Shown here piece after piece: positions 1 to 64,000 of a DNA stretch of 64,000 nt (position 1 is its first letter; each line of letters opens with the position of its first letter). The stretch spans positions 310,289 to 374,288 of the forward strand of contig NZ_LMRZ01000001.1 of the NCBI RefSeq assembly GCF_001428305.1, in the 5' to 3' direction. The translations under genes were made by a program, and so were the position numbers. Source of the DNA: Janibacter sp. Soil728. GTDB lineage: Bacteria > Actinomycetota > Actinomycetes > Actinomycetales > Dermatophilaceae. Under the pieces are notes generated by a model. That model was given only the letters and a program-made list of their open reading frames with translations. It ran no database searches and was not told where the DNA came from.

Positions 1-736
1 GGTAGAAGCTGAACTGGCCATCGTTGGTGTGCCGGCCAAGGCTCAGGGTGATCGGGACCTCGTGCGTCTGGGCGAGCTCGTAGCCGGTGCCCACGTCGTC
101 CATGTCCTTGACCTCGATCATCAGGTGATTCAGGCCAGCCGTACCCGGAGGGCCCTGACCCAGAGCCAGGCTGTGGTGGCGCGTGTTGCAGTGGTAGAAC
201 CGCGCGTTGAGGCGACCGGGGACGATGATCTTGTCCGAGAGACGGAACCCGAAGTTGCTGAAGAACCTGTGTCCTTCCTCGATGTCCGGCAGGAGCAGCA
301 GGACGTGGCCGAGCCCCTGATCGCCGGTGACGAAGCCGGTGATCGGTCGGGTCGCCAGGAAGCTCCCGGGTACGGAGCTCTGGCCCCAGGTCACCTCGTG
401 GCGAAAGCCCCACGGGTCCGTGAAGAAGACGAGGCGGTTGACATCGCGGGAGGCAGCCAGCTCGTCGTCGCCACGACCGTGCTCGACACCGAGGTCGGCG
501 CACACACGCAGGACCTCGTCGAGGTCCTCCTCGTAGTTGACCGCCCAGCCGATGTACTCGGTGCGGTCCTCGTCACCGGGGTGGATCTGCAGCCGCCAGG
601 CGGCGTCGTCGAACTTGATGCGGACCGCTCCGTCGGGTCCGTCGACGAGCTGCGCACCCCAGACGTTGCGGACGAGGTCGGGCCACTCGGCGGTGTGCGG
701 AGAGGTGATGCCCAGATAGGCAAGACGGGTGATCAT
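1..736 (-). CDS. Extradiol ring-cleavage dioxygenase (BphC/HsaC type), 3' end cut by window edge
   Basis: This VOC-fold enzyme opens a catechol-type ring next to the two hydroxyls using Fe(II). About 245 residues are visible from an ATG at 736, which has an AGGAG ribosome site just upstream. The C-terminal module shows GDQGLGH, whose His (about residue 144) matches the first metal ligand of BphC, and GLNH (His about 204) for the second. The Glu ligand should lie beyond the left edge and cannot be checked. The gene lies 38 bp downstream of the flavin monooxygenase ending at 775 and is probably the last visible gene of the operon starting at 2849. The family is clear. The substrate (biphenyl-, steroid- or alkylphenol-derived catechol) cannot be read from the sequence. 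Confidence 0.85.
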   Translation of the reverse strand, partial: MITRLAYLGITSPHTAEWPDLVRNVWGAQLVDGPDGAVRIKFDDAAWRLQIHPGDEDRTEYIGWAVNYEEDLDEVLRVCADLGVEHGRGDDELAASRDVNRLVFFTDPWGFRHEVTWGQSSVPGSFLATRPITGFVTGDQGLGHVLLLLPDIEEGHRFFSNFGFRLSDKIIVPGRLNARFYHCNTRHHSLALGQGPPGTAGLNHLMIEVKDMDDVGTGYELAQTHEVPITLSLGRHTNDGQFSFY

Positions 737-774
737 GTCGGTCTCCTGTACGTGGTTGCAGAGAGCTGTCGCCG

Positions 775-1947
775 TCAGGCGAAGAGCATCGGGTTGGTGA
801 TCTCGCCGCCGAAGTCGAGCGTCGCGGCAGCGTTGTAGATCGGGCCTTCGACATTGCAGATGTGGCTCATGGCGGCCTGCATGTCACGCCAGTAGCGCTC
901 GTTGGGCATGCGCTCGTGGATGCTCTGCGAGCCCGCGATCTTGTAGAGGCGGTCGATGGCGTCGATCGAGCGGCGCACAGCGCGCACCCCGTTGCGACGG
1001 ATCTGGACCCGCTCCTTCATCGTGAGGTCACCACCACCGTCGACGAAGTCGTAGAGCTCCTTCATGTCGTTCAGGAGCACGGTTCGACTGGCCGCGACGT
1101 CGGCCGCTGCCTCCGAGTAGACGTGCATCAGGATGGGGTCCTGCTTGGCGACCCGCTGGTCTGCCGTGACGCGGTCGACGACGTAGTCACGGAAGACCTG
1201 GAGCGCGCCCTCGGCGATCCCCTGGGTCCCGGAGTTGATGGCGGCGGAGAAGGCGACCGGGAACTTCAGGCGGTAGAGCGTCTTGCCCGGCTGGCGGTCC
1301 TCGTAGTCGCCGGCGTTCATCTCCGGCCCACCGACCGTGCGGTAGTCCGGGACGAAGACGTCCTTCATGCGCACGTCCTTGGAACCGGTGCCCTTGAGCC
1401 CGATGACATTCCAGCTGTCCTCGACAATCTCGTAGTCCTTGCGAGGGATGACGAAGTGGCGGACCTGAGGAGGCATGAGGGGCTTGCCGTCGGAGTCCCC
1501 GACCATGCCGCCGAGGATGACCCAGTCAGAGGCGTCCGTGCCGGTGGAGTAGGGCCACTGCCCCGTGAAGAGGTAGCCGCTGTCCACGGGGGTACCGACG
1601 CCGAAGGGCGCGTAGGGCGAGGCCGTCCACACATCGTGGTCCTCGCCCCAGATCTCTTCCTGGAGCCGGGGGTCCATCATGGCGATCTCCCACGGGTGCA
1701 CGCCGACGACGCCCGTCACCCAACCGGCCGAAGGGGAGTACTTCCCGACCTCCATGGCGGTCTGCATGAACTCGACGGGGTGGGCCTCGGCCCCGCCGTA
1801 CTGCTCGGGGGCGTACAGGCGCATGACGCCCGAGTCGCGCAGGACCTTGACGGTCGCATCGGTCAGCTTGCCGGCCCGGTCGCAGGCCACCGCCTCGGAG
1901 CGGAGCAGGTCGGCGTTGGCGCGGATGTGCTCGATCGGAGAAGTCAT
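775..1947 (-). CDS. Flavin-dependent aromatic monooxygenase, acyl-CoA dehydrogenase fold (HsaA-like), copy 1
   Basis: The 390-residue protein has the architecture of the oxygenase component of two-component, reduced-flavin-using phenol hydroxylases such as HsaA or HpaB-C2. Visible family segments are AGWVTGVVGVHPWE (about residue 75 on), SPYAPFG and GLKGTGS, in the same order as in HsaA. These enzymes put a second hydroxyl on a phenolic ring so that an extradiol dioxygenase can cleave it, which fits the dioxygenase gene immediately downstream. The open frame runs further upstream, but MTSPIEH at 1947 is the natural start because residues before it overlap the hydrolase gene and look like frame noise. 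No flavin reductase partner is seen in the window. It is a clear paralogue of the gene at 3002-4183. Confidence 0.85.
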   Translation of the reverse strand: MTSPIEHIRANADLLRSEAVACDRAGKLTDATVKVLRDSGVMRLYAPEQYGGAEAHPVEFMQTAMEVGKYSPSAGWVTGVVGVHPWEIAMMDPRLQEEIWGEDHDVWTASPYAPFGVGTPVDSGYLFTGQWPYSTGTDASDWVILGGMVGDSDGKPLMPPQVRHFVIPRKDYEIVEDSWNVIGLKGTGSKDVRMKDVFVPDYRTVGGPEMNAGDYEDRQPGKTLYRLKFPVAFSAAINSGTQGIAEGALQVFRDYVVDRVTADQRVAKQDPILMHVYSEAAADVAASRTVLLNDMKELYDFVDGGGDLTMKERVQIRRNGVRAVRRSIDAIDRLYKIAGSQSIHERMPNERYWRDMQAAMSHICNVEGPIYNAAATLDFGGEITNPMLFA

Positions 1948-1985
1948 CGTCGAGTCCTCTTCTGGTCTGGGTTCTTGGGTGGTTG

Positions 1986-2849
1986 TCAGGCGGCGGCGGT
2001 GGCGTGAAGGAACTCGCGCACGAGGCGGTTGAACTCCTCGGCATGCTCGACCTGGGCCCAGTGGCCGCAGCGGTTCAGCAGCACCAGGCGCGAGTCCGGG
2101 ATACGGGCGAGCAGCTGCAGCGAGTGCTCGAAGTGGACGACTCGGTCGTCGCGGCCGTGGATGAGCAGGGCCGGGACCGTGACCTCGCGCAGGGCGTCGA
2201 GGCTGAACCACTTGGCGATCGGTCCACCGGCTGCGAAACCGTCCAGGTAGTTCTTCAGGTGCTCGGGGTTGGCCAGCGCCGCCCGGGCGCGCTCCTCGGC
2301 GAGCTCGTCCGTGCCGAAGCGCTCGGAGTCGTAGGTCATGACCTCGACGAGGGCCTTCATCGACGCCGCGGTGGGCTCCCGGTATCCGCCCAGGAGGACC
2401 TTCATCCCCTCGGAGAGACCGCCACCCGGCTGGGTGATCGAGGCGGCGCCCGATCCGGGCCCCATCGTGATGATCCGGTTGACCCGCTCGGGGTACTCGG
2501 TCGCCAGTCGCAGCGTCGTGATGCCGCCCATGGAGTTGCCGATGAAGGCGGCCTGCTCGATGCCGAGCGCGTCCAGGAGCTGGACCGCGGCCTTGGCGTG
2601 GTCGTTCTCGTCGCGGGTCACTGCGGAGGAGCGGCCCCAGCCCGGCATGTCCGGAGCGATGACCCTGAAGTCCTGGCTCAGCTCGGGGATGTTGTTCTGG
2701 AAGTTGCTCCACCCGGTCGCCCCGGGGCCGGAGCCGTGGAGCAGGACGATGACGGGAGCGTCCTGCGGGCCAGCGTCGTTGTAGTGAATGGTCCAGTCAG
2801 GGGTGGTCACTGACCGGGCGCAGCTCTCCTCGGTGATCGGCTGGCTCAT
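1986..2849 (-). CDS. Alpha/beta-hydrolase, meta-cleavage product C-C hydrolase (BphD/HsaD/MhpC type), copy 1
   Basis: This 287-residue protein should hydrolyse the carbon-carbon bond of the ring-opened dienoate made by the dioxygenase. It shows the oxyanion-hole motif HGSGPG (about residues 38-43), the nucleophile elbow GNSMGG (Ser106), GRDD (Asp235) and CGHW (His263), a complete Ser-Asp-His triad. The ATG at 2849 is preceded by AAAGGAG at good spacing, so it is preferred over in-frame starts up to 2927. It is the first gene of a three-gene leftward operon (hydrolase, monooxygenase, dioxygenase) driven by the promoter/operator at 2938-2982. A second hydrolase of the same family is encoded at 9331. 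Confidence 0.88.
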   Translation of the reverse strand: MSQPITEESCARSVTTPDWTIHYNDAGPQDAPVIVLLHGSGPGATGWSNFQNNIPELSQDFRVIAPDMPGWGRSSAVTRDENDHAKAAVQLLDALGIEQAAFIGNSMGGITTLRLATEYPERVNRIITMGPGSGAASITQPGGGLSEGMKVLLGGYREPTAASMKALVEVMTYDSERFGTDELAEERARAALANPEHLKNYLDGFAAGGPIAKWFSLDALREVTVPALLIHGRDDRVVHFEHSLQLLARIPDSRLVLLNRCGHWAQVEHAEEFNRLVREFLHATAAA

Positions 2850-2937
2850 CAAGACTCCTTTGTCTCCGTAGCACCTGTGTCCTCGTCGATCCCCCGCTCT
2901 GGGCGGTTCGTCTTCGGTAGCGACCAAGCGTCTTTGC

Positions 2938-2982
2938 TGTAGTGGTTGCTACAGAGTAGGACGAGCAACTCCGTCTTGGCAA
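2938..2982 (-). promoter_or_regulatory. Promoter plus 16-bp palindromic operator of the hydrolase-monooxygenase-dioxygenase operon
   Basis: Reading the minus strand, TTGCCA (2977-2982), an 18-bp spacer and TACTCT (2953-2958) form a sigma-A-like promoter. The last T of the -10 is the first base of TGTAGCAACCACTACA (2938-2953), a near-perfect palindrome with arms TGTAG/CTACA. That places the operator over the expected start of transcription, a typical repressor position. The same palindrome in the same place recurs at three other promoters of this cluster. The sequence match is seen directly; regulation is inferred. Confidence 0.65.
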
Positions 2983-3001
2983 CCCCCCTTCCACCCCCGG
3001 C

Positions 3002-4183
3002 TCAGTACAGAGCGCTGGGCGGCACCTGCCCGCCGAAGAGGTGCGCGCCCCAGGCGGTGTAGCAGATCTCGCGGACATTGCACACGTGCGACGCCGCGAC
3101 CTGCAGGTCACGCCAGTACGGCTCGAGCGGGGAGGCCTGCTGGATGGCGCTCGAGCCCATGAGTCGGTACAGGTCACCGACAGCGGTAACCGCCCGATCG
3201 GTCGCGCGCACCTGGTCGATGCGGAAGCGCAACCGGTCCTCGATGCTGATGTGTCCGCGCCCTTCGCTCACCCGGTCGAAGTGTGTGGCGACGAGCTGCC
3301 GGAGGTGGGCGATGCCGGCCTCGACGTCCGACTCGGCACGTGCCAGCGCTTCCATGGTGAAGGGGTCGGTCTTGCTCGCCGTGCCCTGCGTGGAGACCCT
3401 CTTGGCGATGTGCGCATACGCGGCATCGACGGCTCCTCGCGCGATGCCGAAGGTGCCCGCGCTGATCGCGAAGGGGAACATCAGCCCGAACTGCATGTGG
3501 AAGAGCGGGTTGTCCGGACGATGACGGTCCGTGTAGACGTTGGCGCGGACGTCATCGGCGACGAGGACCCGGTGCTCGGGGACGAAGGCGTCGACCGTGA
3601 TGTCGTTGGACCCGGTCCCCGCCAGCCCCATGACATTCCAGCTCTCCGGGATGATCTCGATGTCCGACATCGGCACGAGGACGTGGACCACGGTGGGAGG
3701 CATCAGGGCCTCGCCGTCGTCACCGGCGATCATCCCGCCGAGGATCGACCACTCGACGTGGTCGCTGCCCGTCGCGAAGGGCCAGCGACCGGTGAACCGG
3801 TAGCCACCCTCGGTCGGGACCAGTCGACCGAAGGGGGCATAGGGCGAGGACACCCAGTCCTCCGCCCTCTCTCCCTTCGCCCCGTACACGTCGTCCTCGG
3901 CCTGCGGGCCCCAGATCCCCAGCTCCCAGGGGTGGATCCCGACCACCCCGGCCACCCAGCCCGCCGACGGGTGGTGACGACCGACCTCGACGACCCAGTC
4001 GAAGAAGTCGTTCGGGTGGCCCTCGAAGCCGCCGTGGTCCTTCGAGTGGAGGATCTTCATCCCCTCCGAGGCGCGGATGATCTCCACGCTCTTGTCGGTG
4101 AGCCGTCCGAGACGGTCACTCGGGCGTGCCTCGGCACGCAGCTCCTCGGCGTGCTCACGGATGTACTGCAGGGGTGCGTTCAT
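3002..4183 (-). CDS. Flavin-dependent aromatic monooxygenase, acyl-CoA dehydrogenase fold (HsaA-like), copy 2
   Basis: This 393-residue paralogue of the monooxygenase at 775-1947 shares AGWVAGVVGIHPWE, SPYAPFG, GLAGTGS and a closing segment in which YWRDLQVAASHVCNV matches YWRDMQAAMSHICNV of the other copy. It is expected to be a reduced-flavin-dependent ring hydroxylase. Unlike copy 1 it is the last gene of the importer operon, 42 bp after the permease, so uptake and a first hydroxylation may be expressed together. Two such oxygenases in one cluster suggest either two successive hydroxylations or two related substrates; the sequence does not decide. No flavin reductase is adjacent. Confidence 0.83.
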   Translation of the reverse strand: MNAPLQYIREHAEELRAEARPSDRLGRLTDKSVEIIRASEGMKILHSKDHGGFEGHPNDFFDWVVEVGRHHPSAGWVAGVVGIHPWELGIWGPQAEDDVYGAKGERAEDWVSSPYAPFGRLVPTEGGYRFTGRWPFATGSDHVEWSILGGMIAGDDGEALMPPTVVHVLVPMSDIEIIPESWNVMGLAGTGSNDITVDAFVPEHRVLVADDVRANVYTDRHRPDNPLFHMQFGLMFPFAISAGTFGIARGAVDAAYAHIAKRVSTQGTASKTDPFTMEALARAESDVEAGIAHLRQLVATHFDRVSEGRGHISIEDRLRFRIDQVRATDRAVTAVGDLYRLMGSSAIQQASPLEPYWRDLQVAASHVCNVREICYTAWGAHLFGGQVPPSALY

Positions 4184-4225
4184 GTCGGGTCCTGTGCTCG
4201 GTGCTGGTGGGACGAAGGGGGGAGG

Positions 4226-5350
4226 TCAGGCCGTCGTCGTCCGCGAACGGATGACCTTGGCCAGGGCGACCGCGATGACGAGTCCGGCCCCGTAGAAGAC
4301 GTTCTGGATCCAGCCGGAGAAACCCAGCAGCTGGAGACCGAAGATGCCTGTCGTGAGGAAGTAGATGGCGATGATCGTCCCGATGGGGTTGAACATGCCG
4401 GGCTGGACGACCGCGGTCCCGAGGAAGACGGCTGCCAGGGCCGGCAGCAGGAAGGTCATCGTCGTGCTGGGGTCGATGCCCCCGACGGTGCCGACGAGGA
4501 TGATGCCCGACAGCCCGGCCATCAGGGCGCCGGCCAGGTAGCTGCCGACCCTGACCCGGTTGACCCGGATGCCTGCGAGGCGGGCGACCTCGGGGTTGGA
4601 CCCGATGAAGAGCATGCCGCGGCCGAGGGGCGTCCACCCGAGGACGTAAGCGATGAGCGCGGCGAGCGCCAGGCCGTAGAAGAAGCTGAGGGGCAGGCCC
4701 AGCAGCCGGTGGTCGACGATCGCGGTCAGACCGTCGGAGGCCACCGACACGATGTTGGATCCCGAGATCATCTGGGTGAGCCCGGTGAGCAGGGTCGCCA
4801 TGCCGAGGGTGACGACGAGCGAGCTCAGGTCCATGAAGACGACGAAGAAGGCATTGACCAGCCCGGCGACGAGGGCGACCACGACACCGGCCGCGACCGC
4901 AGCCGCGATCGGCCAGCCGTGCACCCCGCCGAGGACCGCGACGGTCGTCGCCGACATGCCCATGACCGAGGCGATCGACAGGTCGAACTCGCCGACGACG
5001 AGGGTGATCATCGCCGAGAGCGCCAGGAAGACCAGGACCGACTGGGAACCGAGGATCGAGGACAGGGTGCTCGTGTTCCAGAACTTCGTCGGCATGAGGA
5101 TCGCGTAGACGGCGATCATGGCCACCCAGACGAGCACGAGGCCGTACCTGCTCGTGAGGACGTGCAGCCACCCCGGCTCGAAGCGGGAACGCAGCGTCGT
5201 GCGCGTCGGCGCAGGGCTCGACGCTGCCGGTGCACCGCTGTCGGAGACGAGTCGTTGCGTGGTGCCCGTGTCGGACACGACTCCGTGCCCGGTCTCGGCC
5301 GGAGCAGATGCCCGGTCGAGGGGCGGGGTCGGGGTGGTGGGATCAGACAT
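4226..5350 (-). CDS. ABC transporter permease, sugar type (RbsC-like)
   Basis: A 374-residue integral membrane protein of the BPD_transp_2 (RbsC/XylH) family, with many hydrophobic segments across residues 60-365 and the family segment GEFDLSIASVMG near the middle. It has an unusually long, Pro/Thr-rich cytoplasmic N-terminus of about 55 residues before the first membrane segment. The ATG at 5350 overlaps the end of the ATPase gene by 8 bp, a sign of translational coupling; the longer upstream frame would lie wholly inside the ATPase gene and is not used. With the neighbouring ATPase and lipoprotein it forms one importer. Family members mostly move sugars, but some serve other small metabolites, and here the context is aromatic catabolism. 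Confidence 0.85.
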   Translation of the reverse strand: MSDPTTPTPPLDRASAPAETGHGVVSDTGTTQRLVSDSGAPAASSPAPTRTTLRSRFEPGWLHVLTSRYGLVLVWVAMIAVYAILMPTKFWNTSTLSSILGSQSVLVFLALSAMITLVVGEFDLSIASVMGMSATTVAVLGGVHGWPIAAAVAAGVVVALVAGLVNAFFVVFMDLSSLVVTLGMATLLTGLTQMISGSNIVSVASDGLTAIVDHRLLGLPLSFFYGLALAALIAYVLGWTPLGRGMLFIGSNPEVARLAGIRVNRVRVGSYLAGALMAGLSGIILVGTVGGIDPSTTMTFLLPALAAVFLGTAVVQPGMFNPIGTIIAIYFLTTGIFGLQLLGFSGWIQNVFYGAGLVIAVALAKVIRSRTTTA

Positions 5351-6908
5351 GGGTGGCTCCAGCGGTGGGGGTGGCGGGCAGGGGTGAGTCGTGCGAGCCA
5401 CCGGCGTAGATCGCCTTGAGCAGCTCGTCGGGGTCGTTGGTACGCAGCTCGACCAGGGGCTGGCCGGGGTGGAAGACGAGGATGCGGTCGCACACCTCGA
5501 CGAGGTCACTGGGTTCGATGCTCACGTGGAGCACGCCGATGCCACGATCGGCTGCCTCGCCGATCGTCGTGAGGATGTCGCGTCGTGCCCCGACGTCGAC
5601 GGCCTGCGTCGGCTCGTGCAGCACGAGGTAGTCCGGGCGGACGGAGAGCCACTTGCCGAGGAGCACCTTCTGCTGGTTGCCGCCCGAGAGCTCCTTGACC
5701 AGGGCTTGTGGGCCCGTGGTCTTGATGTCGAGGCGATCGATGTAGTGGCGGCTGTCCGACTCCTGCCATCCGCGAGCGACGTGCCAGAGCCGGCCACGGC
5801 GGCGCAGGTTGGGCAGGGCGATGTTGTCCCGCAGGGACAGCTCCAGGGCCAGTCCCTCACGGATGCGCCCCTCGGGGACCAGGGCGATGCCGTGGCGAAC
5901 GGCCCGGTTGACGTCCAGTCGGGCCAGCGGGGTGGTCTGCCCACCCACCTCGAGTGTGCCGGCGTCTGCCTGTCGGGCACCGGTGATGGCATAAGGCACC
6001 GACTCGAAGCCCGAGCCCGGGAGCCCCGTGAGGCCCACGACCTCCCCGGCACGGACGGTGATGTCCAGACCCTCGATGCCCTCGGTGGCCAGACCGGTGA
6101 TGACCAGGGCCTCGGCGTCGGGCGAAGGGGAGCCCGCCCGCCTGATCGCCGAGTCGACGCTCTTGCCGAGCATCAGTCGCGCCAGGTCCGCCTCGTCGAC
6201 GTCAGCGGTCCTCACCCCGGCACCCGCGACCTTGCCGTCCCGCAGGACGGTGACCCGGTCCGAGACCGAGAGGACCTCGTCGAGGTTGTGGCTGACCATG
6301 AGCACGCTCGTGCCCTCGGCGACGACCCGACGCAGCAGGGTGTGGAAGTGCTCCAGCTCCTCGCGCGGGAGAGCTCGCGTCGCCTCGTCCAGGACGACGA
6401 GCCCCTCACCCGGGCGCTGGTCACGCAGCGCCCGGGCGATGGCCACCTCGGCGCGTTCGGCAGCCGAGAGCCGACCGACGGGCGTGCTCGGGTCGATGTC
6501 CAGGTCGAGCCGTCCGAGGACCTGCCGGGCGATCTCGTGCTGGGCAGACCAGTCGATCTTGCGCGTCACGGGATGGACGACGTAGCCACCGATGCCGATG
6601 TTCTCGGACACCGAGAGGTGGTCGAGCAGACCAAGATCCTGGTGGACCACCGAGATGCCCGCCTGGCGTGCGTCACGCCACTGCACCGGGAGGGCCAGGG
6701 CCGTGTTGTCCAGCCGGAGCGAGCCGCCCTCGTCAGGTGCGTGGTACCCGGTGAGCACCTTGACGAGGGTCGACTTGCCCGAGCCGTTCTGGCCGATGAG
6801 GGCGTGGATCTCGCCGGGTCGGATGACCAGGTCGGTATCCGAGAGGACCGTGTTCGAGCCGAAGGTCTTGCTGATCCCGCGAGCCTCCAGCCTCATCAGC
6901 GTCGCCAT
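5343..6908 (-). CDS. ABC transporter ATP-binding protein, sugar type with two ABC domains (RbsA-like)
   Basis: The 521-residue protein has two tandem ABC domains, as usual for RbsA/MglA-type importers. Domain 1 carries an intact Walker A (GQNGSGKST, about residues 38-46) but an altered signature (LSAAE) and Walker B end (LDEATRAL). Domain 2 has a degenerate Walker A (GLPGSGFES, no Lys) and a good signature (LSGGNQQK) with HEPTQAVD. This asymmetry is common in the family, where one site hydrolyses ATP. It lies directly after the binding-protein gene (stop at 6912) and overlaps the permease. A second in-frame ATG at 6896 is also possible. Confidence 0.88.
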   Translation of the reverse strand: MATLMRLEARGISKTFGSNTVLSDTDLVIRPGEIHALIGQNGSGKSTLVKVLTGYHAPDEGGSLRLDNTALALPVQWRDARQAGISVVHQDLGLLDHLSVSENIGIGGYVVHPVTRKIDWSAQHEIARQVLGRLDLDIDPSTPVGRLSAAERAEVAIARALRDQRPGEGLVVLDEATRALPREELEHFHTLLRRVVAEGTSVLMVSHNLDEVLSVSDRVTVLRDGKVAGAGVRTADVDEADLARLMLGKSVDSAIRRAGSPSPDAEALVITGLATEGIEGLDITVRAGEVVGLTGLPGSGFESVPYAITGARQADAGTLEVGGQTTPLARLDVNRAVRHGIALVPEGRIREGLALELSLRDNIALPNLRRRGRLWHVARGWQESDSRHYIDRLDIKTTGPQALVKELSGGNQQKVLLGKWLSVRPDYLVLHEPTQAVDVGARRDILTTIGEAADRGIGVLHVSIEPSDLVEVCDRILVFHPGQPLVELRTNDPDELLKAIYAGGSHDSPLPATPTAGATHV

Positions 6909-6911
6909 GCC

Positions 6912-8087
6912 TTACTTGACCCCCCATGCGGTGAGGAAGTCCTGCTGGTACCCGGTGCCGAACCAGTCATCGGTGAGGTAGGTCTTCGGGTCGAGGGTCA
7001 GGTCAGCGACGTTGTCAGGGGTGAAGGCGCGGGTCACCAGATCCTCTGCGGGCTCGACCTTCTCGCCGGACGCCATCTGCATCAAGGCGTTGACGTGCTT
7101 CCAGCCCTCGAAGATCACCGGGGTGCCCAGGTCACTGGCCTGGGTCCCGTCCTTGATCCGCTGGAGACCGGCCAGGTCGCTGCTGGAGCTGTAGACCTTG
7201 ACCTGCTTGATCTTGTTGGCGCTCTTCGCCCCCTGGATGGCCGGGGGGACGAAGGTGTCGACCGGCACGACGATCGCGTTGGTCTCGGGGTTGCTGACGA
7301 GAGCGGCCGAGACGGTGGAGGCCAGCTTGTCGAGGTTGGCGGTGGTGAACTCCACCGAGTCGCTCTCGCAGCTGGGGCACAGCTCCTTGAACTTCGCGAT
7401 CATCCGGTCGCTCGCTTCCTCGGTCGTCGAGGAGTCCATGAGCTTCAGGAAGAGGGGCTTGGTCTTCTCACCCTGTCCGGCGTATGCGTCCGTCGCCATG
7501 GCCTCGTAGAGCAGGGCCACGCGCTCCGTGGCGTCGAAGAAGGCCAGGTTGTCGCTCTTCTTGGCCTTCTTCGACTCGTGCATCGACCCGATGAGGACCT
7601 TCGTCCCCTTGGCCGTGAGCGCATCGATCGCGGCCGGGACCATGTCGTAGTCGACGAAGTTGGTGATGACGTAGTCGACCTCCTGGTCCCCGGCGGTCTT
7701 GAGGCAGGCGGCGATCTCCGTCGGGTTGAACTTGCCGTCACAGGTGTTGACGGTCGCGCCGAGCTTCTTGAGCGCCTGCTCCTCACCCACGCCCACACCG
7801 TGGATGACGGGGATCTGGTCGCCCAGCGGGATGAGCGTGACCTTCTTGCCCTTGAGGTCAGCGGGCTTGGCGATCGAGGTGACCTCCGGCCACTCGGTGA
7901 TCTCCTTGCTCCAGTCGGCGACCTGGGCCTTGGCATCGTCGACGGATGCGGCCTTCGCGTCGGTGCTTCCGGAGGACGTGTCGCCCGAGGACTGCTCGCC
8001 TGCACCGCACGCGGTGAGGGCGAGAGCGGCCGTGGCAACCGCGGCCAGAACCCTGATGGGCCTGACGGTTGTGGTGATGCGAGACAT
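6912..8087 (-). CDS. Substrate-binding lipoprotein of a sugar-type ABC importer
   Basis: The 391-residue protein begins with a lipoprotein signal: basic start, hydrophobic stretch and lipobox LTAC with Cys27 as the lipidated residue. The rest matches the periplasmic-binding-protein type 1 (RbsB-like) class in length and layout. It is the first gene of the importer operon (binding protein, ATPase, permease, monooxygenase) and has AAAGGAG ahead of its ATG. Its ligand is unknown; genomic context argues for an aromatic or terpenoid compound, or a glycoside of one, rather than a growth sugar. The operator/promoter at 8178-8222 lies about 90 bp upstream of the start. Confidence 0.85.
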   Translation of the reverse strand: MSRITTTVRPIRVLAAVATAALALTACGAGEQSSGDTSSGSTDAKAASVDDAKAQVADWSKEITEWPEVTSIAKPADLKGKKVTLIPLGDQIPVIHGVGVGEEQALKKLGATVNTCDGKFNPTEIAACLKTAGDQEVDYVITNFVDYDMVPAAIDALTAKGTKVLIGSMHESKKAKKSDNLAFFDATERVALLYEAMATDAYAGQGEKTKPLFLKLMDSSTTEEASDRMIAKFKELCPSCESDSVEFTTANLDKLASTVSAALVSNPETNAIVVPVDTFVPPAIQGAKSANKIKQVKVYSSSSDLAGLQRIKDGTQASDLGTPVIFEGWKHVNALMQMASGEKVEPAEDLVTRAFTPDNVADLTLDPKTYLTDDWFGTGYQQDFLTAWGVK

Positions 8088-8177
8088 GATCGGCTCCTTT
8101 GCCGTGTCGCACCGCTGGCGCGGCGTTCTGCAATACGCAGGGGTGTCGCTCTCACGACAAAGAAGACATCATTGTCG

Positions 8178-8222
8178 TGTAGTGCTTGTTCTAGAGAAGC
8201 ACAGGCAGACCACGTGTGGCAA
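8178..8222 (-). promoter_or_regulatory. Promoter plus variant operator of the ABC importer operon
   Basis: On the minus strand TTGCCA (8217-8222), an 18-bp spacer and TTCTCT (8193-8198) precede TAGAACAAGCACTACA (8178-8193). That 16-mer matches the operator at 2938-2953 at 12 of 16 positions: the downstream half (CACTACA) is intact and the upstream half is weaker. The -35, spacer length and operator position are the same as at 2938-2982. The remaining bases between the lipoprotein start and the FAH-family gene hold no other recognisable feature. Confidence 0.55.
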
Positions 8223-8288
8223 GAGTCACCGCAGATTGTTCCTGTAAGTATCGATGCAGCGAAGCGGCTCGTTCGGGGGCCTGGTCCA

Positions 8289-9149
8289 CTACCGACCAGC
8301 TACGAGGCGGTGCTCCATGCGGCCGACCCCGTTCACCCAGGTGGTGAGGACCTGCCCGTCCGCCAGGAATCGCGGTGGCGTGCGCGCCATACCGACGCCA
8401 TCCGGGGTGCCGGTGAAGACGAGGTCGCCGGGCTGGAAGCTCAGCACCTCGGAGAGCTGGGCGATGGCGCTCACCACCGAGTGGAGGAGATGGGCGGTGG
8501 TGCCGTCCTGGACGACCTCCCCGTCGACGGCACAGCCCAGGGACAGGTCCTCCAGATCAGGGGCGTCATCGAGCGTGACCACCCAGGGACCGATGGGGGA
8601 GAAGCCGGGGAAGGATTTCGCCAGACCGAACTGCGGGGCCGGGCCACGCAGCTGCCGCTCACGTTCGGACAGGTCCTGCCCGACGGTGATCCCGGCCAGG
8701 GCTGCCGCCACCTCGTGCTCCTGTGCTCGGTGGAGCGTCCGCCCCAGGACCGCGACCACCTCGACCTCCCAGTCCACCGAGCCGTCAGGAAGCACGACAT
8801 CGCCGTGCGCGCCGGTGATCGAGCTGGGCCACTTGGTGAAGACGGGCGGCAGGCCCTCCGGGGCCTCGAATCCCGACTCGTGGGCGTGCTCGGCGTAGTT
8901 GAGCCCGATCGCGACGACAGCCGACGGGCGGGGGACCGGGGCGTCAAGCTCCTCGACCGTGACCGGCCGTGCTGCCTCGGGGTCCGCGGCCGCCAGGAGC
9001 GAGCGGATCTCGTCCACGGCGCCGTACATCGCCATGGGGTCCGGGTCGATCCGCCCCTCCGAGAGCCGGGAGACGTCATGGGCCAGCAGCGGACCCCCTT
9101 CGCCCCCGGGCAGCACGACGCCACGTCCACGCAGACTGGCCAACCTCAT
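8289..9149 (-). CDS. Fumarylacetoacetate hydrolase (FAH) family enzyme
   Basis: This 286-residue protein has the FAH-family C-terminal fold: an AIGLNYAEHA segment, an acidic metal-binding segment (VDWEVEVVAVLG) and TGTPDGVG near the end. Family members in ring-cleavage pathways act as 2-hydroxypentadienoate hydratases, isomerases/decarboxylases or acylpyruvases, using Mg or Mn. Here it would process the dienoate or oxo-acid released by one of the two C-C hydrolases. The ATG at 9149 has AGGAAAGAG upstream. It has its own promoter and operator (9165-9210) and is divergent from the second hydrolase at 9331. Which of the FAH-family reactions it performs cannot be decided from sequence. Confidence 0.83.
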   Translation of the reverse strand: MRLASLRGRGVVLPGGEGGPLLAHDVSRLSEGRIDPDPMAMYGAVDEIRSLLAAADPEAARPVTVEELDAPVPRPSAVVAIGLNYAEHAHESGFEAPEGLPPVFTKWPSSITGAHGDVVLPDGSVDWEVEVVAVLGRTLHRAQEHEVAAALAGITVGQDLSERERQLRGPAPQFGLAKSFPGFSPIGPWVVTLDDAPDLEDLSLGCAVDGEVVQDGTTAHLLHSVVSAIAQLSEVLSFQPGDLVFTGTPDGVGMARTPPRFLADGQVLTTWVNGVGRMEHRLVAGR

Positions 9150-9164
9150 GACTCATCTCTTTCC

Positions 9165-9210
9165 TGTAGTGAATGCAACAGGAATAGTCGTCTCAGGGTG
9201 CCGGCGTCAA
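9165..9210 (-). promoter_or_regulatory. Promoter plus operator of the FAH-family gene
   Basis: Minus strand: TTGACG (9205-9210), 18-bp spacer, TATTCC (9181-9186), then TGTTGCATTCACTACA (9165-9180), the operator palindrome with one arm changed. The operator ends 15 bp before the start codon, so the leader is very short and the repressor would also cover the region leading to the ribosome site. Confidence 0.6.
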
Positions 9211-9237
9211 CCAGCATCTCTAGCTGCGATACATCGG

Positions 9238-9280
9238 TTGACAGGCGCTCGTAGGACCATAGAGTGTAGTAACCACTACA
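9238..9280 (+). promoter_or_regulatory. Promoter plus perfect operator of the second C-C hydrolase gene
   Basis: TTGACA (9238-9243), a 16-bp spacer and TAGAGT (9260-9265) are followed by TGTAGTAACCACTACA (9265-9280), with 6-bp arms TGTAGT/ACTACA that match exactly. The final T of the -10 is again the first base of the operator. The 16-mer equals the minus-strand reading of the site at 2938-2953 at 15 of 16 positions, the strongest evidence that one regulator controls the cluster. Confidence 0.68.
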
Positions 9281-9330
9281 CAATGTTGACGATCAATGAA
9301 GACCGTCGACCGCGCACGGAGGACATGTCG

Positions 9331-10191
9331 ATGCCGACGAAGAACGCCGAGGTCACCAGCCGCGACATCGCCCTGGGCGATGTCACCTACCGGGTCCACT
9401 CCACGGGAGAGCCGGGCATGCCCCCCCTTCTCCTGCTGCACGGATCGGGCCCCGGAGCCACGGGCACCTCCAACTGGAAGGCCGTGATCGAGGAGCTGGG
9501 CGACCGCTACCACTGCATCGCTCCCGACATGATCGGCTTCGGCGACTCGACCCACCTCGAGGACCCGCCACGGGGGATGAAGGCACTCAACGCCGTCCAG
9601 GCCCGCACGCTCTTCGAGCTGCTCGACGCGCTCGAGGTCCCGGGCAAGGCCACTCTTGTCGGCAACTCGATGGGCGGGATGATCTCGCTGGAGATGGCAC
9701 TCATCGACGCAGACCGCGTCGGGCCGATGCTGCTCATGGGGTCAGGCGGCGCGCCCGACCTGCCGGTGACCGAGGGTCTGCAGCACCTCTTCTCCTTCTA
9801 CGCCGACCCGACGGCGGCGTCGATGAAGCAGCTCCTGTCGTCCTTCGTGTACGACATCGGCGTCCTCGGGGACAAGGTCGACGAGGTCGCCGCCGAGCGC
9901 ATGCCCTACATCCAGCGCGAGGACATCAAGCGCTCCCACGCGGCGATGTTCGACCCGCAGGCTCCCAAGCCCGGCTTCACCGCCGAGGAGATGGCGTCGA
10001 TCCCGCACAAGGTCCTGTGCGTGCACGGTCGTGACGACATCATCGTGCCCGTCCAGTCGAGCACCTGGCTGGCCCAGAACCTGCCCGATGCCAACCTGCA
10101 CATCATCCCCAAGACGGGCCACTGGACTCAGATCGAGGCCCACGACACCTTCATCTTCCTCCTGGAGAGCCTCGTCGCCGGCAAGTTCTGA
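9331..10191 (+). CDS. Alpha/beta-hydrolase, meta-cleavage product C-C hydrolase type, copy 2
   Basis: A 286-residue enzyme with HGSGPG (residues 37-42), GNSMGG (Ser113), GRDD (Asp236) and GHW (His264), the same triad layout as the hydrolase at 1986-2849 and clearly paralogous to it. ATGs occur at 9283, 9325 and 9331; a GGAGG at 9319-9323 has ideal spacing for the 9331 start, which is chosen. It is the only rightward gene of the catabolic cluster and has its own promoter/operator. With two hydrolases, two oxygenases and one visible dioxygenase, the cluster may process two ring-cleavage products, or one hydrolase may act on an ester or other intermediate. Confidence 0.86.
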   Translation: MPTKNAEVTSRDIALGDVTYRVHSTGEPGMPPLLLLHGSGPGATGTSNWKAVIEELGDRYHCIAPDMIGFGDSTHLEDPPRGMKALNAVQARTLFELLDALEVPGKATLVGNSMGGMISLEMALIDADRVGPMLLMGSGGAPDLPVTEGLQHLFSFYADPTAASMKQLLSSFVYDIGVLGDKVDEVAAERMPYIQREDIKRSHAAMFDPQAPKPGFTAEEMASIPHKVLCVHGRDDIIVPVQSSTWLAQNLPDANLHIIPKTGHWTQIEAHDTFIFLLESLVAGKF

Positions 10192-10205
10192 CGGGCCTCC
10201 CTCGC

Positions 10206-10255
10206 CTGACACACGTGTGCGCACCTCCCTCGGCGGGTGCGCACACGTGTGTCAG
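10206..10255. terminator. Long-stem bidirectional terminator hairpin
   Basis: The left arm CTGACACACGTGTGCGCACC is exactly complementary to the right arm, separated by a 9-base loop, giving a 20-bp stem without a U-tract. It sits between convergent genes, and the stop codon of the leftward gene (10252-10254) lies inside its right arm. A terminator role is inferred from position. Confidence 0.7.
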
Positions 10256-10806
10256 CCGTTGTTGCGCTGCTTGGCCCGGATCATGTCGAGGGCCAGCACG
10301 GCACCGATGGTGCCGAGCTTCTCGGGGACCGGCACCTGCGGGACGAACCCGAGGACATAGCGCTCACGCCCGAGGAATGCCTGGGCCACACCGGGCCAGC
10401 TCCGGCTCGCGGTGGCGGCCAGGCCGCCCGGTCCGGTGACGGTGAACTCACGGTCGAAGACCGACCCCTCGAGTCGCAGCACGGGACCGGTCGCCAGCTC
10501 CACGCGCAGCGACTTCTTGAGGAAGGTGAACTCCTTGACGATCTGGGCCAACGGCTGGCCCCACCCGTCCGTCACCTCGAAGCGGTCGAGCCCGAGGTTG
10601 GGGATGTCGTCGACCCTCAGCAGGAGCGAGTTGTCAGCGTCGACCACCGCGAGCTGCCGGTTGCCCATGAACATCCGGCTGGCGGTGCTGCCCTCGGTGA
10701 CGATGCGCCCGATGGGCTGCCCGCCCAGATCCTGGATGCCGAAGTCGCTGGAGAGGAAGGAGCGGACCTGGTCCATGACGAGCGCATCAGTGGTGAGGAT
10801 TCCCAT
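10252..10806 (-). CDS. LURP-one-related (LOR/scramblase-fold) protein
   Basis: The 184-residue protein has no signal peptide or clear membrane segment and follows the pattern of the LURP-one-related family (Tubby/scramblase-like beta-barrel): repeated strand segments such as GQPIGRIVTEG, RQLAVVDADNSLLLRVDD and GQPLAQIVKEFTF, then a hydrophobic C-terminal helix (KLGTIGAVLALDMIRAK) expected to thread the barrel. The molecular role of bacterial members is not settled. The ATG at 10806 is preferred because residues upstream overlap the divergent HTH gene's leader. It is divergent from that gene (64 bp between starts), which might regulate it. Confidence 0.72.
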   Translation of the reverse strand: MGILTTDALVMDQVRSFLSSDFGIQDLGGQPIGRIVTEGSTASRMFMGNRQLAVVDADNSLLLRVDDIPNLGLDRFEVTDGWGQPLAQIVKEFTFLKKSLRVELATGPVLRLEGSVFDREFTVTGPGGLAATASRSWPGVAQAFLGRERYVLGFVPQVPVPEKLGTIGAVLALDMIRAKQRNNG

Positions 10807-10870
10807 GCCGCCATCATGGCCCGTCCTTCTCGACGAGCGCGCTCGGTTACTCGCTGGTTTGATGTGAAGG

Positions 10871-11782
10871 ATGTCTGAATCTCGGGGACTACCCGGCTCG
10901 ACCGGAAGCTTCGCGGACACGCTGCGACGAGCCATCGAGCAGCGTGGCCTCAGCCTTGAGCGGATTCAGGCCCACCTCGACGACCGAGGGGTCGCGGTCA
11001 GCGTGGCCACGCTGAGCTACTGGAAGACCGGCCGGAGCCAGCCCGGACGCCGGACTTCGCTCGCGACGGTCGAGCACCTCGAGACGGTGCTGAGGATCGA
11101 TCCCGGTGGGCTCACCGGTTCCCTGCCGACGACTCGTGGGCGTGCCCGGCGCACGCCACTACCGGAGATCGACAGCCTGTGGGAGGAGCCCTCCTCGGGT
11201 GCCATCCTCAACCGCCTCGACACCCGCTGGGACGCCGATCTGGACCGGGTCATGCTCCACGACCGGCTCCTGCTGGGGAAGGACCGTCGTTACCGGAGTC
11301 TGATCGTGCGTCAAGCCCTTCGAGCTCGTCGTGACGGCCCCGACCGTCGGGTCCTGCTCCACCAGATGGACGACACGACGGTGCCCTTGCCTCGCCTGGA
11401 CGTCGTGCGGGGGGCCAGCCTCGGCCGGCTCGAGAGCGACGAGGCCGGTGGCGTCCTGGGGGCTGAGCTCCACTTCTGCCAGCCCCTGCGGCGGGGCGAG
11501 ACGGTCATCGTCGAGTACGAACTCACCTGGGAGGGAGGCGGACCGGCGGACACCTGCTGCACCCGCAAGCTGCGGACACCCCTGCGCGAGCTGCTCCTCG
11601 AGGTCGAGTTCGAGCCGTCGACGCACCCCACCCGGATCTTGTCCTTCAGCGGCGACCGCGAGTCCACCGTGCCCCTGGACGTCGAGCACCGCGCGACCGT
11701 CGTCCACACCGACAATGCGCCCGGACCAACGGGTCTGCGCTGGAGCTGGGACGAGTCACCCGGATCGGTCGAACCCACCTGA
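10871..11782 (+). CDS. XRE-type helix-turn-helix protein with a large C-terminal domain
   Basis: Residues 10-75 form an XRE-like HTH (TLRRAIEQRGLSLERIQAHL, then VSVATLSYWKTGRSQP as the recognition region). The remaining 220 residues are a mostly beta-rich domain with no motif that I recognise; they contain a CC pair in DTCCTRKL and end in an SWDESPGS segment. The start is the ATG at 10871, with AAGG directly before it, which is closer than ideal. The protein is likely a DNA-binding regulator whose C-terminal part senses a ligand or protein. It is divergent from the LURP-one gene and 85 bp upstream of the subtilase. I cannot assign a target, and nothing ties it to the catabolic operators. Confidence 0.7.
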   Translation: MSESRGLPGSTGSFADTLRRAIEQRGLSLERIQAHLDDRGVAVSVATLSYWKTGRSQPGRRTSLATVEHLETVLRIDPGGLTGSLPTTRGRARRTPLPEIDSLWEEPSSGAILNRLDTRWDADLDRVMLHDRLLLGKDRRYRSLIVRQALRARRDGPDRRVLLHQMDDTTVPLPRLDVVRGASLGRLESDEAGGVLGAELHFCQPLRRGETVIVEYELTWEGGGPADTCCTRKLRTPLRELLLEVEFEPSTHPTRILSFSGDRESTVPLDVEHRATVVHTDNAPGPTGLRWSWDESPGSVEPT

Positions 11783-11783
11783 G

Positions 11784-11794
11784 TTAACTGTTAA
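11784..11794. promoter_or_regulatory. Short AT-rich palindrome upstream of the subtilase gene
   Basis: TTAACTGTTAA has matching 5-bp arms TTAAC/GTTAA and stands out in a high-GC surrounding. It lies between the HTH gene stop and the protease start, so it may be an operator or part of a promoter. Nothing more can be said from sequence. Confidence 0.25.
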
Positions 11795-11867
11795 GGCCCG
11801 TCGAGGACTACTGCGTGCCGGCGCTGACTGCCATCGTCGTCAGCACCTCTTGCACGGAAGGATTCTC

Positions 11868-13445
11868 ATGAAGCTCACCACCCCGAGACTCGGGTTCGTC
11901 CTCACGGCGGCGCTCGCCGGGACCAGTCTCGCGGCCGTCACCCCGGCCGCCGCAGCACCCGGCCCGGACAGCCCTGCCGCAACCTCCCACTCAGCAGTGA
12001 CCGACAGGGGGCCGGCGCCCGTGACCGGCTCCTCGGCCGACGGCCGCTACATCGTCGTCCTCGAGAAGCAGGCCACGGCGGCCTCCGTCCGCAGCGCACA
12101 GGCCCAAGCCCGCCGGGACGGCGCCCAGGTGACCCACACCTACGGCAGCGCCCTCACCGGCTTCGCCGCGAAGCTGCCGGCCAAAGCGCTCAACGGTCTG
12201 CGCAACAACCCGAACGTCAAGTTCATCGAGCCCGACAGCCAGGTGCGCGCAACCGGCACCGAGACGCCCGCGACGTGGGGCCTCGACCGGGTCGACCAGC
12301 GCAGCCTCCCGCTGAACAACTCCTACGACTACTCCCAGTCGGGACTGGGAGTCACCGCCTACATCATCGACACGGGCATCAACACCGCTCACCGGGAGTT
12401 CAGCGGTCGCGCGTCCTCCGGCTACAGCGCCATCTCCGACGGCCGGGGCAGCAATGACTGCAACGGCCACGGCACCCATGTCGCCGGAACCGTCGGCGGC
12501 GAGACCTACGGGGTCGCCCAGGACGTCGATCTCGTGGCCGTTCGGGTGCTCGACTGCCAGGGGTCCGGCTCCAACTCCGGCGTCATCGCCGGTGTGGACT
12601 GGGTGACCGCGAACCACTCCGCCGGCGCACCCGCCGTGGCGAACATGAGCCTCGGCGGCGGCGTCTCCAGCGCCCTCGACACCGCCGTCGCCAACTCCAT
12701 CGCCGATGGCGTGACCTACGCCCTCGCGGCCGGCAACGACTCCGGCAGAGACGCCTGCCAGGGGTCGCCGGGTCGAGTGGCGACCGGACTGACCATCGGT
12801 TCGTCCACCAGCACCGACGCCCGCTCCAGCTTCAGCAACATCGGCAGCTGCGTCGACCTCTTCGCGCCCGGCTCGAGCATCACCTCCGCCTGGTACACCA
12901 GCACCACCGCGACGAACACCATCAGTGGCACCTCGATGGCGACCCCGCACGTCGCGGGTGCGGCGGCGCTCCACCTGGAGGCCAACCCGAGCGCCAGCCC
13001 GGCGAGCGTCTCCACCGCGCTCATCTCGAACTCGACCACGGGCGCCCTGACCGACGTCGGGACGAACTCCCCGAACCGACTGCTCTACACCGGGGCCGGC
13101 GGCACGAGCCCTGCTCCCGACCCCACCCCCACGGGCTGCAGCACCCTGCCCGAGAAGGAGTCCGGCACCCTCAGCTCCGGCGGGACCGCCTTCCACCCCG
13201 GCAGCAGCGGCTACTACTACTCGGGCGCCGGGACGCAGGTCGGCTGCATCAGCGGACCTACGGGCGCTGACTTCGACCTCTACCTCGAGAAGTGGAACGG
13301 GTCCAGCTGGTCAGTCGTCGCCAGGGGCATCTCCGCCACCGCCGACGAGTCGGTGAGCCACACCGGCACCTCGGGCTACTACTCCTGGCGAGTGAAGTCC
13401 TACTCGGGCTCGGGCAGCTACACCTTCGGGCTCGACCGCCCCTGA
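11868..13445 (+). CDS. Secreted subtilisin-like serine protease (S8, proteinase K/aqualysin type) with C-terminal PPC-like domain
   Basis: A 525-residue exported protease. Order: Sec signal peptide (about residues 1-30, AAAAPG end), an I9 propeptide (RYIVVLEKQ to FIEPDSQ, about 60-125), the catalytic domain with DTG (Asp168), GHGTHVAG (His201) and [11 protein letters not shown] (Ser356), then a Pro linker and a beta-rich C-terminal domain of about 100 residues ([27 protein letters not shown]) resembling pre-peptidase C-terminal domains. The triad is intact, so the enzyme should be active after propeptide removal. ATG at 11868 has GGAAGG at proper spacing. It occupies the place where gyrB normally lies next to dciA. 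Confidence 0.93.
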
Positions 13446-13470
13446 TCACCTGAGCGCTCACGCCACAGCG

Positions 13471-13508
13471 TCCGCGGGGACGGTCGGGACACCGGCCGTC
13501 CCCGCGGA
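13471..13508. terminator. Bidirectional terminator between subtilase and dciA
   Basis: TCCGCGGGGACGG at 13471-13483 pairs exactly with CCGTCCCCGCGGA at 13496-13508 round a 12-base loop. It lies between two convergent genes, 26 bp after one stop and 13 bp from the other. Confidence 0.7.
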
Positions 13509-13521
13509 TGCAGCACGAGGA

Positions 13522-14085
13522 TCAGCCGTAGGTGTCGCGCGGCCCCCGACCATCGCTGGTTCGCCGCAGGCCACGGGACCACGAGGGGGCACTCGGCCCG
13601 TGGACCCGGATCTCGTGGACCACATCCGGTCCCACCGACTCGGCGATCCGCCCCAGGAGCGAGCTGGAGAGCAGCCGGATCTGGGTGGCCCAGGCCGTCG
13701 AGTCCGCCCGGACCGACAGCACACCGGCCTCGAAGGTCACCGGCTCGCAGTGCTCGGCGACCTGCCGGCCGACGATCTCCGGCCATCGACCCATGACCGA
13801 CCCGGCAGCCACGTCCACCTGCCAGCCGCGGTCACCCATGAGCCGCTCGACCTGGTCGCCGATGGTCTGCGGGTCCCGCCCACCCGTCGACAGGACGCCC
13901 TGCGGCTGCCACTTCCGCTTGCGCTTCGGCTTCATCCCCGGCCGCAGGCCCTTCTTCGCCGCGGCTGCCCGTGCCCGGGAGAGGGCAGAGGCGGCCGCGT
14001 CCTCGACGGTCGGCTCCACCTCCGTCTCCTCCACGTCGGGCTCCTCGCTCTCACCCGACGACGGAGGGACCTCCCCTTCGCTCAT
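13522..14085 (-). CDS. dciA: DciA-like DUF721 protein (replicative helicase loading factor)
   Basis: The 187-residue protein has an acidic, low-complexity N-terminus (residues 1-45), a basic stretch (KPKRKRKWQ) and a C-terminal DUF721 domain (about 85-170: [45 protein letters not shown]). DUF721 proteins are established as DciA, which helps load DnaB helicase in bacteria lacking DnaC or DnaI. The start codon overlaps the recF stop by 4 bp (ATGA), so it is translationally coupled to recF. In most actinobacteria gyrB follows this gene; here the next gene is a convergent protease. Confidence 0.88.
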
Positions 14086-15287
14086 GGCACGCTCACCTCG
14101 CCCAGGCTGACCGTGTAGGTCCGGCCCTCGAGCACCGCCGGGACGTCCTCGGGGACGGCAGCGGTGATGAGGACCTGCTCGCAGTCGGAGATCAGTGCCG
14201 CGAGACGTTCGCGCCGTCCGGAGTCGAGCTCGGCGAAGACGTCGTCGAGGACCAGGACGGGGTCGTCGCCGAGATCGTGGCGCAGCAGGTGGTAGGCCGC
14301 CAGCCGCAGCCCGAGGGCGAAGGACCACGACTCACCGTGGGAGGCATATCCCTTGGCGGGCATCGGCCCGAGGCCGAGGACGAGGTCGTCACGGTGCGGG
14401 CCGACGAGGTTGACGCCCCGCTCGATCTCCTGGTCGCGCACCCGGGCCATGGACTCGATCAGCATCGTGCGCAGCTCGTCCATCTCCGGCACCTCGCCGG
14501 CCGCGATCGACTCGGCCGCCTCCTCGTACAGCGAGCTGCGGTAGACCGCGGTCGCCTCCGACTGGTTGGCGCTCACCTCGCGGTAGGCCTCCTGCAGGTG
14601 TGGCACGAGGTCACGCAGCAGCCGCAGCCGCGCGTAGAGCAGCTGGCTGCCCACGGTCGCGAGGTGGTCGTCCCAGATGTCGAGGGTGCGCACCGCCTCC
14701 TCCGCCGCGGCCCGGGGGTCCACGCCCTCCGGCGCCGACTGGCTGCGGCGGCCACGTCCACGCTTGCCACCGAGGAGCGCGGCCGCGGACTTCAGCAGCG
14801 CGCCACGCTGCTTGAGGATCTTGTCGTAGTCCGAGCGCACCCCGGACCAGCGCGGTTGGCGTTGCACGAGCAGGTCGTCGAGGAAGCGTCGCCGCTCGCC
14901 CGGGTCACCCTTGACGAGAGCCAGGTCCTCCGGCGCGAAGAGGACGGTGCGCAGCGTCCCGAGCACATCCCGGGTGCGAGGAAGGGCGGAACGGTTGAGC
15001 TTGGCGCGATTGGCCCGGCCCGGCGTGATCTCCAGCTCGACGAGGCTCTCCCGACCCTCGCGCACGACGGCGCAGCGCACGATCGCCCGGTCGGCACCGA
15101 AGCGCACGAGCGGCTGGTCCGTGGCCACCCGGTGGCTGGAGAGCGAGGCGACGTACCCGATCGCCTCGACGAGATTGGTCTTGCCCTGACCGTTGAGGCC
15201 GACGAGCGTGGTGATGCCGGGCTCGAGGGCCACCTCGGCCGCGGGATAGCTGCGGAAGTCGCCGACGCTCAGGTGCCGTACGTGCAC
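14082..15287 (-). CDS. recF: DNA replication and repair protein RecF
   Basis: A 401-residue SMC-like ATPase that helps RecA load at gapped DNA. The N-terminal Walker A (GLNGQGKTN, about residues 30-38) and the C-terminal ATPase half ([18 protein letters not shown], Walker B and D-loop) are intact, and FRSY near the start is typical. The GTG at 15287 ([14 protein letters not shown]) is chosen because it gives the family-standard N-terminus. It starts 1 bp after the gnd stop, so gnd, recF and dciA form one leftward operon running from dnaN. Confidence 0.95.
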
Positions 15288-15288
15288 G

Positions 15289-16374
15289 TCACTGCGTCGA
15301 CTCGGAACCGCTCGTCGGTCCGGGCGACCCACCGGTGCTCTGCGTGCCGGAGGTCGGACCGGCCTGGGCCGCGTCACCCTTCGCCGAGTCGGCGGGGGAG
15401 GCGGGCTTGTCGACCTTCTTCGCCTCCTGGGCGGTGCTCGCGGCGGGGGAGGCCACTCCCTTCGCTGCCTCGGCACGCAGGTCATCGCCCTCGGCGACGG
15501 TCATGACCTGGTGACCACCGAACTGGCCGCGCAGCGCGGCGACGGCCTGCATCGCGGGGCTGACCTGCTGGCGGGAGGCGAAGCGGGCGAAGAGCGAGGC
15601 CGAGATGACCGGCATCGGCACGGCATTGGCGATGCCCTCCTCGACGGTCCATCGGCCCTCGCCGGAGTCAGCGGTGTAGTCGCTGACGTCGTCCATGCTC
15701 GGGTTCTCCTCGAGGGCCTTGACCATGAGGTCCAGGAGCCAGGAGCGCACGACGGTACCGCGGCTCCACGCCTTGAAGGCCCCGGGGACGTCGGTGACGA
15801 TGTCCTTCTTCTCGAGCAGCTCGTAGCCCTCGGCGTAGGCGTGCATCAGGCCGTACTCGATGCCGTTGTGCACCATCTTGACGTAGTGACCCGCGCCGAC
15901 CTCGCCGGCGTGGACGAAGCCCTCGTCGCGCGGTCCCTCGGGACGCAGGGCGTCGAAGATCGGCATCGCGAGCTCGACATGCTCGGCGTCGCCGCCGACC
16001 ATGAGCCCGTAGCCGTTGTCGAGTCCCCAGATCCCGCCGGAGACACCGCAGTCGACGTACCCGATCTGCTGGGCACCGAGCAGCTCGGCATTGGGCCCGT
16101 CCTCGCTGAAGCGGGAGTTCCCACCGTCGACGACCAGGTCACCCGGCTTCAGCCGGTCGGCGAGATCCGTGATCACGGACTTGGTGATCTCCCCTGCCGG
16201 CACCATGACCCACACGACGCGCGGCGCCTGCAGCGCATCGATCATGGCCTGGACGCTCTCGGCGTCCGAGACCTCGGGGTTGGTGTCATAACCGATGACC
16301 TCGTGGCCGGCACGGCGCACACGCTCCCGCATGTTGCCGCCCATCTTGCCCAAACCGATGAGACCGAGCTGCAT
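15289..16374 (-). CDS. gnd: 6-phosphogluconate dehydrogenase, decarboxylating (short GndA/YqeC type)
   Basis: This oxidative pentose-phosphate enzyme converts 6-phosphogluconate to ribulose 5-phosphate and CO2. The Rossmann motif [12 protein letters not shown] is at the N-terminus and the substrate segment [10 protein letters not shown] (about residue 92 on) is visible. The catalytic core ends near residue 305, and a further 55-residue Ala/Pro/Ser/Gly-rich tail follows that the short-form family lacks; it looks disordered. The ATG at 16374 has AGGAAGG upstream. The gene lies between dnaN and recF, as in many actinobacteria. The tail's function is unknown. Confidence 0.92.
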
Positions 16375-16420
16375 GACGAGCCTTCCTGACGGGGCACCCT
16401 GCGAGAGGGCGAAGGGGGGA

Positions 16421-17554
16421 TCAGCCGGCGAGTCGCACCGGCTGGAGGACGTAGCGGTAGGTCGTGTCGAGCTCGCCGTCCTGACTGTCCTGACCGGTGA
16501 CCATCGCCGGCTTGAGGGGGGCGGTGAAGGACAGCCGGGTGAAGGTCGTGCCCAGCACGCCCAGTCCGTCCAGCAGGTAGCCGGGGTTGAAGGCGACCTC
16601 GATGTCTGGGCCGTCGACCTTGGCCTCGACCGCCTCGGAGGCCTGGGCGTCATCGCCGGTGCCGGCCTCGATGGTCACCTGACCGTCGGTGAAACGCAGC
16701 CGGACGGGAGTGTTGCGCTCGGTGACCAGGGCGACGCGCTTGACGGCCTCGGTGAGCACCTCGGTGTTGACGACGGCCTCGGTCTCGCTGGAGTTGGGGA
16801 AGATCTTGGAGACCTTGGGGTACTCACCATCGAGCAGCCGGCTGGTCGTGTGACGCTGACCGGCCTCGAAGCCGACGAGTCCGGACCCACCGGCAGCGGC
16901 GCCGAGGGAGACCTCGATGGACCCGGCGGCGCCGAGCGCCTTGGCCGTGTCCGAGAGGGTGCGGGCCGGGATGAGTGCGACGTGGCTGGCGTCCGAGGCG
17001 TTGGGGCTCCAGGTCAGCTCACGCATCGCCAGCCGATAGCGGTCGGTGGCCAGGAGCGTGACCTTCTCGCCCTCGATCTCGACGCGGACGCCGGTGAGGA
17101 TCGGCAGGGTGTCGCCGCGGTCGGCCGCGATCTGGACCTGCTGGACGGCCTGGGTGAAGGCGGTGCCGTCGATGCTGCCGCTGCCCTCGGGTGAGGTCGG
17201 CAGTGTCGGGTACTCGTCGGCCGGCATCTGGAGGAGGGCGAAGCGTGAGCTGCCGCAGGTGACCTGGACCTTGGAACCGTCGGTCACGATGTCGACCGGC
17301 CTGCCGGGCAGGTTGCGGGAGATGTCAGCGAGCAGCCGTCCGAGGACGAGGACCGTGCCGGGCTCGGTGACCTCGGCAGCGACCGTGATGCGTGCCGAGA
17401 CCTCGTAGTCGAAGGTCGAAAGGGTGATGGAGCCGTCGTCCGCTGCCTCGATGAGGACACCGGCCAGGACGGGGACCGGCGGACGGTTCGGAAGGCCACG
17501 GGCCACCCAGGTGACCGCCTCGGCCAGTACATCGCGCTCGACGCGGAACTTCAC
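16421..17554 (-). CDS. dnaN: DNA polymerase III sliding clamp (beta subunit)
   Basis: The 377-residue protein forms the ring that holds DNA polymerase III on DNA; family length is about 375. KFRVERDVLAEAV at the start and the C-terminal YRYVLQPVRL ending are typical of the three-domain clamp. The GTG at 17554 is used because it places the family-standard VKFRVERD at the N-terminus; the frame upstream enters the origin region. It is followed 46 bp later by gnd. Confidence 0.96.
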   Translation of the reverse strand: MKFRVERDVLAEAVTWVARGLPNRPPVPVLAGVLIEAADDGSITLSTFDYEVSARITVAAEVTEPGTVLVLGRLLADISRNLPGRPVDIVTDGSKVQVTCGSSRFALLQMPADEYPTLPTSPEGSGSIDGTAFTQAVQQVQIAADRGDTLPILTGVRVEIEGEKVTLLATDRYRLAMRELTWSPNASDASHVALIPARTLSDTAKALGAAGSIEVSLGAAAGGSGLVGFEAGQRHTTSRLLDGEYPKVSKIFPNSSETEAVVNTEVLTEAVKRVALVTERNTPVRLRFTDGQVTIEAGTGDDAQASEAVEAKVDGPDIEVAFNPGYLLDGLGVLGTTFTRLSFTAPLKPAMVTGQDSQDGELDTTYRYVLQPVRLAG

Positions 17555-18305
17555 GACAAACCTACTTTCGACGCGCTCCTGCGCGAGCTCATCCGAATGA
17601 CACAAACATTCACGCGCAGCACAGCGCATGGATTGCTGACATTACGCGCTCAGGGCCGCACTGGTGAATCGAGGTCCTTGTCATTTCAGTGGCGGGGCCT
17701 CGTCCACAGATGGGGCCGTCGTCATGCGTGGGGGAGGAAATGGATGGATAGAGGTCTCATCGTTGTCATAGGCGGTGTGGATACCGTGGACAAGTGCCTC
17801 CAGGCCAGTGGTGGCGGCGATCTTGGGTGTGGACAAGGCCGTGGACCGCCCGTGGACAGTCCCGGTTGCCTGTGTGCGACGGACGGTCGTCACCAGCTCG
17901 ACGGTGTCCTGCACAACTCGTGCACAGGCTCGTCCTCAGGGTCCTGTGGGTAACGGGGCCCTGATTTTCCGGTCTTCCGTGTCCTGCTGCTGCAGTCGGG
18001 GTGTTGCTGAGCGCCGGGGCTGTCGTCATGTGGACGACACGCCGTGATGCCTGGGCGAGCGTGTGGATGACCGGAAGGTGATCGCCGGAAAGTAGCGACT
18101 CGCGAGTACCCACAAGAGTTTCCACAGGCTGGGGACATGTGGACAACGGTGAGGGACGCTGAAACTCATCGGTGGTCACGATTGGGTCTCCCCGTCACGC
18201 ACAGCTGGGGAGAACTCTGTGGACAACTTCGGGATGAGGGTCGCCAAGGTCGCTGTGAGGTGGTGGATCACAGGTCGAAGGGGTCGCCCGAGACTGGGCG
18301 AGAGG
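17555..18305. other. Chromosomal replication origin (oriC), dnaA-dnaN intergenic region
   Basis: This 751-bp gene-free stretch has many DnaA-box-like 9-mers. Exact TGTGGACAA (TTGTCCACA on the other strand) occurs at 17828-17836, 18138-18146 and 18218-18226. Near matches occur at 17700-17708, 17776-17784, 17785-17793 (back to back), 17945-17953, 18029-18037, 18062-18070 and 18118-18126. Their density and the position between dnaA and dnaN identify the origin. The most AT-rich part is near 17585-17650, a candidate unwinding element, but this is only an impression. No gene was found inside. Confidence 0.93.
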
Positions 18306-19796
18306 TCAGCCGACCTGTTGCTTGATGCGGTTGGTCAGCTCGGTGACCTGGTTGTAGATCGCGCGGCGCTCACCCATCAGCTCACGGATCTTGCGTTCGG
18401 CGTGCATGACCGTCGTGTGGTCGCGCCCCCCGAACTGCTCACCGATCTTGGGCAGCGACATGTCGGTGAGCTCGCGGCAGAGGTACATCGCGATCTGGCG
18501 CGCCGTGACGAGCAGTCGGGTGCGTGACGCACTCTGCAGGTCCTCGATGTTCAGACCGAAGTAGTCGGCCGTCTGCGCCATGATCGTCGCGCTCGAGATC
18601 TCGCTGGACTGCTCGTTGGGGATCAGGTCCTTGAGGACGATCTGGGCCAGACCGATGTCGACGGGCTGGCGGTTGAGGCTGGCGAAGGCCGTGACGCGGA
18701 TCAGGGCGCCCTCGAGCTCTCGGATGTTGGTGCTGATCCGGCTGGCGATGAACTCCAGGACATCGGCCGGGACCGACAGCCTCTCCTGGATGGCCTTCTT
18801 GCGCAGGATCGCGATCCTCGTCTCGAGGTCGGGCGGTTGCACGTCGGTGAGCAGACCCCACTCGAAGCGGCTGCGCATGCGCTCCTCGAACCCGGACAGC
18901 AGCTTGGGCGGCACGTCGGAGGTGATGACGACCTGCTTGTTGGCGTTGTGCAGCGTGTTGAAGGTGTGGAAGAACTCTTCCTGGGTCTGCATCTTGCCCT
19001 GAAGGAACTGGATGTCATCGATGAGCAGGACGTCGACATCGCGGTAGCGGCGCTGGAAGTTGGCGGCCTTGTCGTCGCGGATGCTGTTGATGAAGTCGTT
19101 GGTGAACTCCTCGGAGTTCACGTACCGCACCTTGACGTGGGGGTAGAGGCTGCGGGCGTAGTGGCCGATCGCGTGCAGCAGGTGGGTCTTGCCCAGCCCG
19201 GACTCGCCGTAGATGAAGAGCGGGTTGTAGGCCTTCGCCGGCGCCTCGGCCACGGCGACGGCGGCTGCGTGGGCGAAGCGGTTGCTCGCACCGATGACGA
19301 AGGTGTCGAAGATGTACTTGGGGTTGAGCCTGGTGAGCTCCACCTGCTCGGGCTGGGGCCGACCACGACGAGAACGGACCGGGACCGGCTCAGGGTCCTC
19401 GTCGACCAGGCCGTCGTCCCGGTCCTCCACCGGCAACGTGGAGGACAGGCCCTGGGGTCGTGGCCTGGGTGGGGCGTCCGCCTCGGAGTCCAGACCTTCG
19501 GTCGCGGGGAGCGGGTCGCCATCGGCGAGGTCGGGGTCGACGGTGACCGCCAGGCGGATCGGGCGCCCCAGCTGGTCCGAGAGGGCCTGGGTGACGTGGC
19601 GACGCAGACGCTGCTCGACGAAGTTCTTGGAGAAGTCGTCCGGGACCGCGATCAACGCGGTGTCATCCAGAAGCCCGACCAGACGCGCCATGCTGAGGAA
19701 GGCCCGACGGGTGACCGGGACACCGTCGGCGTCCAAGGACTCGAGGGTTGTGCGCCACACCTCGCTGAAGTCGACCGCGTCGGCCACTGGGGGCAC
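18306..19796 (-). CDS. dnaA: Chromosomal replication initiator DnaA
   Basis: The 496-residue protein has domain I (1-90), a Pro/Asp-rich linker II (about 95-155), the AAA+ domain with Walker A GESGLGKT (about 196-203), Walker B (LLIDDIQFL) and the C-terminal DNA-binding domain IV with the signature [14 protein letters not shown]. It binds the boxes on both sides of its own gene to open oriC. The first GTG is at 19796, but its ribosome-site-like GAGGT touches it; a second GTG at 19787 (VADAVDF) has better spacing and may be the real start. The gene is transcribed away from rpmH. Confidence 0.97.
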
Positions 19797-19926
19797 ACCT
19801 CAAATTCCTGCGGCTCAGGGCCGATCGGGTCACTCTGACAACAGTCATCCTGCACCCTCGAGGGCTTCATCCACAAAGTTGTCCACAGTCTGTGGGTATA
19901 GATGGGGGGCAGGCGGTGAAGGGCTG

Positions 19927-19955
19927 ACGCTAACAACACCCACGGGTCCGGGCAA
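19927..19955 (-). promoter_or_regulatory. Candidate dnaA promoter
   Basis: On the minus strand TTGCCC (19950-19955), a 17-bp spacer and TAGCGT (19927-19932) fit a sigma-A-type promoter about 130 bp upstream of dnaA. The DnaA boxes at 19868-19899 lie between it and the gene, where bound DnaA could repress transcription. Not verified. Confidence 0.45.
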
Positions 19956-20066
19956 CCCGACCGGACCGGCAATCCATGAGCAATCGGCGTGTCGACTTCA
20001 CATCGCGGGTCTGCAGTGGCAGCGTTGAGCGATTGCACGCCATCGGGGCGAAGGCGCCCCCGTGGT

Positions 20067-20096
20067 TTGACCTCGTGAGCGGCTGTCCCGTACCTT
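20067..20096 (+). promoter_or_regulatory. Candidate rpmH-rnpA operon promoter
   Basis: TTGACC (20067-20072), an 18-bp spacer and TACCTT (20091-20096) form a good sigma-A-type promoter. It would give a leader of about 140 bases before rpmH. Confidence 0.6.
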
Positions 20097-20242
20097 GGAC
20101 GTCGGCCTGTCGGCCGCTTTCGCATGCCCATGATCCAGCCGGAGCATTCCGGTGTCCAGACGTGGGCTTCCGATCGTGGCCGAAGATGGCCGTCGACTTC
20201 AGCACCGGGTCCTACAGGCCCACAGATCATCGGAGACCGCAC

Positions 20243-20380
20243 ATGAGCAAGCGCACCTTCCAGCCGAACAACCGTCGCCGCGCCAAGACGCACGGCTTCC
20301 GCCTGCGCATGCGCACCCGCGCCGGCCGGTCCATCTTGGCGAACCGTCGCGCCAAGGGCCGCGGCAAGATCTCCGCCTGA
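20243..20380 (+). CDS. rpmH: 50S ribosomal protein L34
   Basis: A 45-residue, highly basic protein with the L34 pattern: [17 protein letters not shown], then [26 protein letters not shown] at 20243 has GGAG 8 bp upstream. It begins the rightward run rpmH-rnpA-yidD-yidC-jag-rsmG. Confidence 0.97.
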
Positions 20381-20390
20381 CGAGCCGACG

Positions 20391-20765
20391 GTGCTGCCCG
20401 CGCGGCACCGCCTGACGGACCGCGCGGACTTCGCGGCAACCATCCGGGGACGAGGCGCTCGTCGCCACGGTTCCAGGCTGCTCGTGGTTCATGCCCGTGT
20501 GGCGGACGCGACTCAGACCGACGTCCGGGGAGACTCTTCCCCGCGCGTCGGTCTCGTTGTGTCCAAAGCAGTGGGTAATGCCGTGATTCGCACGCGGGTC
20601 AAGAGGCGCCTGAGGGCACAGGCCGCGCCACTCCTGGCCAGTCTGCCGGCGGGTGCGGACCTCGTGGTCCGGGCCAACCCTGCCGCTGCACAGGCAACGA
20701 GCGATGAGTTGGGTGCGGCATTGCGGCACTGCCTGCGCCACCTGCTCGTTGGTGACGGGAGATGA
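20391..20765 (+). CDS. rnpA: Ribonuclease P protein component
   Basis: The 124-residue basic protein assists the RNase P RNA in maturing tRNA 5' ends. It has the family N-terminus LPARHRLTDRADFAATIRGRGAR and the basic helix VGNAVIRTRVKRRLR, where the usual RNR reads RTR. It starts at a GTG 10 bp after rpmH and overlaps yidD by 4 bp. Confidence 0.95.
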   Translation: MLPARHRLTDRADFAATIRGRGARRHGSRLLVVHARVADATQTDVRGDSSPRVGLVVSKAVGNAVIRTRVKRRLRAQAAPLLASLPAGADLVVRANPAAAQATSDELGAALRHCLRHLLVGDGR

Positions 20766-21094
20766 AGATCCTCGCGCTGCCCCTGGTGTGGCTCGTCCGT
20801 GGCTACCAGCTTCTGGTCTCGCCGCTCCTCCCGCAGACCTGTCGATACTTCCCGAGCTGCTCGGCCTACGGAGTGACCGCATTGCAGCGGTTCGGTCTCG
20901 TCCGTGGTGCCTATCTGACCGTGCATCGCCTCGTGCGGTGCAATCCCTGGTCCGCCGGGGGCATTGACCACGTGCCTGAGACGTGGGCGCAGCGTGGGTC
21001 GTCTGACCTGACCCGGCCCCGCTTCGCCGACATCGAGGCGCACGACGACGGCGTCGACATCGACGCCACCGACCGAAGGACGTTCACCGCGTGA
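20762..21094 (+). CDS. yidD: Membrane protein insertion efficiency factor YidD
   Basis: A 110-residue protein with the family core LVRGYQLLVSPLLPQTCRYFPSCSAYGVTAL, including the conserved Cys residues, and RLVRCNPWSAGGID. It supports insertion of proteins into the membrane with YidC. The C-terminal 35 residues, rich in Asp, extend beyond the usual core. ATGA overlaps at both ends (rnpA before, yidC after) indicate coupled translation. Confidence 0.93.
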   Translation: MKILALPLVWLVRGYQLLVSPLLPQTCRYFPSCSAYGVTALQRFGLVRGAYLTVHRLVRCNPWSAGGIDHVPETWAQRGSSDLTRPRFADIEAHDDGVDIDATDRRTFTA

Positions 21095-22131
21095 GCTTCA
21101 GCAGCATCATCTACCCCTTCGAGTGGCTCGTCTCCTGGATCATGTATCTGTGGCACGGGGCCCTCACCTCGATCGGCCTCCCGGAGGCCAGCGGTTGGAC
21201 CTGGACCCTGTCCATCGTCGGGCTCGTCCTCGTCATGCGAGCGGCGCTCATCCCGCTCTTCGTCAAGCAGATCCACGCCTCGCGCAAGATGCAGCTGATC
21301 CAGCCCGAGATGGCCAAGATCCAGGCCAAGTACAAGGGCAAGACCGACCCCGACTCCCGTCAGAAGATGACGGAAGAGACGATGGCGCTCTACAAGGACA
21401 GCGGGACCAACCCGTTCGCGTCCTGCTTGCCGATCATCGCCCAGATGCCCTTCTTCTTCGGCCTCTTCCGGGTGCTCAACAACCTTGACGAGATCGGGTC
21501 CGGCGCCAGAGAGGGCATCGGCCCGATCACCCAGCAGGTCGCCGCGCAGGCCGAGTCGTCCTCGATCTTCGGCGCCCCGCTGTCCGCCCAGTTCCTGGGC
21601 ACCGAAGGCGGTCTGAGCGTCAAGATCGTCACGATCACGCTCATCATCCTGATGTCGCTGACCACCTTCACGACGCAGTACCAGCTGATGCGCAAGAACA
21701 TGCCGGCTGCGGCGTTGGAAGGTCAGTTCGCCCAGCAGCAGAAGATCATGCTGTACCTCTTCCCGATCATCTTCGCGGTCTCTGGTGTGTACTTCCCGAT
21801 CGGTGTCCTCATCTACTGGTTCACGACCAACGTGTGGACCATGTGCCAGCAGTTCTACGTGATCCGCCGGATGCCGGCACCCGGATCAGCGGCAGAGAAG
21901 GCGATGCAGGACCGTCGGCGCAAGGCCGGCAAGTCGCCGGACACCTTCGAGGAGACGCGCGAGCGGGCCCACGATGCCGAGATGAGCCAGGAGCTCGAGT
22001 CCAAGGGCGTCATCTCCGGTCAGCGGCAGCAGCCGACGTCGAAGAAGCGCGCCAAGAAGAAGGGCGGTACGCCGCCGAAGTCAGGTCAGCCATCTGCCGT
22101 TGACGAGCAGAAGCCCACGACCGACAACTGA
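21091..22131 (+). CDS. yidC: Membrane protein insertase YidC
   Basis: A 346-residue Oxa1/Alb3-type insertase without the large periplasmic domain of proteobacterial YidC. Visible are a first membrane segment (about 28-55), the basic coiled loop (VKQIHASRKMQLIQPEMAKIQAKYKGK), membrane segments about 110-130, 185-200 and 220-255, and a basic C-terminal tail (KKRAKKKGG) that may contact ribosomes. It starts at a GTG overlapping yidD by 4 bp. Confidence 0.95.
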   Translation: MSFSSIIYPFEWLVSWIMYLWHGALTSIGLPEASGWTWTLSIVGLVLVMRAALIPLFVKQIHASRKMQLIQPEMAKIQAKYKGKTDPDSRQKMTEETMALYKDSGTNPFASCLPIIAQMPFFFGLFRVLNNLDEIGSGAREGIGPITQQVAAQAESSSIFGAPLSAQFLGTEGGLSVKIVTITLIILMSLTTFTTQYQLMRKNMPAAALEGQFAQQQKIMLYLFPIIFAVSGVYFPIGVLIYWFTTNVWTMCQQFYVIRRMPAPGSAAEKAMQDRRRKAGKSPDTFEETRERAHDAEMSQELESKGVISGQRQQPTSKKRAKKKGGTPPKSGQPSAVDEQKPTTDN

Positions 22132-22180
22132 CCTCGGCCGCCCCACGAGGACAGCCGCCCCGCCACACGCAGGAGAACCC

Positions 22181-22861
22181 ATGACTGACAACCCCACACC
22201 CGAGGCTGCACCGGAGCAGGACGCTCCCGATCCGGAGACCGTACCTACGGAGGCGAGCCAGCCGCGCAAGACGCGACGCCAGCTCCTGGAGCGCGAAGGG
22301 GAGGTCGCCGCCGACTTCCTCGAGACGCTCTTGGACATCGCTGACCTCGACGGGGACATCGATCTGGACATCGATGGAGACCGCGCCGCGGTGGCCGTCG
22401 TCGACTCCGACGAGGGACGCGTTCCTCGTCGACTCGTCGGGCAGGACGGCAAGGTCCTCGAGGCCCTGCAGGAGCTCACTCGCCTGGCGGTGCAGTCCGC
22501 CACGGGTGACCGCAGCCGCCTGATGCTCGACGTCGCCGGCCACCGTGCGGCCCGCCGTGCGGAGCTCGTCGAGGTTGCTGGCCGTGCCGTCGCCTCGGTG
22601 AAGGAGAGCGGCGAGGCAGTCGAGCTCGAGCCGATGAGCGCCTTCGAGCGCAAGGTCGTGCACGACGAGGTCCTGGCCGCAGGGCTCGTGTCTGACTCGT
22701 CCGGCACGGAGCCGCGTCGGTTCGTCGTGGTGCACCCGGCCGACGAGGGCGACGACGCAGAGGCAGACGCAGACGCAGAGGCACAGTCAGACACAGGTGC
22801 AGTCGCGGGCGCGATCGCTGCCGACGCCACTGCCGACGAGGACTCGTCGACGGGGGTGTGA
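22181..22861 (+). CDS. jag: RNA-binding protein Jag/KhpB (KH and R3H domains)
   Basis: The 226-residue protein has an acidic N-terminus, a KH-type region (DIDLDIDGDRAAVAVVDSDE, then RLVGQDGKVLEALQELTRLAV) and an R3H domain (RLMLDVAGHRAARRAELVEVA, ending before FVVVHPADEG). The last 40 residues are a run of Asp, Ala and Glu. It starts at ATG 22181 with CAGGAG upstream, 49 bp after yidC. KhpB-type proteins bind many RNAs and influence cell elongation and division. It lies in its usual place between yidC and rsmG. Confidence 0.9.
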   Translation: MTDNPTPEAAPEQDAPDPETVPTEASQPRKTRRQLLEREGEVAADFLETLLDIADLDGDIDLDIDGDRAAVAVVDSDEGRVPRRLVGQDGKVLEALQELTRLAVQSATGDRSRLMLDVAGHRAARRAELVEVAGRAVASVKESGEAVELEPMSAFERKVVHDEVLAAGLVSDSSGTEPRRFVVVHPADEGDDAEADADAEAQSDTGAVAGAIAADATADEDSSTGV

Positions 22862-22871
22862 CGACCACCCC

Positions 22872-22885
22872 GTTTCACGTGAAAC
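22872..22885. other. parS centromere site 1
   Basis: GTTTCACGTGAAAC is the conserved palindromic core of the ParB-binding site. It lies in the 33-bp gap between jag and rsmG, directly ahead of the rsmG start. Confidence 0.93.
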
Positions 22886-22894
22886 GCTGGGGTC

Positions 22895-23536
22895 ATGACT
22901 GCTGAGATCCCGCCGGCACCGCAAGGCGCCCACCGACTCTTCGGTGGGCGCGTTGCCTGTGCCGAGGCCTTCACCGCGATCCTTGCCGACACCGGAGTCA
23001 GCCACGGGCTGATCGGTCCACGAGAGGTCCCCATCCTTTGGGACCGCCACGTTCTCAACTGCGCCGTCATCGAGGATGCCTTCGCCCCAGACGCTCGAGT
23101 GATTGATGTCGGGTCGGGCGCCGGGCTTCCGGGCATCGCGGTGGCCATCGCGCGACCAGACCTCGACATCCATCTAGTGGAGCCGATGCTCCGACGGACG
23201 GAGTGGCTGACGACCACTGTCCAGGATCTGGGTCTGGACAATGTCACCGTCCACCGTGGGCGCGCCGAGGAGTTTCATGACGTCCTGCAGGCCCGCTACG
23301 TCACCGCGCGAGCGGTGGCGCGGCTCGACAAGCTCGCCCGGTGGTGTCTCCCGTTGGTCGAACCGGGTGGCAGCATGATCGCGATGAAGGGACGGGCAGC
23401 AGCCGAGGAGCTCGAGTCGGCTGCGAAGATGCTCCGTCGTCTCGGCGTCACACGGAGCACGGTGACCCCACACGGCGAGGGTCTTGTGGATGAGCCGACC
23501 CTGACTGTGGACAGCGTCAAGGGGTCGAGCCGATAG
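22895..23536 (+). CDS. rsmG: 16S rRNA (guanine-527-N7)-methyltransferase RsmG (GidB)
   Basis: A 213-residue SAM-dependent methyltransferase. Motif I is VIDVGSGAGLPGIAVAIARP (about 70-88); WDRHVLNCAVI before it and TARAVARLDKLARWCLPLV after it are typical of RsmG. It modifies G527 of 16S rRNA; loss gives low-level streptomycin resistance in several bacteria. The ATG at 22895 follows a parS site by 9 bp. Confidence 0.94.
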   Translation: MTAEIPPAPQGAHRLFGGRVACAEAFTAILADTGVSHGLIGPREVPILWDRHVLNCAVIEDAFAPDARVIDVGSGAGLPGIAVAIARPDLDIHLVEPMLRRTEWLTTTVQDLGLDNVTVHRGRAEEFHDVLQARYVTARAVARLDKLARWCLPLVEPGGSMIAMKGRAAAEELESAAKMLRRLGVTRSTVTPHGEGLVDEPTLTVDSVKGSSR

Positions 23537-23575
23537 ATGGCTGCTCGGCGTGGTCCAGACGTTGCAAACACGCGC

Positions 23576-23589
23576 GTTTCACGTGAAAC
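23576..23589. other. parS centromere site 2
   Basis: A second GTTTCACGTGAAAC, 39 bp after the rsmG stop in the region before parA. ParB is expected to load here and spread. Confidence 0.93.
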
Positions 23590-23609
23590 GGGTGTCCCAT
23601 CCAGTCGCG

Positions 23610-23625
23610 TGTTTCACGTGAAACA
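23610..23625. other. parS centromere site 3 (full 16-bp consensus)
   Basis: TGTTTCACGTGAAACA matches the complete 16-bp parS consensus. It lies only 20 bp from site 2, so the two sites face each other within about three helical turns. Confidence 0.95.
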
Positions 23626-23648
23626 TGATGCGGTTGTCCGCCGGTGGC

Positions 23649-23657
23649 TGTGGACAA
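23649..23657 (-). promoter_or_regulatory. DnaA-box-like 9-mer upstream of parA
   Basis: TGTGGACAA, the exact 9-mer that recurs in oriC, lies 24 bp after parS site 3 and 130 bp before the parA start. It may let DnaA influence parAB transcription or may be incidental. Confidence 0.35.
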
Positions 23658-23787
23658 GCCTGTGCATCAAGAGCACGAACACGTCCCCGCCACGTTCTGC
23701 GGTCCCGACGGGCAGACTCCTTTTGGCGTGTCGGGCAAGGGTGGGGTTGTATGGCTGGGCTCGCCGTCCTACAGGAGGAATGTCTCG

Positions 23788-24930
23788 GTGACTTCAGCAC
23801 GATCCGTAGCCCGGGGCGTCGGGTGGCCGACACTGGCCCCGGCGGCCGAGAGTGCGCCCATCGGCTGGCTGGGGGCCGGCCCGACGGCCGCCCCGGGCAC
23901 GCCACCAGAGACTCGCGACGTCGAGGTCGCCGAGAAGAACCCGCGTGAGGCCCCAGTTTCTGTCGACACGCATCACGTGAAGGGTGACCCTGAGATGTCC
24001 GACCCCCTGACCGTCCCCGTCCGCACGACGGGCTCAGCGGCGGTGGCCGAGAAGCTCCCGACCGAAAAGGTTGTGGCTGACGACAAGCGGCCCTCTCGGC
24101 CGAGCTTGCCGCGACCTGCACAGCCCCGCGTCATGACGGTGTCCAACCAGAAGGGGGGTGTGGGCAAGACGACGACTGCCGTCAACATCGCGGCAGCCTT
24201 GGCCCAGAGCGGACTTCGGGTCCTGCTGATCGACACCGACCCCCAGGGCAATGCCAGCACGGCTCTGAACATCGACCACCGCGCTGAGGTGCCGAGCATC
24301 TACGACGTGCTCGTGGACGGTGTGGCCATCTCGGAGGTCATGCAGCAGTGTCCGGATGTGGACAACCTGTGGTGCGTGCCGGCCACGATCGACCTTGCGG
24401 GCGCCGAGATCGAGCTCGTCTCCCTTGTGGCACGTGAGAGCCGCATGGCGAAGGCGCTCGACGCGTGGATGCGAGAGCGCGACACCTCAGGTGTCCCACG
24501 CATCGACTACGTGATCATCGACTGCCCGCCGAGCCTGGGCCTGCTCACGGTCAATGCCTTTGTCGCCGCACAAGAGGTGCTCATCCCGATCCAGTGCGAG
24601 TACTACGCCCTTGAGGGTCTGAGCCAGCTGCTCAACAACATCACGCTCATCAAGACGCACCTCAACCAGGATCTGCATGTCTCGACCATCCTCCTGACGA
24701 TGTATGACGCTCGGACTCGTCTCTCGGCCCAGGTGGCCAGCGAGGTGCGTGAGCACTTCCCGCAAGAGGTCCTGAGCGCCACCGTCCCGCGCTCGGTCCG
24801 CGTGTCCGAAGCCCCGAGCCATGGCCAGACCGTCATCACCTATGACCCGCAGAGCACCGGCGCGCGGTGCTACCTGGACGCAGCCGCTGAGATCGCCCAT
24901 CGTGGCGCAGAGATGAAGGATGACGCATGA
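23788..24930 (+). CDS. parA: Chromosome-partitioning ATPase ParA (Soj)
   Basis: A 380-residue Walker-type ATPase with the deviant Walker [10 protein letters not shown] (about 121-129), [10 protein letters not shown] and the family segment [14 protein letters not shown]. The first 115 residues form an unusual Pro/Ala-rich extension before the ATPase core. The start is the GTG at 23788, because AGGAGG at 23773-23778 has ideal spacing to it; an ATG at 23780 meets a stop at once, and the longer frame runs back into the parS region. It overlaps parB by 4 bp and separates origins by acting on ParB-parS complexes. Confidence 0.93.
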
Positions 24931-26024
24931 GTGAGAAGCGACGGGGCCTCGGACGTGGACTGGGCGCCCTGATCCCCGAGTCCAGCGGCGCTCCGCGAGC
25001 CGAGCGGCCGGTTGACGTGTTCTTCCGTGACCAGGCTCGTCCGGTGTCGGTTCCGAACACGGCGGCAGGAATGCTGGCTGAGTCGGCGACACCCGGCGGG
25101 ACGTCGACCACAGCGTCCGCCGAAGCGGGCAGCTCGTCCACCCCCGCAAGCCTTCTCCCGGAGCACGAGGAGCACGATGGCACGCCTGACGAGGGTCTCG
25201 CAGCAGTGCCCGGGGCGACCTTCGCAGAGGTCTCCGTCTCCGCGATCAGGCCCAACCCTAGGCAGCCACGGACCGTCTTCGACGAGGACGACATGGCTGA
25301 GCTCGTGCACTCGATCCAGGAGATCGGGGTGCTCCAGCCGATCGTCGTGCGCCGGGTCGACGGCGTCGACGGCGTGGACTTCGAGCTCATCATGGGTGAG
25401 CGTCGCTGGCGGGCGAGCAAGGAAGCCGGCAAGGAGACCGTCCCGGCCATCATCAAGGCAACCGAGGATGACGCCCTTCTGCGGGACGCCCTTCTGGAGA
25501 ACCTCCATCGGAGCAACCTCAACGTCCTGGAGGAGGCCGCGGCCTACCGACAGCTGCTGGACGACTTCGGGTGCAGTCAGGAAGAGCTCGCAGGGCGTAT
25601 CGGGCGTTCACGCCCGCAGATCTCCAACACGCTTCGCCTGCTGCGCCTGCCCCCGCTCGTCGCGAGGCGGGTTGCCGCGGGTGTCTTGAGTGCGGGTCAC
25701 GCCCGTGCCCTCCTCACCCTGGAGGATGGCGGGCAGATGGAGCGCCTGGCACAGCGGATCGTGGCAGAGGGCTTGTCCGTGCGTACCGTGGAGGAAATCG
25801 TCGCTCTCGGCATGGACCCCGAGAAGGAGCGACGGGCCGCTCCCCGTGCCGGGAAGCGCCACCCCCAGCTCGACGACCTCGCCGGGCAGCTCAGCGACCG
25901 TCTCGACACGCGCGTCAAGATCAACCTCGGTCAGCGCAAGGGACGGATGACGATCGAGTTCGCCTCGATGGAGGACCTGCACCGGGTCCTCGGCCAGATG
26001 GGCGTCGACGCCGACGAGTCCTGA
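24927..26024 (+). CDS. parB: Chromosome-partitioning protein ParB
   Basis: The 365-residue protein has a low-complexity N-terminus, the CTP-binding ParB/Srx domain with GERRWRA (about residues 155-161) and the second box [15 protein letters not shown], a central HTH that reads parS ([23 protein letters not shown]) and a C-terminal dimer domain ([25 protein letters not shown]). It overlaps parA by ATGA. Three parS sites lie within 2.1 kb upstream. Confidence 0.95.
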
Positions 26025-26060
26025 GGGCCATGAGGCCGGGCGTCGGACCCGGGCACGAAC

Positions 26061-26103
26061 GAGGCCGCGTGGCCGAAGGACGATACCTTCACCACGCGGC
26101 CTC
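26061..26103. terminator. Bidirectional terminator between parB and trxA
   Basis: GAGGCCGCGTGG (26061-26072) pairs exactly with CCACGCGGCCTC (26092-26103), a 12-bp stem with a 19-base loop, between convergent genes. Confidence 0.7.
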
Positions 26104-26145
26104 TTGCCGCTCAGCCACACGAATCACGTTGTGGCGCAAGGGAAC

Positions 26146-26469
26146 TCAGCCGATGAAGGGCTCGAGCTCCTTGACGATCTTGGGCTTCGGCAGGGCGCCG
26201 ACGATGGTCTTGACGACCTCGCCACCCTGGAAGACGTACATCGACGGGATCGACGTGATGCCGTAGCGACCGGTCGTCTGCGGGTTGGCGTCGGTGTCGA
26301 GCTTGACGATCTTCAGCTTGCCCTCGTACTGCCCGGAGAGCTCCTCGAGCACGGGCGCGACGGCGCGGCACGGGCCGCACCAGGTGGCCCAGAAGTCGAC
26401 GAGGACAGGGACATCGCTCTGGAGGACGTCCTGCTCGAAAGTTGCATCGGTGGTCGGTGTGGTGGCCAT
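26146..26469 (-). CDS. trxA: Thioredoxin
   Basis: The 107-residue thioredoxin has the active site WCGPC (Cys31, Cys34), an intact fold order and the cis-Pro segment SIPSMYVF. It reduces protein disulfides in the cytosol and is recharged by the thioredoxin reductase encoded 38 bp upstream, which forms one leftward operon with it. The order trxB-trxA beside sigM matches the mycobacterial arrangement. Confidence 0.95.
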   Translation of the reverse strand: MATTPTTDATFEQDVLQSDVPVLVDFWATWCGPCRAVAPVLEELSGQYEGKLKIVKLDTDANPQTTGRYGITSIPSMYVFQGGEVVKTIVGALPKPKIVKELEPFIG

Positions 26470-26507
26470 GTGGTCCTTGTCTCCTTGGGTGGTCTCGGGT
26501 GAGTTGG

Positions 26508-27527
26508 TCAGCGGGCGCCGACGGTGCCGGCGACGGGGTAGTCCTGGGCGGTGAGGGCCTGGTCCTCGGCGGGCGCACCCGCCTCCTCGCGGGCGGCGAG
26601 CCAGCGCTCGGCGTCCAGCGCCGCGGAACAACCGGAACCGGCCGCGGTGATCGCCTGACGGTAGGTGTGGTCGACGAGGTCGCCAGCGGCGAAGACTCCG
26701 TCGACGTTGGTGCGGGAGGAGCGTCCGTCGACGAGTACGTAGCCTTCGTCGTCCAGGTCGACGACACCCTTGACGAGCTCGTTGCGCGGGTCGTGCCCGA
26801 TGGCGACGAAAAGGCCCGTGGCCTCGATCTCGCGGGTCTCGCCCGTCACGATGTCGCGCAGCGTCATGCCGGTGACCTTGTCGTCACCGTGGATCGCCGC
26901 GACCTCGGAGTTCCACGCGAAGCGGATCTTGTCGTTGCTGTGGGCGCGGTCGGCCATGATCTTGCTGGCGCGCAGCTCGTCGCGCCGGTGGACGATGGTC
27001 ACCGAGCGCGCGAACTTCGTCAGGAAGGTGGCCTCCTCGACAGCCGAGTCACCGCCGCCGACGACGACGATGTCCTGCTCCCGGAAGAAGAAGCCGTCGC
27101 ACGTCGCGCACCAGCTGACGCCGTGGCCGGAGAGGCGCTTCTCGTCAGGCAGACCGAGCTCACGGTAGGCGGAGCCCATCGCGAGGATGACCGAGTGAGC
27201 GCGGTGGGTGTTGCCCTCGCCGTCGGTGACGACCTTGATCGGGCCCTCCAGCTCGACGGCCGTCACGTCGTCGGTGACGATCTCGGTCCCGAAGCGCTCG
27301 GCCTGCGCGCGCATGTTGAGCATGAGGTCCGGCCCCATGACTCCCTCGGTGAACCCGGGGAAGTTCTCGACGTCGGTGGTGTTCATCAGCGCACCGCCGG
27401 CGGTGACGGACCCCTCGAACATCAGGGGCTCGAGGTTGGCCCGAGCGGCGTAGACGGCCGCGGTGTAGCCCGCGGGGCCGGAGCCGATGATGATGACGTT
27501 GCGGATGTCGGAGCTGGCGTCGGCCAC
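26508..27527 (-). CDS. trxB: Thioredoxin-disulfide reductase
   Basis: The 339-residue flavoprotein has the FAD motif [16 protein letters not shown] (about 15-30), the redox site CATC (Cys140, Cys143), the NADPH motif [10 protein letters not shown] and the C-terminal FAD segment [23 protein letters not shown]. It transfers electrons from NADPH to thioredoxin. It starts at a GTG at 27527 and carries a 20-residue C-terminal extension after the normal end. Confidence 0.96.
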
Positions 27528-27608
27528 GAGGTGAGTCCTTGGATCGGGGGTGGCGCGTCAGGGCGCGCACGGTCTGACGATGTCAACGCCATCGTAGGGC
27601 CGTCTGTT

Positions 27609-27633
27609 CCACGGGTGTCGAGGACACCCGTGG
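27609..27633. terminator. Terminator at the end of the sigM operon
   Basis: CCACGGGTGTC (27609-27619), a 3-base loop and GACACCCGTGG (27623-27633) form a perfect 11-bp stem 1 bp beyond the stop of the anti-sigma gene. It ends the long leftward operon that starts at the NUDIX gene. Confidence 0.75.
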
Positions 27634-27634
27634 G

Positions 27635-28390
27635 TCACGAGGTGCGGACCTTGACGGGGTTCGGCCAGATGGGCTCGCAGCCCGAGGTGACCGCCCAGGC
27701 GCGCGAGGGACCGTCAGGGAGGCTCTCCGCGATGAGCAGGAGCCCGTCCTTGCCGTCGAAGCGCGCCACGTCGATCACGACGGCCTGCATCTGCGGCTGG
27801 CCCAGTCGGGCGAGGCAGTCGGTCGCGCCAGCCGCCGTCGTCATCGTGCCGAGGGCCTTGTCATCCGTGTTGTCCGGGAATTCAGTGGGGTTGTCGAGCA
27901 GCTTGGCGGCACCGTCCGCGAGGGTAGCCTTGCTGTAGTCGGCTCCGCTGGCCGTGATGACGAAGGCCGGTACCTCACTGTCCGCAGACGGCGTGGCGTC
28001 TGCGGGGGCGCCCCTGTCAGCCGTGGGCTGCGCGCTGCTGCCGCTCTGGGCGGCCGCGTCGGAGGACGCCTCCTGACCCCCGCCGTTCTTGAGCATCAGA
28101 CCACCGACGCCCAGGGCGATCACGGTGGCTGCGGCCGCGCCGAGGATCCAGGGAGCGACCGGGCGACGACGGCGAAGGGGGGTGGGCCCGGGCTCGTCCA
28201 TGGCCCCCCAGAAGCCGGATTCGCCGTCGGCGTCACCGGCGGCCGCGTCACCGGCGTCACCGGCGCGTGCTGCTTGCTCGTCCGCGAGGCTGGCGCGGAT
28301 ACGGTCGTTGAGGTCGGCGGGCATGGGTCCGCTCTCCTTGAGGCTCGCGAGTAGATGACGCATGCCGGTGGGGTCCTGGTTGTCAGTCAT
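27635..28390 (-). CDS. Putative anti-sigma factor for SigM (single-pass membrane protein)
   Basis: The 251-residue protein directly follows sigM, overlapping it by 8 bp. It has a cytoplasmic N-terminal helix region (DPTGMRHLLASLKESGPMPADLNDRIRASLADEQ), an Ala/Gly/Asp-rich stretch, one membrane segment (about residues 78-98, PWILGAAAATVIALGVGGLML) and a secreted domain of about 145 residues with two Cys. No zinc-binding HxxxCxxC motif is present in the cytoplasmic part. Position and topology match RsmA-type regulators of mycobacterial SigM; the identity is inferred from context. ATG at 28390 has GGGAGG upstream. Confidence 0.72.
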   Translation of the reverse strand: MTDNQDPTGMRHLLASLKESGPMPADLNDRIRASLADEQAARAGDAGDAAAGDADGESGFWGAMDEPGPTPLRRRRPVAPWILGAAAATVIALGVGGLMLKNGGGQEASSDAAAQSGSSAQPTADRGAPADATPSADSEVPAFVITASGADYSKATLADGAAKLLDNPTEFPDNTDDKALGTMTTAAGATDCLARLGQPQMQAVVIDVARFDGKDGLLLIAESLPDGPSRAWAVTSGCEPIWPNPVKVRTS

Positions 28391-29012
28391 GGCCACCTCC
28401 CTGGGGGTTCGTCCGGCCTGATGTGTCTGACGAGTCGGAGGGCCTGGAGGTTCCCTCGGCGCCGAACCCGGCGTCGCGCAGAGCGCGTCCGATCGCCTCG
28501 CGCCCCCGTGAGCAGCGGGACTTCACGGTGCCAGGAGCGACCTGAAGGATCTCGGCCGCCTCAGCGACCGGGACGGCGTGCATGTCGACCAGGACGAGGG
28601 CCAGACGCTGGGCCTCGGGGAGGCCGTGCAGCGCCTCGTGGACCGCCAGGCGGGTGTCGACCCGGCCGGTGGCGTCGGGCGTGGCAGGGGCGAGTCGGAT
28701 GACATCGTCGGAGAGCTCGCTCGTGGGGCGCGCCCGACGCGTCAGGTCGATGCAGGCGTTGACGACGATCCGGTGCAGCCAGGTCGTCACCGCGGCGTCT
28801 CCCCGGTAGGTGTCGGCGCGACGGAAGGCGGAGATGAAGGCGTCCTGGACGGCCTCGGCCGCCAGCTCGCGGTCGCCACAGACTCCGACGGCCACGGCCC
28901 ACATGCGGTCGCGATGGCGTCGGTAGAGCTCACCGAAGGCCTCTGGGTCTCCGCCGGCGTGTCGGCGCATCAGGGCCCGGTCATCGTCCTCGGCGAGGGA
29001 GGGGATCGTCAC
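28383..29012 (-). CDS. sigM: ECF RNA polymerase sigma factor, SigM type
   Basis: A 209-residue extracytoplasmic-function sigma factor. Region 2 (DPEAFGELYRRHRDRMWAVAVGVCGDRELAAEAVQDAFISAFRRADTYRG) and region 4 (LPEAQRLALVLVDMHAVPVAEAAEILQVAPGTVKSRCSRGREAI) are clear; a low-complexity tail follows. It starts at a GTG 8 bp after the pseudokinase stop and overlaps the anti-sigma gene. Order and neighbours (murJ module upstream, trxB and trxA downstream) are those of SigM in Mycobacterium, where it responds to late-growth and envelope conditions. Confidence 0.88.
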   Translation of the reverse strand: MTIPSLAEDDDRALMRRHAGGDPEAFGELYRRHRDRMWAVAVGVCGDRELAAEAVQDAFISAFRRADTYRGDAAVTTWLHRIVVNACIDLTRRARPTSELSDDVIRLAPATPDATGRVDTRLAVHEALHGLPEAQRLALVLVDMHAVPVAEAAEILQVAPGTVKSRCSRGREAIGRALRDAGFGAEGTSRPSDSSDTSGRTNPQGGGHD

Positions 29013-29020
29013 GACAGCTC

Positions 29021-31003
29021 TCAGCGGACGGCGATCTCGCCGAGCACAGCCCGGTAGCGTCCGTCGTCGCTGGGCGCCAGGGAGGTGAACCAGACCGTCA
29101 CGAACTGTCCGGTGACCTCGGAGGAGGGTGTCAGGACGACCGTGCCGGTCCGACCCTCGGTCTTGCCGACCTCGGTGCCGGAGTTGGTCGCCTGGTCGCC
29201 CGCGTAGACGGTCGCCCGGGACGTGGTGGGCAGGTCGAGCGTGACCGAGCTGATCTTCTGGGTCTGCCCGAGGTCGACGGTGATGCCGACCCCCTGCTTG
29301 ACGCCCCCGAAGCTCTCGCTGTTGTAGCCCTCGGTCGTCCAGATGGTCGACGGGTCACCGTCGTAGACGCGCGGCACCTCGGCGTTGTGCTCGGCACCGT
29401 CGCCGGGCGGCGGGTCGAAGCCGGCGGCGTTGATGATGCCCAGCGGCTCACCCGTACCGTTGCCGCCAGCGTCCGAGCTCGGCTCGCTCGTCTGCACCGC
29501 GGTCGTCTCGTCGCCGCCGAGGATCTTGCCGAGGTCGGTGCTGGACCCGATGCGAGAGGTGCCGAAGACGCCGAGGAGGCAGGCCAGGACGACGAAGCCC
29601 GCCATGATCATCATCACGAGGTTGGCCTGACCGCGGCTCGGTGGTGCACCGGCCTCTGCCGGCAGGAGCGGGGCGGGGGACTCGATCTCGGCGGTGGCGG
29701 GTGCGGAGCCGAGTGAGGTGCGGGTGCGCTGGTCGGCACGGATGGCCTCGCGTCGGGCCCGGACGTCGTGGATGGCCTCCTTGGACCGGCCCCCGGCGGT
29801 GCGGGCGGCCTTGCCGAGGCGATCGCCGATGACCTTGCCACCGGTTCCGACGGCACCGGCTGCTGCTGCTGCGGCGGCTGCCGCTGCACTCGCTCCGACC
29901 TTGCGGTCGTGGTGGTCGTCGTCAGCGATGTCCCGTTCCTCGTCGGCCCCCTCGGTGGGGTCCTGCGAGGCAGCGGCGGGGGATGTCTGCGAGGAGGTCG
30001 CGCGGCCGCCCGGCGTGATGACGACCGTGTGTCGTCCGTCATCGTCGAGCGTGACCGGCCGGGTGACCTGGTCCGCATCCTCATCGGTGTCGGTGTCGGT
30101 ACCGGTGTCGGTCCCGGTGGCTGCCACCGTCGTGGCGGCGCCGGCAGCGCTGACGGAGAAGACCTCGGTGGGTGCCTCGTCCGCGCTCGTCGGGCTGGTG
30201 CGCACGGCACCCGCGAGCGGGATGCGCGACCACGGTGCTATCTGCGCGGCGTAGTCGCCGGGTGAGTCCGGCCCGGTGCCCTCGGTGAGGGTCTCCCGGC
30301 AGATCGTGTCGAGGTCGCCCGGGACCGCGACGGCCACGTGCGAAGGGGGCGTGGCTCGCCCGTGGGTGCGGGGCGCCGCGGGCAAGGTCGTGGTGGTCTC
30401 CAGGGGCCAGGTCGCGGTGAGACCGGCGTAGGCGAGGGCCACGATGCTCAGGGCGTCGTCGCGGTCGGCCTCGGCCCCCTCGGTCTCGATGCCGGCGAGG
30501 GCGGCGGTCGTGGCGAGGCCGCGGACCTTGACCCGGCCGTCGCTCGTCAGCTGCACGATCTCGGGTGTGAGGGCGAGGTGGTGGAGTCCTCGGGCGCGGG
30601 CTGCCTCGACGCCGGTGGCGACCTCACCGGTGATGCGGCGGACCTCCTCGGCGGGCAGGCCGTCGGTGCCGATGGCCGCGGCGTAGGTGCGGGCCCCGTC
30701 GAGGGCGTCCTCGGCGATCCAGGCGAGGTCTCCCTCGCCACCGACGTCGAGGATGCGCACGAGCTGGGCCGCCTCGACCCCGGCTGCCCGTCGGGCTGCG
30801 TCGAGCGCGGCGGCCGTGGTGTCGGCGTCAGCGGGCATGACGAGCAGGGTCACGTCGCGATCGAGCGTCGTGTCCCTGGCCGCCCAACGTTCGCCGCCCG
30901 GGATCTCTTCGATCCGGGATTCGACCGTGTAGCGACCGAGCTCGGTCCCCGGGTTTACCCCGTGCACGCTGTCCCTCTCGTCGGTGGATGTCTGCCGCGC
31001 CAT
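29021..31003 (-). CDS. MurJ-associated pseudokinase with extracytoplasmic discoidin-like domain
   Basis: The 660-residue protein has a kinase-like N-terminal domain (about 20-275) that lacks every catalytic signature. There is no glycine loop; the VAVK position reads TLLVMP; the HRD loop reads HHLALTPEIV; and DFG reads RGL. A long acidic/Thr-rich linker, a poly-Ala stretch, one membrane segment (about 462-484) and a C-terminal domain with a coagulation-factor F5/8-type pattern (YDGDPSTIWTTEGYNS, GVGITVDLGQ, VTLDLP) follow. In Mycobacterium this region is fused to MurJ and its phosphorylated form binds the FHA protein FhaA. Here it is a separate gene 47 bp after murJ, in a different frame. ATG at 31003 is preferred. 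Confidence 0.8.
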   Translation of the reverse strand: MARQTSTDERDSVHGVNPGTELGRYTVESRIEEIPGGERWAARDTTLDRDVTLLVMPADADTTAAALDAARRAAGVEAAQLVRILDVGGEGDLAWIAEDALDGARTYAAAIGTDGLPAEEVRRITGEVATGVEAARARGLHHLALTPEIVQLTSDGRVKVRGLATTAALAGIETEGAEADRDDALSIVALAYAGLTATWPLETTTTLPAAPRTHGRATPPSHVAVAVPGDLDTICRETLTEGTGPDSPGDYAAQIAPWSRIPLAGAVRTSPTSADEAPTEVFSVSAAGAATTVAATGTDTGTDTDTDEDADQVTRPVTLDDDGRHTVVITPGGRATSSQTSPAAASQDPTEGADEERDIADDDHHDRKVGASAAAAAAAAAAGAVGTGGKVIGDRLGKAARTAGGRSKEAIHDVRARREAIRADQRTRTSLGSAPATAEIESPAPLLPAEAGAPPSRGQANLVMMIMAGFVVLACLLGVFGTSRIGSSTDLGKILGGDETTAVQTSEPSSDAGGNGTGEPLGIINAAGFDPPPGDGAEHNAEVPRVYDGDPSTIWTTEGYNSESFGGVKQGVGITVDLGQTQKISSVTLDLPTTSRATVYAGDQATNSGTEVGKTEGRTGTVVLTPSSEVTGQFVTVWFTSLAPSDDGRYRAVLGEIAVR

Positions 31004-31050
31004 CCTAGGTCCCCCAGCCGGTGGAGGCCGGGAGCCGGGCGCGGGGCGCG

Positions 31051-32727
31051 TCAGCCCCTCCTGAGGCGGCGGGTGAAGGGCTCGAGCGTCTCGGTGACCT
31101 CGGTGACCCGCAGCCGCGCGGCGATCGCGATGCTCAGGACGAGCACGACGAGGCCGACGACGGTGGTGAGGACCACGGAGCCGATCCACGTGCTGCCGTC
31201 GACGACCTGGCCCAGGCCGCGCAGGACGAGCCACCCGATGGCGGTCCCGACGAGGGTGGCCAGACCGAGCCGGACGAAGGTGCGCACGACCCGGGTGAGC
31301 CCGAGGCGGCCGAGGCGGCGGCGCAGCAGCCACAGTCCGAGGACGGCAGCGACCACGTTGGACACGGTCTGGCCCAGACCTACCCAGGTCGCGGCGTGTG
31401 CTGGGGGCCCGACGCTGCCGATGATGGTGAAGGTCACCGCGACGGCCGTCACGAGCAGCTGGAGGAAGAAGGGGGTGCGACCGTCCTCGTAGGCGTAGTA
31501 GGCCCGCTGGACGAGGAAGAACCAGCCGTAGGGCACGAGGCCGAGCATCATCGCGACGAGGACCCCGACGGAGGCGTCGACCTGTACGCGCGGGATGCCG
31601 GGCAGGACGGCCGCGAGCAGGTAGGGCGCGACGAGCAGGATGGCCGCGGTGCCCGGCAGGAGGAGGACACCGGGCATCGTCAACCCGCGGCGCAGGTCGG
31701 CGGTCACGGCTGGCGTGTCGCCGTCGTGGGCGGCGTGGGAGATCCGGGTGAAGAGGGCCGTCACGAGCGAGACCGTGATGATGCCGTGCGGCAGCATGAA
31801 GAGGAGGAAGGCGTTGGCGTAGGCGGTCAGCCCGGCGCCCTCGACGCCCTGCGCCTCCGCGGCGTGCAGCGCCCCGGTGAGGACCCGGGAGTTGACGAGG
31901 TAGGCCAGCTGCCCGACGGCCACCGCGCCGAAGGCCCACATCGCCATCCGTGAGGCACCCCGCAGGCCGCTGCCACGCAGCCCCCAGACGGGGCGGAAGC
32001 GCAGCCCGATCCCGCGCAGCGCGGGGATGAGCGCGAAGGCCTGCAAGGCGATGGACAGGGTCGCCGAGCCTCCGAGCACGGCGATCATCGTCGGGTCCCA
32101 CGTGGAGACGGACCCCTGCAGCGGGCGGTCGGAGAAGACGAACCACAGCAGGCCACCGATGGCCACGACATTGGCCAGGGCCGGGGCCCACATGAAGGCG
32201 CCGAAGCGGTGGTGCGCGGTGAGGACCTGCCCCAGGAGGGTGTAGAGCCCGTAGAAGAAGACCTGCGGCAGGCACAGCACCGCGAAGGCCGTCGCGAGGG
32301 TGCGCGCCTCGGGCGGCCAGCTGCTCGAGACGACGAGCGAGATGAGCAGGGGGGCGGCCAGGGTCAGCAGCAGCGTGATGACGGCCAGCGCGGTCACCGA
32401 CAGCGTGAGCAGGCGGTTGATGTAGGTCTGCCCGCCGTCGTGGTCGCGCATGGCCCGTGTGATCTGCGGGACGATCACCGCGTTGAGCACGCCACCGGCG
32501 ATGAGCAGGTGGAAGATGTTGGGCAGGGTGTTGGCGGCGTTCCACGCGTCGGCGGCGATGATCGTCAGACCGACCACGTAGGCCGTCAGGCTGTTGCGGG
32601 CGAAGCCCAGCACCCGGGAGAAGAGCGTCCCCGCCGCCATGATCGCGCTCGAGCGCCCGATGCCGGGGCTGGATCGATCGCCGGTGCTGTCGCCCAGGAC
32701 CTCATCGGGGGTGGCGGCCTCGCTCAT
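31051..32727 (-). CDS. murJ: Lipid II flippase MurJ (MviN)
   Basis: A 558-residue MOP-superfamily protein with about 14 membrane segments, recognised from RNSLTAYVVGLTIIAADAWNAANTLPNIFHLLIAGGVLNAVIVPQI at the N-terminus. It moves the peptidoglycan precursor lipid II across the membrane. The ATG at 32727 overlaps the stop of the DUF6049 gene by 4 bp. The protein ends shortly after its last membrane segment (RRLRRG), without the pseudokinase that follows in mycobacterial MviN. Confidence 0.92.
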   Translation of the reverse strand: MSEAATPDEVLGDSTGDRSSPGIGRSSAIMAAGTLFSRVLGFARNSLTAYVVGLTIIAADAWNAANTLPNIFHLLIAGGVLNAVIVPQITRAMRDHDGGQTYINRLLTLSVTALAVITLLLTLAAPLLISLVVSSSWPPEARTLATAFAVLCLPQVFFYGLYTLLGQVLTAHHRFGAFMWAPALANVVAIGGLLWFVFSDRPLQGSVSTWDPTMIAVLGGSATLSIALQAFALIPALRGIGLRFRPVWGLRGSGLRGASRMAMWAFGAVAVGQLAYLVNSRVLTGALHAAEAQGVEGAGLTAYANAFLLFMLPHGIITVSLVTALFTRISHAAHDGDTPAVTADLRRGLTMPGVLLLPGTAAILLVAPYLLAAVLPGIPRVQVDASVGVLVAMMLGLVPYGWFFLVQRAYYAYEDGRTPFFLQLLVTAVAVTFTIIGSVGPPAHAATWVGLGQTVSNVVAAVLGLWLLRRRLGRLGLTRVVRTFVRLGLATLVGTAIGWLVLRGLGQVVDGSTWIGSVVLTTVVGLVVLVLSIAIAARLRVTEVTETLEPFTRRLRRG

Positions 32728-34790
32728 GCCTCGTGGTCCTCGGGGTGGTCGGTCGTGGAGGTCGCCTCCGGTGCGCGACGACCGCCCCGCACGGTACGCC
32801 ACGTCCCGGCAGCGAGCAGGAGCAGCGCCGCGCCGCCGATGATGCGGTAGATCCAGTCGCCCGTCGGGCGCACCTTGACGTGCAGGGTGGCCGGGGCGGC
32901 GACCTGCTCCCCGTCGGGGGTCGTGACGCTCACGTTGACCGGCACCTGCCCGGCGGCCAGGGCGGTCGCGTTCACCGTCACGGTGTGCCGGCCGTCCGGT
33001 CCGATCGTCACGGGGCCCGGGTCACCGTCGATGCGCAGCGAGGGGCTGTCCGGGACGAGGCGCACCACGAGGTTGGACAGCTTGACGTCGGTCCGGTTGA
33101 CGATGGTGATCTGCAGCCGCCCTGTGTCGGCGAAGAAGTTGACGTCCCCGGAGGACACCTGGAGGTCATCCTTCGCCAGGGTGACCTCGTTGGTGAGCTG
33201 CTTGTCGAGGATGCTGTAGGCAGGGAGGTCGGATCGCCACCGCGTGGACGTCAGCTGGCGGATGCTCAGCGTCATCTCACGCCGCCAGGTGGGACCGTCG
33301 GCGCGCACCGAGGCGAAGGTGAACATCGCCTCGGTGTCATGGATGAGCTTCTCCGCGCGCTGACTGGTGAGGACCGCGGGCGCGACGGGATCCCCCTTCG
33401 TCGCTGCCTGGATCTGCGCCCGGGTCCGTGGGGTGCGCTCCGGCGCGGCCTCCGCGGCATCGTCGAGGACGGTGGCCAGGTCGCCCTCGGCGAGCCAGGG
33501 GATGGCGCCGGTGGAGCTGCGCAGCCGTTCCCACGCCTGCGGGTCCGGCGTCGCGCTCCGGTCGGGGACGACGACGAGCGTGCGGGCCGTGCCGGCGCGC
33601 TCGCGCAGCACGGAGGCGGTCTCGGCGACGAGCTGCTGACGGGCCAGGATCACCTCATCGGCCGATTCCAGCCCGGCGACGAGCGTGGAGAGCGGGCCGT
33701 CCCGCACGACCAGCGGCGTGCCGCTCGCGGTGCGGGTGGCGCCGGTGGGGGTGAAGCTGCCCGGCGTCAGGCTCGAGTCGGGCACGAGGAGCGTCGAGCT
33801 CCCACCGGGGCGCAGCGCGTCCAGGGCGCTGGCGCGCTCCCGGGTGGCGAGCCCGTCGGCCGGCCAGAGGACGTCGCTGCGGGCGCCGAGCTCCTCGGCG
33901 GCAGCGGCCCCCTCCTTGACCCGGCCGCGCACCAGCCTGCGGGCGTGGGCGGACCCGGCTCCGGCTGCGACATCAGCATCGGCGTCGGGCAGGACGAGGG
34001 TCTGGCGCCCGACGACCTGCTCCCGCAGCGCGCTCGCCCGCGCAGAGCGCACCGTGCGCTCGGCCGTGCCGATCGCGCTGTCGGGGGACTCCTTCGGCAC
34101 GTCGAGCAGCGAGGGGTCGACGAGCCAGGCCTCGTCCTCGGCCGGGGGAGTCGCGGTCAGCGCGGCCAGGCGGGAGTCGTCGCCGACTGCCGCCTCCCAG
34201 GCCGTGTCCCGCTCGGACCCATTGCGCTCGAAGAGCCGCCGGTCGGCAGGCAGGAGGAGCGGGATGCCCCAGAGCAGGCGAAGGGGGACGTACTCCTTGC
34301 GGCGGTGCACGCCGATGAAGGTGTGCACCGCGGTCCCGGTGGTCTGGATGCTCACCCAGGCCGCCCCCGCGGACTCGCCCGGGATCAGGTCAGCGGCAGC
34401 CACCTGCAGGGAGAAGGGGGCCGACTCCCCCGCCGGTACGTCGTCGAGGGTCGTGCGGTCCAGTGCCGTACCGGGGACCGGGGTGCTCTCACGGGTCCAC
34501 GAGGCGATGTCGGAGCGTCGGGGTCCGGCGTCCTGGGGGACGAGCGCGACCTTGGGCCGGGTGAGGGTGCTCGTGCCGGGATTGGTCAGGGTGCCCCGCA
34601 CCGTCGCCTTCTCGTCCTCGTCGACCACGGTCGAGATCGACGTGATGGTCAGCTCGGCGGTACCCGCGTCCGCGGTGACGGGCGCCGGGTCAGCGGCAGA
34701 GGGAGGTGCAGCGACGGGGAGCAGGACGAGCAGCGCGAGCAGCACGCTCGCGGTGACCGCGCTCAGGCGTCGCCGGCGAGCCGCTGCCAC
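32724..34790 (-). CDS. DUF6049 family secreted/membrane-anchored protein
   Basis: The 688-residue protein has an N-terminal signal (about 1-34), a long exported region and a single C-terminal membrane segment (about 646-665, RIIGGAALLLLAAGTW) with a short basic tail. The exported part begins and ends with beta-sandwich-like segments (TLTNPGTSTLTRPKVALVP; LSNLVVRLVPDSPSLRIDGDPGPVTIGPDGRHTVTVNATA). It corresponds in position to Rv3909 of M. tuberculosis, next to MviN; the function is not known. GTG at 34790 overlaps the NUDIX gene by 28 bp. Confidence 0.75.
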   Translation of the reverse strand: MAAARRRRLSAVTASVLLALLVLLPVAAPPSAADPAPVTADAGTAELTITSISTVVDEDEKATVRGTLTNPGTSTLTRPKVALVPQDAGPRRSDIASWTRESTPVPGTALDRTTLDDVPAGESAPFSLQVAAADLIPGESAGAAWVSIQTTGTAVHTFIGVHRRKEYVPLRLLWGIPLLLPADRRLFERNGSERDTAWEAAVGDDSRLAALTATPPAEDEAWLVDPSLLDVPKESPDSAIGTAERTVRSARASALREQVVGRQTLVLPDADADVAAGAGSAHARRLVRGRVKEGAAAAEELGARSDVLWPADGLATRERASALDALRPGGSSTLLVPDSSLTPGSFTPTGATRTASGTPLVVRDGPLSTLVAGLESADEVILARQQLVAETASVLRERAGTARTLVVVPDRSATPDPQAWERLRSSTGAIPWLAEGDLATVLDDAAEAAPERTPRTRAQIQAATKGDPVAPAVLTSQRAEKLIHDTEAMFTFASVRADGPTWRREMTLSIRQLTSTRWRSDLPAYSILDKQLTNEVTLAKDDLQVSSGDVNFFADTGRLQITIVNRTDVKLSNLVVRLVPDSPSLRIDGDPGPVTIGPDGRHTVTVNATALAAGQVPVNVSVTTPDGEQVAAPATLHVKVRPTGDWIYRIIGGAALLLLAAGTWRTVRGGRRAPEATSTTDHPEDHEA

Positions 34791-35245
34791 GCCTCCCTCG
34801 CGATACGCCGCTCGTTGGGGAAGGTCAGGTGCCGCGGCGCGTCCCGCAGGGACAGCCAGGCGACGTCGACCGCCTCGTGGTCGGGGTCGTTGTCGATCGT
34901 CAGGTACCCACCGATCGCCTCGAGCAGGTAGTGGTGGACGAACTTGTGGATCCTCCGGTCGGGCGTGGCGAACCAGTAGTCGATGGTGCCGAGCTCGACG
35001 AGGACCCTGGCCTCGATGCCGGTCTCCTCGGCCACCTCACGGGCGGCCGTCTCGACGAGGGTCTCCTCGCCCTCGATGTGACCCTTGGGCAGGCACCACT
35101 CGAGCCGTCCCGCGCGGTTGCGGCGGGCGATGACGGCGATCCGGGCCTCCCCTTCGTGCACGTCGACGACGACCCCACCCGCGCTGCGCTCCTCGACCGC
35201 AGGCAGGCGGCGCTGCGGTCCGGAGGTGGGAGCGGGGTGACTCAT
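34763..35245 (-). CDS. NUDIX hydrolase (MutT-like)
   Basis: A 160-residue protein with a complete Nudix box GHIEGEETLVETAAREVAEETGI. Such enzymes hydrolyse nucleoside diphosphate-linked substrates; which one is not predictable here. It starts at ATG 35245 and is the first gene of the leftward operon NUDIX-DUF6049-murJ-pseudokinase-sigM-anti-sigma. It is divergent from pcnA, a pairing also found near the mycobacterial origin. Confidence 0.9.
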   Translation of the reverse strand: MSHPAPTSGPQRRLPAVEERSAGGVVVDVHEGEARIAVIARRNRAGRLEWCLPKGHIEGEETLVETAAREVAEETGIEARVLVELGTIDYWFATPDRRIHKFVHHYLLEAIGGYLTIDNDPDHEAVDVAWLSLRDAPRHLTFPNERRIAREAWQRLAGDA

Positions 35246-35306
35246 GTGGTCACTGTAGCCATGGTGCCTGCGACCGTCCGGGGCCGATGTGCCCCACCGC
35301 AAGTGT

Positions 35307-35384
35307 GACCGCTCGTCTGCATTGCCCTATGGCAATGCAGACGAGCGGTCGTCCGTCCGTCTGCATTGCCATAGGGCAATGCAG
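35307..35384. repeat. Pair of nested inverted repeats between NUDIX and pcnA genes
   Basis: 35307-35350 is a perfect 20-bp-stem hairpin (arm GACCGCTCGTCTGCATTGCC, loop CTAT). 35361-35384 is a second hairpin with a 10-bp stem (CTGCATTGCC, loop ATAG). The 24-bp core of the first is the exact reverse complement of the second, so the two can also pair with each other. Both lie between divergent starts, where a terminator is not expected. Role unknown: a regulatory site or a small repeated element. The rest of the 296-bp intergenic stretch (35246-35541) holds no recognisable gene. Confidence 0.8.
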
Positions 35385-35527
35385 GTCACCAGGGCGGAAG
35401 GCACCCTTCCTCGGGGCGGGCCCCGGCGGGACGGTGCACGACGTCACCTGCCAGGAGGTTGGACCCCGGGGACGAAGGGGGTGCGTGCGCTGCCTGCCGA
35501 TGCACGGGCGCTGCGACGAGCACCGCG

Positions 35528-35542
35528 TAACCTTGGGCCCCA
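35528..35542 (+). promoter_or_regulatory. Candidate leaderless start of pcnA
   Basis: TAACCT at 35528-35533 fits a -10 element, with transcription expected to begin at about 35540-35542, on the pcnA ATG itself. No ribosome site precedes the ATG, which supports a leaderless mRNA, common in actinobacteria. No convincing -35 was seen. Confidence 0.4.
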
Positions 35543-36996
35543 TGTCCTCCCCCGCTCTGCCTCCCGAGATCCTGCGTGCCGCGGTGGCCCACCTGGCGCC
35601 GACGCTCCCGCTGCTGACCGACCTCGGGGGCAGGTTCGCGGAGGGTGGGCACGAGCTGGCACTCGTCGGCGGCCCGGTCCGGGACGCCTTCCTCGCCCGC
35701 ACGAGCGGTGACCTGGACTTCACGACGTCTGCGTCACCCGAGGAGACGGAGGCGATCCTCGCGGACTGGGGCGATGCCCACTGGGACATGGGGCGCGAGT
35801 TCGGCACCATCGGTGCGCGCAAGGGAGCGGACACGGTCGAGGTGACGACCTACCGGGCCGATGCGTACGACGGCACCACCCGCAAGCCGGTCGTGGCCTT
35901 CGGCGACAACCTGCAGGACGACCTCGTGCGACGCGACTTCACCGTCAACGCCATGGCCCTGCGCCTGCCCGATCTCGAGCTGGTCGATCCTCACGGTGGC
36001 CTGATCGACCTCGCGGCGCGACGGCTGCGCACCCCGTCGGCCCCCGAGGTCTCCTTCAGCGACGACCCGTTGCGGATGATGCGGGCGGCCCGCTTCGTCG
36101 CCCAGCTGGGCCTCGTGCCCGCGCCCGAGGTCGTCACGGCGATGACCGAGGCCGCGACCACCCTGCAGATCGTCTCCGCCGAGCGGATCCGCGACGAGCT
36201 GGTCAAGCTGCTCCTCGGCGAGGACCCGGTCGCGGGTCTACGGGTGCTCGTGGACACCGGACTGGCCGACCAGATGCTGCCGGAGCTGCCCGCCCTTCGC
36301 CTGGAGATCGACGAGCACCACCGCCACAAGGACGTCTACGAGCACTCGCTGACGGTGCTGGAGCAGGCCATCGACCTCGAGGGCCCCCGGGGCGACGACG
36401 AGCACCCCGTCGCCCGGCCGGACCTGGTCCTGCGGCTGGCTGCCCTGCTCCACGACATCGGCAAGCCGCGCACCCGCCGTTTCGAGGACAAGGGGGGCGT
36501 CTCCTTCCATCATCACGACGTCGTCGGCGCCAAGATGACGGCCAAGCGGCTGAAGGCGCTGCGCTTCGACAAGGCGACGACGCAGTCGGTGGCCCGGCTC
36601 GTCGAGCTGCACCTGCGCTTCCACGGCTACGGCGACGGGCAGTGGAGCGACTCGGCCGTCCGCCGCTACGTCACGGACGCCGGTCCGCACCTGGAGCGCC
36701 TGCACCGGCTGACCCGCGCGGACTGCACGACGCGCAACCAGCGCAAGGCCACGCGTCTGCGTCAGGCCTACGACGACCTCGAGGTGCGCATCGACGAGCT
36801 GCTCGAGCAGGAGGAGCTGGGCAAGGTCCGGCCCGACCTCGACGGCAACGAGATCGCCGAGGTCCTCGGGATCGCCCCGGGACCCGTCCTCGGTGAGGCC
36901 TACCGACACCTGCTGCAGGTGCGTCTCGACGAGGGCCCGCTCGACAAGCAGGAGGCCGCGCAGCGGCTGCGCACGTGGTGGACCGCGCGCGACTGA
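35542..36996 (+). CDS. pcnA: CCA tRNA nucleotidyltransferase / poly(A) polymerase family, with HD domain
   Basis: The 484-residue enzyme adds or repairs the 3'-CCA end of tRNAs. The nucleotidyltransferase site shows LVGGPVRDAFLARTSGDLDFTT (about 43-64), then RRDFTVNAMAL (about 133-143), the RNA-binding helices and an HD phosphohydrolase-type segment (LLHDIGKPRTR, about 302-312; HHHDVVGA). The ATG at 35542 gives the family N-terminus; the frame before it covers the inverted repeats. It has the same position in mycobacteria, next to the NUDIX and MviN genes. Confidence 0.93.
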   Translation: MSSPALPPEILRAAVAHLAPTLPLLTDLGGRFAEGGHELALVGGPVRDAFLARTSGDLDFTTSASPEETEAILADWGDAHWDMGREFGTIGARKGADTVEVTTYRADAYDGTTRKPVVAFGDNLQDDLVRRDFTVNAMALRLPDLELVDPHGGLIDLAARRLRTPSAPEVSFSDDPLRMMRAARFVAQLGLVPAPEVVTAMTEAATTLQIVSAERIRDELVKLLLGEDPVAGLRVLVDTGLADQMLPELPALRLEIDEHHRHKDVYEHSLTVLEQAIDLEGPRGDDEHPVARPDLVLRLAALLHDIGKPRTRRFEDKGGVSFHHHDVVGAKMTAKRLKALRFDKATTQSVARLVELHLRFHGYGDGQWSDSAVRRYVTDAGPHLERLHRLTRADCTTRNQRKATRLRQAYDDLEVRIDELLEQEELGKVRPDLDGNEIAEVLGIAPGPVLGEAYRHLLQVRLDEGPLDKQEAAQRLRTWWTARD

Positions 36997-37121
36997 CCGG
37001 TCGGGACGCACGGTCCGGCGCACGGGAGGGGAGTGCTACCCATCGCGCACCCCGGGGCCTCGCCCTACGTTGGTCCCAGTTGTGCACCACACCGCCTCAC
37101 GACCCACCAGGGAGACCGTCC
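36997..37121. promoter_or_regulatory. Leader of the type VII-like locus
   Basis: This 125-bp gap separates pcnA from the WXG100-fusion gene. TACGTT at about 37067 could be a -10 but no -35 is convincing. It is the only clear gap upstream of the thirteen-gene run that ends at 55808, so the main promoter may lie here. Confidence 0.3.
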
Positions 37122-38522
37122 ATGAGCCTCGATCAAGGGATGGACACCGGGCGCGTCCGGCAGATCGCGAGCGGGATGGAGTCCCAGGTCGTCCGCCTCG
37201 GTGAGATCGTCGCCGCCGGCACGACCAGTGCCGACGTCCTGAGCGCCAACTGGGACGGCACGGACGGGCAGGAGCTGATCGTGCGCTGGCGCACCCAGGC
37301 CGCCAAGCAGATCGGCGCCGCCAGCGAGCTGCTGCGGGCGACGGCCAAGGAGCTGCGTCGCCAGGCCGACCAGCAGGACGGGGCCTCCGACGGCACCGGC
37401 CCGGGTGGGGGAGGCGGCGGTGGAGGTGGCGGCGGCCAGGGTGGGGGAGGCGGCGGTGGAGGTGGCGGCGGCCAGGGTGGCAGCTCCGGAGGTGGTGGCG
37501 GTGGCGGCCAGGGCGGTGGCCGCGGTCAGGGACAGCCCGGCACGGGCAGTGACGGTCGGTGGCCCGACGGGCTCCCGGGCGGGTACGACATCTTCGGTCG
37601 TGATCCCGGCTCCGTCGGCGTGCGCACCAACCGCGGGGACGACAACACCCAGCACCACTACGACCCGCTCACCGGCAAGACCTGGCAGGAGGCGGAGGAC
37701 GGCAGCTGGCGCAACGGCCAGGACGTCTTCGGCAACGAGACCGTGTCGAGGACCGACACCACCGACCGCGGCGACGGCTGGGAGAGCTCCCACGAGAGCA
37801 CCCGCGGCCAGGCCGGGCGAGGGGAGTGGGGTGACTCGTGGTCGACCGAGCGGTCCTTCGACAACGAGGTCGCCTCCAACACGCAGGAGATCCTCGACAA
37901 CGTCCAGAGCGAGCCGATCGTCGAGCAGGACCTGTGGGACGTCTCGGGGCACGACAGCGTCGCCGAGGCGCGCGCGGGCGATGACCGGACCGGGGCCAGT
38001 GCGGAGTTCCTCTCCTACGACGCCTCGACGGACGGCTCGATGGGCATCGACGCCACCCGCGGTGCCTATGTCGAGGCCAATGCCGAGGCCGGGGCCTACC
38101 TGGGCCGCGCCGAGGCCCACTGGACCGGTGACCACGGCACCACCGCACAGGCCGAGGCCATGGTCGGTGCCGAGGGCCAGGCCAACGCCGGAGCCCAGAT
38201 CGGACCCGCCGGCGCGCAGGTGGGAGCCGGCTTCGAAGCCTTCGCCGGTGGACGGGTCGAGGGCGGCTTCAGCCAGGACCTCGGACCGGCTGACGTCGGT
38301 GCCTCGGGCTCGCTCTCCTACGGCATCGGCGCCCACGCCGACGCCAGCGCCGAGGTGTCCATGGACCGGGTGGGCGTCTCCTTCGACGTCGGAGCGACCC
38401 TCGGGGTCGGCGGCTCCGTGTCCCTGGACGTATCGGTCTCGCCCAAGGAGATCGTCGACGGTCTCGCCGACGTGGGCGAGGCGCTCGCAGATTCCCCGGT
38501 CAACCCAGGCAACTGGTGGTGA
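37122..38522 (+). CDS. WXG100-domain fusion protein, candidate type VII secretion substrate
   Basis: The 466-residue protein begins with a WXG100 domain (1-90, W44-D-G46) that aligns closely with the small WXG100 protein at 56313: QGMDTGRVRQI with DGMDPVRIREV, and ELRRQADQQDGAS with TAVQQADEQKGAS. A Gly-rich linker (about 95-140) follows, then an acidic region and a 160-residue Ala/Gly/Glu-rich domain of repeating short strands (YVEANAEAGAYLGRAEAHW, AQIGPAGAQVGAGFEAFAGGRVEGGF) ending in NPGNWW. No toxin active site is recognised. AGGGAG precedes the ATG. WXG100 fusions of this layout are usually exported by the local ATPase; that is inferred here. Confidence 0.75.
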   Translation: MSLDQGMDTGRVRQIASGMESQVVRLGEIVAAGTTSADVLSANWDGTDGQELIVRWRTQAAKQIGAASELLRATAKELRRQADQQDGASDGTGPGGGGGGGGGGGQGGGGGGGGGGGQGGSSGGGGGGGQGGGRGQGQPGTGSDGRWPDGLPGGYDIFGRDPGSVGVRTNRGDDNTQHHYDPLTGKTWQEAEDGSWRNGQDVFGNETVSRTDTTDRGDGWESSHESTRGQAGRGEWGDSWSTERSFDNEVASNTQEILDNVQSEPIVEQDLWDVSGHDSVAEARAGDDRTGASAEFLSYDASTDGSMGIDATRGAYVEANAEAGAYLGRAEAHWTGDHGTTAQAEAMVGAEGQANAGAQIGPAGAQVGAGFEAFAGGRVEGGFSQDLGPADVGASGSLSYGIGAHADASAEVSMDRVGVSFDVGATLGVGGSVSLDVSVSPKEIVDGLADVGEALADSPVNPGNWW

Positions 38523-38595
38523 CCCCCCTTCGACCCGGGATGGCAGGCTGGGCCCCAGACCACGGCCGCCGCCCCCGAACCCACAGGAGCGCAGC

Positions 38596-39072
38596 ATGAC
38601 CCAGATCAGCTATCCCAGCGAGGTCGTCCCCGGCCCGCCGCCCATCACCCTCGAGATGCCCGAGGGCTGGACGCAGGTCTGGGCCCCCGACACGCTCATC
38701 GCGATCCGCGACGGGGCACAGGGCGTCGACCACTTCCTGGCCAATGTCGTCGTCCGCTTCTACCAGCGGTTGGCTCCCTTCGGGCCGGATGAGATCCACG
38801 CCGAGCTCGGCGAGTACGTCGCCCAGCGCCGCGAGGGGACGCTCGGGGCCCTCAAGCACCAGGAGGTCGGTGGGCGGGAGTTCGTCGGCGCCGACCTGGC
38901 CTTCGTCGACGGGGATGCGGGCACAGTGGGGCAGGTCCACTGGTTCACCGCGCAGAAGAGCAACGACGTCCTGGACGTCGTCCAGATCACTGGTTCCTAT
39001 GCCGGTGCGCGGCGCGAGACGGATTACGGCACGATCGACGGCGTCGTCGACTCCGTTCGCATCAATCCCTGA
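38596..39072 (+). CDS. LpqN/PsbP-Mog1-like small protein without signal peptide, copy 1
   Basis: A 158-residue protein beginning SYPSEVVPGPPPITLEMPEGW and continuing with FLANVVVRFYQR and VGQVHWFTAQ, the strand order of LpqN/LpqT-type proteins (Mog1/PsbP-like fold). Mycobacterial LpqN proteins are lipoproteins, but this one has no signal peptide and should stay in the cytosol. It lies 73 bp after the WXG100-fusion gene and is followed by a paralogue. A role as a cytosolic partner or chaperone of the fusion protein is possible, not shown. Confidence 0.62.
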   Translation: MTQISYPSEVVPGPPPITLEMPEGWTQVWAPDTLIAIRDGAQGVDHFLANVVVRFYQRLAPFGPDEIHAELGEYVAQRREGTLGALKHQEVGGREFVGADLAFVDGDAGTVGQVHWFTAQKSNDVLDVVQITGSYAGARRETDYGTIDGVVDSVRINP

Positions 39073-39085
39073 GAGTGCCCCCCAC

Positions 39086-39559
39086 ATGCCACAGCTGACG
39101 TACCCGAGCGAGACCTTCCCCGGCCCACCGGGCGTGACCATCGACGTCCCCGACACCTGGGGACCGGTACGCGTCGGGGGCACGCTGCTCGCCTGCCGAC
39201 GGATCGCGAGCGACCACGGCTTCGCGCCCAATGTCGTCGTCCGGGGCTTCCAGCGCACGTCGGACTTCACCATGCGGCACGCCCTGGAAGAGCTGCGCGG
39301 ATTCGTCGCCCAGCAGCAGGAGGGCAGTGTCGACGAGCCCTTCGAGCTCGAGCTGGGGGAGATCCCCTTCGTCGGGGTCAATGTCTCGTGGGTGGACCCG
39401 CAGATCGGCACGATCGTTCAGATCCACCTCTTCGCCGGGTCTCGGAGGGGTCGCGTCGTCGACCTGCTCCAGGCCACGGGGTCAGTCGGTGGCACTGATG
39501 CGCAGAGCGCCTACGCCGAAGTTCAACAGGTTCTCCAGACGATCCGGGCCACCACGTGA
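39086..39559 (+). CDS. LpqN/PsbP-Mog1-like small protein without signal peptide, copy 2
   Basis: A 157-residue paralogue of the preceding protein: YPSETFPGPPGVTIDVPDTW aligns with its N-terminus, APNVVVRGFQRT with LANVVVRFYQR, and IVQIHLFAGSRRGRVVDLLQATGS with VGQVHWFTAQKSNDVLDVVQITGS. The two arose by tandem duplication and then diverged. It starts 13 bp after copy 1 and overlaps the PP2C gene by 4 bp, so it belongs to the same operon. Confidence 0.62.
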   Translation: MPQLTYPSETFPGPPGVTIDVPDTWGPVRVGGTLLACRRIASDHGFAPNVVVRGFQRTSDFTMRHALEELRGFVAQQQEGSVDEPFELELGEIPFVGVNVSWVDPQIGTIVQIHLFAGSRRGRVVDLLQATGSVGGTDAQSAYAEVQQVLQTIRATT

Positions 39560-40395
39560 GCGCCGTGACCGGGCACGACGAGCTGCCGGGACTGATGCTG
39601 CGGGTGGGAGCTGCGACCGACACCGGTCGGGTGCGCACCCTCAACGAGGACTCCGCGCTCGCCGAGGGCGGCATCTTCGTCGTCGCCGACGGGATGGGCG
39701 GGCACGCGGCAGGGGAGGTCGCCAGCGGCATCGTCGTGGAGACGATGCGCGACCTCGTCACCCGTGGTGACCTCACCGCTGACGACGTCACGCGCCAGCT
39801 GATCCTGGCCAACCAACGGATCCTCGCGGCGGTCGCTGCCCACCCGGAGAACAAGGGCATGGGGACGACCGCGACCGGTCTGGCCCTCGTCACGGCCGGG
39901 GGCGCGGACCACTGGGCGGTCTTCAACGTCGGTGACTCCCGGGTCTACCGCTCCATCGACGGGACCCTCACCCAGGTGACGGTCGACCACTCCGAGGTCC
40001 AGGAGCTCGTCGAGGCCGGCGTGATCACCTCCGAGGAGGCCCGGGTCCACCCGGCTCGCAATGTCGTGACCCGCTCCCTCGGGACCGACTACGCCTACCA
40101 GTCCGATGTCTGGGTGCTCCCCCCGTACGCGGGGGAGCGATTCGTCATCTGCAGCGACGGCCTGACCAACGAGCTCACCGATGCCCGCCTGCGTGAGATC
40201 CTGCTCCAGCACCCCGAGCCCCAGATCGCGGCCGAAGAACTGGTTCGCGCAGCGGTCGAGGCCGGGGGACGGGACAATGTCACGGTGGTGGTCGTCGATC
40301 TCGACGGCACCGTGGGCGACGACCTGTCGGTGACGAGCCCGCGGGCATCGGGCGAGGACACCGCGCCCCGGGGACAGCTGAGCGACAAGGAGTGA
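39556..40395 (+). CDS. PP2C-family Ser/Thr protein phosphatase (PstP-like)
   Basis: The 279-residue metal-dependent phosphatase shows the family order: RTLNEDS (Asp32), VADGMGGHAAGEVAS (Asp45), GMGTTATGLALV, VFNVGDSRVYR, VICSDGLTNEL and GGRDNVTVVVVDLD, with the metal-binding aspartates present. It lacks the C-terminal membrane segment of mycobacterial PstP and should be cytosolic. It starts at GTG 39556 (ATG-independent, 4-bp overlap) and is expected to reverse phosphorylation by the kinase at 42274, including that of the FHA proteins beside it. Confidence 0.92.
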   Translation: MSAVTGHDELPGLMLRVGAATDTGRVRTLNEDSALAEGGIFVVADGMGGHAAGEVASGIVVETMRDLVTRGDLTADDVTRQLILANQRILAAVAAHPENKGMGTTATGLALVTAGGADHWAVFNVGDSRVYRSIDGTLTQVTVDHSEVQELVEAGVITSEEARVHPARNVVTRSLGTDYAYQSDVWVLPPYAGERFVICSDGLTNELTDARLREILLQHPEPQIAAEELVRAAVEAGGRDNVTVVVVDLDGTVGDDLSVTSPRASGEDTAPRGQLSDKE

Positions 40396-40397
40396 CC

Positions 40398-42266
<1,869 letters not shown>

Positions 42267-42273
42267 TGCCTGA

Positions 42274-43989
42274 GTGAGCAGCGCGATCCCGCCCGATCTC
42301 GAAGGGCTCGACTACGTCCAGCCGTTGGGCTCGGGCGGGTACGCCGACGTCTACCTCTACGAGCAGCAGATGCCTCGGATGAAGGTCGCCGTCAAGGTCC
42401 TCAAGACCGAGGGCCTCACTCCCACCATCCAGCAGCAGTTCATCGACGAGGCCAACACGATGGCCCAGCTGGCGGACCACCCCTACATCGTCCAGGTCTT
42501 CCGCGCCGGGACGAGCCGGGACGGACGTCCCTTCCTCGTGATGAAGTACTACCCGCCGCCCAACCTGGCGCAGCGGGCGCGCACGGCCAGGTTTTCCGTC
42601 GAGGAGGTCCTGCGCACAGGCATCCAGCTCGCGAGCGCCGTCGAGACGGCCCACCGCGCCGGCGTCATCCACCGCGACATCAAACCGGCCAATGTCCTCG
42701 TCAGTCAGTACGGCTCCCCGGGCCTGACGGACTTCGGCATCGCCGGCCGAGGTGGCGCCGCCGAGGAGGTCGACGAGGACCTGGGGGTCTCCGTCCCGTG
42801 GTCTCCACCGGAGGTGCTCTTCGGCCACAGCAATGGCGACGCGCGCGCCGACGTCTATGCGTTGTCGGCCACGTTGTGGCAGCTCCTCGTGGGCCGCTCT
42901 CCCTTCGAGGTGCCCGGCGGCAACAACTCTGCCTTCGAGCTCATGCCGCGGATCCGGTCCACCCCGCCACCGAGCACCGATCGCGCGGACGTGCCCCAGT
43001 CGCTCGAGCGGCTCCTGGCCCAGGCCATGAGCAAGAACCCGCTCGCGCGTCCGGCGAGCGCCATCGAGTTCGCCCGCAGCCTCCAGCAGATCGAGCAGGA
43101 GGAGCGTTTTTCGCGGACCGCGATCGTCGTCCTCGACGAGCTCGGTCACAGCGGGGACTCCGGGGCACTCGGCAACACCAGGGACCGGACCCAGCTGCGA
43201 GCCAGCACCGGGTCGGGATCACGCCCGACGACGAGCATGCCACCGCCCCCGCTGGGTCAGCCCGTCATCGGTGGCCAGCTCAGTGGTGGGCGCGGCATCG
43301 GGCACACGGGGTCCGTGCCGATCGCCGATGGGGTCGTCGCACGCTCGGGCAGGCAACCAGCACCCCCGTCCCAGCTCTCGGGTCCGCGTCCGCCGCAGGC
43401 CTCCGGTCCGCGCCCGCCGCAGGCCTCCAGTCCGCGGCCACCCCAGGCCTCCAGTCCGCGTCCGCCGCAGATGTCCGGTCCGCGGCCGGCCCCGTACTCG
43501 GGCCCACGTCCGCCCCAGGCCTCCGGTCCGCGCAGCCAGGGGAGCGGCCCGGTGCCGACCAAGGCCGCCCCGCGACGGTGGCTCCCGATGGTCGCCGGAG
43601 TGTGCGGGGTCCTGCTGCTCGTCGCCATCGTCGGCACGGCTCTCGCGCTGGGCGGCCGCGGGGGTGGCCCCGGGACCCAGACGCAGACCGACACCTCGCT
43701 CGCCAGCGCACCGACCTTCACGATGACGGTCGACAGCTCCGTGCTCGAGTACACGATCGACTACGCCGGGTACCAGAAGGGCGATCGCTATCTCGTCAAG
43801 GCCGCCCTGTCCAAGGACGTGATCGACAAGGCGACCGCCTACGGCGTCTCTGACATCGACGAGGCGACGGGGAAGGGATCCTTCTCCCAGGAGTTCGGGT
43901 CCGCTCCGCGTCAGTGCGCCAAGGTCCGCGTGCAGCGCGGCGAGGACTACTCGCCGTGGAGCGAGACCATGTGCAAGGACAAGGGCTGA
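42274..43989 (+). CDS. Membrane Ser/Thr protein kinase with proline-rich juxtamembrane repeats
   Basis: The 571-residue kinase has glycine loop GSGGYADVY (residues 19-27), Lys41 in VAVKVL, HRDIKPAN (His133-Asp135) and DFG (Asp153), all present, so it should be active. The activation segment is unusual, reading SVPWSPPEVLF instead of the common GTPxYMSPE. Residues about 360-430 contain at least six repeats of the type SGPRPPQA, then a membrane segment (about 433-460) and an exported domain of about 110 residues. That domain is paralogous to the exported part of the next gene product. It starts at GTG 42274. Confidence 0.93.
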   Translation: MSSAIPPDLEGLDYVQPLGSGGYADVYLYEQQMPRMKVAVKVLKTEGLTPTIQQQFIDEANTMAQLADHPYIVQVFRAGTSRDGRPFLVMKYYPPPNLAQRARTARFSVEEVLRTGIQLASAVETAHRAGVIHRDIKPANVLVSQYGSPGLTDFGIAGRGGAAEEVDEDLGVSVPWSPPEVLFGHSNGDARADVYALSATLWQLLVGRSPFEVPGGNNSAFELMPRIRSTPPPSTDRADVPQSLERLLAQAMSKNPLARPASAIEFARSLQQIEQEERFSRTAIVVLDELGHSGDSGALGNTRDRTQLRASTGSGSRPTTSMPPPPLGQPVIGGQLSGGRGIGHTGSVPIADGVVARSGRQPAPPSQLSGPRPPQASGPRPPQASSPRPPQASSPRPPQMSGPRPAPYSGPRPPQASGPRSQGSGPVPTKAAPRRWLPMVAGVCGVLLLVAIVGTALALGGRGGGPGTQTQTDTSLASAPTFTMTVDSSVLEYTIDYAGYQKGDRYLVKAALSKDVIDKATAYGVSDIDEATGKGSFSQEFGSAPRQCAKVRVQRGEDYSPWSETMCKDKG

Positions 43990-44468
43990 TGTCGACTCGT
44001 CCGCGCACCACCACGCCCCCGCCGCCGCAGCAACCGCGGTCGTCGGGGATCGAGGTGGGTCTGCTGCCCCTGATCGCCGGCATCGTCGGGGTACTGCTCG
44101 TCTGCGGCGTCATCGGGGGAGTCCTGTGGGCCACCCGCGACGGCGCCGAGGAGCCGGTGGCGACGCAGACCGAGGCGACCCAGCCCGGTGGAGCCGTGGC
44201 GGGGGCCCCTGATCTGCGGGTTCGGCTCGATGGTGAGACCCTCGTCTTCACCTTCGACTACACGGGACTGCAGGAGGGCGACTACTTCCGTATCCGCACC
44301 GGTGGCGACCCCGACGCGGTGACCGGGACGCCGGTCCGCGTCGATGGCACGGAGTTCAGGCTCGGTGTGGCCCCGGGCGTCCAGCAGTGCGGCACGGTCC
44401 AGGTCGTGCGGGGAGCGCAGCGCTCTGCCTGGTCACAAGTTCAGTGCGAGACGGTGAGGAAATCATGA
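43989..44468 (+). CDS. Single-pass membrane protein paralogous to the kinase ectodomain
   Basis: The 159-residue protein has a Pro-rich N-terminus, one membrane segment (about 23-48) and an exported domain. The domain matches the kinase's: VFTFDYTGLQEGDYFRIRT with EYTIDYAGYQKGDRYLVKA, and QCGTVQVVRGAQRSAWSQVQC with QCAKVRVQRGEDYSPWSETMC, keeping both Cys. It has lost the kinase part. Start ATG 43989 overlaps the kinase stop by one base. It could be a decoy, co-receptor or dimer partner for the kinase. No database family is recognised. Confidence 0.7.
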   Translation: MSTRPRTTTPPPPQQPRSSGIEVGLLPLIAGIVGVLLVCGVIGGVLWATRDGAEEPVATQTEATQPGGAVAGAPDLRVRLDGETLVFTFDYTGLQEGDYFRIRTGGDPDAVTGTPVRVDGTEFRLGVAPGVQQCGTVQVVRGAQRSAWSQVQCETVRKS

Positions 44469-45181
44469 GCGACAGCGTGGTGACGGTCGATTTTTGCGGA
44501 GAGCTGCACACAGCACCCCGTGACGGGACCCTGACGATCGGGCGTGAGGGCGATGTCGAGATCGACGACAACCCCTTCCTCCACCGGCACTTCCTCCAGG
44601 TCACGCACGAAGGGGGCTGGTGGTGGCTGACCAACATCGGCACCACGCTCACTGCGACCGTTGCGGACAAGAAGGGACTCTTCCAGGCCTGGCTGAGCCC
44701 CGGCGCCCGCATCCCGCTCGCCTTCGAACGCATCACCGTGTGGTTCACCGCAGGACCGACGACCTATGACTTCGACGTCCTCGTGGACAACCCGAGCTTC
44801 ATGAGCATCGACAACGATGTCCTCCTGCCGCAGGAGGGTGGGGAGACGACCGTGGGGCGGGTCTCCCTGACGCCCGACCAGAAGCTGCTCGTCGTCGCGC
44901 TGTGCGAGGACTTCCTGCGGCGGGACGGCGCCGGACAGGGCACGATCCCGAGCTCCGCAGCGGCTGCTCACCGCCTGGGGTGGAAGGTCACGAAGTTCAA
45001 CCGCAAGCTCGACAATGTCTGCCAGAAGCTGGCTGACGCCGGCATCCGAGGCCTCCACGGCGGGCCCGGCAAGCTCGCGAGCAACCGCAAGTCGCGGTTG
45101 GTCGAGCACGCCCTGTCGACGCGGATGGTGACACTCGACGACCTGGCGCTCCTCGAGGACCCGTCGGCGGCGGAGGACTGA
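44465..45181 (+). CDS. FHA-domain protein with C-terminal winged-helix-like region
   Basis: A 238-residue cytosolic protein. Residues about 5-110 follow an FHA pattern (LTIGREGDVEIDDNPFLHRHFLQV, WWLTNIGT). Residues about 135-235 look helical with a likely DNA-binding fold: LTPDQKLLVVALCEDFLRR, SSAAAAHRLGWKVTKFNRKLDNVCQKLADAGIRGL, which is reminiscent of a helix-turn-helix with a wing. If so it would be a phosphorylation-responsive regulator of this locus. The FHA part is moderately clear; the HTH assignment is inference. It overlaps the previous gene by ATGA. Confidence 0.72.
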   Translation: MSDSVVTVDFCGELHTAPRDGTLTIGREGDVEIDDNPFLHRHFLQVTHEGGWWWLTNIGTTLTATVADKKGLFQAWLSPGARIPLAFERITVWFTAGPTTYDFDVLVDNPSFMSIDNDVLLPQEGGETTVGRVSLTPDQKLLVVALCEDFLRRDGAGQGTIPSSAAAAHRLGWKVTKFNRKLDNVCQKLADAGIRGLHGGPGKLASNRKSRLVEHALSTRMVTLDDLALLEDPSAAED

Positions 45182-45188
45182 CCGGGGG

Positions 45189-46571
45189 ATGACCACGCAG
45201 GGGAGCCGGGGCGGTGAGGGGACCGCCGTGACCGAGCGACGTCGACGACCGACGTGGCTGCGGGCGATCTCCGGCGCCCTGGTGACCCTGCTCGTCGTCG
45301 TGATCGGGATCCTCGCCGTCCGTGCCGATGGTCAGCCGGTCCACGACGTCGCCCTCACTGACGGCAGCGTCTGGGTGTCGGGTGGTCGCACGGGCGACTG
45401 GGCCCGGGTCAACACCGGTGCGCACGGCTTCGATCTCGTCATGCAGGAGGCGGCACCCGGGGCCGGAGAATCGACGGCGGCACGCCCCGACGTGCTGCAG
45501 GACGGGCGCAACGCCGTCGGCGTCACGAGCGACCTGCGACTCGTCGCCTTCGACTCACGGACGGGAGAGCCCATCGACGGCGTGGTGCAGGTGCCCCCGC
45601 CCACCTATGTCACCGGCGTGGACTTCCACGAGCCCGGGCTGGTCGCGATGCACGGCAACACCCTGGCCGTGGTGGACCAGACGACGGGACGGGTCTGGGC
45701 CAAACGCCTGGACCCCAAGGGAGGGACCCCGATCGGTGACCTCCGGGACAACGGTGGGCTGGCGACGGTGGGTGCCAACGCGGCGGTCACCGTCGACCTC
45801 GACGGGGACGTCATGGCCGTCTCGGCAGACACGGGCATCGTCGTCGAGATCCCCGCGAAGGGAACCGGGTTCGGCTCGCCCGAGCGCACCGACCTGGGCT
45901 TCACGGGCGGCCGCGCCGCGGACATCACCGCAGTCGGTGACACCTGGGTGGTCCTCGATCTCGAGAAGGGGGAGGTTCACGTCGAGGGGCAGGACAGCCC
46001 GCAGGAGCTGCCGGGCGAGAGCCAGCCGACCGCCGGGGTCACCCTCACGATGGCCACGCTCCAGCAACCCGGTCCGAGCAGCGATGTCGTCGCCTTCCAG
46101 ACGAGGGAGCGGGCCGGGTACCTGCCCGTCACGCAGGGGTCCGTCCAGGCGAACGGTTCGGCCGGCATTGTCTCAGGCATGGTCAGCGACAAGCGCACGA
46201 CGCGCTACCAACGCATCTCCGAGCCGGCCGTCAACGGGGACTGCCTCTACGCAGCCTGGGGCGATGGTGCCGCCGTCCGGTGGGGTTCGGTCTGCGGCGC
46301 GCAGGAGGTACCGGCTGGTGAGCTGTCGAGTCCCGGGACCCTGGCTCGCCGACACGGTGTCGCGGTCCGGCACAACCGTGGGCAGCTGCTCCTCAACGAC
46401 CTCGACACGGGGCGCGTGTACGACCTGACGCTGACCGGCGATCTGCGGATCGACACCTGGCCCTCGTCGACATCGCCGGCCAAGAAGGCCACGAAGAAGG
46501 CCACGAAGAAGAAGACCGCGACGTCGAAGAAGACGTCTCCGGTCACGAAGTCCACCACGACATCCGGATGA
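45189..46571 (+). CDS. Membrane-anchored beta-propeller-like protein
   Basis: The 460-residue protein has a basic N-terminus, one membrane segment (about 24-46) and a large exported region with repeating four-strand blades (for example VHDVALTDGSVWVSGG, AVTVDLDGDVMAVSADTGIVVEIP, AVRHNRGQLLLNDLDTGRVYDLTL), suggesting a WD/PQQ-like propeller. The tail is Lys/Thr/Ala-rich. Similar-looking genes precede MoxR-DUF58-transglutaminase genes in other actinobacteria, often with fibronectin domains; none is visible here. No function is assigned. GTG at 45228 is an alternative start. Confidence 0.6.
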   Translation: MTTQGSRGGEGTAVTERRRRPTWLRAISGALVTLLVVVIGILAVRADGQPVHDVALTDGSVWVSGGRTGDWARVNTGAHGFDLVMQEAAPGAGESTAARPDVLQDGRNAVGVTSDLRLVAFDSRTGEPIDGVVQVPPPTYVTGVDFHEPGLVAMHGNTLAVVDQTTGRVWAKRLDPKGGTPIGDLRDNGGLATVGANAAVTVDLDGDVMAVSADTGIVVEIPAKGTGFGSPERTDLGFTGGRAADITAVGDTWVVLDLEKGEVHVEGQDSPQELPGESQPTAGVTLTMATLQQPGPSSDVVAFQTRERAGYLPVTQGSVQANGSAGIVSGMVSDKRTTRYQRISEPAVNGDCLYAAWGDGAAVRWGSVCGAQEVPAGELSSPGTLARRHGVAVRHNRGQLLLNDLDTGRVYDLTLTGDLRIDTWPSSTSPAKKATKKATKKKTATSKKTSPVTKSTTTSG

Positions 46572-46584
46572 GGAAGCAGGAACG

Positions 46585-47553
46585 ATGAGCGTCTCCCAGG
46601 AGCAGGCCGGCTGGTTCAGTCATGCCTTCCAGCAGATGGTCGGCAACATCGACCAGGTCATCCTCGGCAAGCAGCACGTGGTGCGGCTGGCCCTGACCTG
46701 CCTGCTCTCCGAGGGGCACCTGCTCCTCGAGGACTACCCCGGCACCGGCAAGACCCAGCTGGCCCGGGCCATCGCGGCGACGGTCCAGGGCAGCAGCAGC
46801 CGGATCCAGTTCACCCCTGACCTGCTCCCGAGCGATGTCACGGGAGTGACGATCTACGACCAGCAGAGCAAGAAGTTCGACTTCCACCGCGGACCGATCT
46901 TCGCGTCGATCGTCCTCGCGGACGAGATCAACCGCGCCTCTCCCAAGACCCAGTCGGCGCTGCTCGAGGTCATGGAGGAGGGGCGGGTGACGGTGGACGG
47001 CACCACCCACGACGTCGGCTCGCCCTTCATGGTCGTCGCGACGCAGAACCCCATCGAGCAAGCCGGCACCTACCGCCTGCCCGAGGCCCAGCTCGACCGC
47101 TTCCTCATGAAGACCTCGCTGGGCTACCCCGATCACGAGGCGACCGTCGCCGTGCTCGCCGACTCGGCCCGACGGGATCGGACCCAGGGGCTGCGACCGG
47201 TCGTCACGTCCAAGGTCGTCACCGACATGGCCAAGCTCGCGGACCAGGTGCACGTCGACGCGGCGATCCTCGCCTACGTCTCCCGCATCGCCGAGGAGAG
47301 CCGCCGCCACCGGGATGTCCGGCTCGGACTGTCCGTGCGCGGATGCCTCGCCTTCGTGCGGTGTGCCAAGACCTGGGCCGCCGGCCAGAGCCGCACGCAC
47401 GTCGTCCCCGACGACATCAAGATGCTCGCCGAGCCGGTGATGAGCCACCGGTTGCTGCTGTCCGCGGAGGCGGAGTTCGCCGGAGTGCAGGTCACCGACG
47501 TCATCGGCCGGATCCTCGGCCAGGTCGCTCCTCCGACCGAGCGCGTGGCCTGA
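46585..47553 (+). CDS. MoxR family AAA+ ATPase
   Basis: A 322-residue chaperone-type ATPase with Walker A YPGTGKTQLA, Walker B ADEINRASPKTQSALLEVMEE, and sensor TQNPIEQAGTYRLPEAQLDRF, all intact. MoxR ATPases assist maturation of partner proteins, often of the DUF58 type, as encoded just downstream. It starts at ATG 46585 with AGGAA upstream and ends 7 bp before the DUF58 gene. Confidence 0.92.
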   Translation: MSVSQEQAGWFSHAFQQMVGNIDQVILGKQHVVRLALTCLLSEGHLLLEDYPGTGKTQLARAIAATVQGSSSRIQFTPDLLPSDVTGVTIYDQQSKKFDFHRGPIFASIVLADEINRASPKTQSALLEVMEEGRVTVDGTTHDVGSPFMVVATQNPIEQAGTYRLPEAQLDRFLMKTSLGYPDHEATVAVLADSARRDRTQGLRPVVTSKVVTDMAKLADQVHVDAAILAYVSRIAEESRRHRDVRLGLSVRGCLAFVRCAKTWAAGQSRTHVVPDDIKMLAEPVMSHRLLLSAEAEFAGVQVTDVIGRILGQVAPPTERVA

Positions 47554-47560
47554 CCCTGCG

Positions 47561-48979
47561 ATGACTTCAGGACTGCCGACCCCGCCCCCCGACGCCCCCC
47601 GTGGGCGTGGTCGGGTGCGCTCGGACGCCCCCGCGAGAGCGGCTGGGGGAGGCGACGAGGCCCGGTTGGAGCAGATGGCCAGGTCAACCCGTGAGCGCGC
47701 CTCGGGTACGCGGCGCACGGTCACCCTCCCGGGCGCCTCGGTCGTCGCCGCGGGCAAGGGTGCGGGTCGCGCAGTCCGTCAGGGCGTCGTGGCCACCGAT
47801 GGACGGGTGCGGCGAAGGTGGTTCGGAGGTCGGCTCGACTGGATCACACCCCTGGGCTGGAGCTTCGTCGGTATCGGGCTGCTGCTGTGGTTGCTCGGTG
47901 CCCTCCTCGGGTGGGTCGAGCTGACGACCTTGGCAGCGGTGACCCTCACCCTCGTCCTGCTGTGCGTGCTGGTCTCCCTCGGACGGCACCGCGCCGACGT
48001 TGACCTCGTCGTCGAGCCCCTGCGGGTGGACATCGGTGGGCTGGCCCAGGGACACCTCGTGCTGACCAATGTCTCCCGGCGCACGATGCTCCCCTCGCTC
48101 GTGCGGCTGCCCGTCGGCGACGCCGAGGAGCTCATCCCGGTCCCCGTCCTGCGCAAGGGTGCTCAGCACCGCATCTCCTTCCCGATCACGTCCCCGCGGC
48201 GGGGCGTCATCCCGGTCGGCCCCCCGACGACGGTGCTCGGGGACCCTCTCGGGGTCACCCGCCGGACCACGACCTTCGGGACCCGGCAGCTCATGCACGT
48301 CCACCCGCGCCACATCGCCCTCGAGTCCGGCGCGCACGGCCTCCTGCGTGACCTGGAGGGCGAGGTCACCCCCGACCTGTCGATGGCTGACATCTCCTTC
48401 CACGCGTTGCGCGAGTACGAGCCGGGGGACGACCGTCGCCACGTGCACTGGAGGTCCTCGGCCAAGCACGACAAGCTGCTGGTCCGCCAGTTCCAGGAGA
48501 CCCGGCGCTCGCACCTGGGCATCGTCGTCGACACGGACCCCGCGATGTACACCGACGGCGAAGGGGGCGTGGAGACGGCCATCGCCGTGGCCGCCTCGTT
48601 GATGGTCCAGTCGATCAAGGACGAGCAGGAGGCCAGCGTCGTGTGCAACGACGCTCTCGCGTCGCGCACGACCGTTCCCCTCGTCCTGGACACCCTCACG
48701 ACGGCCACCACCGGTCGCGTCGACCTCGTGCGCTCCGCGCGCGCCGTCGTCCAGCGCGCCCCCGACTCCTCGGTCGCGGTGCTGTGCACGGGGCCGGGCC
48801 GGGCCTTCCTCGAGATCCAGCAGTGCCTCGGCGAGTTCGAGGCCGAGGTGCACAAGGTGGCTGTCGTCGTCGACCCGCGCGCGCAGACCAGCCTGCGACG
48901 GGTCCGAGGTCTGAGCATCATCACCGTCACCGAGCTGTCCGACCTCGGTCGGGTCGTCGGCGGGCTGGTGCCGGCATGA
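47561..48979 (+). CDS. DUF58 family membrane protein
   Basis: The 472-residue protein has a basic, disordered N-terminus, two membrane segments (about 104-140, WSFVGIGLLLWLLGALLGW and TLAAVTLTLVLLCVLVSL) and the DUF58 core with YEPGDDRRHVHWRSSAKHDKLLVRQFQETRR. DUF58 proteins pair with MoxR ATPases. Their biochemical role is unsettled, but a VWA-like fold is proposed for the C-terminal part. It overlaps the transglutaminase-like gene by 4 bp. Confidence 0.88.
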   Translation: MTSGLPTPPPDAPRGRGRVRSDAPARAAGGGDEARLEQMARSTRERASGTRRTVTLPGASVVAAGKGAGRAVRQGVVATDGRVRRRWFGGRLDWITPLGWSFVGIGLLLWLLGALLGWVELTTLAAVTLTLVLLCVLVSLGRHRADVDLVVEPLRVDIGGLAQGHLVLTNVSRRTMLPSLVRLPVGDAEELIPVPVLRKGAQHRISFPITSPRRGVIPVGPPTTVLGDPLGVTRRTTTFGTRQLMHVHPRHIALESGAHGLLRDLEGEVTPDLSMADISFHALREYEPGDDRRHVHWRSSAKHDKLLVRQFQETRRSHLGIVVDTDPAMYTDGEGGVETAIAVAASLMVQSIKDEQEASVVCNDALASRTTVPLVLDTLTTATTGRVDLVRSARAVVQRAPDSSVAVLCTGPGRAFLEIQQCLGEFEAEVHKVAVVVDPRAQTSLRRVRGLSIITVTELSDLGRVVGGLVPA

Positions 48980-51408
48980 GCGGGGAGCGGAGCGCGGGCA
49001 GCACCCTGATCGGGGCCCCGAAGCCGGGGATGATCAAGCCCCAGCTCACGACCGGGGAAAAGGTCCGTGCCACGCTCGGGCGGATGCGGCCCGGGCGAGG
49101 GACCTGGGTCGACACCTTCTTCGCGATGGCCGTCGTCACCTGTGCGCTCGTCGGTCTGCGGACCGTCCTCTTCGGCTGGCAGTGGTGGCAGGCGGTCGCG
49201 GTGGGCGTCCTCCTCGGCCTGGTCGTGGGCCACGTCCAGGGCACCTACCGATGGCCACTCATCGCGATCACCGCGCTCGGGGCGCTCCTCTACTTCCTGC
49301 TCGGCGGTCCGCTGGCGGTCCGGGACGACCTGAGATGGGGGATCCTCCCCACCGGTCAGACCTTCAAGGACCTCGCCGCCGGGCCCACGAGCGGCTGGAT
49401 GGACCTGGTGACCCTCGTCCCGCCCGTCGACGCCCGGGGGCGCTACCTGGCGTTCGCCTTCTTCCTGGCTCTCGTCGGGACCACGATCACCTACGCGACC
49501 GCGCGCGTGACGAGGTCGCGGCTGCGACTGGTGCTTCCCCCCTTCGTCCTGCTGGGGGTGACCATCGCCCTCGGGACGACGCAGCCCGCTGCCCGGTGGG
49601 TGCACGGACTCCTCCTCGGGGTCCTGCTCATCGGGTGGCTGTCGGTACGGGACCACCTCGACCCCGAGGTCGGCATCGCCCGTCCGGGTGCGCGTCGCCC
49701 CGCGCTGTCCCGGGTCATCTCGGGGATCGTGATCCTCGGCCTCGCGACCCTCGTGGGGGCCGTCATCGGGCCGCGCCTGCCGGGGCTGGGGTCGCCGAGC
49801 GACCGTCAGGTCGTGCGGACCGGTGTCGTGCCCGGTCACGACGCCACCATGCTGGCCTCGCCGCTCTCGCAGTACCGGGAGTTCACCAGGGCGAGTCCCT
49901 CCGGCATGTACGACCGCCAGCTCCTGCAGGTGGACGGGGTGCCGGCAACCACGCCGATGCGACTGGCCACCCTCGACACGTGGGACGGTTCGACCTGGGG
50001 CATCGCCGGCCGAGGTGATGCTCGGGCCGACGCGGGTCGGGCCTTCCAGCAGTTCGGTCGCCGGGTCGGGGTCCTCGCCAGCGGGTCGACCACGCAGGTC
50101 CGGGTCAGCGTCCCGGACGGCGGGTACCGCAGCCCCTGGATCCTCACGACCGGTCGCGTCGAGGGCATCGAGTTCCTCGGGTCGGCGCAGGAACGCCTGC
50201 GGGACCAGGCCTGGCTCAATCTCAGCACCAACACCGTGCTCGTCCCCCCGGGGATCGCGCCGGGTGACGTCTACGAGGTCCGCACGGAGCTGCCGCCGAC
50301 CGGTGCCGGCGCGCTGCCCGAGGAGCTGCGGGTCGCTGCGGGCAGCATGCCGATCAGCGGGGACGCGAGCTTCGTCGACGGACGGATCCAGGCGTGGAAG
50401 GGGGACGCGACCGACCGTTGGGGTCAGTTCCGCGCCATCGCCACGACGATGCGTGAGGAGGGGACCTACACCGACGGGACGCCGGCGACGAGCAAGAAGC
50501 CCCTGGCCGAGGCCGAGCGCTCGGGGCGGGCACGCTCGAGCCTGCTGTACCCGGCCGGGCACGGGCTCGGCCGACTGGACGACTTCCTCAACTCCGACCC
50601 GCTCGCCGGCAACGACGAGCAGTACGCCGCGACACTGGCGCTCATCGGCAACCGACTGGGCATCCCCACCCGGGTCGTCGTCGGTGCCACCGCCACCGAT
50701 GACGGGGTGGTGCGGGGCCGAGACATCCACGCCTGGGTCGAGGTCCGGCAGACCGATGGTCAGTGGTTCCAGGTCCTGCCGCAGACCTTCATACCGGACG
50801 CCGTCGAGCAGGCCACCCCGGCCGGCGCCGCCCCGACCGCGTGGACGGCGCCCGAGGTCACGCCACCCCCGCCGCCCCCACCGCCGCCGGTCGCGCCACC
50901 CGAGCCGGTCGTCGACTGGTCCTCCCCGTCGACCTGGCCGCTGTGGGCCCAGCTGCTCGGCGTCTTCGGTGGTGTGCCGCTGCTCCTCCTGCTGCTCACG
51001 CCCGTCGTCACCGCCACCCGGCGAGCCATCCGGCTGCGACGCGGCAGTCCCGATCGTCGGGTGGGTCGGGCGTGGAACGACCTCGTCGAGGAGGCCGGGG
51101 TGCTCGGCCGCCGACTGCCTGCCGGGGCCACCCGGCTCGAGCAGGCCCGTGCCCTCGGGCAGTCCAGCGGTGCCGTGCCCGCTGCGGTGAGGGCCGACGG
51201 CCTGATCTTCGGTGAGGCGCCACCCCGACCGGCCGACGTCAGCGCGTGGCAGGCCGAGCTACGGCGCGTGCGTCGCCGGATGCGGCGAGAGACTCCCTTC
51301 GTCACCCGGCTGCGGGCGACCTTCGACCCACGACCGCTGTTCTCCCACCAGGAGGACATCGGACTGCACGACTCCACCACCGCCCCCACCCGGAAGGCGC
51401 TTCGATGA
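48976..51408 (+). CDS. Transglutaminase-like membrane protein lacking the catalytic cysteine
   Basis: The 810-residue protein has about six N-terminal membrane segments (residues about 45-260), an extracytoplasmic region with a transglutaminase-like core, a proline run, one C-terminal membrane segment (about 655-680) and a cytoplasmic tail, as in TgpA-like proteins. In the core, NDEQYAATLALIGNRLGIPTRVVVG puts Asp547 where active enzymes carry Cys, while the His (HAWVEV, His585) is kept. It may therefore be a binding or structural protein. It overlaps the genes on both sides by ATGA and belongs to the MoxR-DUF58-transglutaminase set. Confidence 0.85.
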   Translation: MSGERSAGSTLIGAPKPGMIKPQLTTGEKVRATLGRMRPGRGTWVDTFFAMAVVTCALVGLRTVLFGWQWWQAVAVGVLLGLVVGHVQGTYRWPLIAITALGALLYFLLGGPLAVRDDLRWGILPTGQTFKDLAAGPTSGWMDLVTLVPPVDARGRYLAFAFFLALVGTTITYATARVTRSRLRLVLPPFVLLGVTIALGTTQPAARWVHGLLLGVLLIGWLSVRDHLDPEVGIARPGARRPALSRVISGIVILGLATLVGAVIGPRLPGLGSPSDRQVVRTGVVPGHDATMLASPLSQYREFTRASPSGMYDRQLLQVDGVPATTPMRLATLDTWDGSTWGIAGRGDARADAGRAFQQFGRRVGVLASGSTTQVRVSVPDGGYRSPWILTTGRVEGIEFLGSAQERLRDQAWLNLSTNTVLVPPGIAPGDVYEVRTELPPTGAGALPEELRVAAGSMPISGDASFVDGRIQAWKGDATDRWGQFRAIATTMREEGTYTDGTPATSKKPLAEAERSGRARSSLLYPAGHGLGRLDDFLNSDPLAGNDEQYAATLALIGNRLGIPTRVVVGATATDDGVVRGRDIHAWVEVRQTDGQWFQVLPQTFIPDAVEQATPAGAAPTAWTAPEVTPPPPPPPPPVAPPEPVVDWSSPSTWPLWAQLLGVFGGVPLLLLLLTPVVTATRRAIRLRRGSPDRRVGRAWNDLVEEAGVLGRRLPAGATRLEQARALGQSSGAVPAAVRADGLIFGEAPPRPADVSAWQAELRRVRRRMRRETPFVTRLRATFDPRPLFSHQEDIGLHDSTTAPTRKALR

Positions 51409-54400
51409 AGCTGATGTTCACCCTCCGCGGGTCCGACAACGAGGACACCGACCTCGTCGCGACCGTCGACGGCCGCACCACCGTCGGGGACCTGGCCGAG
51501 CACCTCGTGCTCGCGGACCCGCGGCGGCAGCGCGCCGGAAGCAGCTACGAGAGGCCCGACCTGGGTCAGACGACCTTGGCGCTGGTCAACGAGAACTTCC
51601 GCGCGGTCGACCCCCACACGACGGTGCAGGAGTCGGGGCTGCGCTCGGGTGCGCACGTGAGCGTCACCCGACGTTCCTCCGGCTACCAGGACACCGAGGC
51701 ACCGATCGCGGTCGCCACGGTCGTCGCCGGACCGGACGCCGGACGCGAGTACGCCCTGCAACGCGGGACCTCCCACGTCGGGCGCGGCCGGGACTGCGAG
51801 GTGCAGATCAACGACGCCTCCGTCTCCCGCAAGCACGCCAAGCTCCTCGTCGCCGACGTCGTGGAGGTCACCGACCTCGGGTCGTCCAACGGCGTGGTCG
51901 TCGGGGACGAGCACGTGGACCGGGCCATCCTGCGCGAGGGCGAGGCCTTCACGATCGGGGACACGACCTTCGAGATCTCGACGCGCACCGCCGCGGCCGG
52001 AGTGACCACGACCGAGTCGGGCGACGTGGCCTTCACGCGCTCGCCGCGGATCTCCCCCGTCTACCAGGGCCTGCAGTTCGAGGTCCCGGACCTGCCTGAG
52101 CGCGGCAAGCCGCAGCGCATCCCCCTCGCGATGATGATCGTGCCCGTCTTCATGGGCGCCACGCTCTTCGCCATCACCCGCTCGCGCTTCACGATCATGT
52201 TCATGCTCATGATGCCGATGATGATGCTGGCCAACGCCTGGGAGTCCAAGCGGCGCGTGCGGCTCGACTTCGAGGAGGCCATGGTCGACTTCCGCGAAGA
52301 CGTCGGCTACCTCGTCGAGGACATCGAGACCGAGCTGGACCGCGAGCACGACACCCGCCGCCAGGAGCACCCGGCAGTGGCCGAGCTCGGGCAGGCCGTC
52401 GCCGCCCACCACCCGCTCATGTGGACCCGTCGTCCGGGAGAGCCCGGCTACCTCGAGTACCGACTCGGCCTGGGGGTTCGGCCCAGCCGCAGCGAGATCA
52501 AGCTGCCCAAGATGGGACGCAGCCGGGCCGAGGCCTGGCTCGAGGTGTCCACCCTGATGCAGGGCCTGGGCGTGGTCGCCGACGTCCCGGTCACGGCACA
52601 CCCGCTCCTCGACGGAGCGATCGGTGTCTCGGGCCCGCGTGAGGCGGCGCTCGGGCTCGCTCGCTCGATCATCGTGCAGACGATGTCCGCGCACTCGCCC
52701 GCAGAGGTCGTCCTCTGCGCGCTCGCCTCGACGACATCGGCGCGCGACTGGGACTGGTTGAAGTGGGTCCCGCACGCCACGTCCCCGCAGAGCCCCTTCG
52801 ACGTGCAGCAGACGGCCAGCTCGAGGCCGGGCTGTGCCGCGATCATGGAGCAGCTCGAGTCGCTCGTCGCGAGCCGGAGCGCCAAGGACGGTCCCGGCGC
52901 AGGCGGGCCCTCGGTCGTGGTGCTCATCGAGAACGACGCCCCCATCGAGCGAGCCCGGCTCGTCCAGCTGGCCGAGGCGGGGTGGAAGGTCGGGGTCGTC
53001 GTCGTCTGGGTCTCCCCGGTGACCGAGCAGCTGCCGGCGGCCTGCCGGACCTTCGTCGAGGTCGGGGACGGCGGCCGGTGCCGCGTCGGCTGGGTCGGTC
53101 CGGCACAGCTGGCCGCCGACGTGCAGGCGGACCCCATCCCCCTTCGTGATGCGGTGACGGTCGCTCGTCAGCTCGCGCCCATCACCGACTCCAGCGCGCT
53201 GGCCAGAGACGACTCGGACATCCCACGGTCGGTGTCCTACCTCGCCCTCGTGGGCACGGAGATCGCCCACTCGGAGACGGCCGTCATCGAGAGGTGGAAC
53301 GAAAATCGCTCGATCCTCACCGGGCCGCACGCGCCACCCACGCCCAACCGCAAGCCGGGCTCGCTGCGTGCCGTCATCGGGCAGTCCGCGATGGGCACGC
53401 ACAGCGTGGACCTGCGTACCGACGGCCCGCACGCTCTCGTCGGTGGCACCACGGGCGCCGGCAAGTCGGAGCTGCTCCAGGCCTGGATCCTCGGCATGGC
53501 CACGGCCAACAGCCCACAGCGAGTGACCTTCCTCCTCGTGGACTACAAAGGCGGTTCGGCCTTCCGTGACTGCGTCCAGCTGCCGCACACCGTCGGCATG
53601 GTCACGGACCTCTCGCCGCACCTGGTGCGCCGGGCGCTCGCCTCGCTGTCGGCGGAGCTGCACTACCGCGAGCACCTGCTCGCCCGGTACAAGGCCAAGG
53701 ACCTCATCGAGCTCGAGCGACGCGGTGAGGTCGAGGCGCCACCGAGCCTGATCATCATCGTCGACGAGTTCGCCGCCCTGGTGCAGGAGGTTCCCGACTT
53801 CGTCGATGGCGTCGTCAACATCGCCCAGCGAGGCCGTTCCCTCGGTATTCACCTCATCCTCGCGACCCAGCGGCCGGCCGGTGTCATCAAGGACAACCTG
53901 CGCGCCAACACCAACCTGCGGATGGCCTTGCGCATGGCGGACACGGACGACTCGACCGATGTCCTCGGGACCCCGGACGCGGCCTACTTCGATCCGGCCC
54001 TGCCCGGCCGCGCGCTGGCCAAGTCCGGCCCCGGGCGGCTCGTCCCCTTCCAGACGGGGTATGCCGGAGGGTGGACGAGCAACACGCCGCCCCCGCCGGA
54101 CATGCTCGTCTCGACCCTCGCCTTCGGCGCGCCCGTGGCGTGGGAGCTGCCGGCGAAGCCGCAGGGTGACGAGGAGGCCGACCTGGGTCCGACGGACATC
54201 CAGCGGGTCGTCGACACCGTCGAACGCGCCCGGGTCGAGGCCCAGCTGCCGCTTCCCCGAAAGCCCTGGTTGTCGGAGCTCGCCGAGGTCTACGAGCTGG
54301 CCAAGCTGCCGACGGAGCGTCGTGACGACGAGCTGGTCATCGGCATCGCCGACAACCCGGAGCGGCAGAGCCAGCCGGCGATCTCCTTCCGTCCCGACGT

Positions 54401-55808
54401 GGAGGGCAACCTCGCCGTCTTCGGGGCCTCGGGCGCCGGCAAGAGCTCCTTCCTGCGGACCATCGCGATCGCCGCGGGGTTCACCGTGCGTGGTGGTCCG
54501 TGCCATGTCTACGGCCTGGACTTCGGGAACCGGGGTCTGGCCATGCTCGAGGACCTGCCGCACGTCGGAAGCATCATCTCGGGTCAGGACGAAGAACGCG
54601 TCAAGCGCTTGATCACGATGCTCCGCGAGACCATCGACGAGCGGGCTATCCGGTACTCCAAGGCCAATGCCACGACGATCACCCAGTACCGCAAGCTCGC
54701 CGGTCGGACCGACGAGCCGCGCATCTTCGTGCTCGTCGACGGGTTGAGCGCCTTCCGCAACGCCTATGAGTCCTCGGGTGCCCTGATGAAGTGGCTGGAC
54801 GCCTTCACCGCCCTCCTGTCCGACGGGCGGCCGGTCGGGGTGCACTTCGTGCTGTCGGTCGACGCGCGCAACGGTCTCCCGGTGTCGATGGGCTCGTCGG
54901 TCCAGTCCCGCTTCGTCCTGCGCATGGCGACCGAGGACGACTACTCCTTCCTCGGGGTGCCGGGTGACGTGCTCACCCCGGACTCGCCTCCGGGGCGTGG
55001 TCTGTTCAAGAAGCGCGAGGTGCAGGTCGCTGTCCTCGGTGGGACGCCGGACGCGTCAGAGCAGTCGCGCATGGTCCGTGGGTTCGCCGACACGATGGCC
55101 AAGTCCGGAGCGCGCCCGGCAGCGCCGGTCGCCTCCCTGCCGGAGGTCGTACCCGCATCGAGCATGCCCGCACAGGTCGGCGGTCTCCCGGTGCTGGCGA
55201 TGAGCTCGGACGACCTGGCCCCCGTCACCATCGACCCGCACGGTGGTTTCGTCGTCACCGGACCTCCCGGCAGCGGCCGGACCACGGTGCTCATCCAGCT
55301 GGTGCAGGCCGTGAAGCTCTGGGACCCGGCGGCGCAGCTGCACCTGGTCACTCTGCGGCGCAACTCGCAGATGCTCTCGATGCCGCAGCTCGCGTCCGCG
55401 GTCACCCGCGAGGAGGAGATCAAGGAGCTGTGCGTGCTCCTCAAGGAGCGGGCGCTCGACGAGAGCTCGCCGCTGCAGGTGCTCGTCATCGAAAAGCTGG
55501 ACGACCTGAACGCGCCGCCGTACCAGATGCCCCTGCAGGACGCGATCAAGCCGCTCATCGACAACGACCACTTCGTCGTGGGTGAGGCCGACCCGAGTGC
55601 GCTCACGACGGGCATGGGACTGCCCGGCCTGGTCAAGGGAGGGCGTTCGGGGATCGTGCTGGCGCCAGACGGTTCCGAGTCGTCGATGATCTTCAAGACG
55701 ACCTTCCCGCCCCTCGCACGTGTCGTCATGCCTGAAGGGCGAGGGGTACTCGTGCGTCGAGGCAGGGCGCAGATCGTCCAGACGGCGCTTCCAGAGATGC
55801 CACGGTGA
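51405..55808 (+). CDS. Type VII secretion FtsK/SpoIIIE ATPase (EssC/EccC-like) with N-terminal FHA domain
   Basis: The 1,467-residue motor has a ubiquitin-like N-terminus (about 1-85), an FHA domain (about 105-195: SHVGRGRDCEVQI, SVSRKHAKL, LGSSNGV), two membrane segments (about 240-285) and three FtsK/SpoIIIE modules. Module 1 is intact: Walker A GGTTGAGKS (Lys687) and IIIVDEF. Module 2 has GASGAGKS (Lys1013) but LVDGLSA in place of Asp-Glu. Module 3 has GPPGSGRTT, with Arg1292 replacing the Lys, and VIEKLDD. This asymmetry is typical of EccC/EssC. Domain order resembles EssC of Firmicutes more than split EccCa/Cb. It should drive export of WXG100 proteins. Confidence 0.92.
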   Translation: MKLMFTLRGSDNEDTDLVATVDGRTTVGDLAEHLVLADPRRQRAGSSYERPDLGQTTLALVNENFRAVDPHTTVQESGLRSGAHVSVTRRSSGYQDTEAPIAVATVVAGPDAGREYALQRGTSHVGRGRDCEVQINDASVSRKHAKLLVADVVEVTDLGSSNGVVVGDEHVDRAILREGEAFTIGDTTFEISTRTAAAGVTTTESGDVAFTRSPRISPVYQGLQFEVPDLPERGKPQRIPLAMMIVPVFMGATLFAITRSRFTIMFMLMMPMMMLANAWESKRRVRLDFEEAMVDFREDVGYLVEDIETELDREHDTRRQEHPAVAELGQAVAAHHPLMWTRRPGEPGYLEYRLGLGVRPSRSEIKLPKMGRSRAEAWLEVSTLMQGLGVVADVPVTAHPLLDGAIGVSGPREAALGLARSIIVQTMSAHSPAEVVLCALASTTSARDWDWLKWVPHATSPQSPFDVQQTASSRPGCAAIMEQLESLVASRSAKDGPGAGGPSVVVLIENDAPIERARLVQLAEAGWKVGVVVVWVSPVTEQLPAACRTFVEVGDGGRCRVGWVGPAQLAADVQADPIPLRDAVTVARQLAPITDSSALARDDSDIPRSVSYLALVGTEIAHSETAVIERWNENRSILTGPHAPPTPNRKPGSLRAVIGQSAMGTHSVDLRTDGPHALVGGTTGAGKSELLQAWILGMATANSPQRVTFLLVDYKGGSAFRDCVQLPHTVGMVTDLSPHLVRRALASLSAELHYREHLLARYKAKDLIELERRGEVEAPPSLIIIVDEFAALVQEVPDFVDGVVNIAQRGRSLGIHLILATQRPAGVIKDNLRANTNLRMALRMADTDDSTDVLGTPDAAYFDPALPGRALAKSGPGRLVPFQTGYAGGWTSNTPPPPDMLVSTLAFGAPVAWELPAKPQGDEEADLGPTDIQRVVDTVERARVEAQLPLPRKPWLSELAEVYELAKLPTERRDDELVIGIADNPERQSQPAISFRPDVEGNLAVFGASGAGKSSFLRTIAIAAGFTVRGGPCHVYGLDFGNRGLAMLEDLPHVGSIISGQDEERVKRLITMLRETIDERAIRYSKANATTITQYRKLAGRTDEPRIFVLVDGLSAFRNAYESSGALMKWLDAFTALLSDGRPVGVHFVLSVDARNGLPVSMGSSVQSRFVLRMATEDDYSFLGVPGDVLTPDSPPGRGLFKKREVQVAVLGGTPDASEQSRMVRGFADTMAKSGARPAAPVASLPEVVPASSMPAQVGGLPVLAMSSDDLAPVTIDPHGGFVVTGPPGSGRTTVLIQLVQAVKLWDPAAQLHLVTLRRNSQMLSMPQLASAVTREEEIKELCVLLKERALDESSPLQVLVIEKLDDLNAPPYQMPLQDAIKPLIDNDHFVVGEADPSALTTGMGLPGLVKGGRSGIVLAPDGSESSMIFKTTFPPLARVVMPEGRGVLVRRGRAQIVQTALPEMPR

Positions 55809-55986
55809 CGGTGAGCAGCCTTGTGCGCCAACGGTATTGCGCATGCACATCGGATTCATCGATGTCTGGGGAGTTCTCCCCATGTACCTCGCTGCGCACC
55901 TTCTCTAGTGTTGACATCAGTCGGGCAGGGAGATGGCCCGAAGACACACACCACGTATCAGCACCTATCGACAGCAGGAGTAGATC
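55809..55986. promoter_or_regulatory. Leader region of the first small WXG100 gene
   Basis: This 178-bp gap has a perfect inverted repeat GGGGAG-TT-CTCCCC (55868-55881) and, downstream, TTGACA at 55911-55916 without a good -10. The gap suggests that the two abundant small WXG100 proteins have their own promoter, separate from the ATPase operon. Confidence 0.4.
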
Positions 55987-56259
55987 ATGTCTTTCGTCGG
56001 AATGAACCTCGACATCGTCAAGGGCGAGCTGCCCAAGTGGCAGAACCTCGCGCAGGACCTCGAGACCGTCATCACCAGCGTCGACACGCAGGTGCAGGAG
56101 GCCAACGACGCGTGGAACGGTCCCGACTCGGACAAGTTCGTCGCCGAGTGGCAGGGCCAGCACCGTGCACAGCTCGTGGGGGCCAAGACCCTGGTCGAGC
56201 ACCTGACCGCGACGTTGGGGCACGAGATCACCGAGCAGGGGCGTGTGTCCGGCGCCTGA
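55987..56259 (+). CDS. WXG100 family protein (EsxA/EsxB-like), 1
   Basis: A 90-residue helical protein with W43-N-G45 in the mid-hairpin position, the hallmark of ESAT-6/WXG100 family substrates of type VII secretion. It has AGGAG before the ATG. No C-terminal YxxxD/E export signal is obvious in the last 15 residues, which may be supplied by its partner. It lies 178 bp after the EssC-like ATPase and 53 bp before the second WXG100 gene; the two likely form a heterodimer. Confidence 0.93.
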   Translation: MSFVGMNLDIVKGELPKWQNLAQDLETVITSVDTQVQEANDAWNGPDSDKFVAEWQGQHRAQLVGAKTLVEHLTATLGHEITEQGRVSGA

Positions 56260-56312
56260 TCCGGCCCGCATCACGCTCACCCCCCCACACACACTTTTGA
56301 AGGAGAACTGAC

Positions 56313-56600
56313 ATGGCACTGACTGACGGAATGGACCCGGTCCGCATCCGAGAGGTTGCGCGGCAGCTGACGCAGCAGTCCGGCAAGATCGAAGAGGCCA
56401 TCACCAACGGCACCACGCAGGCGGCGACGCTCGTGGACAACTGGCACGGCAACGACTCCGAGCAGTTCGCGACCTCGTGGCAGGACGCGATCAAGGCCCT
56501 CCAGAGCGCCAAGGACCTGATGACCGACTACGCCCGGACCGCGGTCCAGCAGGCCGACGAGCAGAAGGGCGCCTCGGGCGGCGGCAACAGCGGCGACTGA
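56313..56600 (+). CDS. WXG100 family protein (EsxA/EsxB-like), 2
   Basis: A 95-residue helical protein with W44-H-G46 and, in its C-terminal part, the segment YARTAVQQADEQ (residues about 74-85), followed by a Gly/Ser tail. YARTA is close to the YxxxD/E export motif but lacks the acidic residue. It is closely related to the first 90 residues of the fusion protein at 37122, which has the same W-x-G position. GAAGGAG precedes the ATG. Likely partner of the 90-residue WXG100 protein and co-exported with it. Confidence 0.93.
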   Translation: MALTDGMDPVRIREVARQLTQQSGKIEEAITNGTTQAATLVDNWHGNDSEQFATSWQDAIKALQSAKDLMTDYARTAVQQADEQKGASGGGNSGD

Positions 56601-56620
56601 GCGTCCGCGCCAGCCCGCCC

Positions 56621-56662
56621 GAAGGGGGCGAGTGCGACCACCCGGTCGCACCCGCCCCCTTC
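56621..56662. terminator. Terminator after the WXG100 genes
   Basis: GAAGGGGGCG...TGCGACC pairs with GGTCGCA...CGCCCCCTTC across 56621-56662, interrupted by one two-base mismatch. It lies between convergent genes. Confidence 0.7.
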
Positions 56663-56677
56663 GTCGTGCTCGCAGGC

Positions 56678-56896
56678 TCAGTCGTCGATGACGACGAGGA
56701 CCTCACCCTCCTGGACGACGTCCCCGGCAGCGACCTTGACCTCGAGGATCCGGCCGGAACGCTCGGCGAGGACCGGGATCTCCATCTTCATGGACTCGAG
56801 GAGGACGAGCTCGTCCCCCACCGCGACGGTCTGGTCATCGACCACGTGCACGGCGATGACATTGGCGACCAGCTCTGATTCGACTCTGTGACCCAT
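56678..56896 (-). CDS. Stand-alone biotin/lipoyl attachment domain protein (BCCP-like)
   Basis: The 72-residue protein is a single biotinyl domain with the modified-Lys motif ESMKMEIPV at its centre and the symmetrical flanks VHVVDDQTVAVGDELVLLE and VKVAAGDVVQEGEVLVVIDD. It closely resembles small mycobacterial biotinylated proteins of about 71 residues whose partner enzyme is unclear. No carboxylase gene is nearby. It is divergent from the P450 gene (85 bp between starts) and convergent with the WXG100 genes. Confidence 0.9.
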   Translation of the reverse strand: MGHRVESELVANVIAVHVVDDQTVAVGDELVLLESMKMEIPVLAERSGRILEVKVAAGDVVQEGEVLVVIDD

Positions 56897-56981
56897 GCCA
56901 CCGAGGTTAGTGGAGTCGGTGCCGACTCATCTGCACGGTCCTCCTTCGGGCGCCGGGCTCGGCTGGGCGAGGATGGTTGCC

Positions 56982-58172
56982 ATGAACGATGTCGACCTCT
57001 CTGCGCGGGAGCTCCTGGACGACCCCTACCCGCTGCTGGCCCAGTGGCGTGCGGCCGGACCCGTGCTCCGAGCGCTGGACGGCCGGTGGGTGGCCACGAC
57101 CCACGCGTCGGTCAGTGCCACGCTGCGGCACAGGGCCATGGGCCGGATCTGGTCCGACTGGCAGCCGGCCGAGCGGATGGAGCCCTTCAACACCCTCCAC
57201 CGCCACCAGCTGATGGAGAACGAGCCGCCGGAGCACACGCGCATGCGTCGCCTGCTCGCCGGCGCCTTTGCCAAGGGCCACGTCGAGCGCATGCGCCCGC
57301 GGATCGAGGAGCTCGCCGACTCCATGCTCGAGCGGCTCGACGCGACCGGGCCGGTGGACATCCTCGCCGCCTACGCGGAGCCGATGCCGGTCTTCGTCAT
57401 CGCCGACCTCCTCGGTGTGCCGCGGGAGGACCACGTCCGGCTGCGGGACTGGTCCCAGGCGATCGTGCACATGTACGAGCAGGGGGTCGACGACGCCACC
57501 CGCGAGGCAGCCGTGCGCGCCAGCGCCGACTTCGCCGCCTACACCCGGGAGGTCATCGAGATGCGCCGGGTCCACCCGGGCGACGATCTCGTCAGTGACC
57601 TCATCGCCGAGCGGGACGGCACCGGCGGCTTCAGCGACGACGAGCTCGTCGCGACCGTCGTCCTGCTCCTCAACGCGGGCCACGAGGCCTCGGTCAACGT
57701 CTTCGGCAACGGTCTCAGCTCGCTCCTCACCCACCCCGACCAGCTCGCGCGGATCACCTCGGGCGAGGTCGGCGTCGCCAGCGCCCTCGAGGAGCTGATC
57801 CGCTTCGACGCCCCGCTGCAGCTCTTCGAGCGGACCGCGACCCAGGACGTGGAGATCGAAGGTGTCGTCGTGCAGGCCGGGGAGAGGGTCGCCTGCCTCA
57901 TGGGCTCGGCCAACCGTGACGCCTCGGTCTTCGGGGACAGCCGGGAGCGCGGAGCCGACGCCTTCGACGTCTCTCGTGACCCCAACCCGCACGTCGGGTT
58001 CGGCCTCGGCCGGCACTTCTGCCTCGGCGCACCGTTGGCCCGGGTCGAGCTGGAGATCACCGTGCGGCGCCTGCTCGAGCGGTACCCGAACATCTCGCCG
58101 GCAGCCACCCCACCGCGCCGGCCCACCTGGGTGCTGCGCGGCTTCGAGGCGCTCCCCGTCACCCTCTCCTGA
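56982..58172 (+). CDS. Cytochrome P450
   Basis: A 396-residue soluble bacterial P450. Landmarks: HTRMRRLLAGAF (about 85-97), the I-helix LLLNAGHEASVN, ExxR in EELIRF and the heme loop FGLGRHFCLGAPLAR (Cys347). In the I-helix the usual Thr following the acidic residue is replaced: GHEAS in place of GxE/D-T-T. The ATG at 56982 is chosen because GAGG lies 9 bp upstream; 56973 is also in frame. No ferredoxin or reductase is adjacent. Substrate unknown. Confidence 0.93.
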   Translation: MNDVDLSARELLDDPYPLLAQWRAAGPVLRALDGRWVATTHASVSATLRHRAMGRIWSDWQPAERMEPFNTLHRHQLMENEPPEHTRMRRLLAGAFAKGHVERMRPRIEELADSMLERLDATGPVDILAAYAEPMPVFVIADLLGVPREDHVRLRDWSQAIVHMYEQGVDDATREAAVRASADFAAYTREVIEMRRVHPGDDLVSDLIAERDGTGGFSDDELVATVVLLLNAGHEASVNVFGNGLSSLLTHPDQLARITSGEVGVASALEELIRFDAPLQLFERTATQDVEIEGVVVQAGERVACLMGSANRDASVFGDSRERGADAFDVSRDPNPHVGFGLGRHFCLGAPLARVELEITVRRLLERYPNISPAATPPRRPTWVLRGFEALPVTLS

Positions 58173-58174
58173 CA

Positions 58175-58227
58175 CAGGTGGGCGGTTGGTGCTGCGTACC
58201 CGCGAGTACGCGCCAACCGCCCACCTG
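58175..58227. terminator. Long-stem terminator between P450 and ino1
   Basis: CAGGTGGGCGGTTGG (58175-58189) pairs exactly with 58213-58227, and within the loop GCGTAC (58194-58199) pairs with GTACGC (58206-58211), giving a two-part hairpin. The genes on both sides converge on it. Confidence 0.7.
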
Positions 58228-58323
58228 ATGGAGCCAGGGCTCAGCGCTCCTGTGTTGATTGAGCGCTGTCGCTGCACGTCAGGAGCGTCCCTTCGTCCCT
58301 CAGGTCCGATCCCGACGCTCCGC

Positions 58324-59418
58324 TCAGCGCTCTTCTGTACCTGCGATGAAGGCCTCGAGCTTGACGCGGCCCTCGGTGTCCTCGCGCTGCTCCGGCGGGG
58401 ACTTCATGAGGTAGCTGCTCGCGGAGAGCAGGGCGCCGCCGATGCCGCGGTCCTTGGCGATCTTCGCCGCGCGGATCGCGTCGATGATGATGCCCGCGCT
58501 GTTGGGGGAGTCCCAGACCTCGAGCTTGTACTCGAGGTTCAGGGGGACATCGCCGAAGGCGCGACCCTCGAGGCGGACATAGGCCCACTTGCGGTCGTCC
58601 AGCCAGGCCACGTAGTCCGACGGGCCGATGTGGACATTGCGGTCGTCCGCACCGACGCCGGAGAGAGGGCCATCGAGGTTGGAGGTGACGGCCTGGGTCT
58701 TGGAGACCTTCTTGCTCTCCAGGCGCTCGCGCTCGAGCATGTTCTTGAAGTCCATGTTGCCGCCGACGTTGAGCTGGTAGGTGCGGTCCAGGACCACGCC
58801 GCGCTGCTCGAAGAGCTTGGCCATGACACGGTGCGTGATCGTCGCGCCGACCTGGCTCTTGATGTCGTCACCGATGATCGGGACGCCGGCGTCCTCGAAC
58901 TTCTTGGCCCACACGGGGTCGGAGGCGATGAAGACCGGCAGGGCGTTGACGAAGGCCACGCCCGCGTCGATCGCGCACTGTGCGTAGAACTTGTCGGCCT
59001 CCTCGGAACCCACCGGGAGGTAGGACACGAGCACGTCGACCTTGGCGTCCTTGAGCGTCTGGACGACGTCGACCGGCTCGGCGGGGGACTCGTCGATGGT
59101 CAGGGCGTAGTACTTGCCGATCCCGTCGAGGGTGTGGCCACGCTGGACCTCGACGCCCGTCGTCGGGACGTCGGCGATCTTGATGGTGTTGTTCTCCGAG
59201 GAGTTGATCGCCTCGGAGAGGTCCTTGCCGACCTTCTTGTCGTCGACGTCGAAGGCAGCGACGAACTCGACGTCGTTGACGTGGTACTCACCGAACTTCA
59301 CGTGCATCAGACCCGGGACGGTGCCCGACGGGTCGGCGTCCTTGTAGTACACGACACCCTGCACGAGCGAGCTGGCGCAGTTGCCGACGCCGACGATGGC
59401 GACGCGGATTGAACTCAT
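58324..59418 (-). CDS. ino1: Inositol-3-phosphate synthase (myo-inositol-1-phosphate synthase)
   Basis: The 364-residue NAD-dependent enzyme converts glucose 6-phosphate to inositol phosphate, the first step towards phosphatidylinositol and mycothiol in actinobacteria. It has the Rossmann start [16 protein letters not shown], the core segments [30 protein letters not shown] and [14 protein letters not shown], and [23 protein letters not shown] near the end. ATG 59418 has AAGGAG upstream and overlaps the PadR stop by 4 bp. The ino1-padR pairing is the same as in mycobacteria (Rv0046c-Rv0047c). Confidence 0.95.
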
Positions 59419-60023
59419 GGGTTCTCCTTGGTGGGGGGCGGGTTGAAAGCTGGGTGGGAGGGGTCGCTGAGGGTGCCGGGCCGAGCCTGCGGGCCACGCC
59501 GCTCGGCGTCGATGAGCTCGTCGAGCCACGCGACGGCTCGCTCGATGGCGTCCTCGCCGTGCGCCGCGAGTGCCGCGGACCATCGGTCCTGGCGCACGGA
59601 TGCCTCACCAGTGCGCATGCCGTCGAGCTGCTCGGTCAGCCGGGCTCGTCGTCCCTCGAGGAGGCGCAGGCGGACCTCGCGCTCGGTGCGGGCGAAGAAG
59701 GCCACCCGGACGTCGAAGGCGTCGTCGGCCCAGCTGCCCGGGTCGGTGCGTCCGGCGATCTGGGCGAATGCGGTCCGACCGGCGTCGGTGATCGTGTAGG
59801 TGATCCGCTGTCGTCGGCTGCTCGGGGAGCGCGGCTCGTCACGGTCGACGCTCACCAGGTCCTGCCCCTGCAGGCTGGCCAGGCAGGGGTAGAGGGTGCC
59901 GAAGGAGAGGGCGCGGAAGGCGCCCAGCCGGGTGTTGAGCCGACGGCGCAGCTCGTAGCCGTGCAGGGGGTCCTCGTGGAGGAGGCCGAGGACGGCGAAC
60001 TCGAGCATCTCGCGACGGCGCAC
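59415..60023 (-). CDS. PadR family transcriptional regulator
   Basis: The 202-residue protein has the N-terminal PadR winged helix ([49 protein letters not shown]) and a C-terminal coiled dimer domain. The GTG at 60023 (VRRREML) is preferred because AGGGAG is 5 bp upstream and it gives the family N-terminus; a GTG at 60029 is alternative. It overlaps ino1 by 4 bp, so it likely controls ino1 and itself, as its conserved pairing suggests. Its ligand is unknown. Confidence 0.9.
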
Positions 60024-60196
60024 GTCCACTCCCTTCGCTCAGGTCGGTGCCACACACCAGAGGTCAGAAGTGCTCGGTGCTGTGTGAGCCTACTCGATGT
60101 ATCGGGTGGATACATCGACTCGCAGTGTTTGGGTGTGGCGCTTTGCGCTCATACTGTTTGGCAAGGTCTTGATTCCCCCGTATCACGAGGTGCCGC

Positions 60197-62572
60197 ATGT
60201 CCACATCCCCCCGCTCGAGCGCTGCATCGCGCTCTCGACGACGGCCGTCGTCCTCGCGGAGCGCACGGCGCAAGGGCAAGCGCGGCATCCTGCGCAAGAT
60301 CCTCATCGGCTTCGCCCTGCTCGTGGCCCTCGGGATCGGTGCGGTGGTCGCGGCCTACCTGATGATCGACATCCCCAAGCCCAACGACCGGGCCGTCCAG
60401 CAGGCGTCCGTCCTCTACTACTCGGACGGCAAGACCGAGATGGACCGGATCGCGACGGTCAACCGCGAGTCGGTCCCGCTCGACCAGATCCCCGAGCCGG
60501 TGCAGCACGCCTTCCTCGCCGCCGAGGACCGGTCCTTCTACGACAACCAGGGCATCTCGCCCAAGGGCATCTTCCGCGCCATCAGCGGTGCGTTGGCCGG
60601 TCAGAACCGTGGTGGCGGATCGACGATCACCCAGCAGTACGTCAAGAACTACTTCCTCACCCAGGACCAGACGCTGGACCGCAAGGGGCGCGAGATCCTG
60701 CTGTCCGTGAAGATCGACGGCGAGCTGAGCAAGGACCAGATCCTGGAGAACTACCTCAACACGATCTACTTCGGTCGCGGGGCCGACGGCATCCAGACCG
60801 CGTCCAAGGCGTACTTCAACAAGAATGTCCAGGACCTCACCCCGGCCGAGGGCGCTCTGCTCGCCAGCGTGATCCGCGGGCCCTCGCTCTACGACCCCGG
60901 GCTGGGCGAGGAGCAGACCACGCTCGCCACCGGCCGATGGAACTACGTCCTGGACGGCATGGTCTCGCAGGGCTGGATGACCGCAGCGGAGCGGAAGGAC
61001 CAGGAGTTCCCCAAGACCACGGCCCCCAAGCGGAACACCGCGAAGTCGAATGACATCGGCTTCATCACCGAAGAGGTACGCACCGAGCTGCGCAACCGCC
61101 TGAAGCTGTCCGACGCCGACATCGACCGTGGCGGCTTCAAGATCGTCACGACGATCGACAAGAAGGCGCAGCAGGCCGCTGCGAAGGCGGTCAAGAGCCA
61201 CCGCCCCACCGGGGAGCGGACCTCGGACCTGCACATCGGCCTGGCCTCCGTGCAACCCAATGACGGGGCCATCCGCGCCATGTACGGGGGAGCGAAGTTC
61301 AGCCAGGGCAAGTACGGCTACTTCAACTCTGCGGTCGACGGCAAGATGCAGGCCGGGTCGACGATGAAGCCCTTCACGATGATCGCCGCGCTGCGCAAGG
61401 GTCTGCCCTTGTCGACCACGTACAGCGGTGCCAGCCCGTACTACAACAAGGCCTTCGTCTCGACCGGCGCGGGGACCTCCGAGATCCAGCGCAATGGCGG
61501 CGTCGTCAACTACGGCAATGCCTCCTACGGCCCGGTCACCATGCGCACCGCGACGCAGAAGTCGATCAACACCTACTACGCGCAGCTCAACCTCGCCGTC
61601 ACGCCGAAGTCGACCGCCACGTCGGCCAAGGACGCTGGCGTCGTCGGGTGGGACGGCGACAAGCGGGTGCCTCTGTCGCAGACGCCCGCCAATGTCTTCG
61701 GGACCGACGCAGTGCGCGTCATCGACATGGCCAACGCCTACGCGACGATCGCTGCCGAAGGGAGACGGGCCACCCCCTACTACATCTCCTCGGTGAAGAG
61801 CACGGGCGAGTACGAGCTGGACTACAAGGTCAAGAAGGACGTGCGCAGGGCCTTCCCCCAGGACGTCGCTCGCGATGCCATCCAGGCCATGAGCCAGGTC
61901 GACAAGCCGGGTGGCACCGGCTACCCGACCGTCGCCGACCTCGGACGCCCGCTCGGTGGCAAGACCGGCACGACCTCCAACAACTACGCGGCCTGGTTCG
62001 ACGGGTTCACTCCCGGCCAGCTCGCGACGGCTGTCGGGATGTACAAGGGCGATGGGCGGTTGGTGGAGAAGAACCAGCTGGTCAACCTCGGTGGCTTCGC
62101 CGAGGTCACCGGCGGGACCATCCCCGCGAGGATCTGGACGGACTACATGATCGGAGCGCTCGAGGGGAAGCCGGTCAAGAGCCTCCCGCCGGCCGGCAAT
62201 GTCACCTACCGGCCGCAGACCGACCGGCCGAGCAATGCGCCGGCGCCGATCACGTCGACGCAGGCCCCCGCGCCCCGTCCGACGACGCAGGCCCCCGCGC
62301 CCCGCTCGACGACCTCGAAGAGCTCCTCGACGTCCACGAGCTCCTCCACCTCGACCACGACATCGTCGAGCTCGACCACGAAGTCCTCGTCGAGCACGAC
62401 GAAGACCTCGTCGACCCCGACCAGCACGTCGACCACCCCACCCCCCACCAAGACGCCGCCAACGTCGAGTTCGACGCCGCCGCCGCCGTCGACCAGCGAG
62501 CCCACGATCACGGTTCCGACACCGAGCCTGACGCGGGGCGATCCCACCCCCGGCGCGAACCAGGCCGACTAG
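60197..62572 (+). CDS. ponA: Class A penicillin-binding protein (bifunctional peptidoglycan synthase)
   Basis: The 791-residue protein polymerises and cross-links peptidoglycan. A basic N-terminus and one membrane segment (about 34-56) precede the GT51 transglycosylase (EDRSFYDNQGI, Glu110; GGSTITQQYVKN) and the transpeptidase with STMK (Ser388, Lys391), SIN (Ser456-Asn458) and KTG (Lys589). The last 100 residues are Ser/Thr/Pro-rich, probably spanning the wall. It follows ino1/padR as in mycobacteria, where PonA1 has the same neighbours and layout. Divergent from padR with 173 bp between. Confidence 0.95.
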   Translation: MSTSPRSSAASRSRRRPSSSRSARRKGKRGILRKILIGFALLVALGIGAVVAAYLMIDIPKPNDRAVQQASVLYYSDGKTEMDRIATVNRESVPLDQIPEPVQHAFLAAEDRSFYDNQGISPKGIFRAISGALAGQNRGGGSTITQQYVKNYFLTQDQTLDRKGREILLSVKIDGELSKDQILENYLNTIYFGRGADGIQTASKAYFNKNVQDLTPAEGALLASVIRGPSLYDPGLGEEQTTLATGRWNYVLDGMVSQGWMTAAERKDQEFPKTTAPKRNTAKSNDIGFITEEVRTELRNRLKLSDADIDRGGFKIVTTIDKKAQQAAAKAVKSHRPTGERTSDLHIGLASVQPNDGAIRAMYGGAKFSQGKYGYFNSAVDGKMQAGSTMKPFTMIAALRKGLPLSTTYSGASPYYNKAFVSTGAGTSEIQRNGGVVNYGNASYGPVTMRTATQKSINTYYAQLNLAVTPKSTATSAKDAGVVGWDGDKRVPLSQTPANVFGTDAVRVIDMANAYATIAAEGRRATPYYISSVKSTGEYELDYKVKKDVRRAFPQDVARDAIQAMSQVDKPGGTGYPTVADLGRPLGGKTGTTSNNYAAWFDGFTPGQLATAVGMYKGDGRLVEKNQLVNLGGFAEVTGGTIPARIWTDYMIGALEGKPVKSLPPAGNVTYRPQTDRPSNAPAPITSTQAPAPRPTTQAPAPRSTTSKSSSTSTSSSTSTTTSSSSTTKSSSSTTKTSSTPTSTSTTPPPTKTPPTSSSTPPPPSTSEPTITVPTPSLTRGDPTPGANQAD

Positions 62573-63903
62573 TGCCTCGCGAGTGGTCGGTGCGTGACCT
62601 GCTGCCCGACGACGCCAGCGCGGTGATCGGTGGGCCGCTCGGTCGACGGGCCGCGCCACGCGAGCGGTCGCTCACCCGGCTGCTCCCCTTCGTCGTGGCG
62701 TTGCTGCTGCTGCCGATGTCGGCGGCGGTGCTGCGTCAGGGGCACTGCATGACCAACGGCTGGAACGGCGACGACCAGTTCTGGCGGGGGTGCTTCTCCG
62801 ACCTGCCTGCCCAGTACCAGATCGCCGGGCTCGAGCGCGGCTTCTCCGGGTGGCTCGCGGGCGACATCCGCCTCGACCAGATGCCCTTGACGTCCGGCCT
62901 GATGGCGGCACTGGGTGGGTTGGTGCCGGACTCGGGCTGGCTAGATGCCACTCGGTGGTACGTCGTCATCTGGACCGTGCTCATCGCCCTCTGCCTCGCA
63001 GTGGCCGTCTGGTGCGTCGCTCTGATCCGTCCGCAGCGGATCGATCTGGCGGTCCAGCTCGCGCTGTCGCCCATCCACGTCGTCGCTGCTCTCATCTCGC
63101 CCGACCTCGTCGTCGTCACGCTCGTGCTGACAGCGATGCTGGCCGATGCGCGTCGGCGCCCGATCCTTGCGGGCGTGCTCCTCGGGCTGGCCCTGCTGGG
63201 GCACGCGTGGGTGGGGCTCGTGGCCATCGCTCTCCTCGTTGCCTCCCGGCGGCGTGATCGCGTCCCGGAGGCGAGACGCACCGTCGTGACCGCTGTCGTG
63301 ATCGCCGGGGGCATCGTCGTGCTGCTCGTACTGGCATCACCACACATCGTCACGGGTCCACTGACTGCGTGGTGGTCGGAGAAGCCGGGTTACGGCTCGG
63401 TCCTGCTCATCCCGGAGCTGGCGGGCCACCCCCTTCCCGACAGGGTCGCCCCGCTCTTCGCCCTCGCCGGCTGGGTCGGCGCGATCTGGGCGGCCGTCGT
63501 CATGGCCCGCCGTGCCTGGCGGCCGGCGACCTGGGCCCAGGTCGCCGCCTTCAGCGTCCCGGTGCTGGCGCTCACCGGCGCCTCGGTCCCGGTACAGGCG
63601 GCGCTGTGGGTACTGCCGCTGGCGATCCTCGCGGGGGTCTCCTGGCGCACCCACCTGGGCTTCGTCGCCGTCGAGGCGGTGCACGCGAGTGCGCTGTGGC
63701 TGCACATCGGTGCGGCGTCGGACCCGGACAAGGGCCTGCCGGCCGCCTGGTACGCGGTCGTCGTCCTCGGCCGGGCCATCGCGTGGTGCTTCCTGCTCTG
63801 GAGTGTCTGGTACACGCCGGTCGACAACCCGGTCGACCCAGCGCCTCGTCCCCAGCCCCTCCCGGACCGGGAGCCTCGTCCACAGCAGCCCGCCACCCTC
63901 TGA
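62572..63903 (+). CDS. Polytopic membrane protein, possible GT87-type glycosyltransferase (Rv0051-like position)
   Basis: The 443-residue protein has about nine to ten membrane segments and an early periplasmic loop with NGWNGDDQFWRGCFSDL, an acidic pair in the place where GT-C glycosyltransferases carry catalytic acids. A basic/Pro-rich tail ends it. It starts at a GTG whose first base is the last base of the ponA stop, so the two are coupled. In mycobacteria the same position holds Rv0051, a membrane protein grouped with mannosyltransferases; the enzymatic assignment here is inference from position and topology. Confidence 0.6.
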   Translation: MPREWSVRDLLPDDASAVIGGPLGRRAAPRERSLTRLLPFVVALLLLPMSAAVLRQGHCMTNGWNGDDQFWRGCFSDLPAQYQIAGLERGFSGWLAGDIRLDQMPLTSGLMAALGGLVPDSGWLDATRWYVVIWTVLIALCLAVAVWCVALIRPQRIDLAVQLALSPIHVVAALISPDLVVVTLVLTAMLADARRRPILAGVLLGLALLGHAWVGLVAIALLVASRRRDRVPEARRTVVTAVVIAGGIVVLLVLASPHIVTGPLTAWWSEKPGYGSVLLIPELAGHPLPDRVAPLFALAGWVGAIWAAVVMARRAWRPATWAQVAAFSVPVLALTGASVPVQAALWVLPLAILAGVSWRTHLGFVAVEAVHASALWLHIGAASDPDKGLPAAWYAVVVLGRAIAWCFLLWSVWYTPVDNPVDPAPRPQPLPDREPRPQQPATL

Positions 63904-64000
63904 CCTGTCCGGTCCTCAGGGGCACGCTTTGGTGCGAAGGGAGTGCAGCCGATAGCCTTGGGCGTTCCCGGTAGCACGTCGTCGTCCGATGATGTGCCCG
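63904..64000. other. Intergenic end of the window
   Basis: These 97 bases contain no complete gene. TAGCCT near 63952 could be a -10. In related genomes rpsF often follows at a short distance, so this may be its leader; nothing here proves it. Confidence 0.2.

What the first reader, a model, noticed from the sequence alone, without database searches (positions are those of the whole stretch)
37122..56600. Type VII-like secretion locus fused to a complete Ser/Thr phosphorylation module
Seen directly: 15 same-strand genes, mostly overlapping or within about 75 bp, that include an EssC/EccC-type ATPase, three WXG100 proteins, an intact kinase, a PP2C phosphatase, two FHA proteins plus an FHA domain in the ATPase, and a MoxR/DUF58/transglutaminase-like set. 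Known: ESX systems need EccB, EccD, EccE and MycP, none of which is present. Inference: this is a non-ESX type VII system in which FHA domains, including that of the motor, read phosphorylation by the local kinase to gate export. Such coupling in one operon is not part of the standard ESX or Ess description.
Basis: partly seen in the sequence, partly recalled or inferred. Interest (0 to 1): 0.78.

Follow-up and report, generated by a model that had tools for sequence, protein, structure and literature searches.

The report
Kinase-coupled type VII secretion-like locus
In a Janibacter-like actinobacterium, a predicted protein-export motor of the type VII kind sits in one gene cluster with a complete protein-phosphorylation switch, and comparison across relatives suggests that the motor's phosphate-reading domain tends to decay when the kinase is lost.

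Summary
In detail: 15 same-strand genes (37122-56600) with an EssC-like motor, three WXG100-type proteins, an intact kinase, PP2C, two further FHA proteins and MoxR/DUF58/transglutaminase genes. It is a joint of two modules. [quoted passage not shown] Module 2 is a non-ESX motor with WXG100 proteins, related to the published T7SSd. Of 297 sampled genomes of the order, 87 have the motor clade, 124 the module marker g8, 73 both, 60 of these within 25 kb. New here: a probable ubiquitin-like domain at the motor's N-terminus, perhaps the subunit reported missing from T7SSd; the motor's FHA keeps its phosphothreonine residues in 90 of 91 motors from kinase-bearing genomes but 2 of 9 from kinase-lacking ones, one of which has a pseudokinase in the kinase's place; and an anonymous, probably Bifidobacterium, genome has PFNA- and T7SSd-type loci about 13 kb apart. 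The coupling idea was in print in 2024. Secretion and phosphorylation are untested; the co-loss rests on few independent events (sign test p 0.25).

The parts
37122..38522 (+). g1, 466 aa: WXG100-like N-terminal domain, Gly-rich linker, long tail of unknown type; candidate exported substrate
   Evidence: 36% identity to g15, E 9e-18; no Pfam hit for the whole protein; 6 of the 7 loci labelled g1 have a g2-type gene next to it
38596..39072 (+). g2, 158 aa: LpqN/DcrB-like, no hydrophobic segment in a simple scan; candidate partner of g1
   Evidence: A6 family: Lpp-LpqN in 5 of 10 members (best 5.2e-14), DcrB in 3 of 10 (best 1.1e-6); PDB 3lyd 5.4e-32; scan
39086..39559 (+). g3, 157 aa: paralogue of g2
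   Evidence: 38% identity, E 7e-34
39556..40395 (+). g4, PP2C phosphatase
   Evidence: PP2C_2 4.9e-16
40392..42266 (+). g5, 624 aa: zinc-ribbon-like motif (by eye) and C-terminal FHA with intact phosphothreonine residues
   Evidence: FHA 5.3e-9; R/S/H/N in 36 of 37 rows, window counted twice
42274..43989 (+). g6, Ser/Thr kinase with one membrane segment (about 439-457) and a small outer domain
   Evidence: Pkinase 1e-37; K, HRD, DFG intact; hydrophobic segment
43989..44468 (+). g7, 159 aa: membrane segment and outer domain like those of g6, without kinase
   Evidence: 30% identity to g6 residues 437-568, E 1e-15
44465..45181 (+). g8, non-canonical FHA plus conserved helical C-terminus, possibly helix-turn-helix; best marker of the module
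   Evidence: AlphaFold pLDDT 87.9; Foldseek FHA hits, best 1.9e-5; weak HTH_8 in 2 of 23 members; alignment A1
45189..46571 (+). g9, 460 aa: short form of the long Ig/fn3 envelope protein (compare FN3 of PFNA, TsdI)
   Evidence: no Pfam hit itself; three of three long relatives scanned carry fn3 and Big_9 domains; lengths; hydrophobic segment 26-44
46585..47553 (+). g10, MoxR-type AAA+ ATPase
   Evidence: AAA_3 7.4e-63
47561..48979 (+). g11, DUF58 membrane protein
   Evidence: DUF58 7.8e-10; hydrophobic segments
48976..51408 (+). g12, TgpA-type membrane transglutaminase
   Evidence: TgpA_N 5e-13, Transglut_core 7.9e-12
51405..55808 (+). g13, motor, 1467 aa: probable ubiquitin-like domain (about 1-89), FHA (about 102-193), membrane region, FtsK-type ATPase domains
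55987..56259 (+). g14, WXG100-type protein, 90 aa
   Evidence: WXG100 6e-4, 20.5 bits, below the cut-off of 27.3
56313..56600 (+). g15, WXG100 protein, 95 aa
   Evidence: WXG100 29.7 bits, above cut-off

Best explanation
A type VII-like export locus made of two joined modules. The motor (g13) with its WXG100 proteins (g14, g15; g1 as likely cargo, g2/g3 as likely cargo partners) is a non-ESX system related to T7SSd. A ubiquitin-like part, probably the counterpart of EsaB/YukD, is fused to the motor's N-terminus. It is joined to a PFNA-type envelope-signalling operon: membrane kinase (g6), PP2C (g4), FHA adaptor (g5), FHA and possibly DNA-binding protein (g8), reduced Ig/fn3-type envelope protein (g9), MoxR-DUF58-transglutaminase. 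Proposed working (inferred): the kinase senses an envelope state and phosphorylates threonines on itself or a neighbour; the motor's FHA docks on them, so that the motor assembles or runs at kinase sites; PP2C resets it. Shown here: gene content, intact catalytic and pocket residues, linkage, and joint decay of kinase and motor FHA. Inferred: phosphorylation, docking, export, cargo.
For: Co-occurrence in 297 genomes of the order: 73 with both motor clade and g8, 60 of them within 25 kb, odds ratio 16, Fisher p 7.5e-22, not corrected for kinship. Kinase motifs intact in 39 of 40. Motor FHA residues R/S/H/N intact in 90 of 91 motors from kinase-bearing genomes and 2 of 9 from kinase-lacking ones: residues lost in G358, G421 and G549; N to H in G382; domain missing while the ubiquitin-like domain stays in G406 and G604 (read directly), and by HMM span and the N-terminal letters in G605. 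In G549 a degenerate pseudokinase sits in the kinase's place (hhalign probability 94.8%; plain HMM only 13.9 bits; ORF). Ubiquitin-like fold: predicted secondary structure; best PDB profile matches are a redesigned ubiquitin (E 0.011) and SAMP1 (0.07); 2 of 23 members match YukD weakly, best 0.0089; the G038 motor N-terminus matches YukD at 9.7e-5 and our profile at 92%. PFNA-type module without this motor in the locus and in the probable Bifidobacterium G375.
Against: The co-loss has few independent events: 4 independent contrasts on well-supported branches, on average 2.6 in the expected direction, 0 opposite, sign test p 0.25. G362 and G441 lack the kinase but keep the pocket; G329 has the kinase and reads RSHH. 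The module exists without the motor clade (51 of 124), and one of two sampled genomes of the window's own genus group, G464, has neither. For the ubiquitin-like reading: the window's own domain matches no Pfam family at E 1, no PDB match is significant by itself, direct profile comparison with EccD/YukD sequences failed (0.4%, with a poor alignment), and none of the 50 Foldseek rows shown is ubiquitin-like. Nothing here shows export or phosphorylation.
Confidence: 0.6

Rival explanations
1. Two separate systems that are neighbours: an envelope-maintenance operon (kinase, PP2C, FHA, MoxR-DUF58-transglutaminase) beside a type VII-like export unit, with shared expression but no direct control of the motor.
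For: Module marker without motor clade in 51 of 124 genomes, motor without g8 in 14 of 87, both but not within 25 kb in 13 of 73; gene order and distance vary; in G375 the two loci are separate and the T7SSd-type locus has its own kinase.
Against: 60 of 73 lie close together; the motor FHA pocket follows the kinase (90 of 91 against 2 of 9).
Confidence: 0.25
2. The motor FHA binds the kinase domain structurally, as in T7SSb, where EssC FHA meets the EssB pseudokinase; phosphorylation adds little.
For: G549 keeps a pseudokinase beside a motor FHA that lacks the residues, the same pairing that PMC11217815 reports for T7SSb (section read).
Against: Catalytic and pThr residues are kept almost everywhere the kinase is present.
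Confidence: 0.12
3. The WXG100 proteins and motor are decayed or serve a non-secretory role; the locus is mainly a cell-envelope signalling operon.
For: No YukC/EssB hit in the genome (control rang in B. subtilis); no EccB, EccD or YukC hit among the locus proteins scanned; g9 is short here.
Against: The motor spans its full length at 68-91% identity (best segment) in the nine named Janibacter records; WXG100 genes follow the motor in many relatives.
Confidence: 0.08

Closest known systems
T7SSd (Garrett et al. 2024, PMC11217815; Methods, Results and Discussion sections read in part)
   Same: Actinomycetota; FHA-bearing EssC-like ATPase, WXG100 protein, membrane Ser/Thr kinase, large Ig-like envelope protein; phosphorylation control suggested there
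   Different: Here also PP2C, two FHA proteins, MoxR, DUF58, transglutaminase; the window-based kinase model scores the PFNA kinase of G375 at 307 bits and its T7SSd-type kinase at 117; motor in another clade than G375's; probable ubiquitin-like domain in the motor, where the paper found no ubiquitin-like protein with T7SSd
PFNA operon of bifidobacteria (PMC8430577 and PMC6803598, passages only)
   Same: pkb2-fn3-aaa-duf58-tgm, in the same order as g6-g9-g10-g11-g12, plus prpC and fha genes in some species
   Different: Described as a host-signal operon; 'type VII', 'WXG' and 'FtsK' have 0 occurrences in both main texts; here joined to a motor and WXG100 genes, and g9 lacks the fn3 part
T7SSe (PMC11217815, section read)
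   Same: Kinase, PPM phosphatase, FHA protein, FHA motor, two WXG100 proteins
   Different: Bacillota; separate ubiquitin-like TseB; no MoxR, DUF58 or transglutaminase in the paper's main text
T7SSb (EssB pseudokinase and EssC FHA)
   Same: Membrane (pseudo)kinase paired with a motor that bears FHA domains
   Different: EssB is inactive and the EssC FHA domains lack the pThr site (PMC11217815); here both are intact; no YukC/EssB hit in the genome
ESX / T7SSa
   Same: Distantly related EccC-type ATPase, WXG100 proteins
   Different: No ESX partner among the locus proteins scanned; motor apart from three EccC rows in the tree
T6SS threonine-phosphorylation pathway (as told in PMC11217815)
   Same: Kinase and FHA protein switch a secretion machine
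   Different: Unrelated machine; here the FHA is part of the motor

Membership tests
ESX / T7SSa | EccB, EccD, EccE, MycP with EccC | tested here: not met
   None among the locus proteins by Pfam; YukD model 0 hits in the genome, control rang; genome-wide EccB search inconclusive, its control was silent; EccE and MycP not searched genome-wide
T7SSb / Ess | EssB/YukC pseudokinase | tested here: not met
   PF10140 0 hits in the genome; control rang in B. subtilis
T7SSb / Ess | Motor FHA without pThr-binding residues | tested here: not met
   Residues R/S/H/N intact in the window motor
T7SSd | FHA-bearing EssC-like ATPase with pThr motif, in Actinomycetota | tested here: met
T7SSd | WXG100 protein (TsdA) | tested here: met
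   g15 over the cut-off
T7SSd | Membrane Ser/Thr kinase (TsdD) | tested here: inconclusive
   A membrane kinase is present, but it is closer to the PFNA-type kinase than to the T7SSd-type kinase of G375
T7SSd | Large Ig-like TsdI | tested here: inconclusive
   Only a 460-aa short form here; long relatives have Ig/fn3 domains, but their profile did not find G375's own TsdI-like protein
T7SSd | TsdH, single membrane helix | tested here: inconclusive
   g7 has one hydrophobic segment but resembles the kinase's outer part
T7SSd | Motor in the TsdC clade | not testable with these tools
   No TsdC sequence of the paper at hand; G375 (T7SSd-like gene content) falls in another clade
PFNA operon | pkb2-fn3-aaa-duf58-tgm in this order | tested here: met
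   g6, g9, g10, g11, g12 in this order, with g7 and g8 between g6 and g9 and with g9 reduced; models built from the window and relatives find the same five genes in order in G375
PFNA operon | FN3 protein with fibronectin type III domains | tested here: not met
   No Pfam domain in g9; fn3 present in 3 of 3 long relatives scanned and in G375's protein

The most novel reading that the evidence does not exclude
The PFNA operon, studied in bifidobacteria as a host-signal system, is the regulatory and envelope half of a family of actinobacterial type VII secretion systems in which a live kinase and a phospho-reading motor do what the dead EssB-EssC pair does in Bacillota; G549, with a pseudokinase and a dead motor FHA, would be an independent slide into the EssB-like state. 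The subunit reported missing from T7SSd (TsxB) is the motor's own N-terminus.
Probability: 0.35. Interest if true: 0.82.

Novelty: new variant of a known kind. Interest (0 to 1): 0.62.

Why it matters
The 2024 survey of type VII subtypes suggests phosphorylation control without a test. This locus family gives a genetic handle: the motor's phosphothreonine pocket is kept with the kinase and mostly gone without it. It also joins two literatures (PFNA operon and type VII secretion) that no paper in the searched library links by these terms, and offers an answer to the reported absence of a ubiquitin-like subunit in T7SSd. If right, work on the bifidobacterial FN3 protein would have to consider a secretion context.

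Tried and rejected
Rejected: that this is ESX (no ESX partners in the locus; motor apart from EccC). Rejected: that the kinase module always travels with the motor. Rejected: that the window kinase is simply TsdD. Led nowhere: direct hhalign of the ubiquitin-like region against EccD/YukD sequences (0.4%; that alignment had no conserved columns); Rfam (0 hits at gathering score); promoter and terminator patterns at 36950-37200 and 55750-56950 (0 found), which may not suit a high-G+C actinobacterium; a first regular-expression count of g5 pockets (18 of 34) was too strict and was replaced by the alignment count. The g2 and g3 profiles were spoiled by an out-of-frame window ORF (one search shows a false 1183-bit row), so I use them only for clear neighbours. 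The class-wide list served to choose loci, not for a tally.

Rows dropped before counts; of 130 genomes with a g8 match at E 1e-10, six weak ones (57-65 bits) were left out, giving 124; the motor clade was cut at 620 bits, by my choice, out of 129 genomes with a match at E 1e-130; of 106 motors with a usable segment, six were left out because they had no kinase call or lie outside the clade: G170, G078, G146, G183, G375, and G590 (a call takes at most 80 handles). Of these G183 reads RSHH and G375 SLHK. G570 (kinase present) had no motor N-terminus at hand. and one search count the window protein twice (as query and as row). Kinase status is by profile score: the best match in kinase-bearing genomes was at least 383 bits; in six kinase-lacking genomes it was at most 184; in the other three (G382, G604, G605) nothing was listed at E 1e-58, so diverged copies there are not excluded. 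G375 had 288. The tree used full-length rows, N-terminus included, and has long branches.


Full report
What is there. The window lies in a 3.64-Mb genome in 10 contigs. Its motor is 91% identical (best segment) to that of Janibacter limosus, 68-91% across nine named Janibacter records, and 57-61% to those of Terrabacter, Terracoccus, Intrasporangium and Marihabitans. Of the two sampled genomes of the same genus group, G570 has the motor and g8, G464 has neither. Fifteen + strand genes run from 37122 to 56600, between a poly(A)-polymerase-family gene and a P450 gene. The finer anatomy: g1 has a WXG100-like head (36% identity to g15), a glycine-rich linker and a long tail; g2 and g3 are paralogues of the LpqN/DcrB type; g7 resembles the membrane and outer part of the kinase g6; g8 has an FHA fold whose pocket keeps the arginine but, by my reading of the alignment, not the serine, followed by a strongly conserved helical part with weak helix-turn-helix matches (HTH_8 in 2 of 23 members).

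The motor. g13 is 1467 aa. Residues about 1-89 are predicted as strands and a helix in the order of a beta-grasp fold and 102-193 as FHA (FHA matches). For the first part, the profile of 23 relatives finds a redesigned ubiquitin (E 0.011), the ubiquitin-like SAMP1 (0.07) and TouB (0.22) among its 16 PDB matches up to E 10, none significant alone and some unrelated; 2 of 23 members match YukD weakly (best 0.0089), the window's own not at all. The corresponding piece of a distant motor, G038, matches YukD at 9.7e-5, below the curated cut-off, and our profile at 92% probability (the YukD model found it by itself). A direct comparison with EccD/YukD sequences failed. No YukD-family hit is found in the window genome. 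I take the domain as ubiquitin-like with about 80% confidence. The motor of G375, whose locus has gene content like that published for T7SSd, begins with a stretch that matches ours weakly (36%). If it holds, the ubiquitin-like component that Garrett et al. could not find for T7SSd (PMC11217815, section read) is fused to the ATPase.

Two modules. In relatives, PP2C-FHA-kinase-FHA(g8) and g9-MoxR-DUF58-transglutaminase stand with the motor in varying order. In an even draw of 297 genomes of the order, the motor clade (at least 620 bits) is in 87, g8 in 124, both in 73; of the 73, 60 have them within 25 kb, 5 far apart on one contig, 8 on different contigs, some of which are drafts. Twenty g8 loci of 20 kb were then fetched, 19 of the 51 g8-only genomes and G345, which has the motor elsewhere. 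Six of the twenty (G048, G094, G213, G317, G498, G345) show all eight module genes and no motor in the locus; others are partial (G371 shows g8 alone), and G106 and G390 have a more distant motor nearby. So the module is self-standing but is often joined to the motor.

PFNA. The gene order kinase-fn3-MoxR-DUF58-transglutaminase, with PP2C and FHA genes in some species, is that of the PFNA operon of bifidobacteria (PMC8430577, passages). In the Janibacter-type loci g9 has frames of 435-684 codons, while 16 relatives have 1,775-2,333 codons (others are cut by locus ends, and some loci, such as L045, show no g9); three of three long ones scanned carry fn3 and bacterial Ig domains. G375 is an anonymous genome of about 2.1 Mb with the 16S probe site of bifidobacteria (probe recalled from memory; 3 of 21 genomes rang; G312 and G427 of the same genus group did not). 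It holds a PFNA-type operon (L291:243-12692; kinase 307 bits, fn3 protein frame 1833 codons) and, about 13 kb away, a locus of WXG100-like protein, kinase, 1800-codon Ig-like protein and motor (L152), which is the published T7SSd content except that I did not identify TsdH. No paper in the library holds Bifidobacterium, 'type VII secretion' and PFNA together: 73 hold at least two, the listing puts papers with more terms first, and its top rows hold two.

Does the motor read the kinase? Kinase homologues keep the lysine, HRD and DFG motifs in 39 of 40; g5 keeps its pocket in 36 of 37 rows. I scored 100 motors for the four pocket residues and their genomes for the kinase: with kinase, 90 of 91 intact; without, 2 of 9 (Fisher p 1.8e-8 without regard to kinship). 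The cases: G358 (single contig) has no gene between g5 and g8, where relatives such as G230 have the kinase, and reads QAHY; G549 has a pseudokinase there (HRD to HLA, DFG gone, VAVK to VTVR) and reads TDHS; G421 reads LEPG; in G406 and G604 the FHA domain is gone and the ubiquitin-like domain runs on towards the membrane segment, and G605 looks the same; G382 reads RSHH. Against: G362 (single contig) and G441 (draft) keep RSHN without the kinase; G329 has the kinase but reads RSHH. On a tree of the motors made without the ubiquitin-like and FHA parts, the kinase changes 6 times and the pocket 5 times; of 4 independent contrasts on well-supported branches, 2.6 on average go together and none opposite; sign test p 0.25. 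This is suggestive and one-directional, not significant.

Mechanism. Most likely the membrane kinase senses an envelope cue through its outer domain (and g7), phosphorylates local threonines, and the motor's FHA docks there; g5 may act as adaptor; PP2C resets; g8 may feed back on transcription; MoxR-DUF58-transglutaminase may prepare the wall. Only the gene content, residue patterns and their joint decay are shown. g1 with g2/g3 looks like cargo with partner: 6 of the 7 loci labelled g1 have a g2-type gene next to it. That DcrB-type folds serve as effector chaperones in type VI secretion is recalled, not tested.

Novelty. The general idea, kinase and FHA motor in one type VII cluster, was printed in 2024 (PMC11217815; sections read; 0 occurrences of DUF58, transglutaminase, MoxR or PFNA in its main text). 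New here, as far as the searches show: the joint with a PFNA-type operon, the fused ubiquitin-like domain, and the joint decay of kinase and motor FHA, including a pseudokinase state that recalls EssB. The motor clade is apart from three EccC rows and from G375's motor (quick tree, long branches). I file it as a new variant related to T7SSd.

Noticed in passing
G000:C4:397424-401323 (L159/L160): A second, 32% identical EssC-like ATPase in the same genome; none of the kinase/MoxR-module profiles hit in the fetched 36 kb around it.
   Followed up: partly
G000:C6:438525, C4:619328, C4:726404, C6:500383, C4:162449 (L001-L003, L005, L006): Five further WXG100 matches in the genome, four of them in open frames of 314-543 codons, possible other cargo; two are below the cut-off.
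   Followed up: no
L121, L141 (G337): A genome with five kinase copies around one motor in the fetched loci and seven matches genome-wide, perhaps variants with different outer domains.
   Followed up: no
L278:1464-2989 (G604): Two proteins with FHA-like stretches and intact-looking pockets (by eye) directly upstream of a motor that has lost its own FHA.
   Followed up: no
L153:14378-15172 (G549): Degenerate kinase in the place of the active kinase; it ends without an obvious membrane segment (by eye).
   Followed up: yes
window 45189-46571: g9 ends in a Lys/Thr/Ser-rich tail, where relatives continue with Ig/fn3 domains; the stalk seems lost or replaced in Janibacter.
   Followed up: partly
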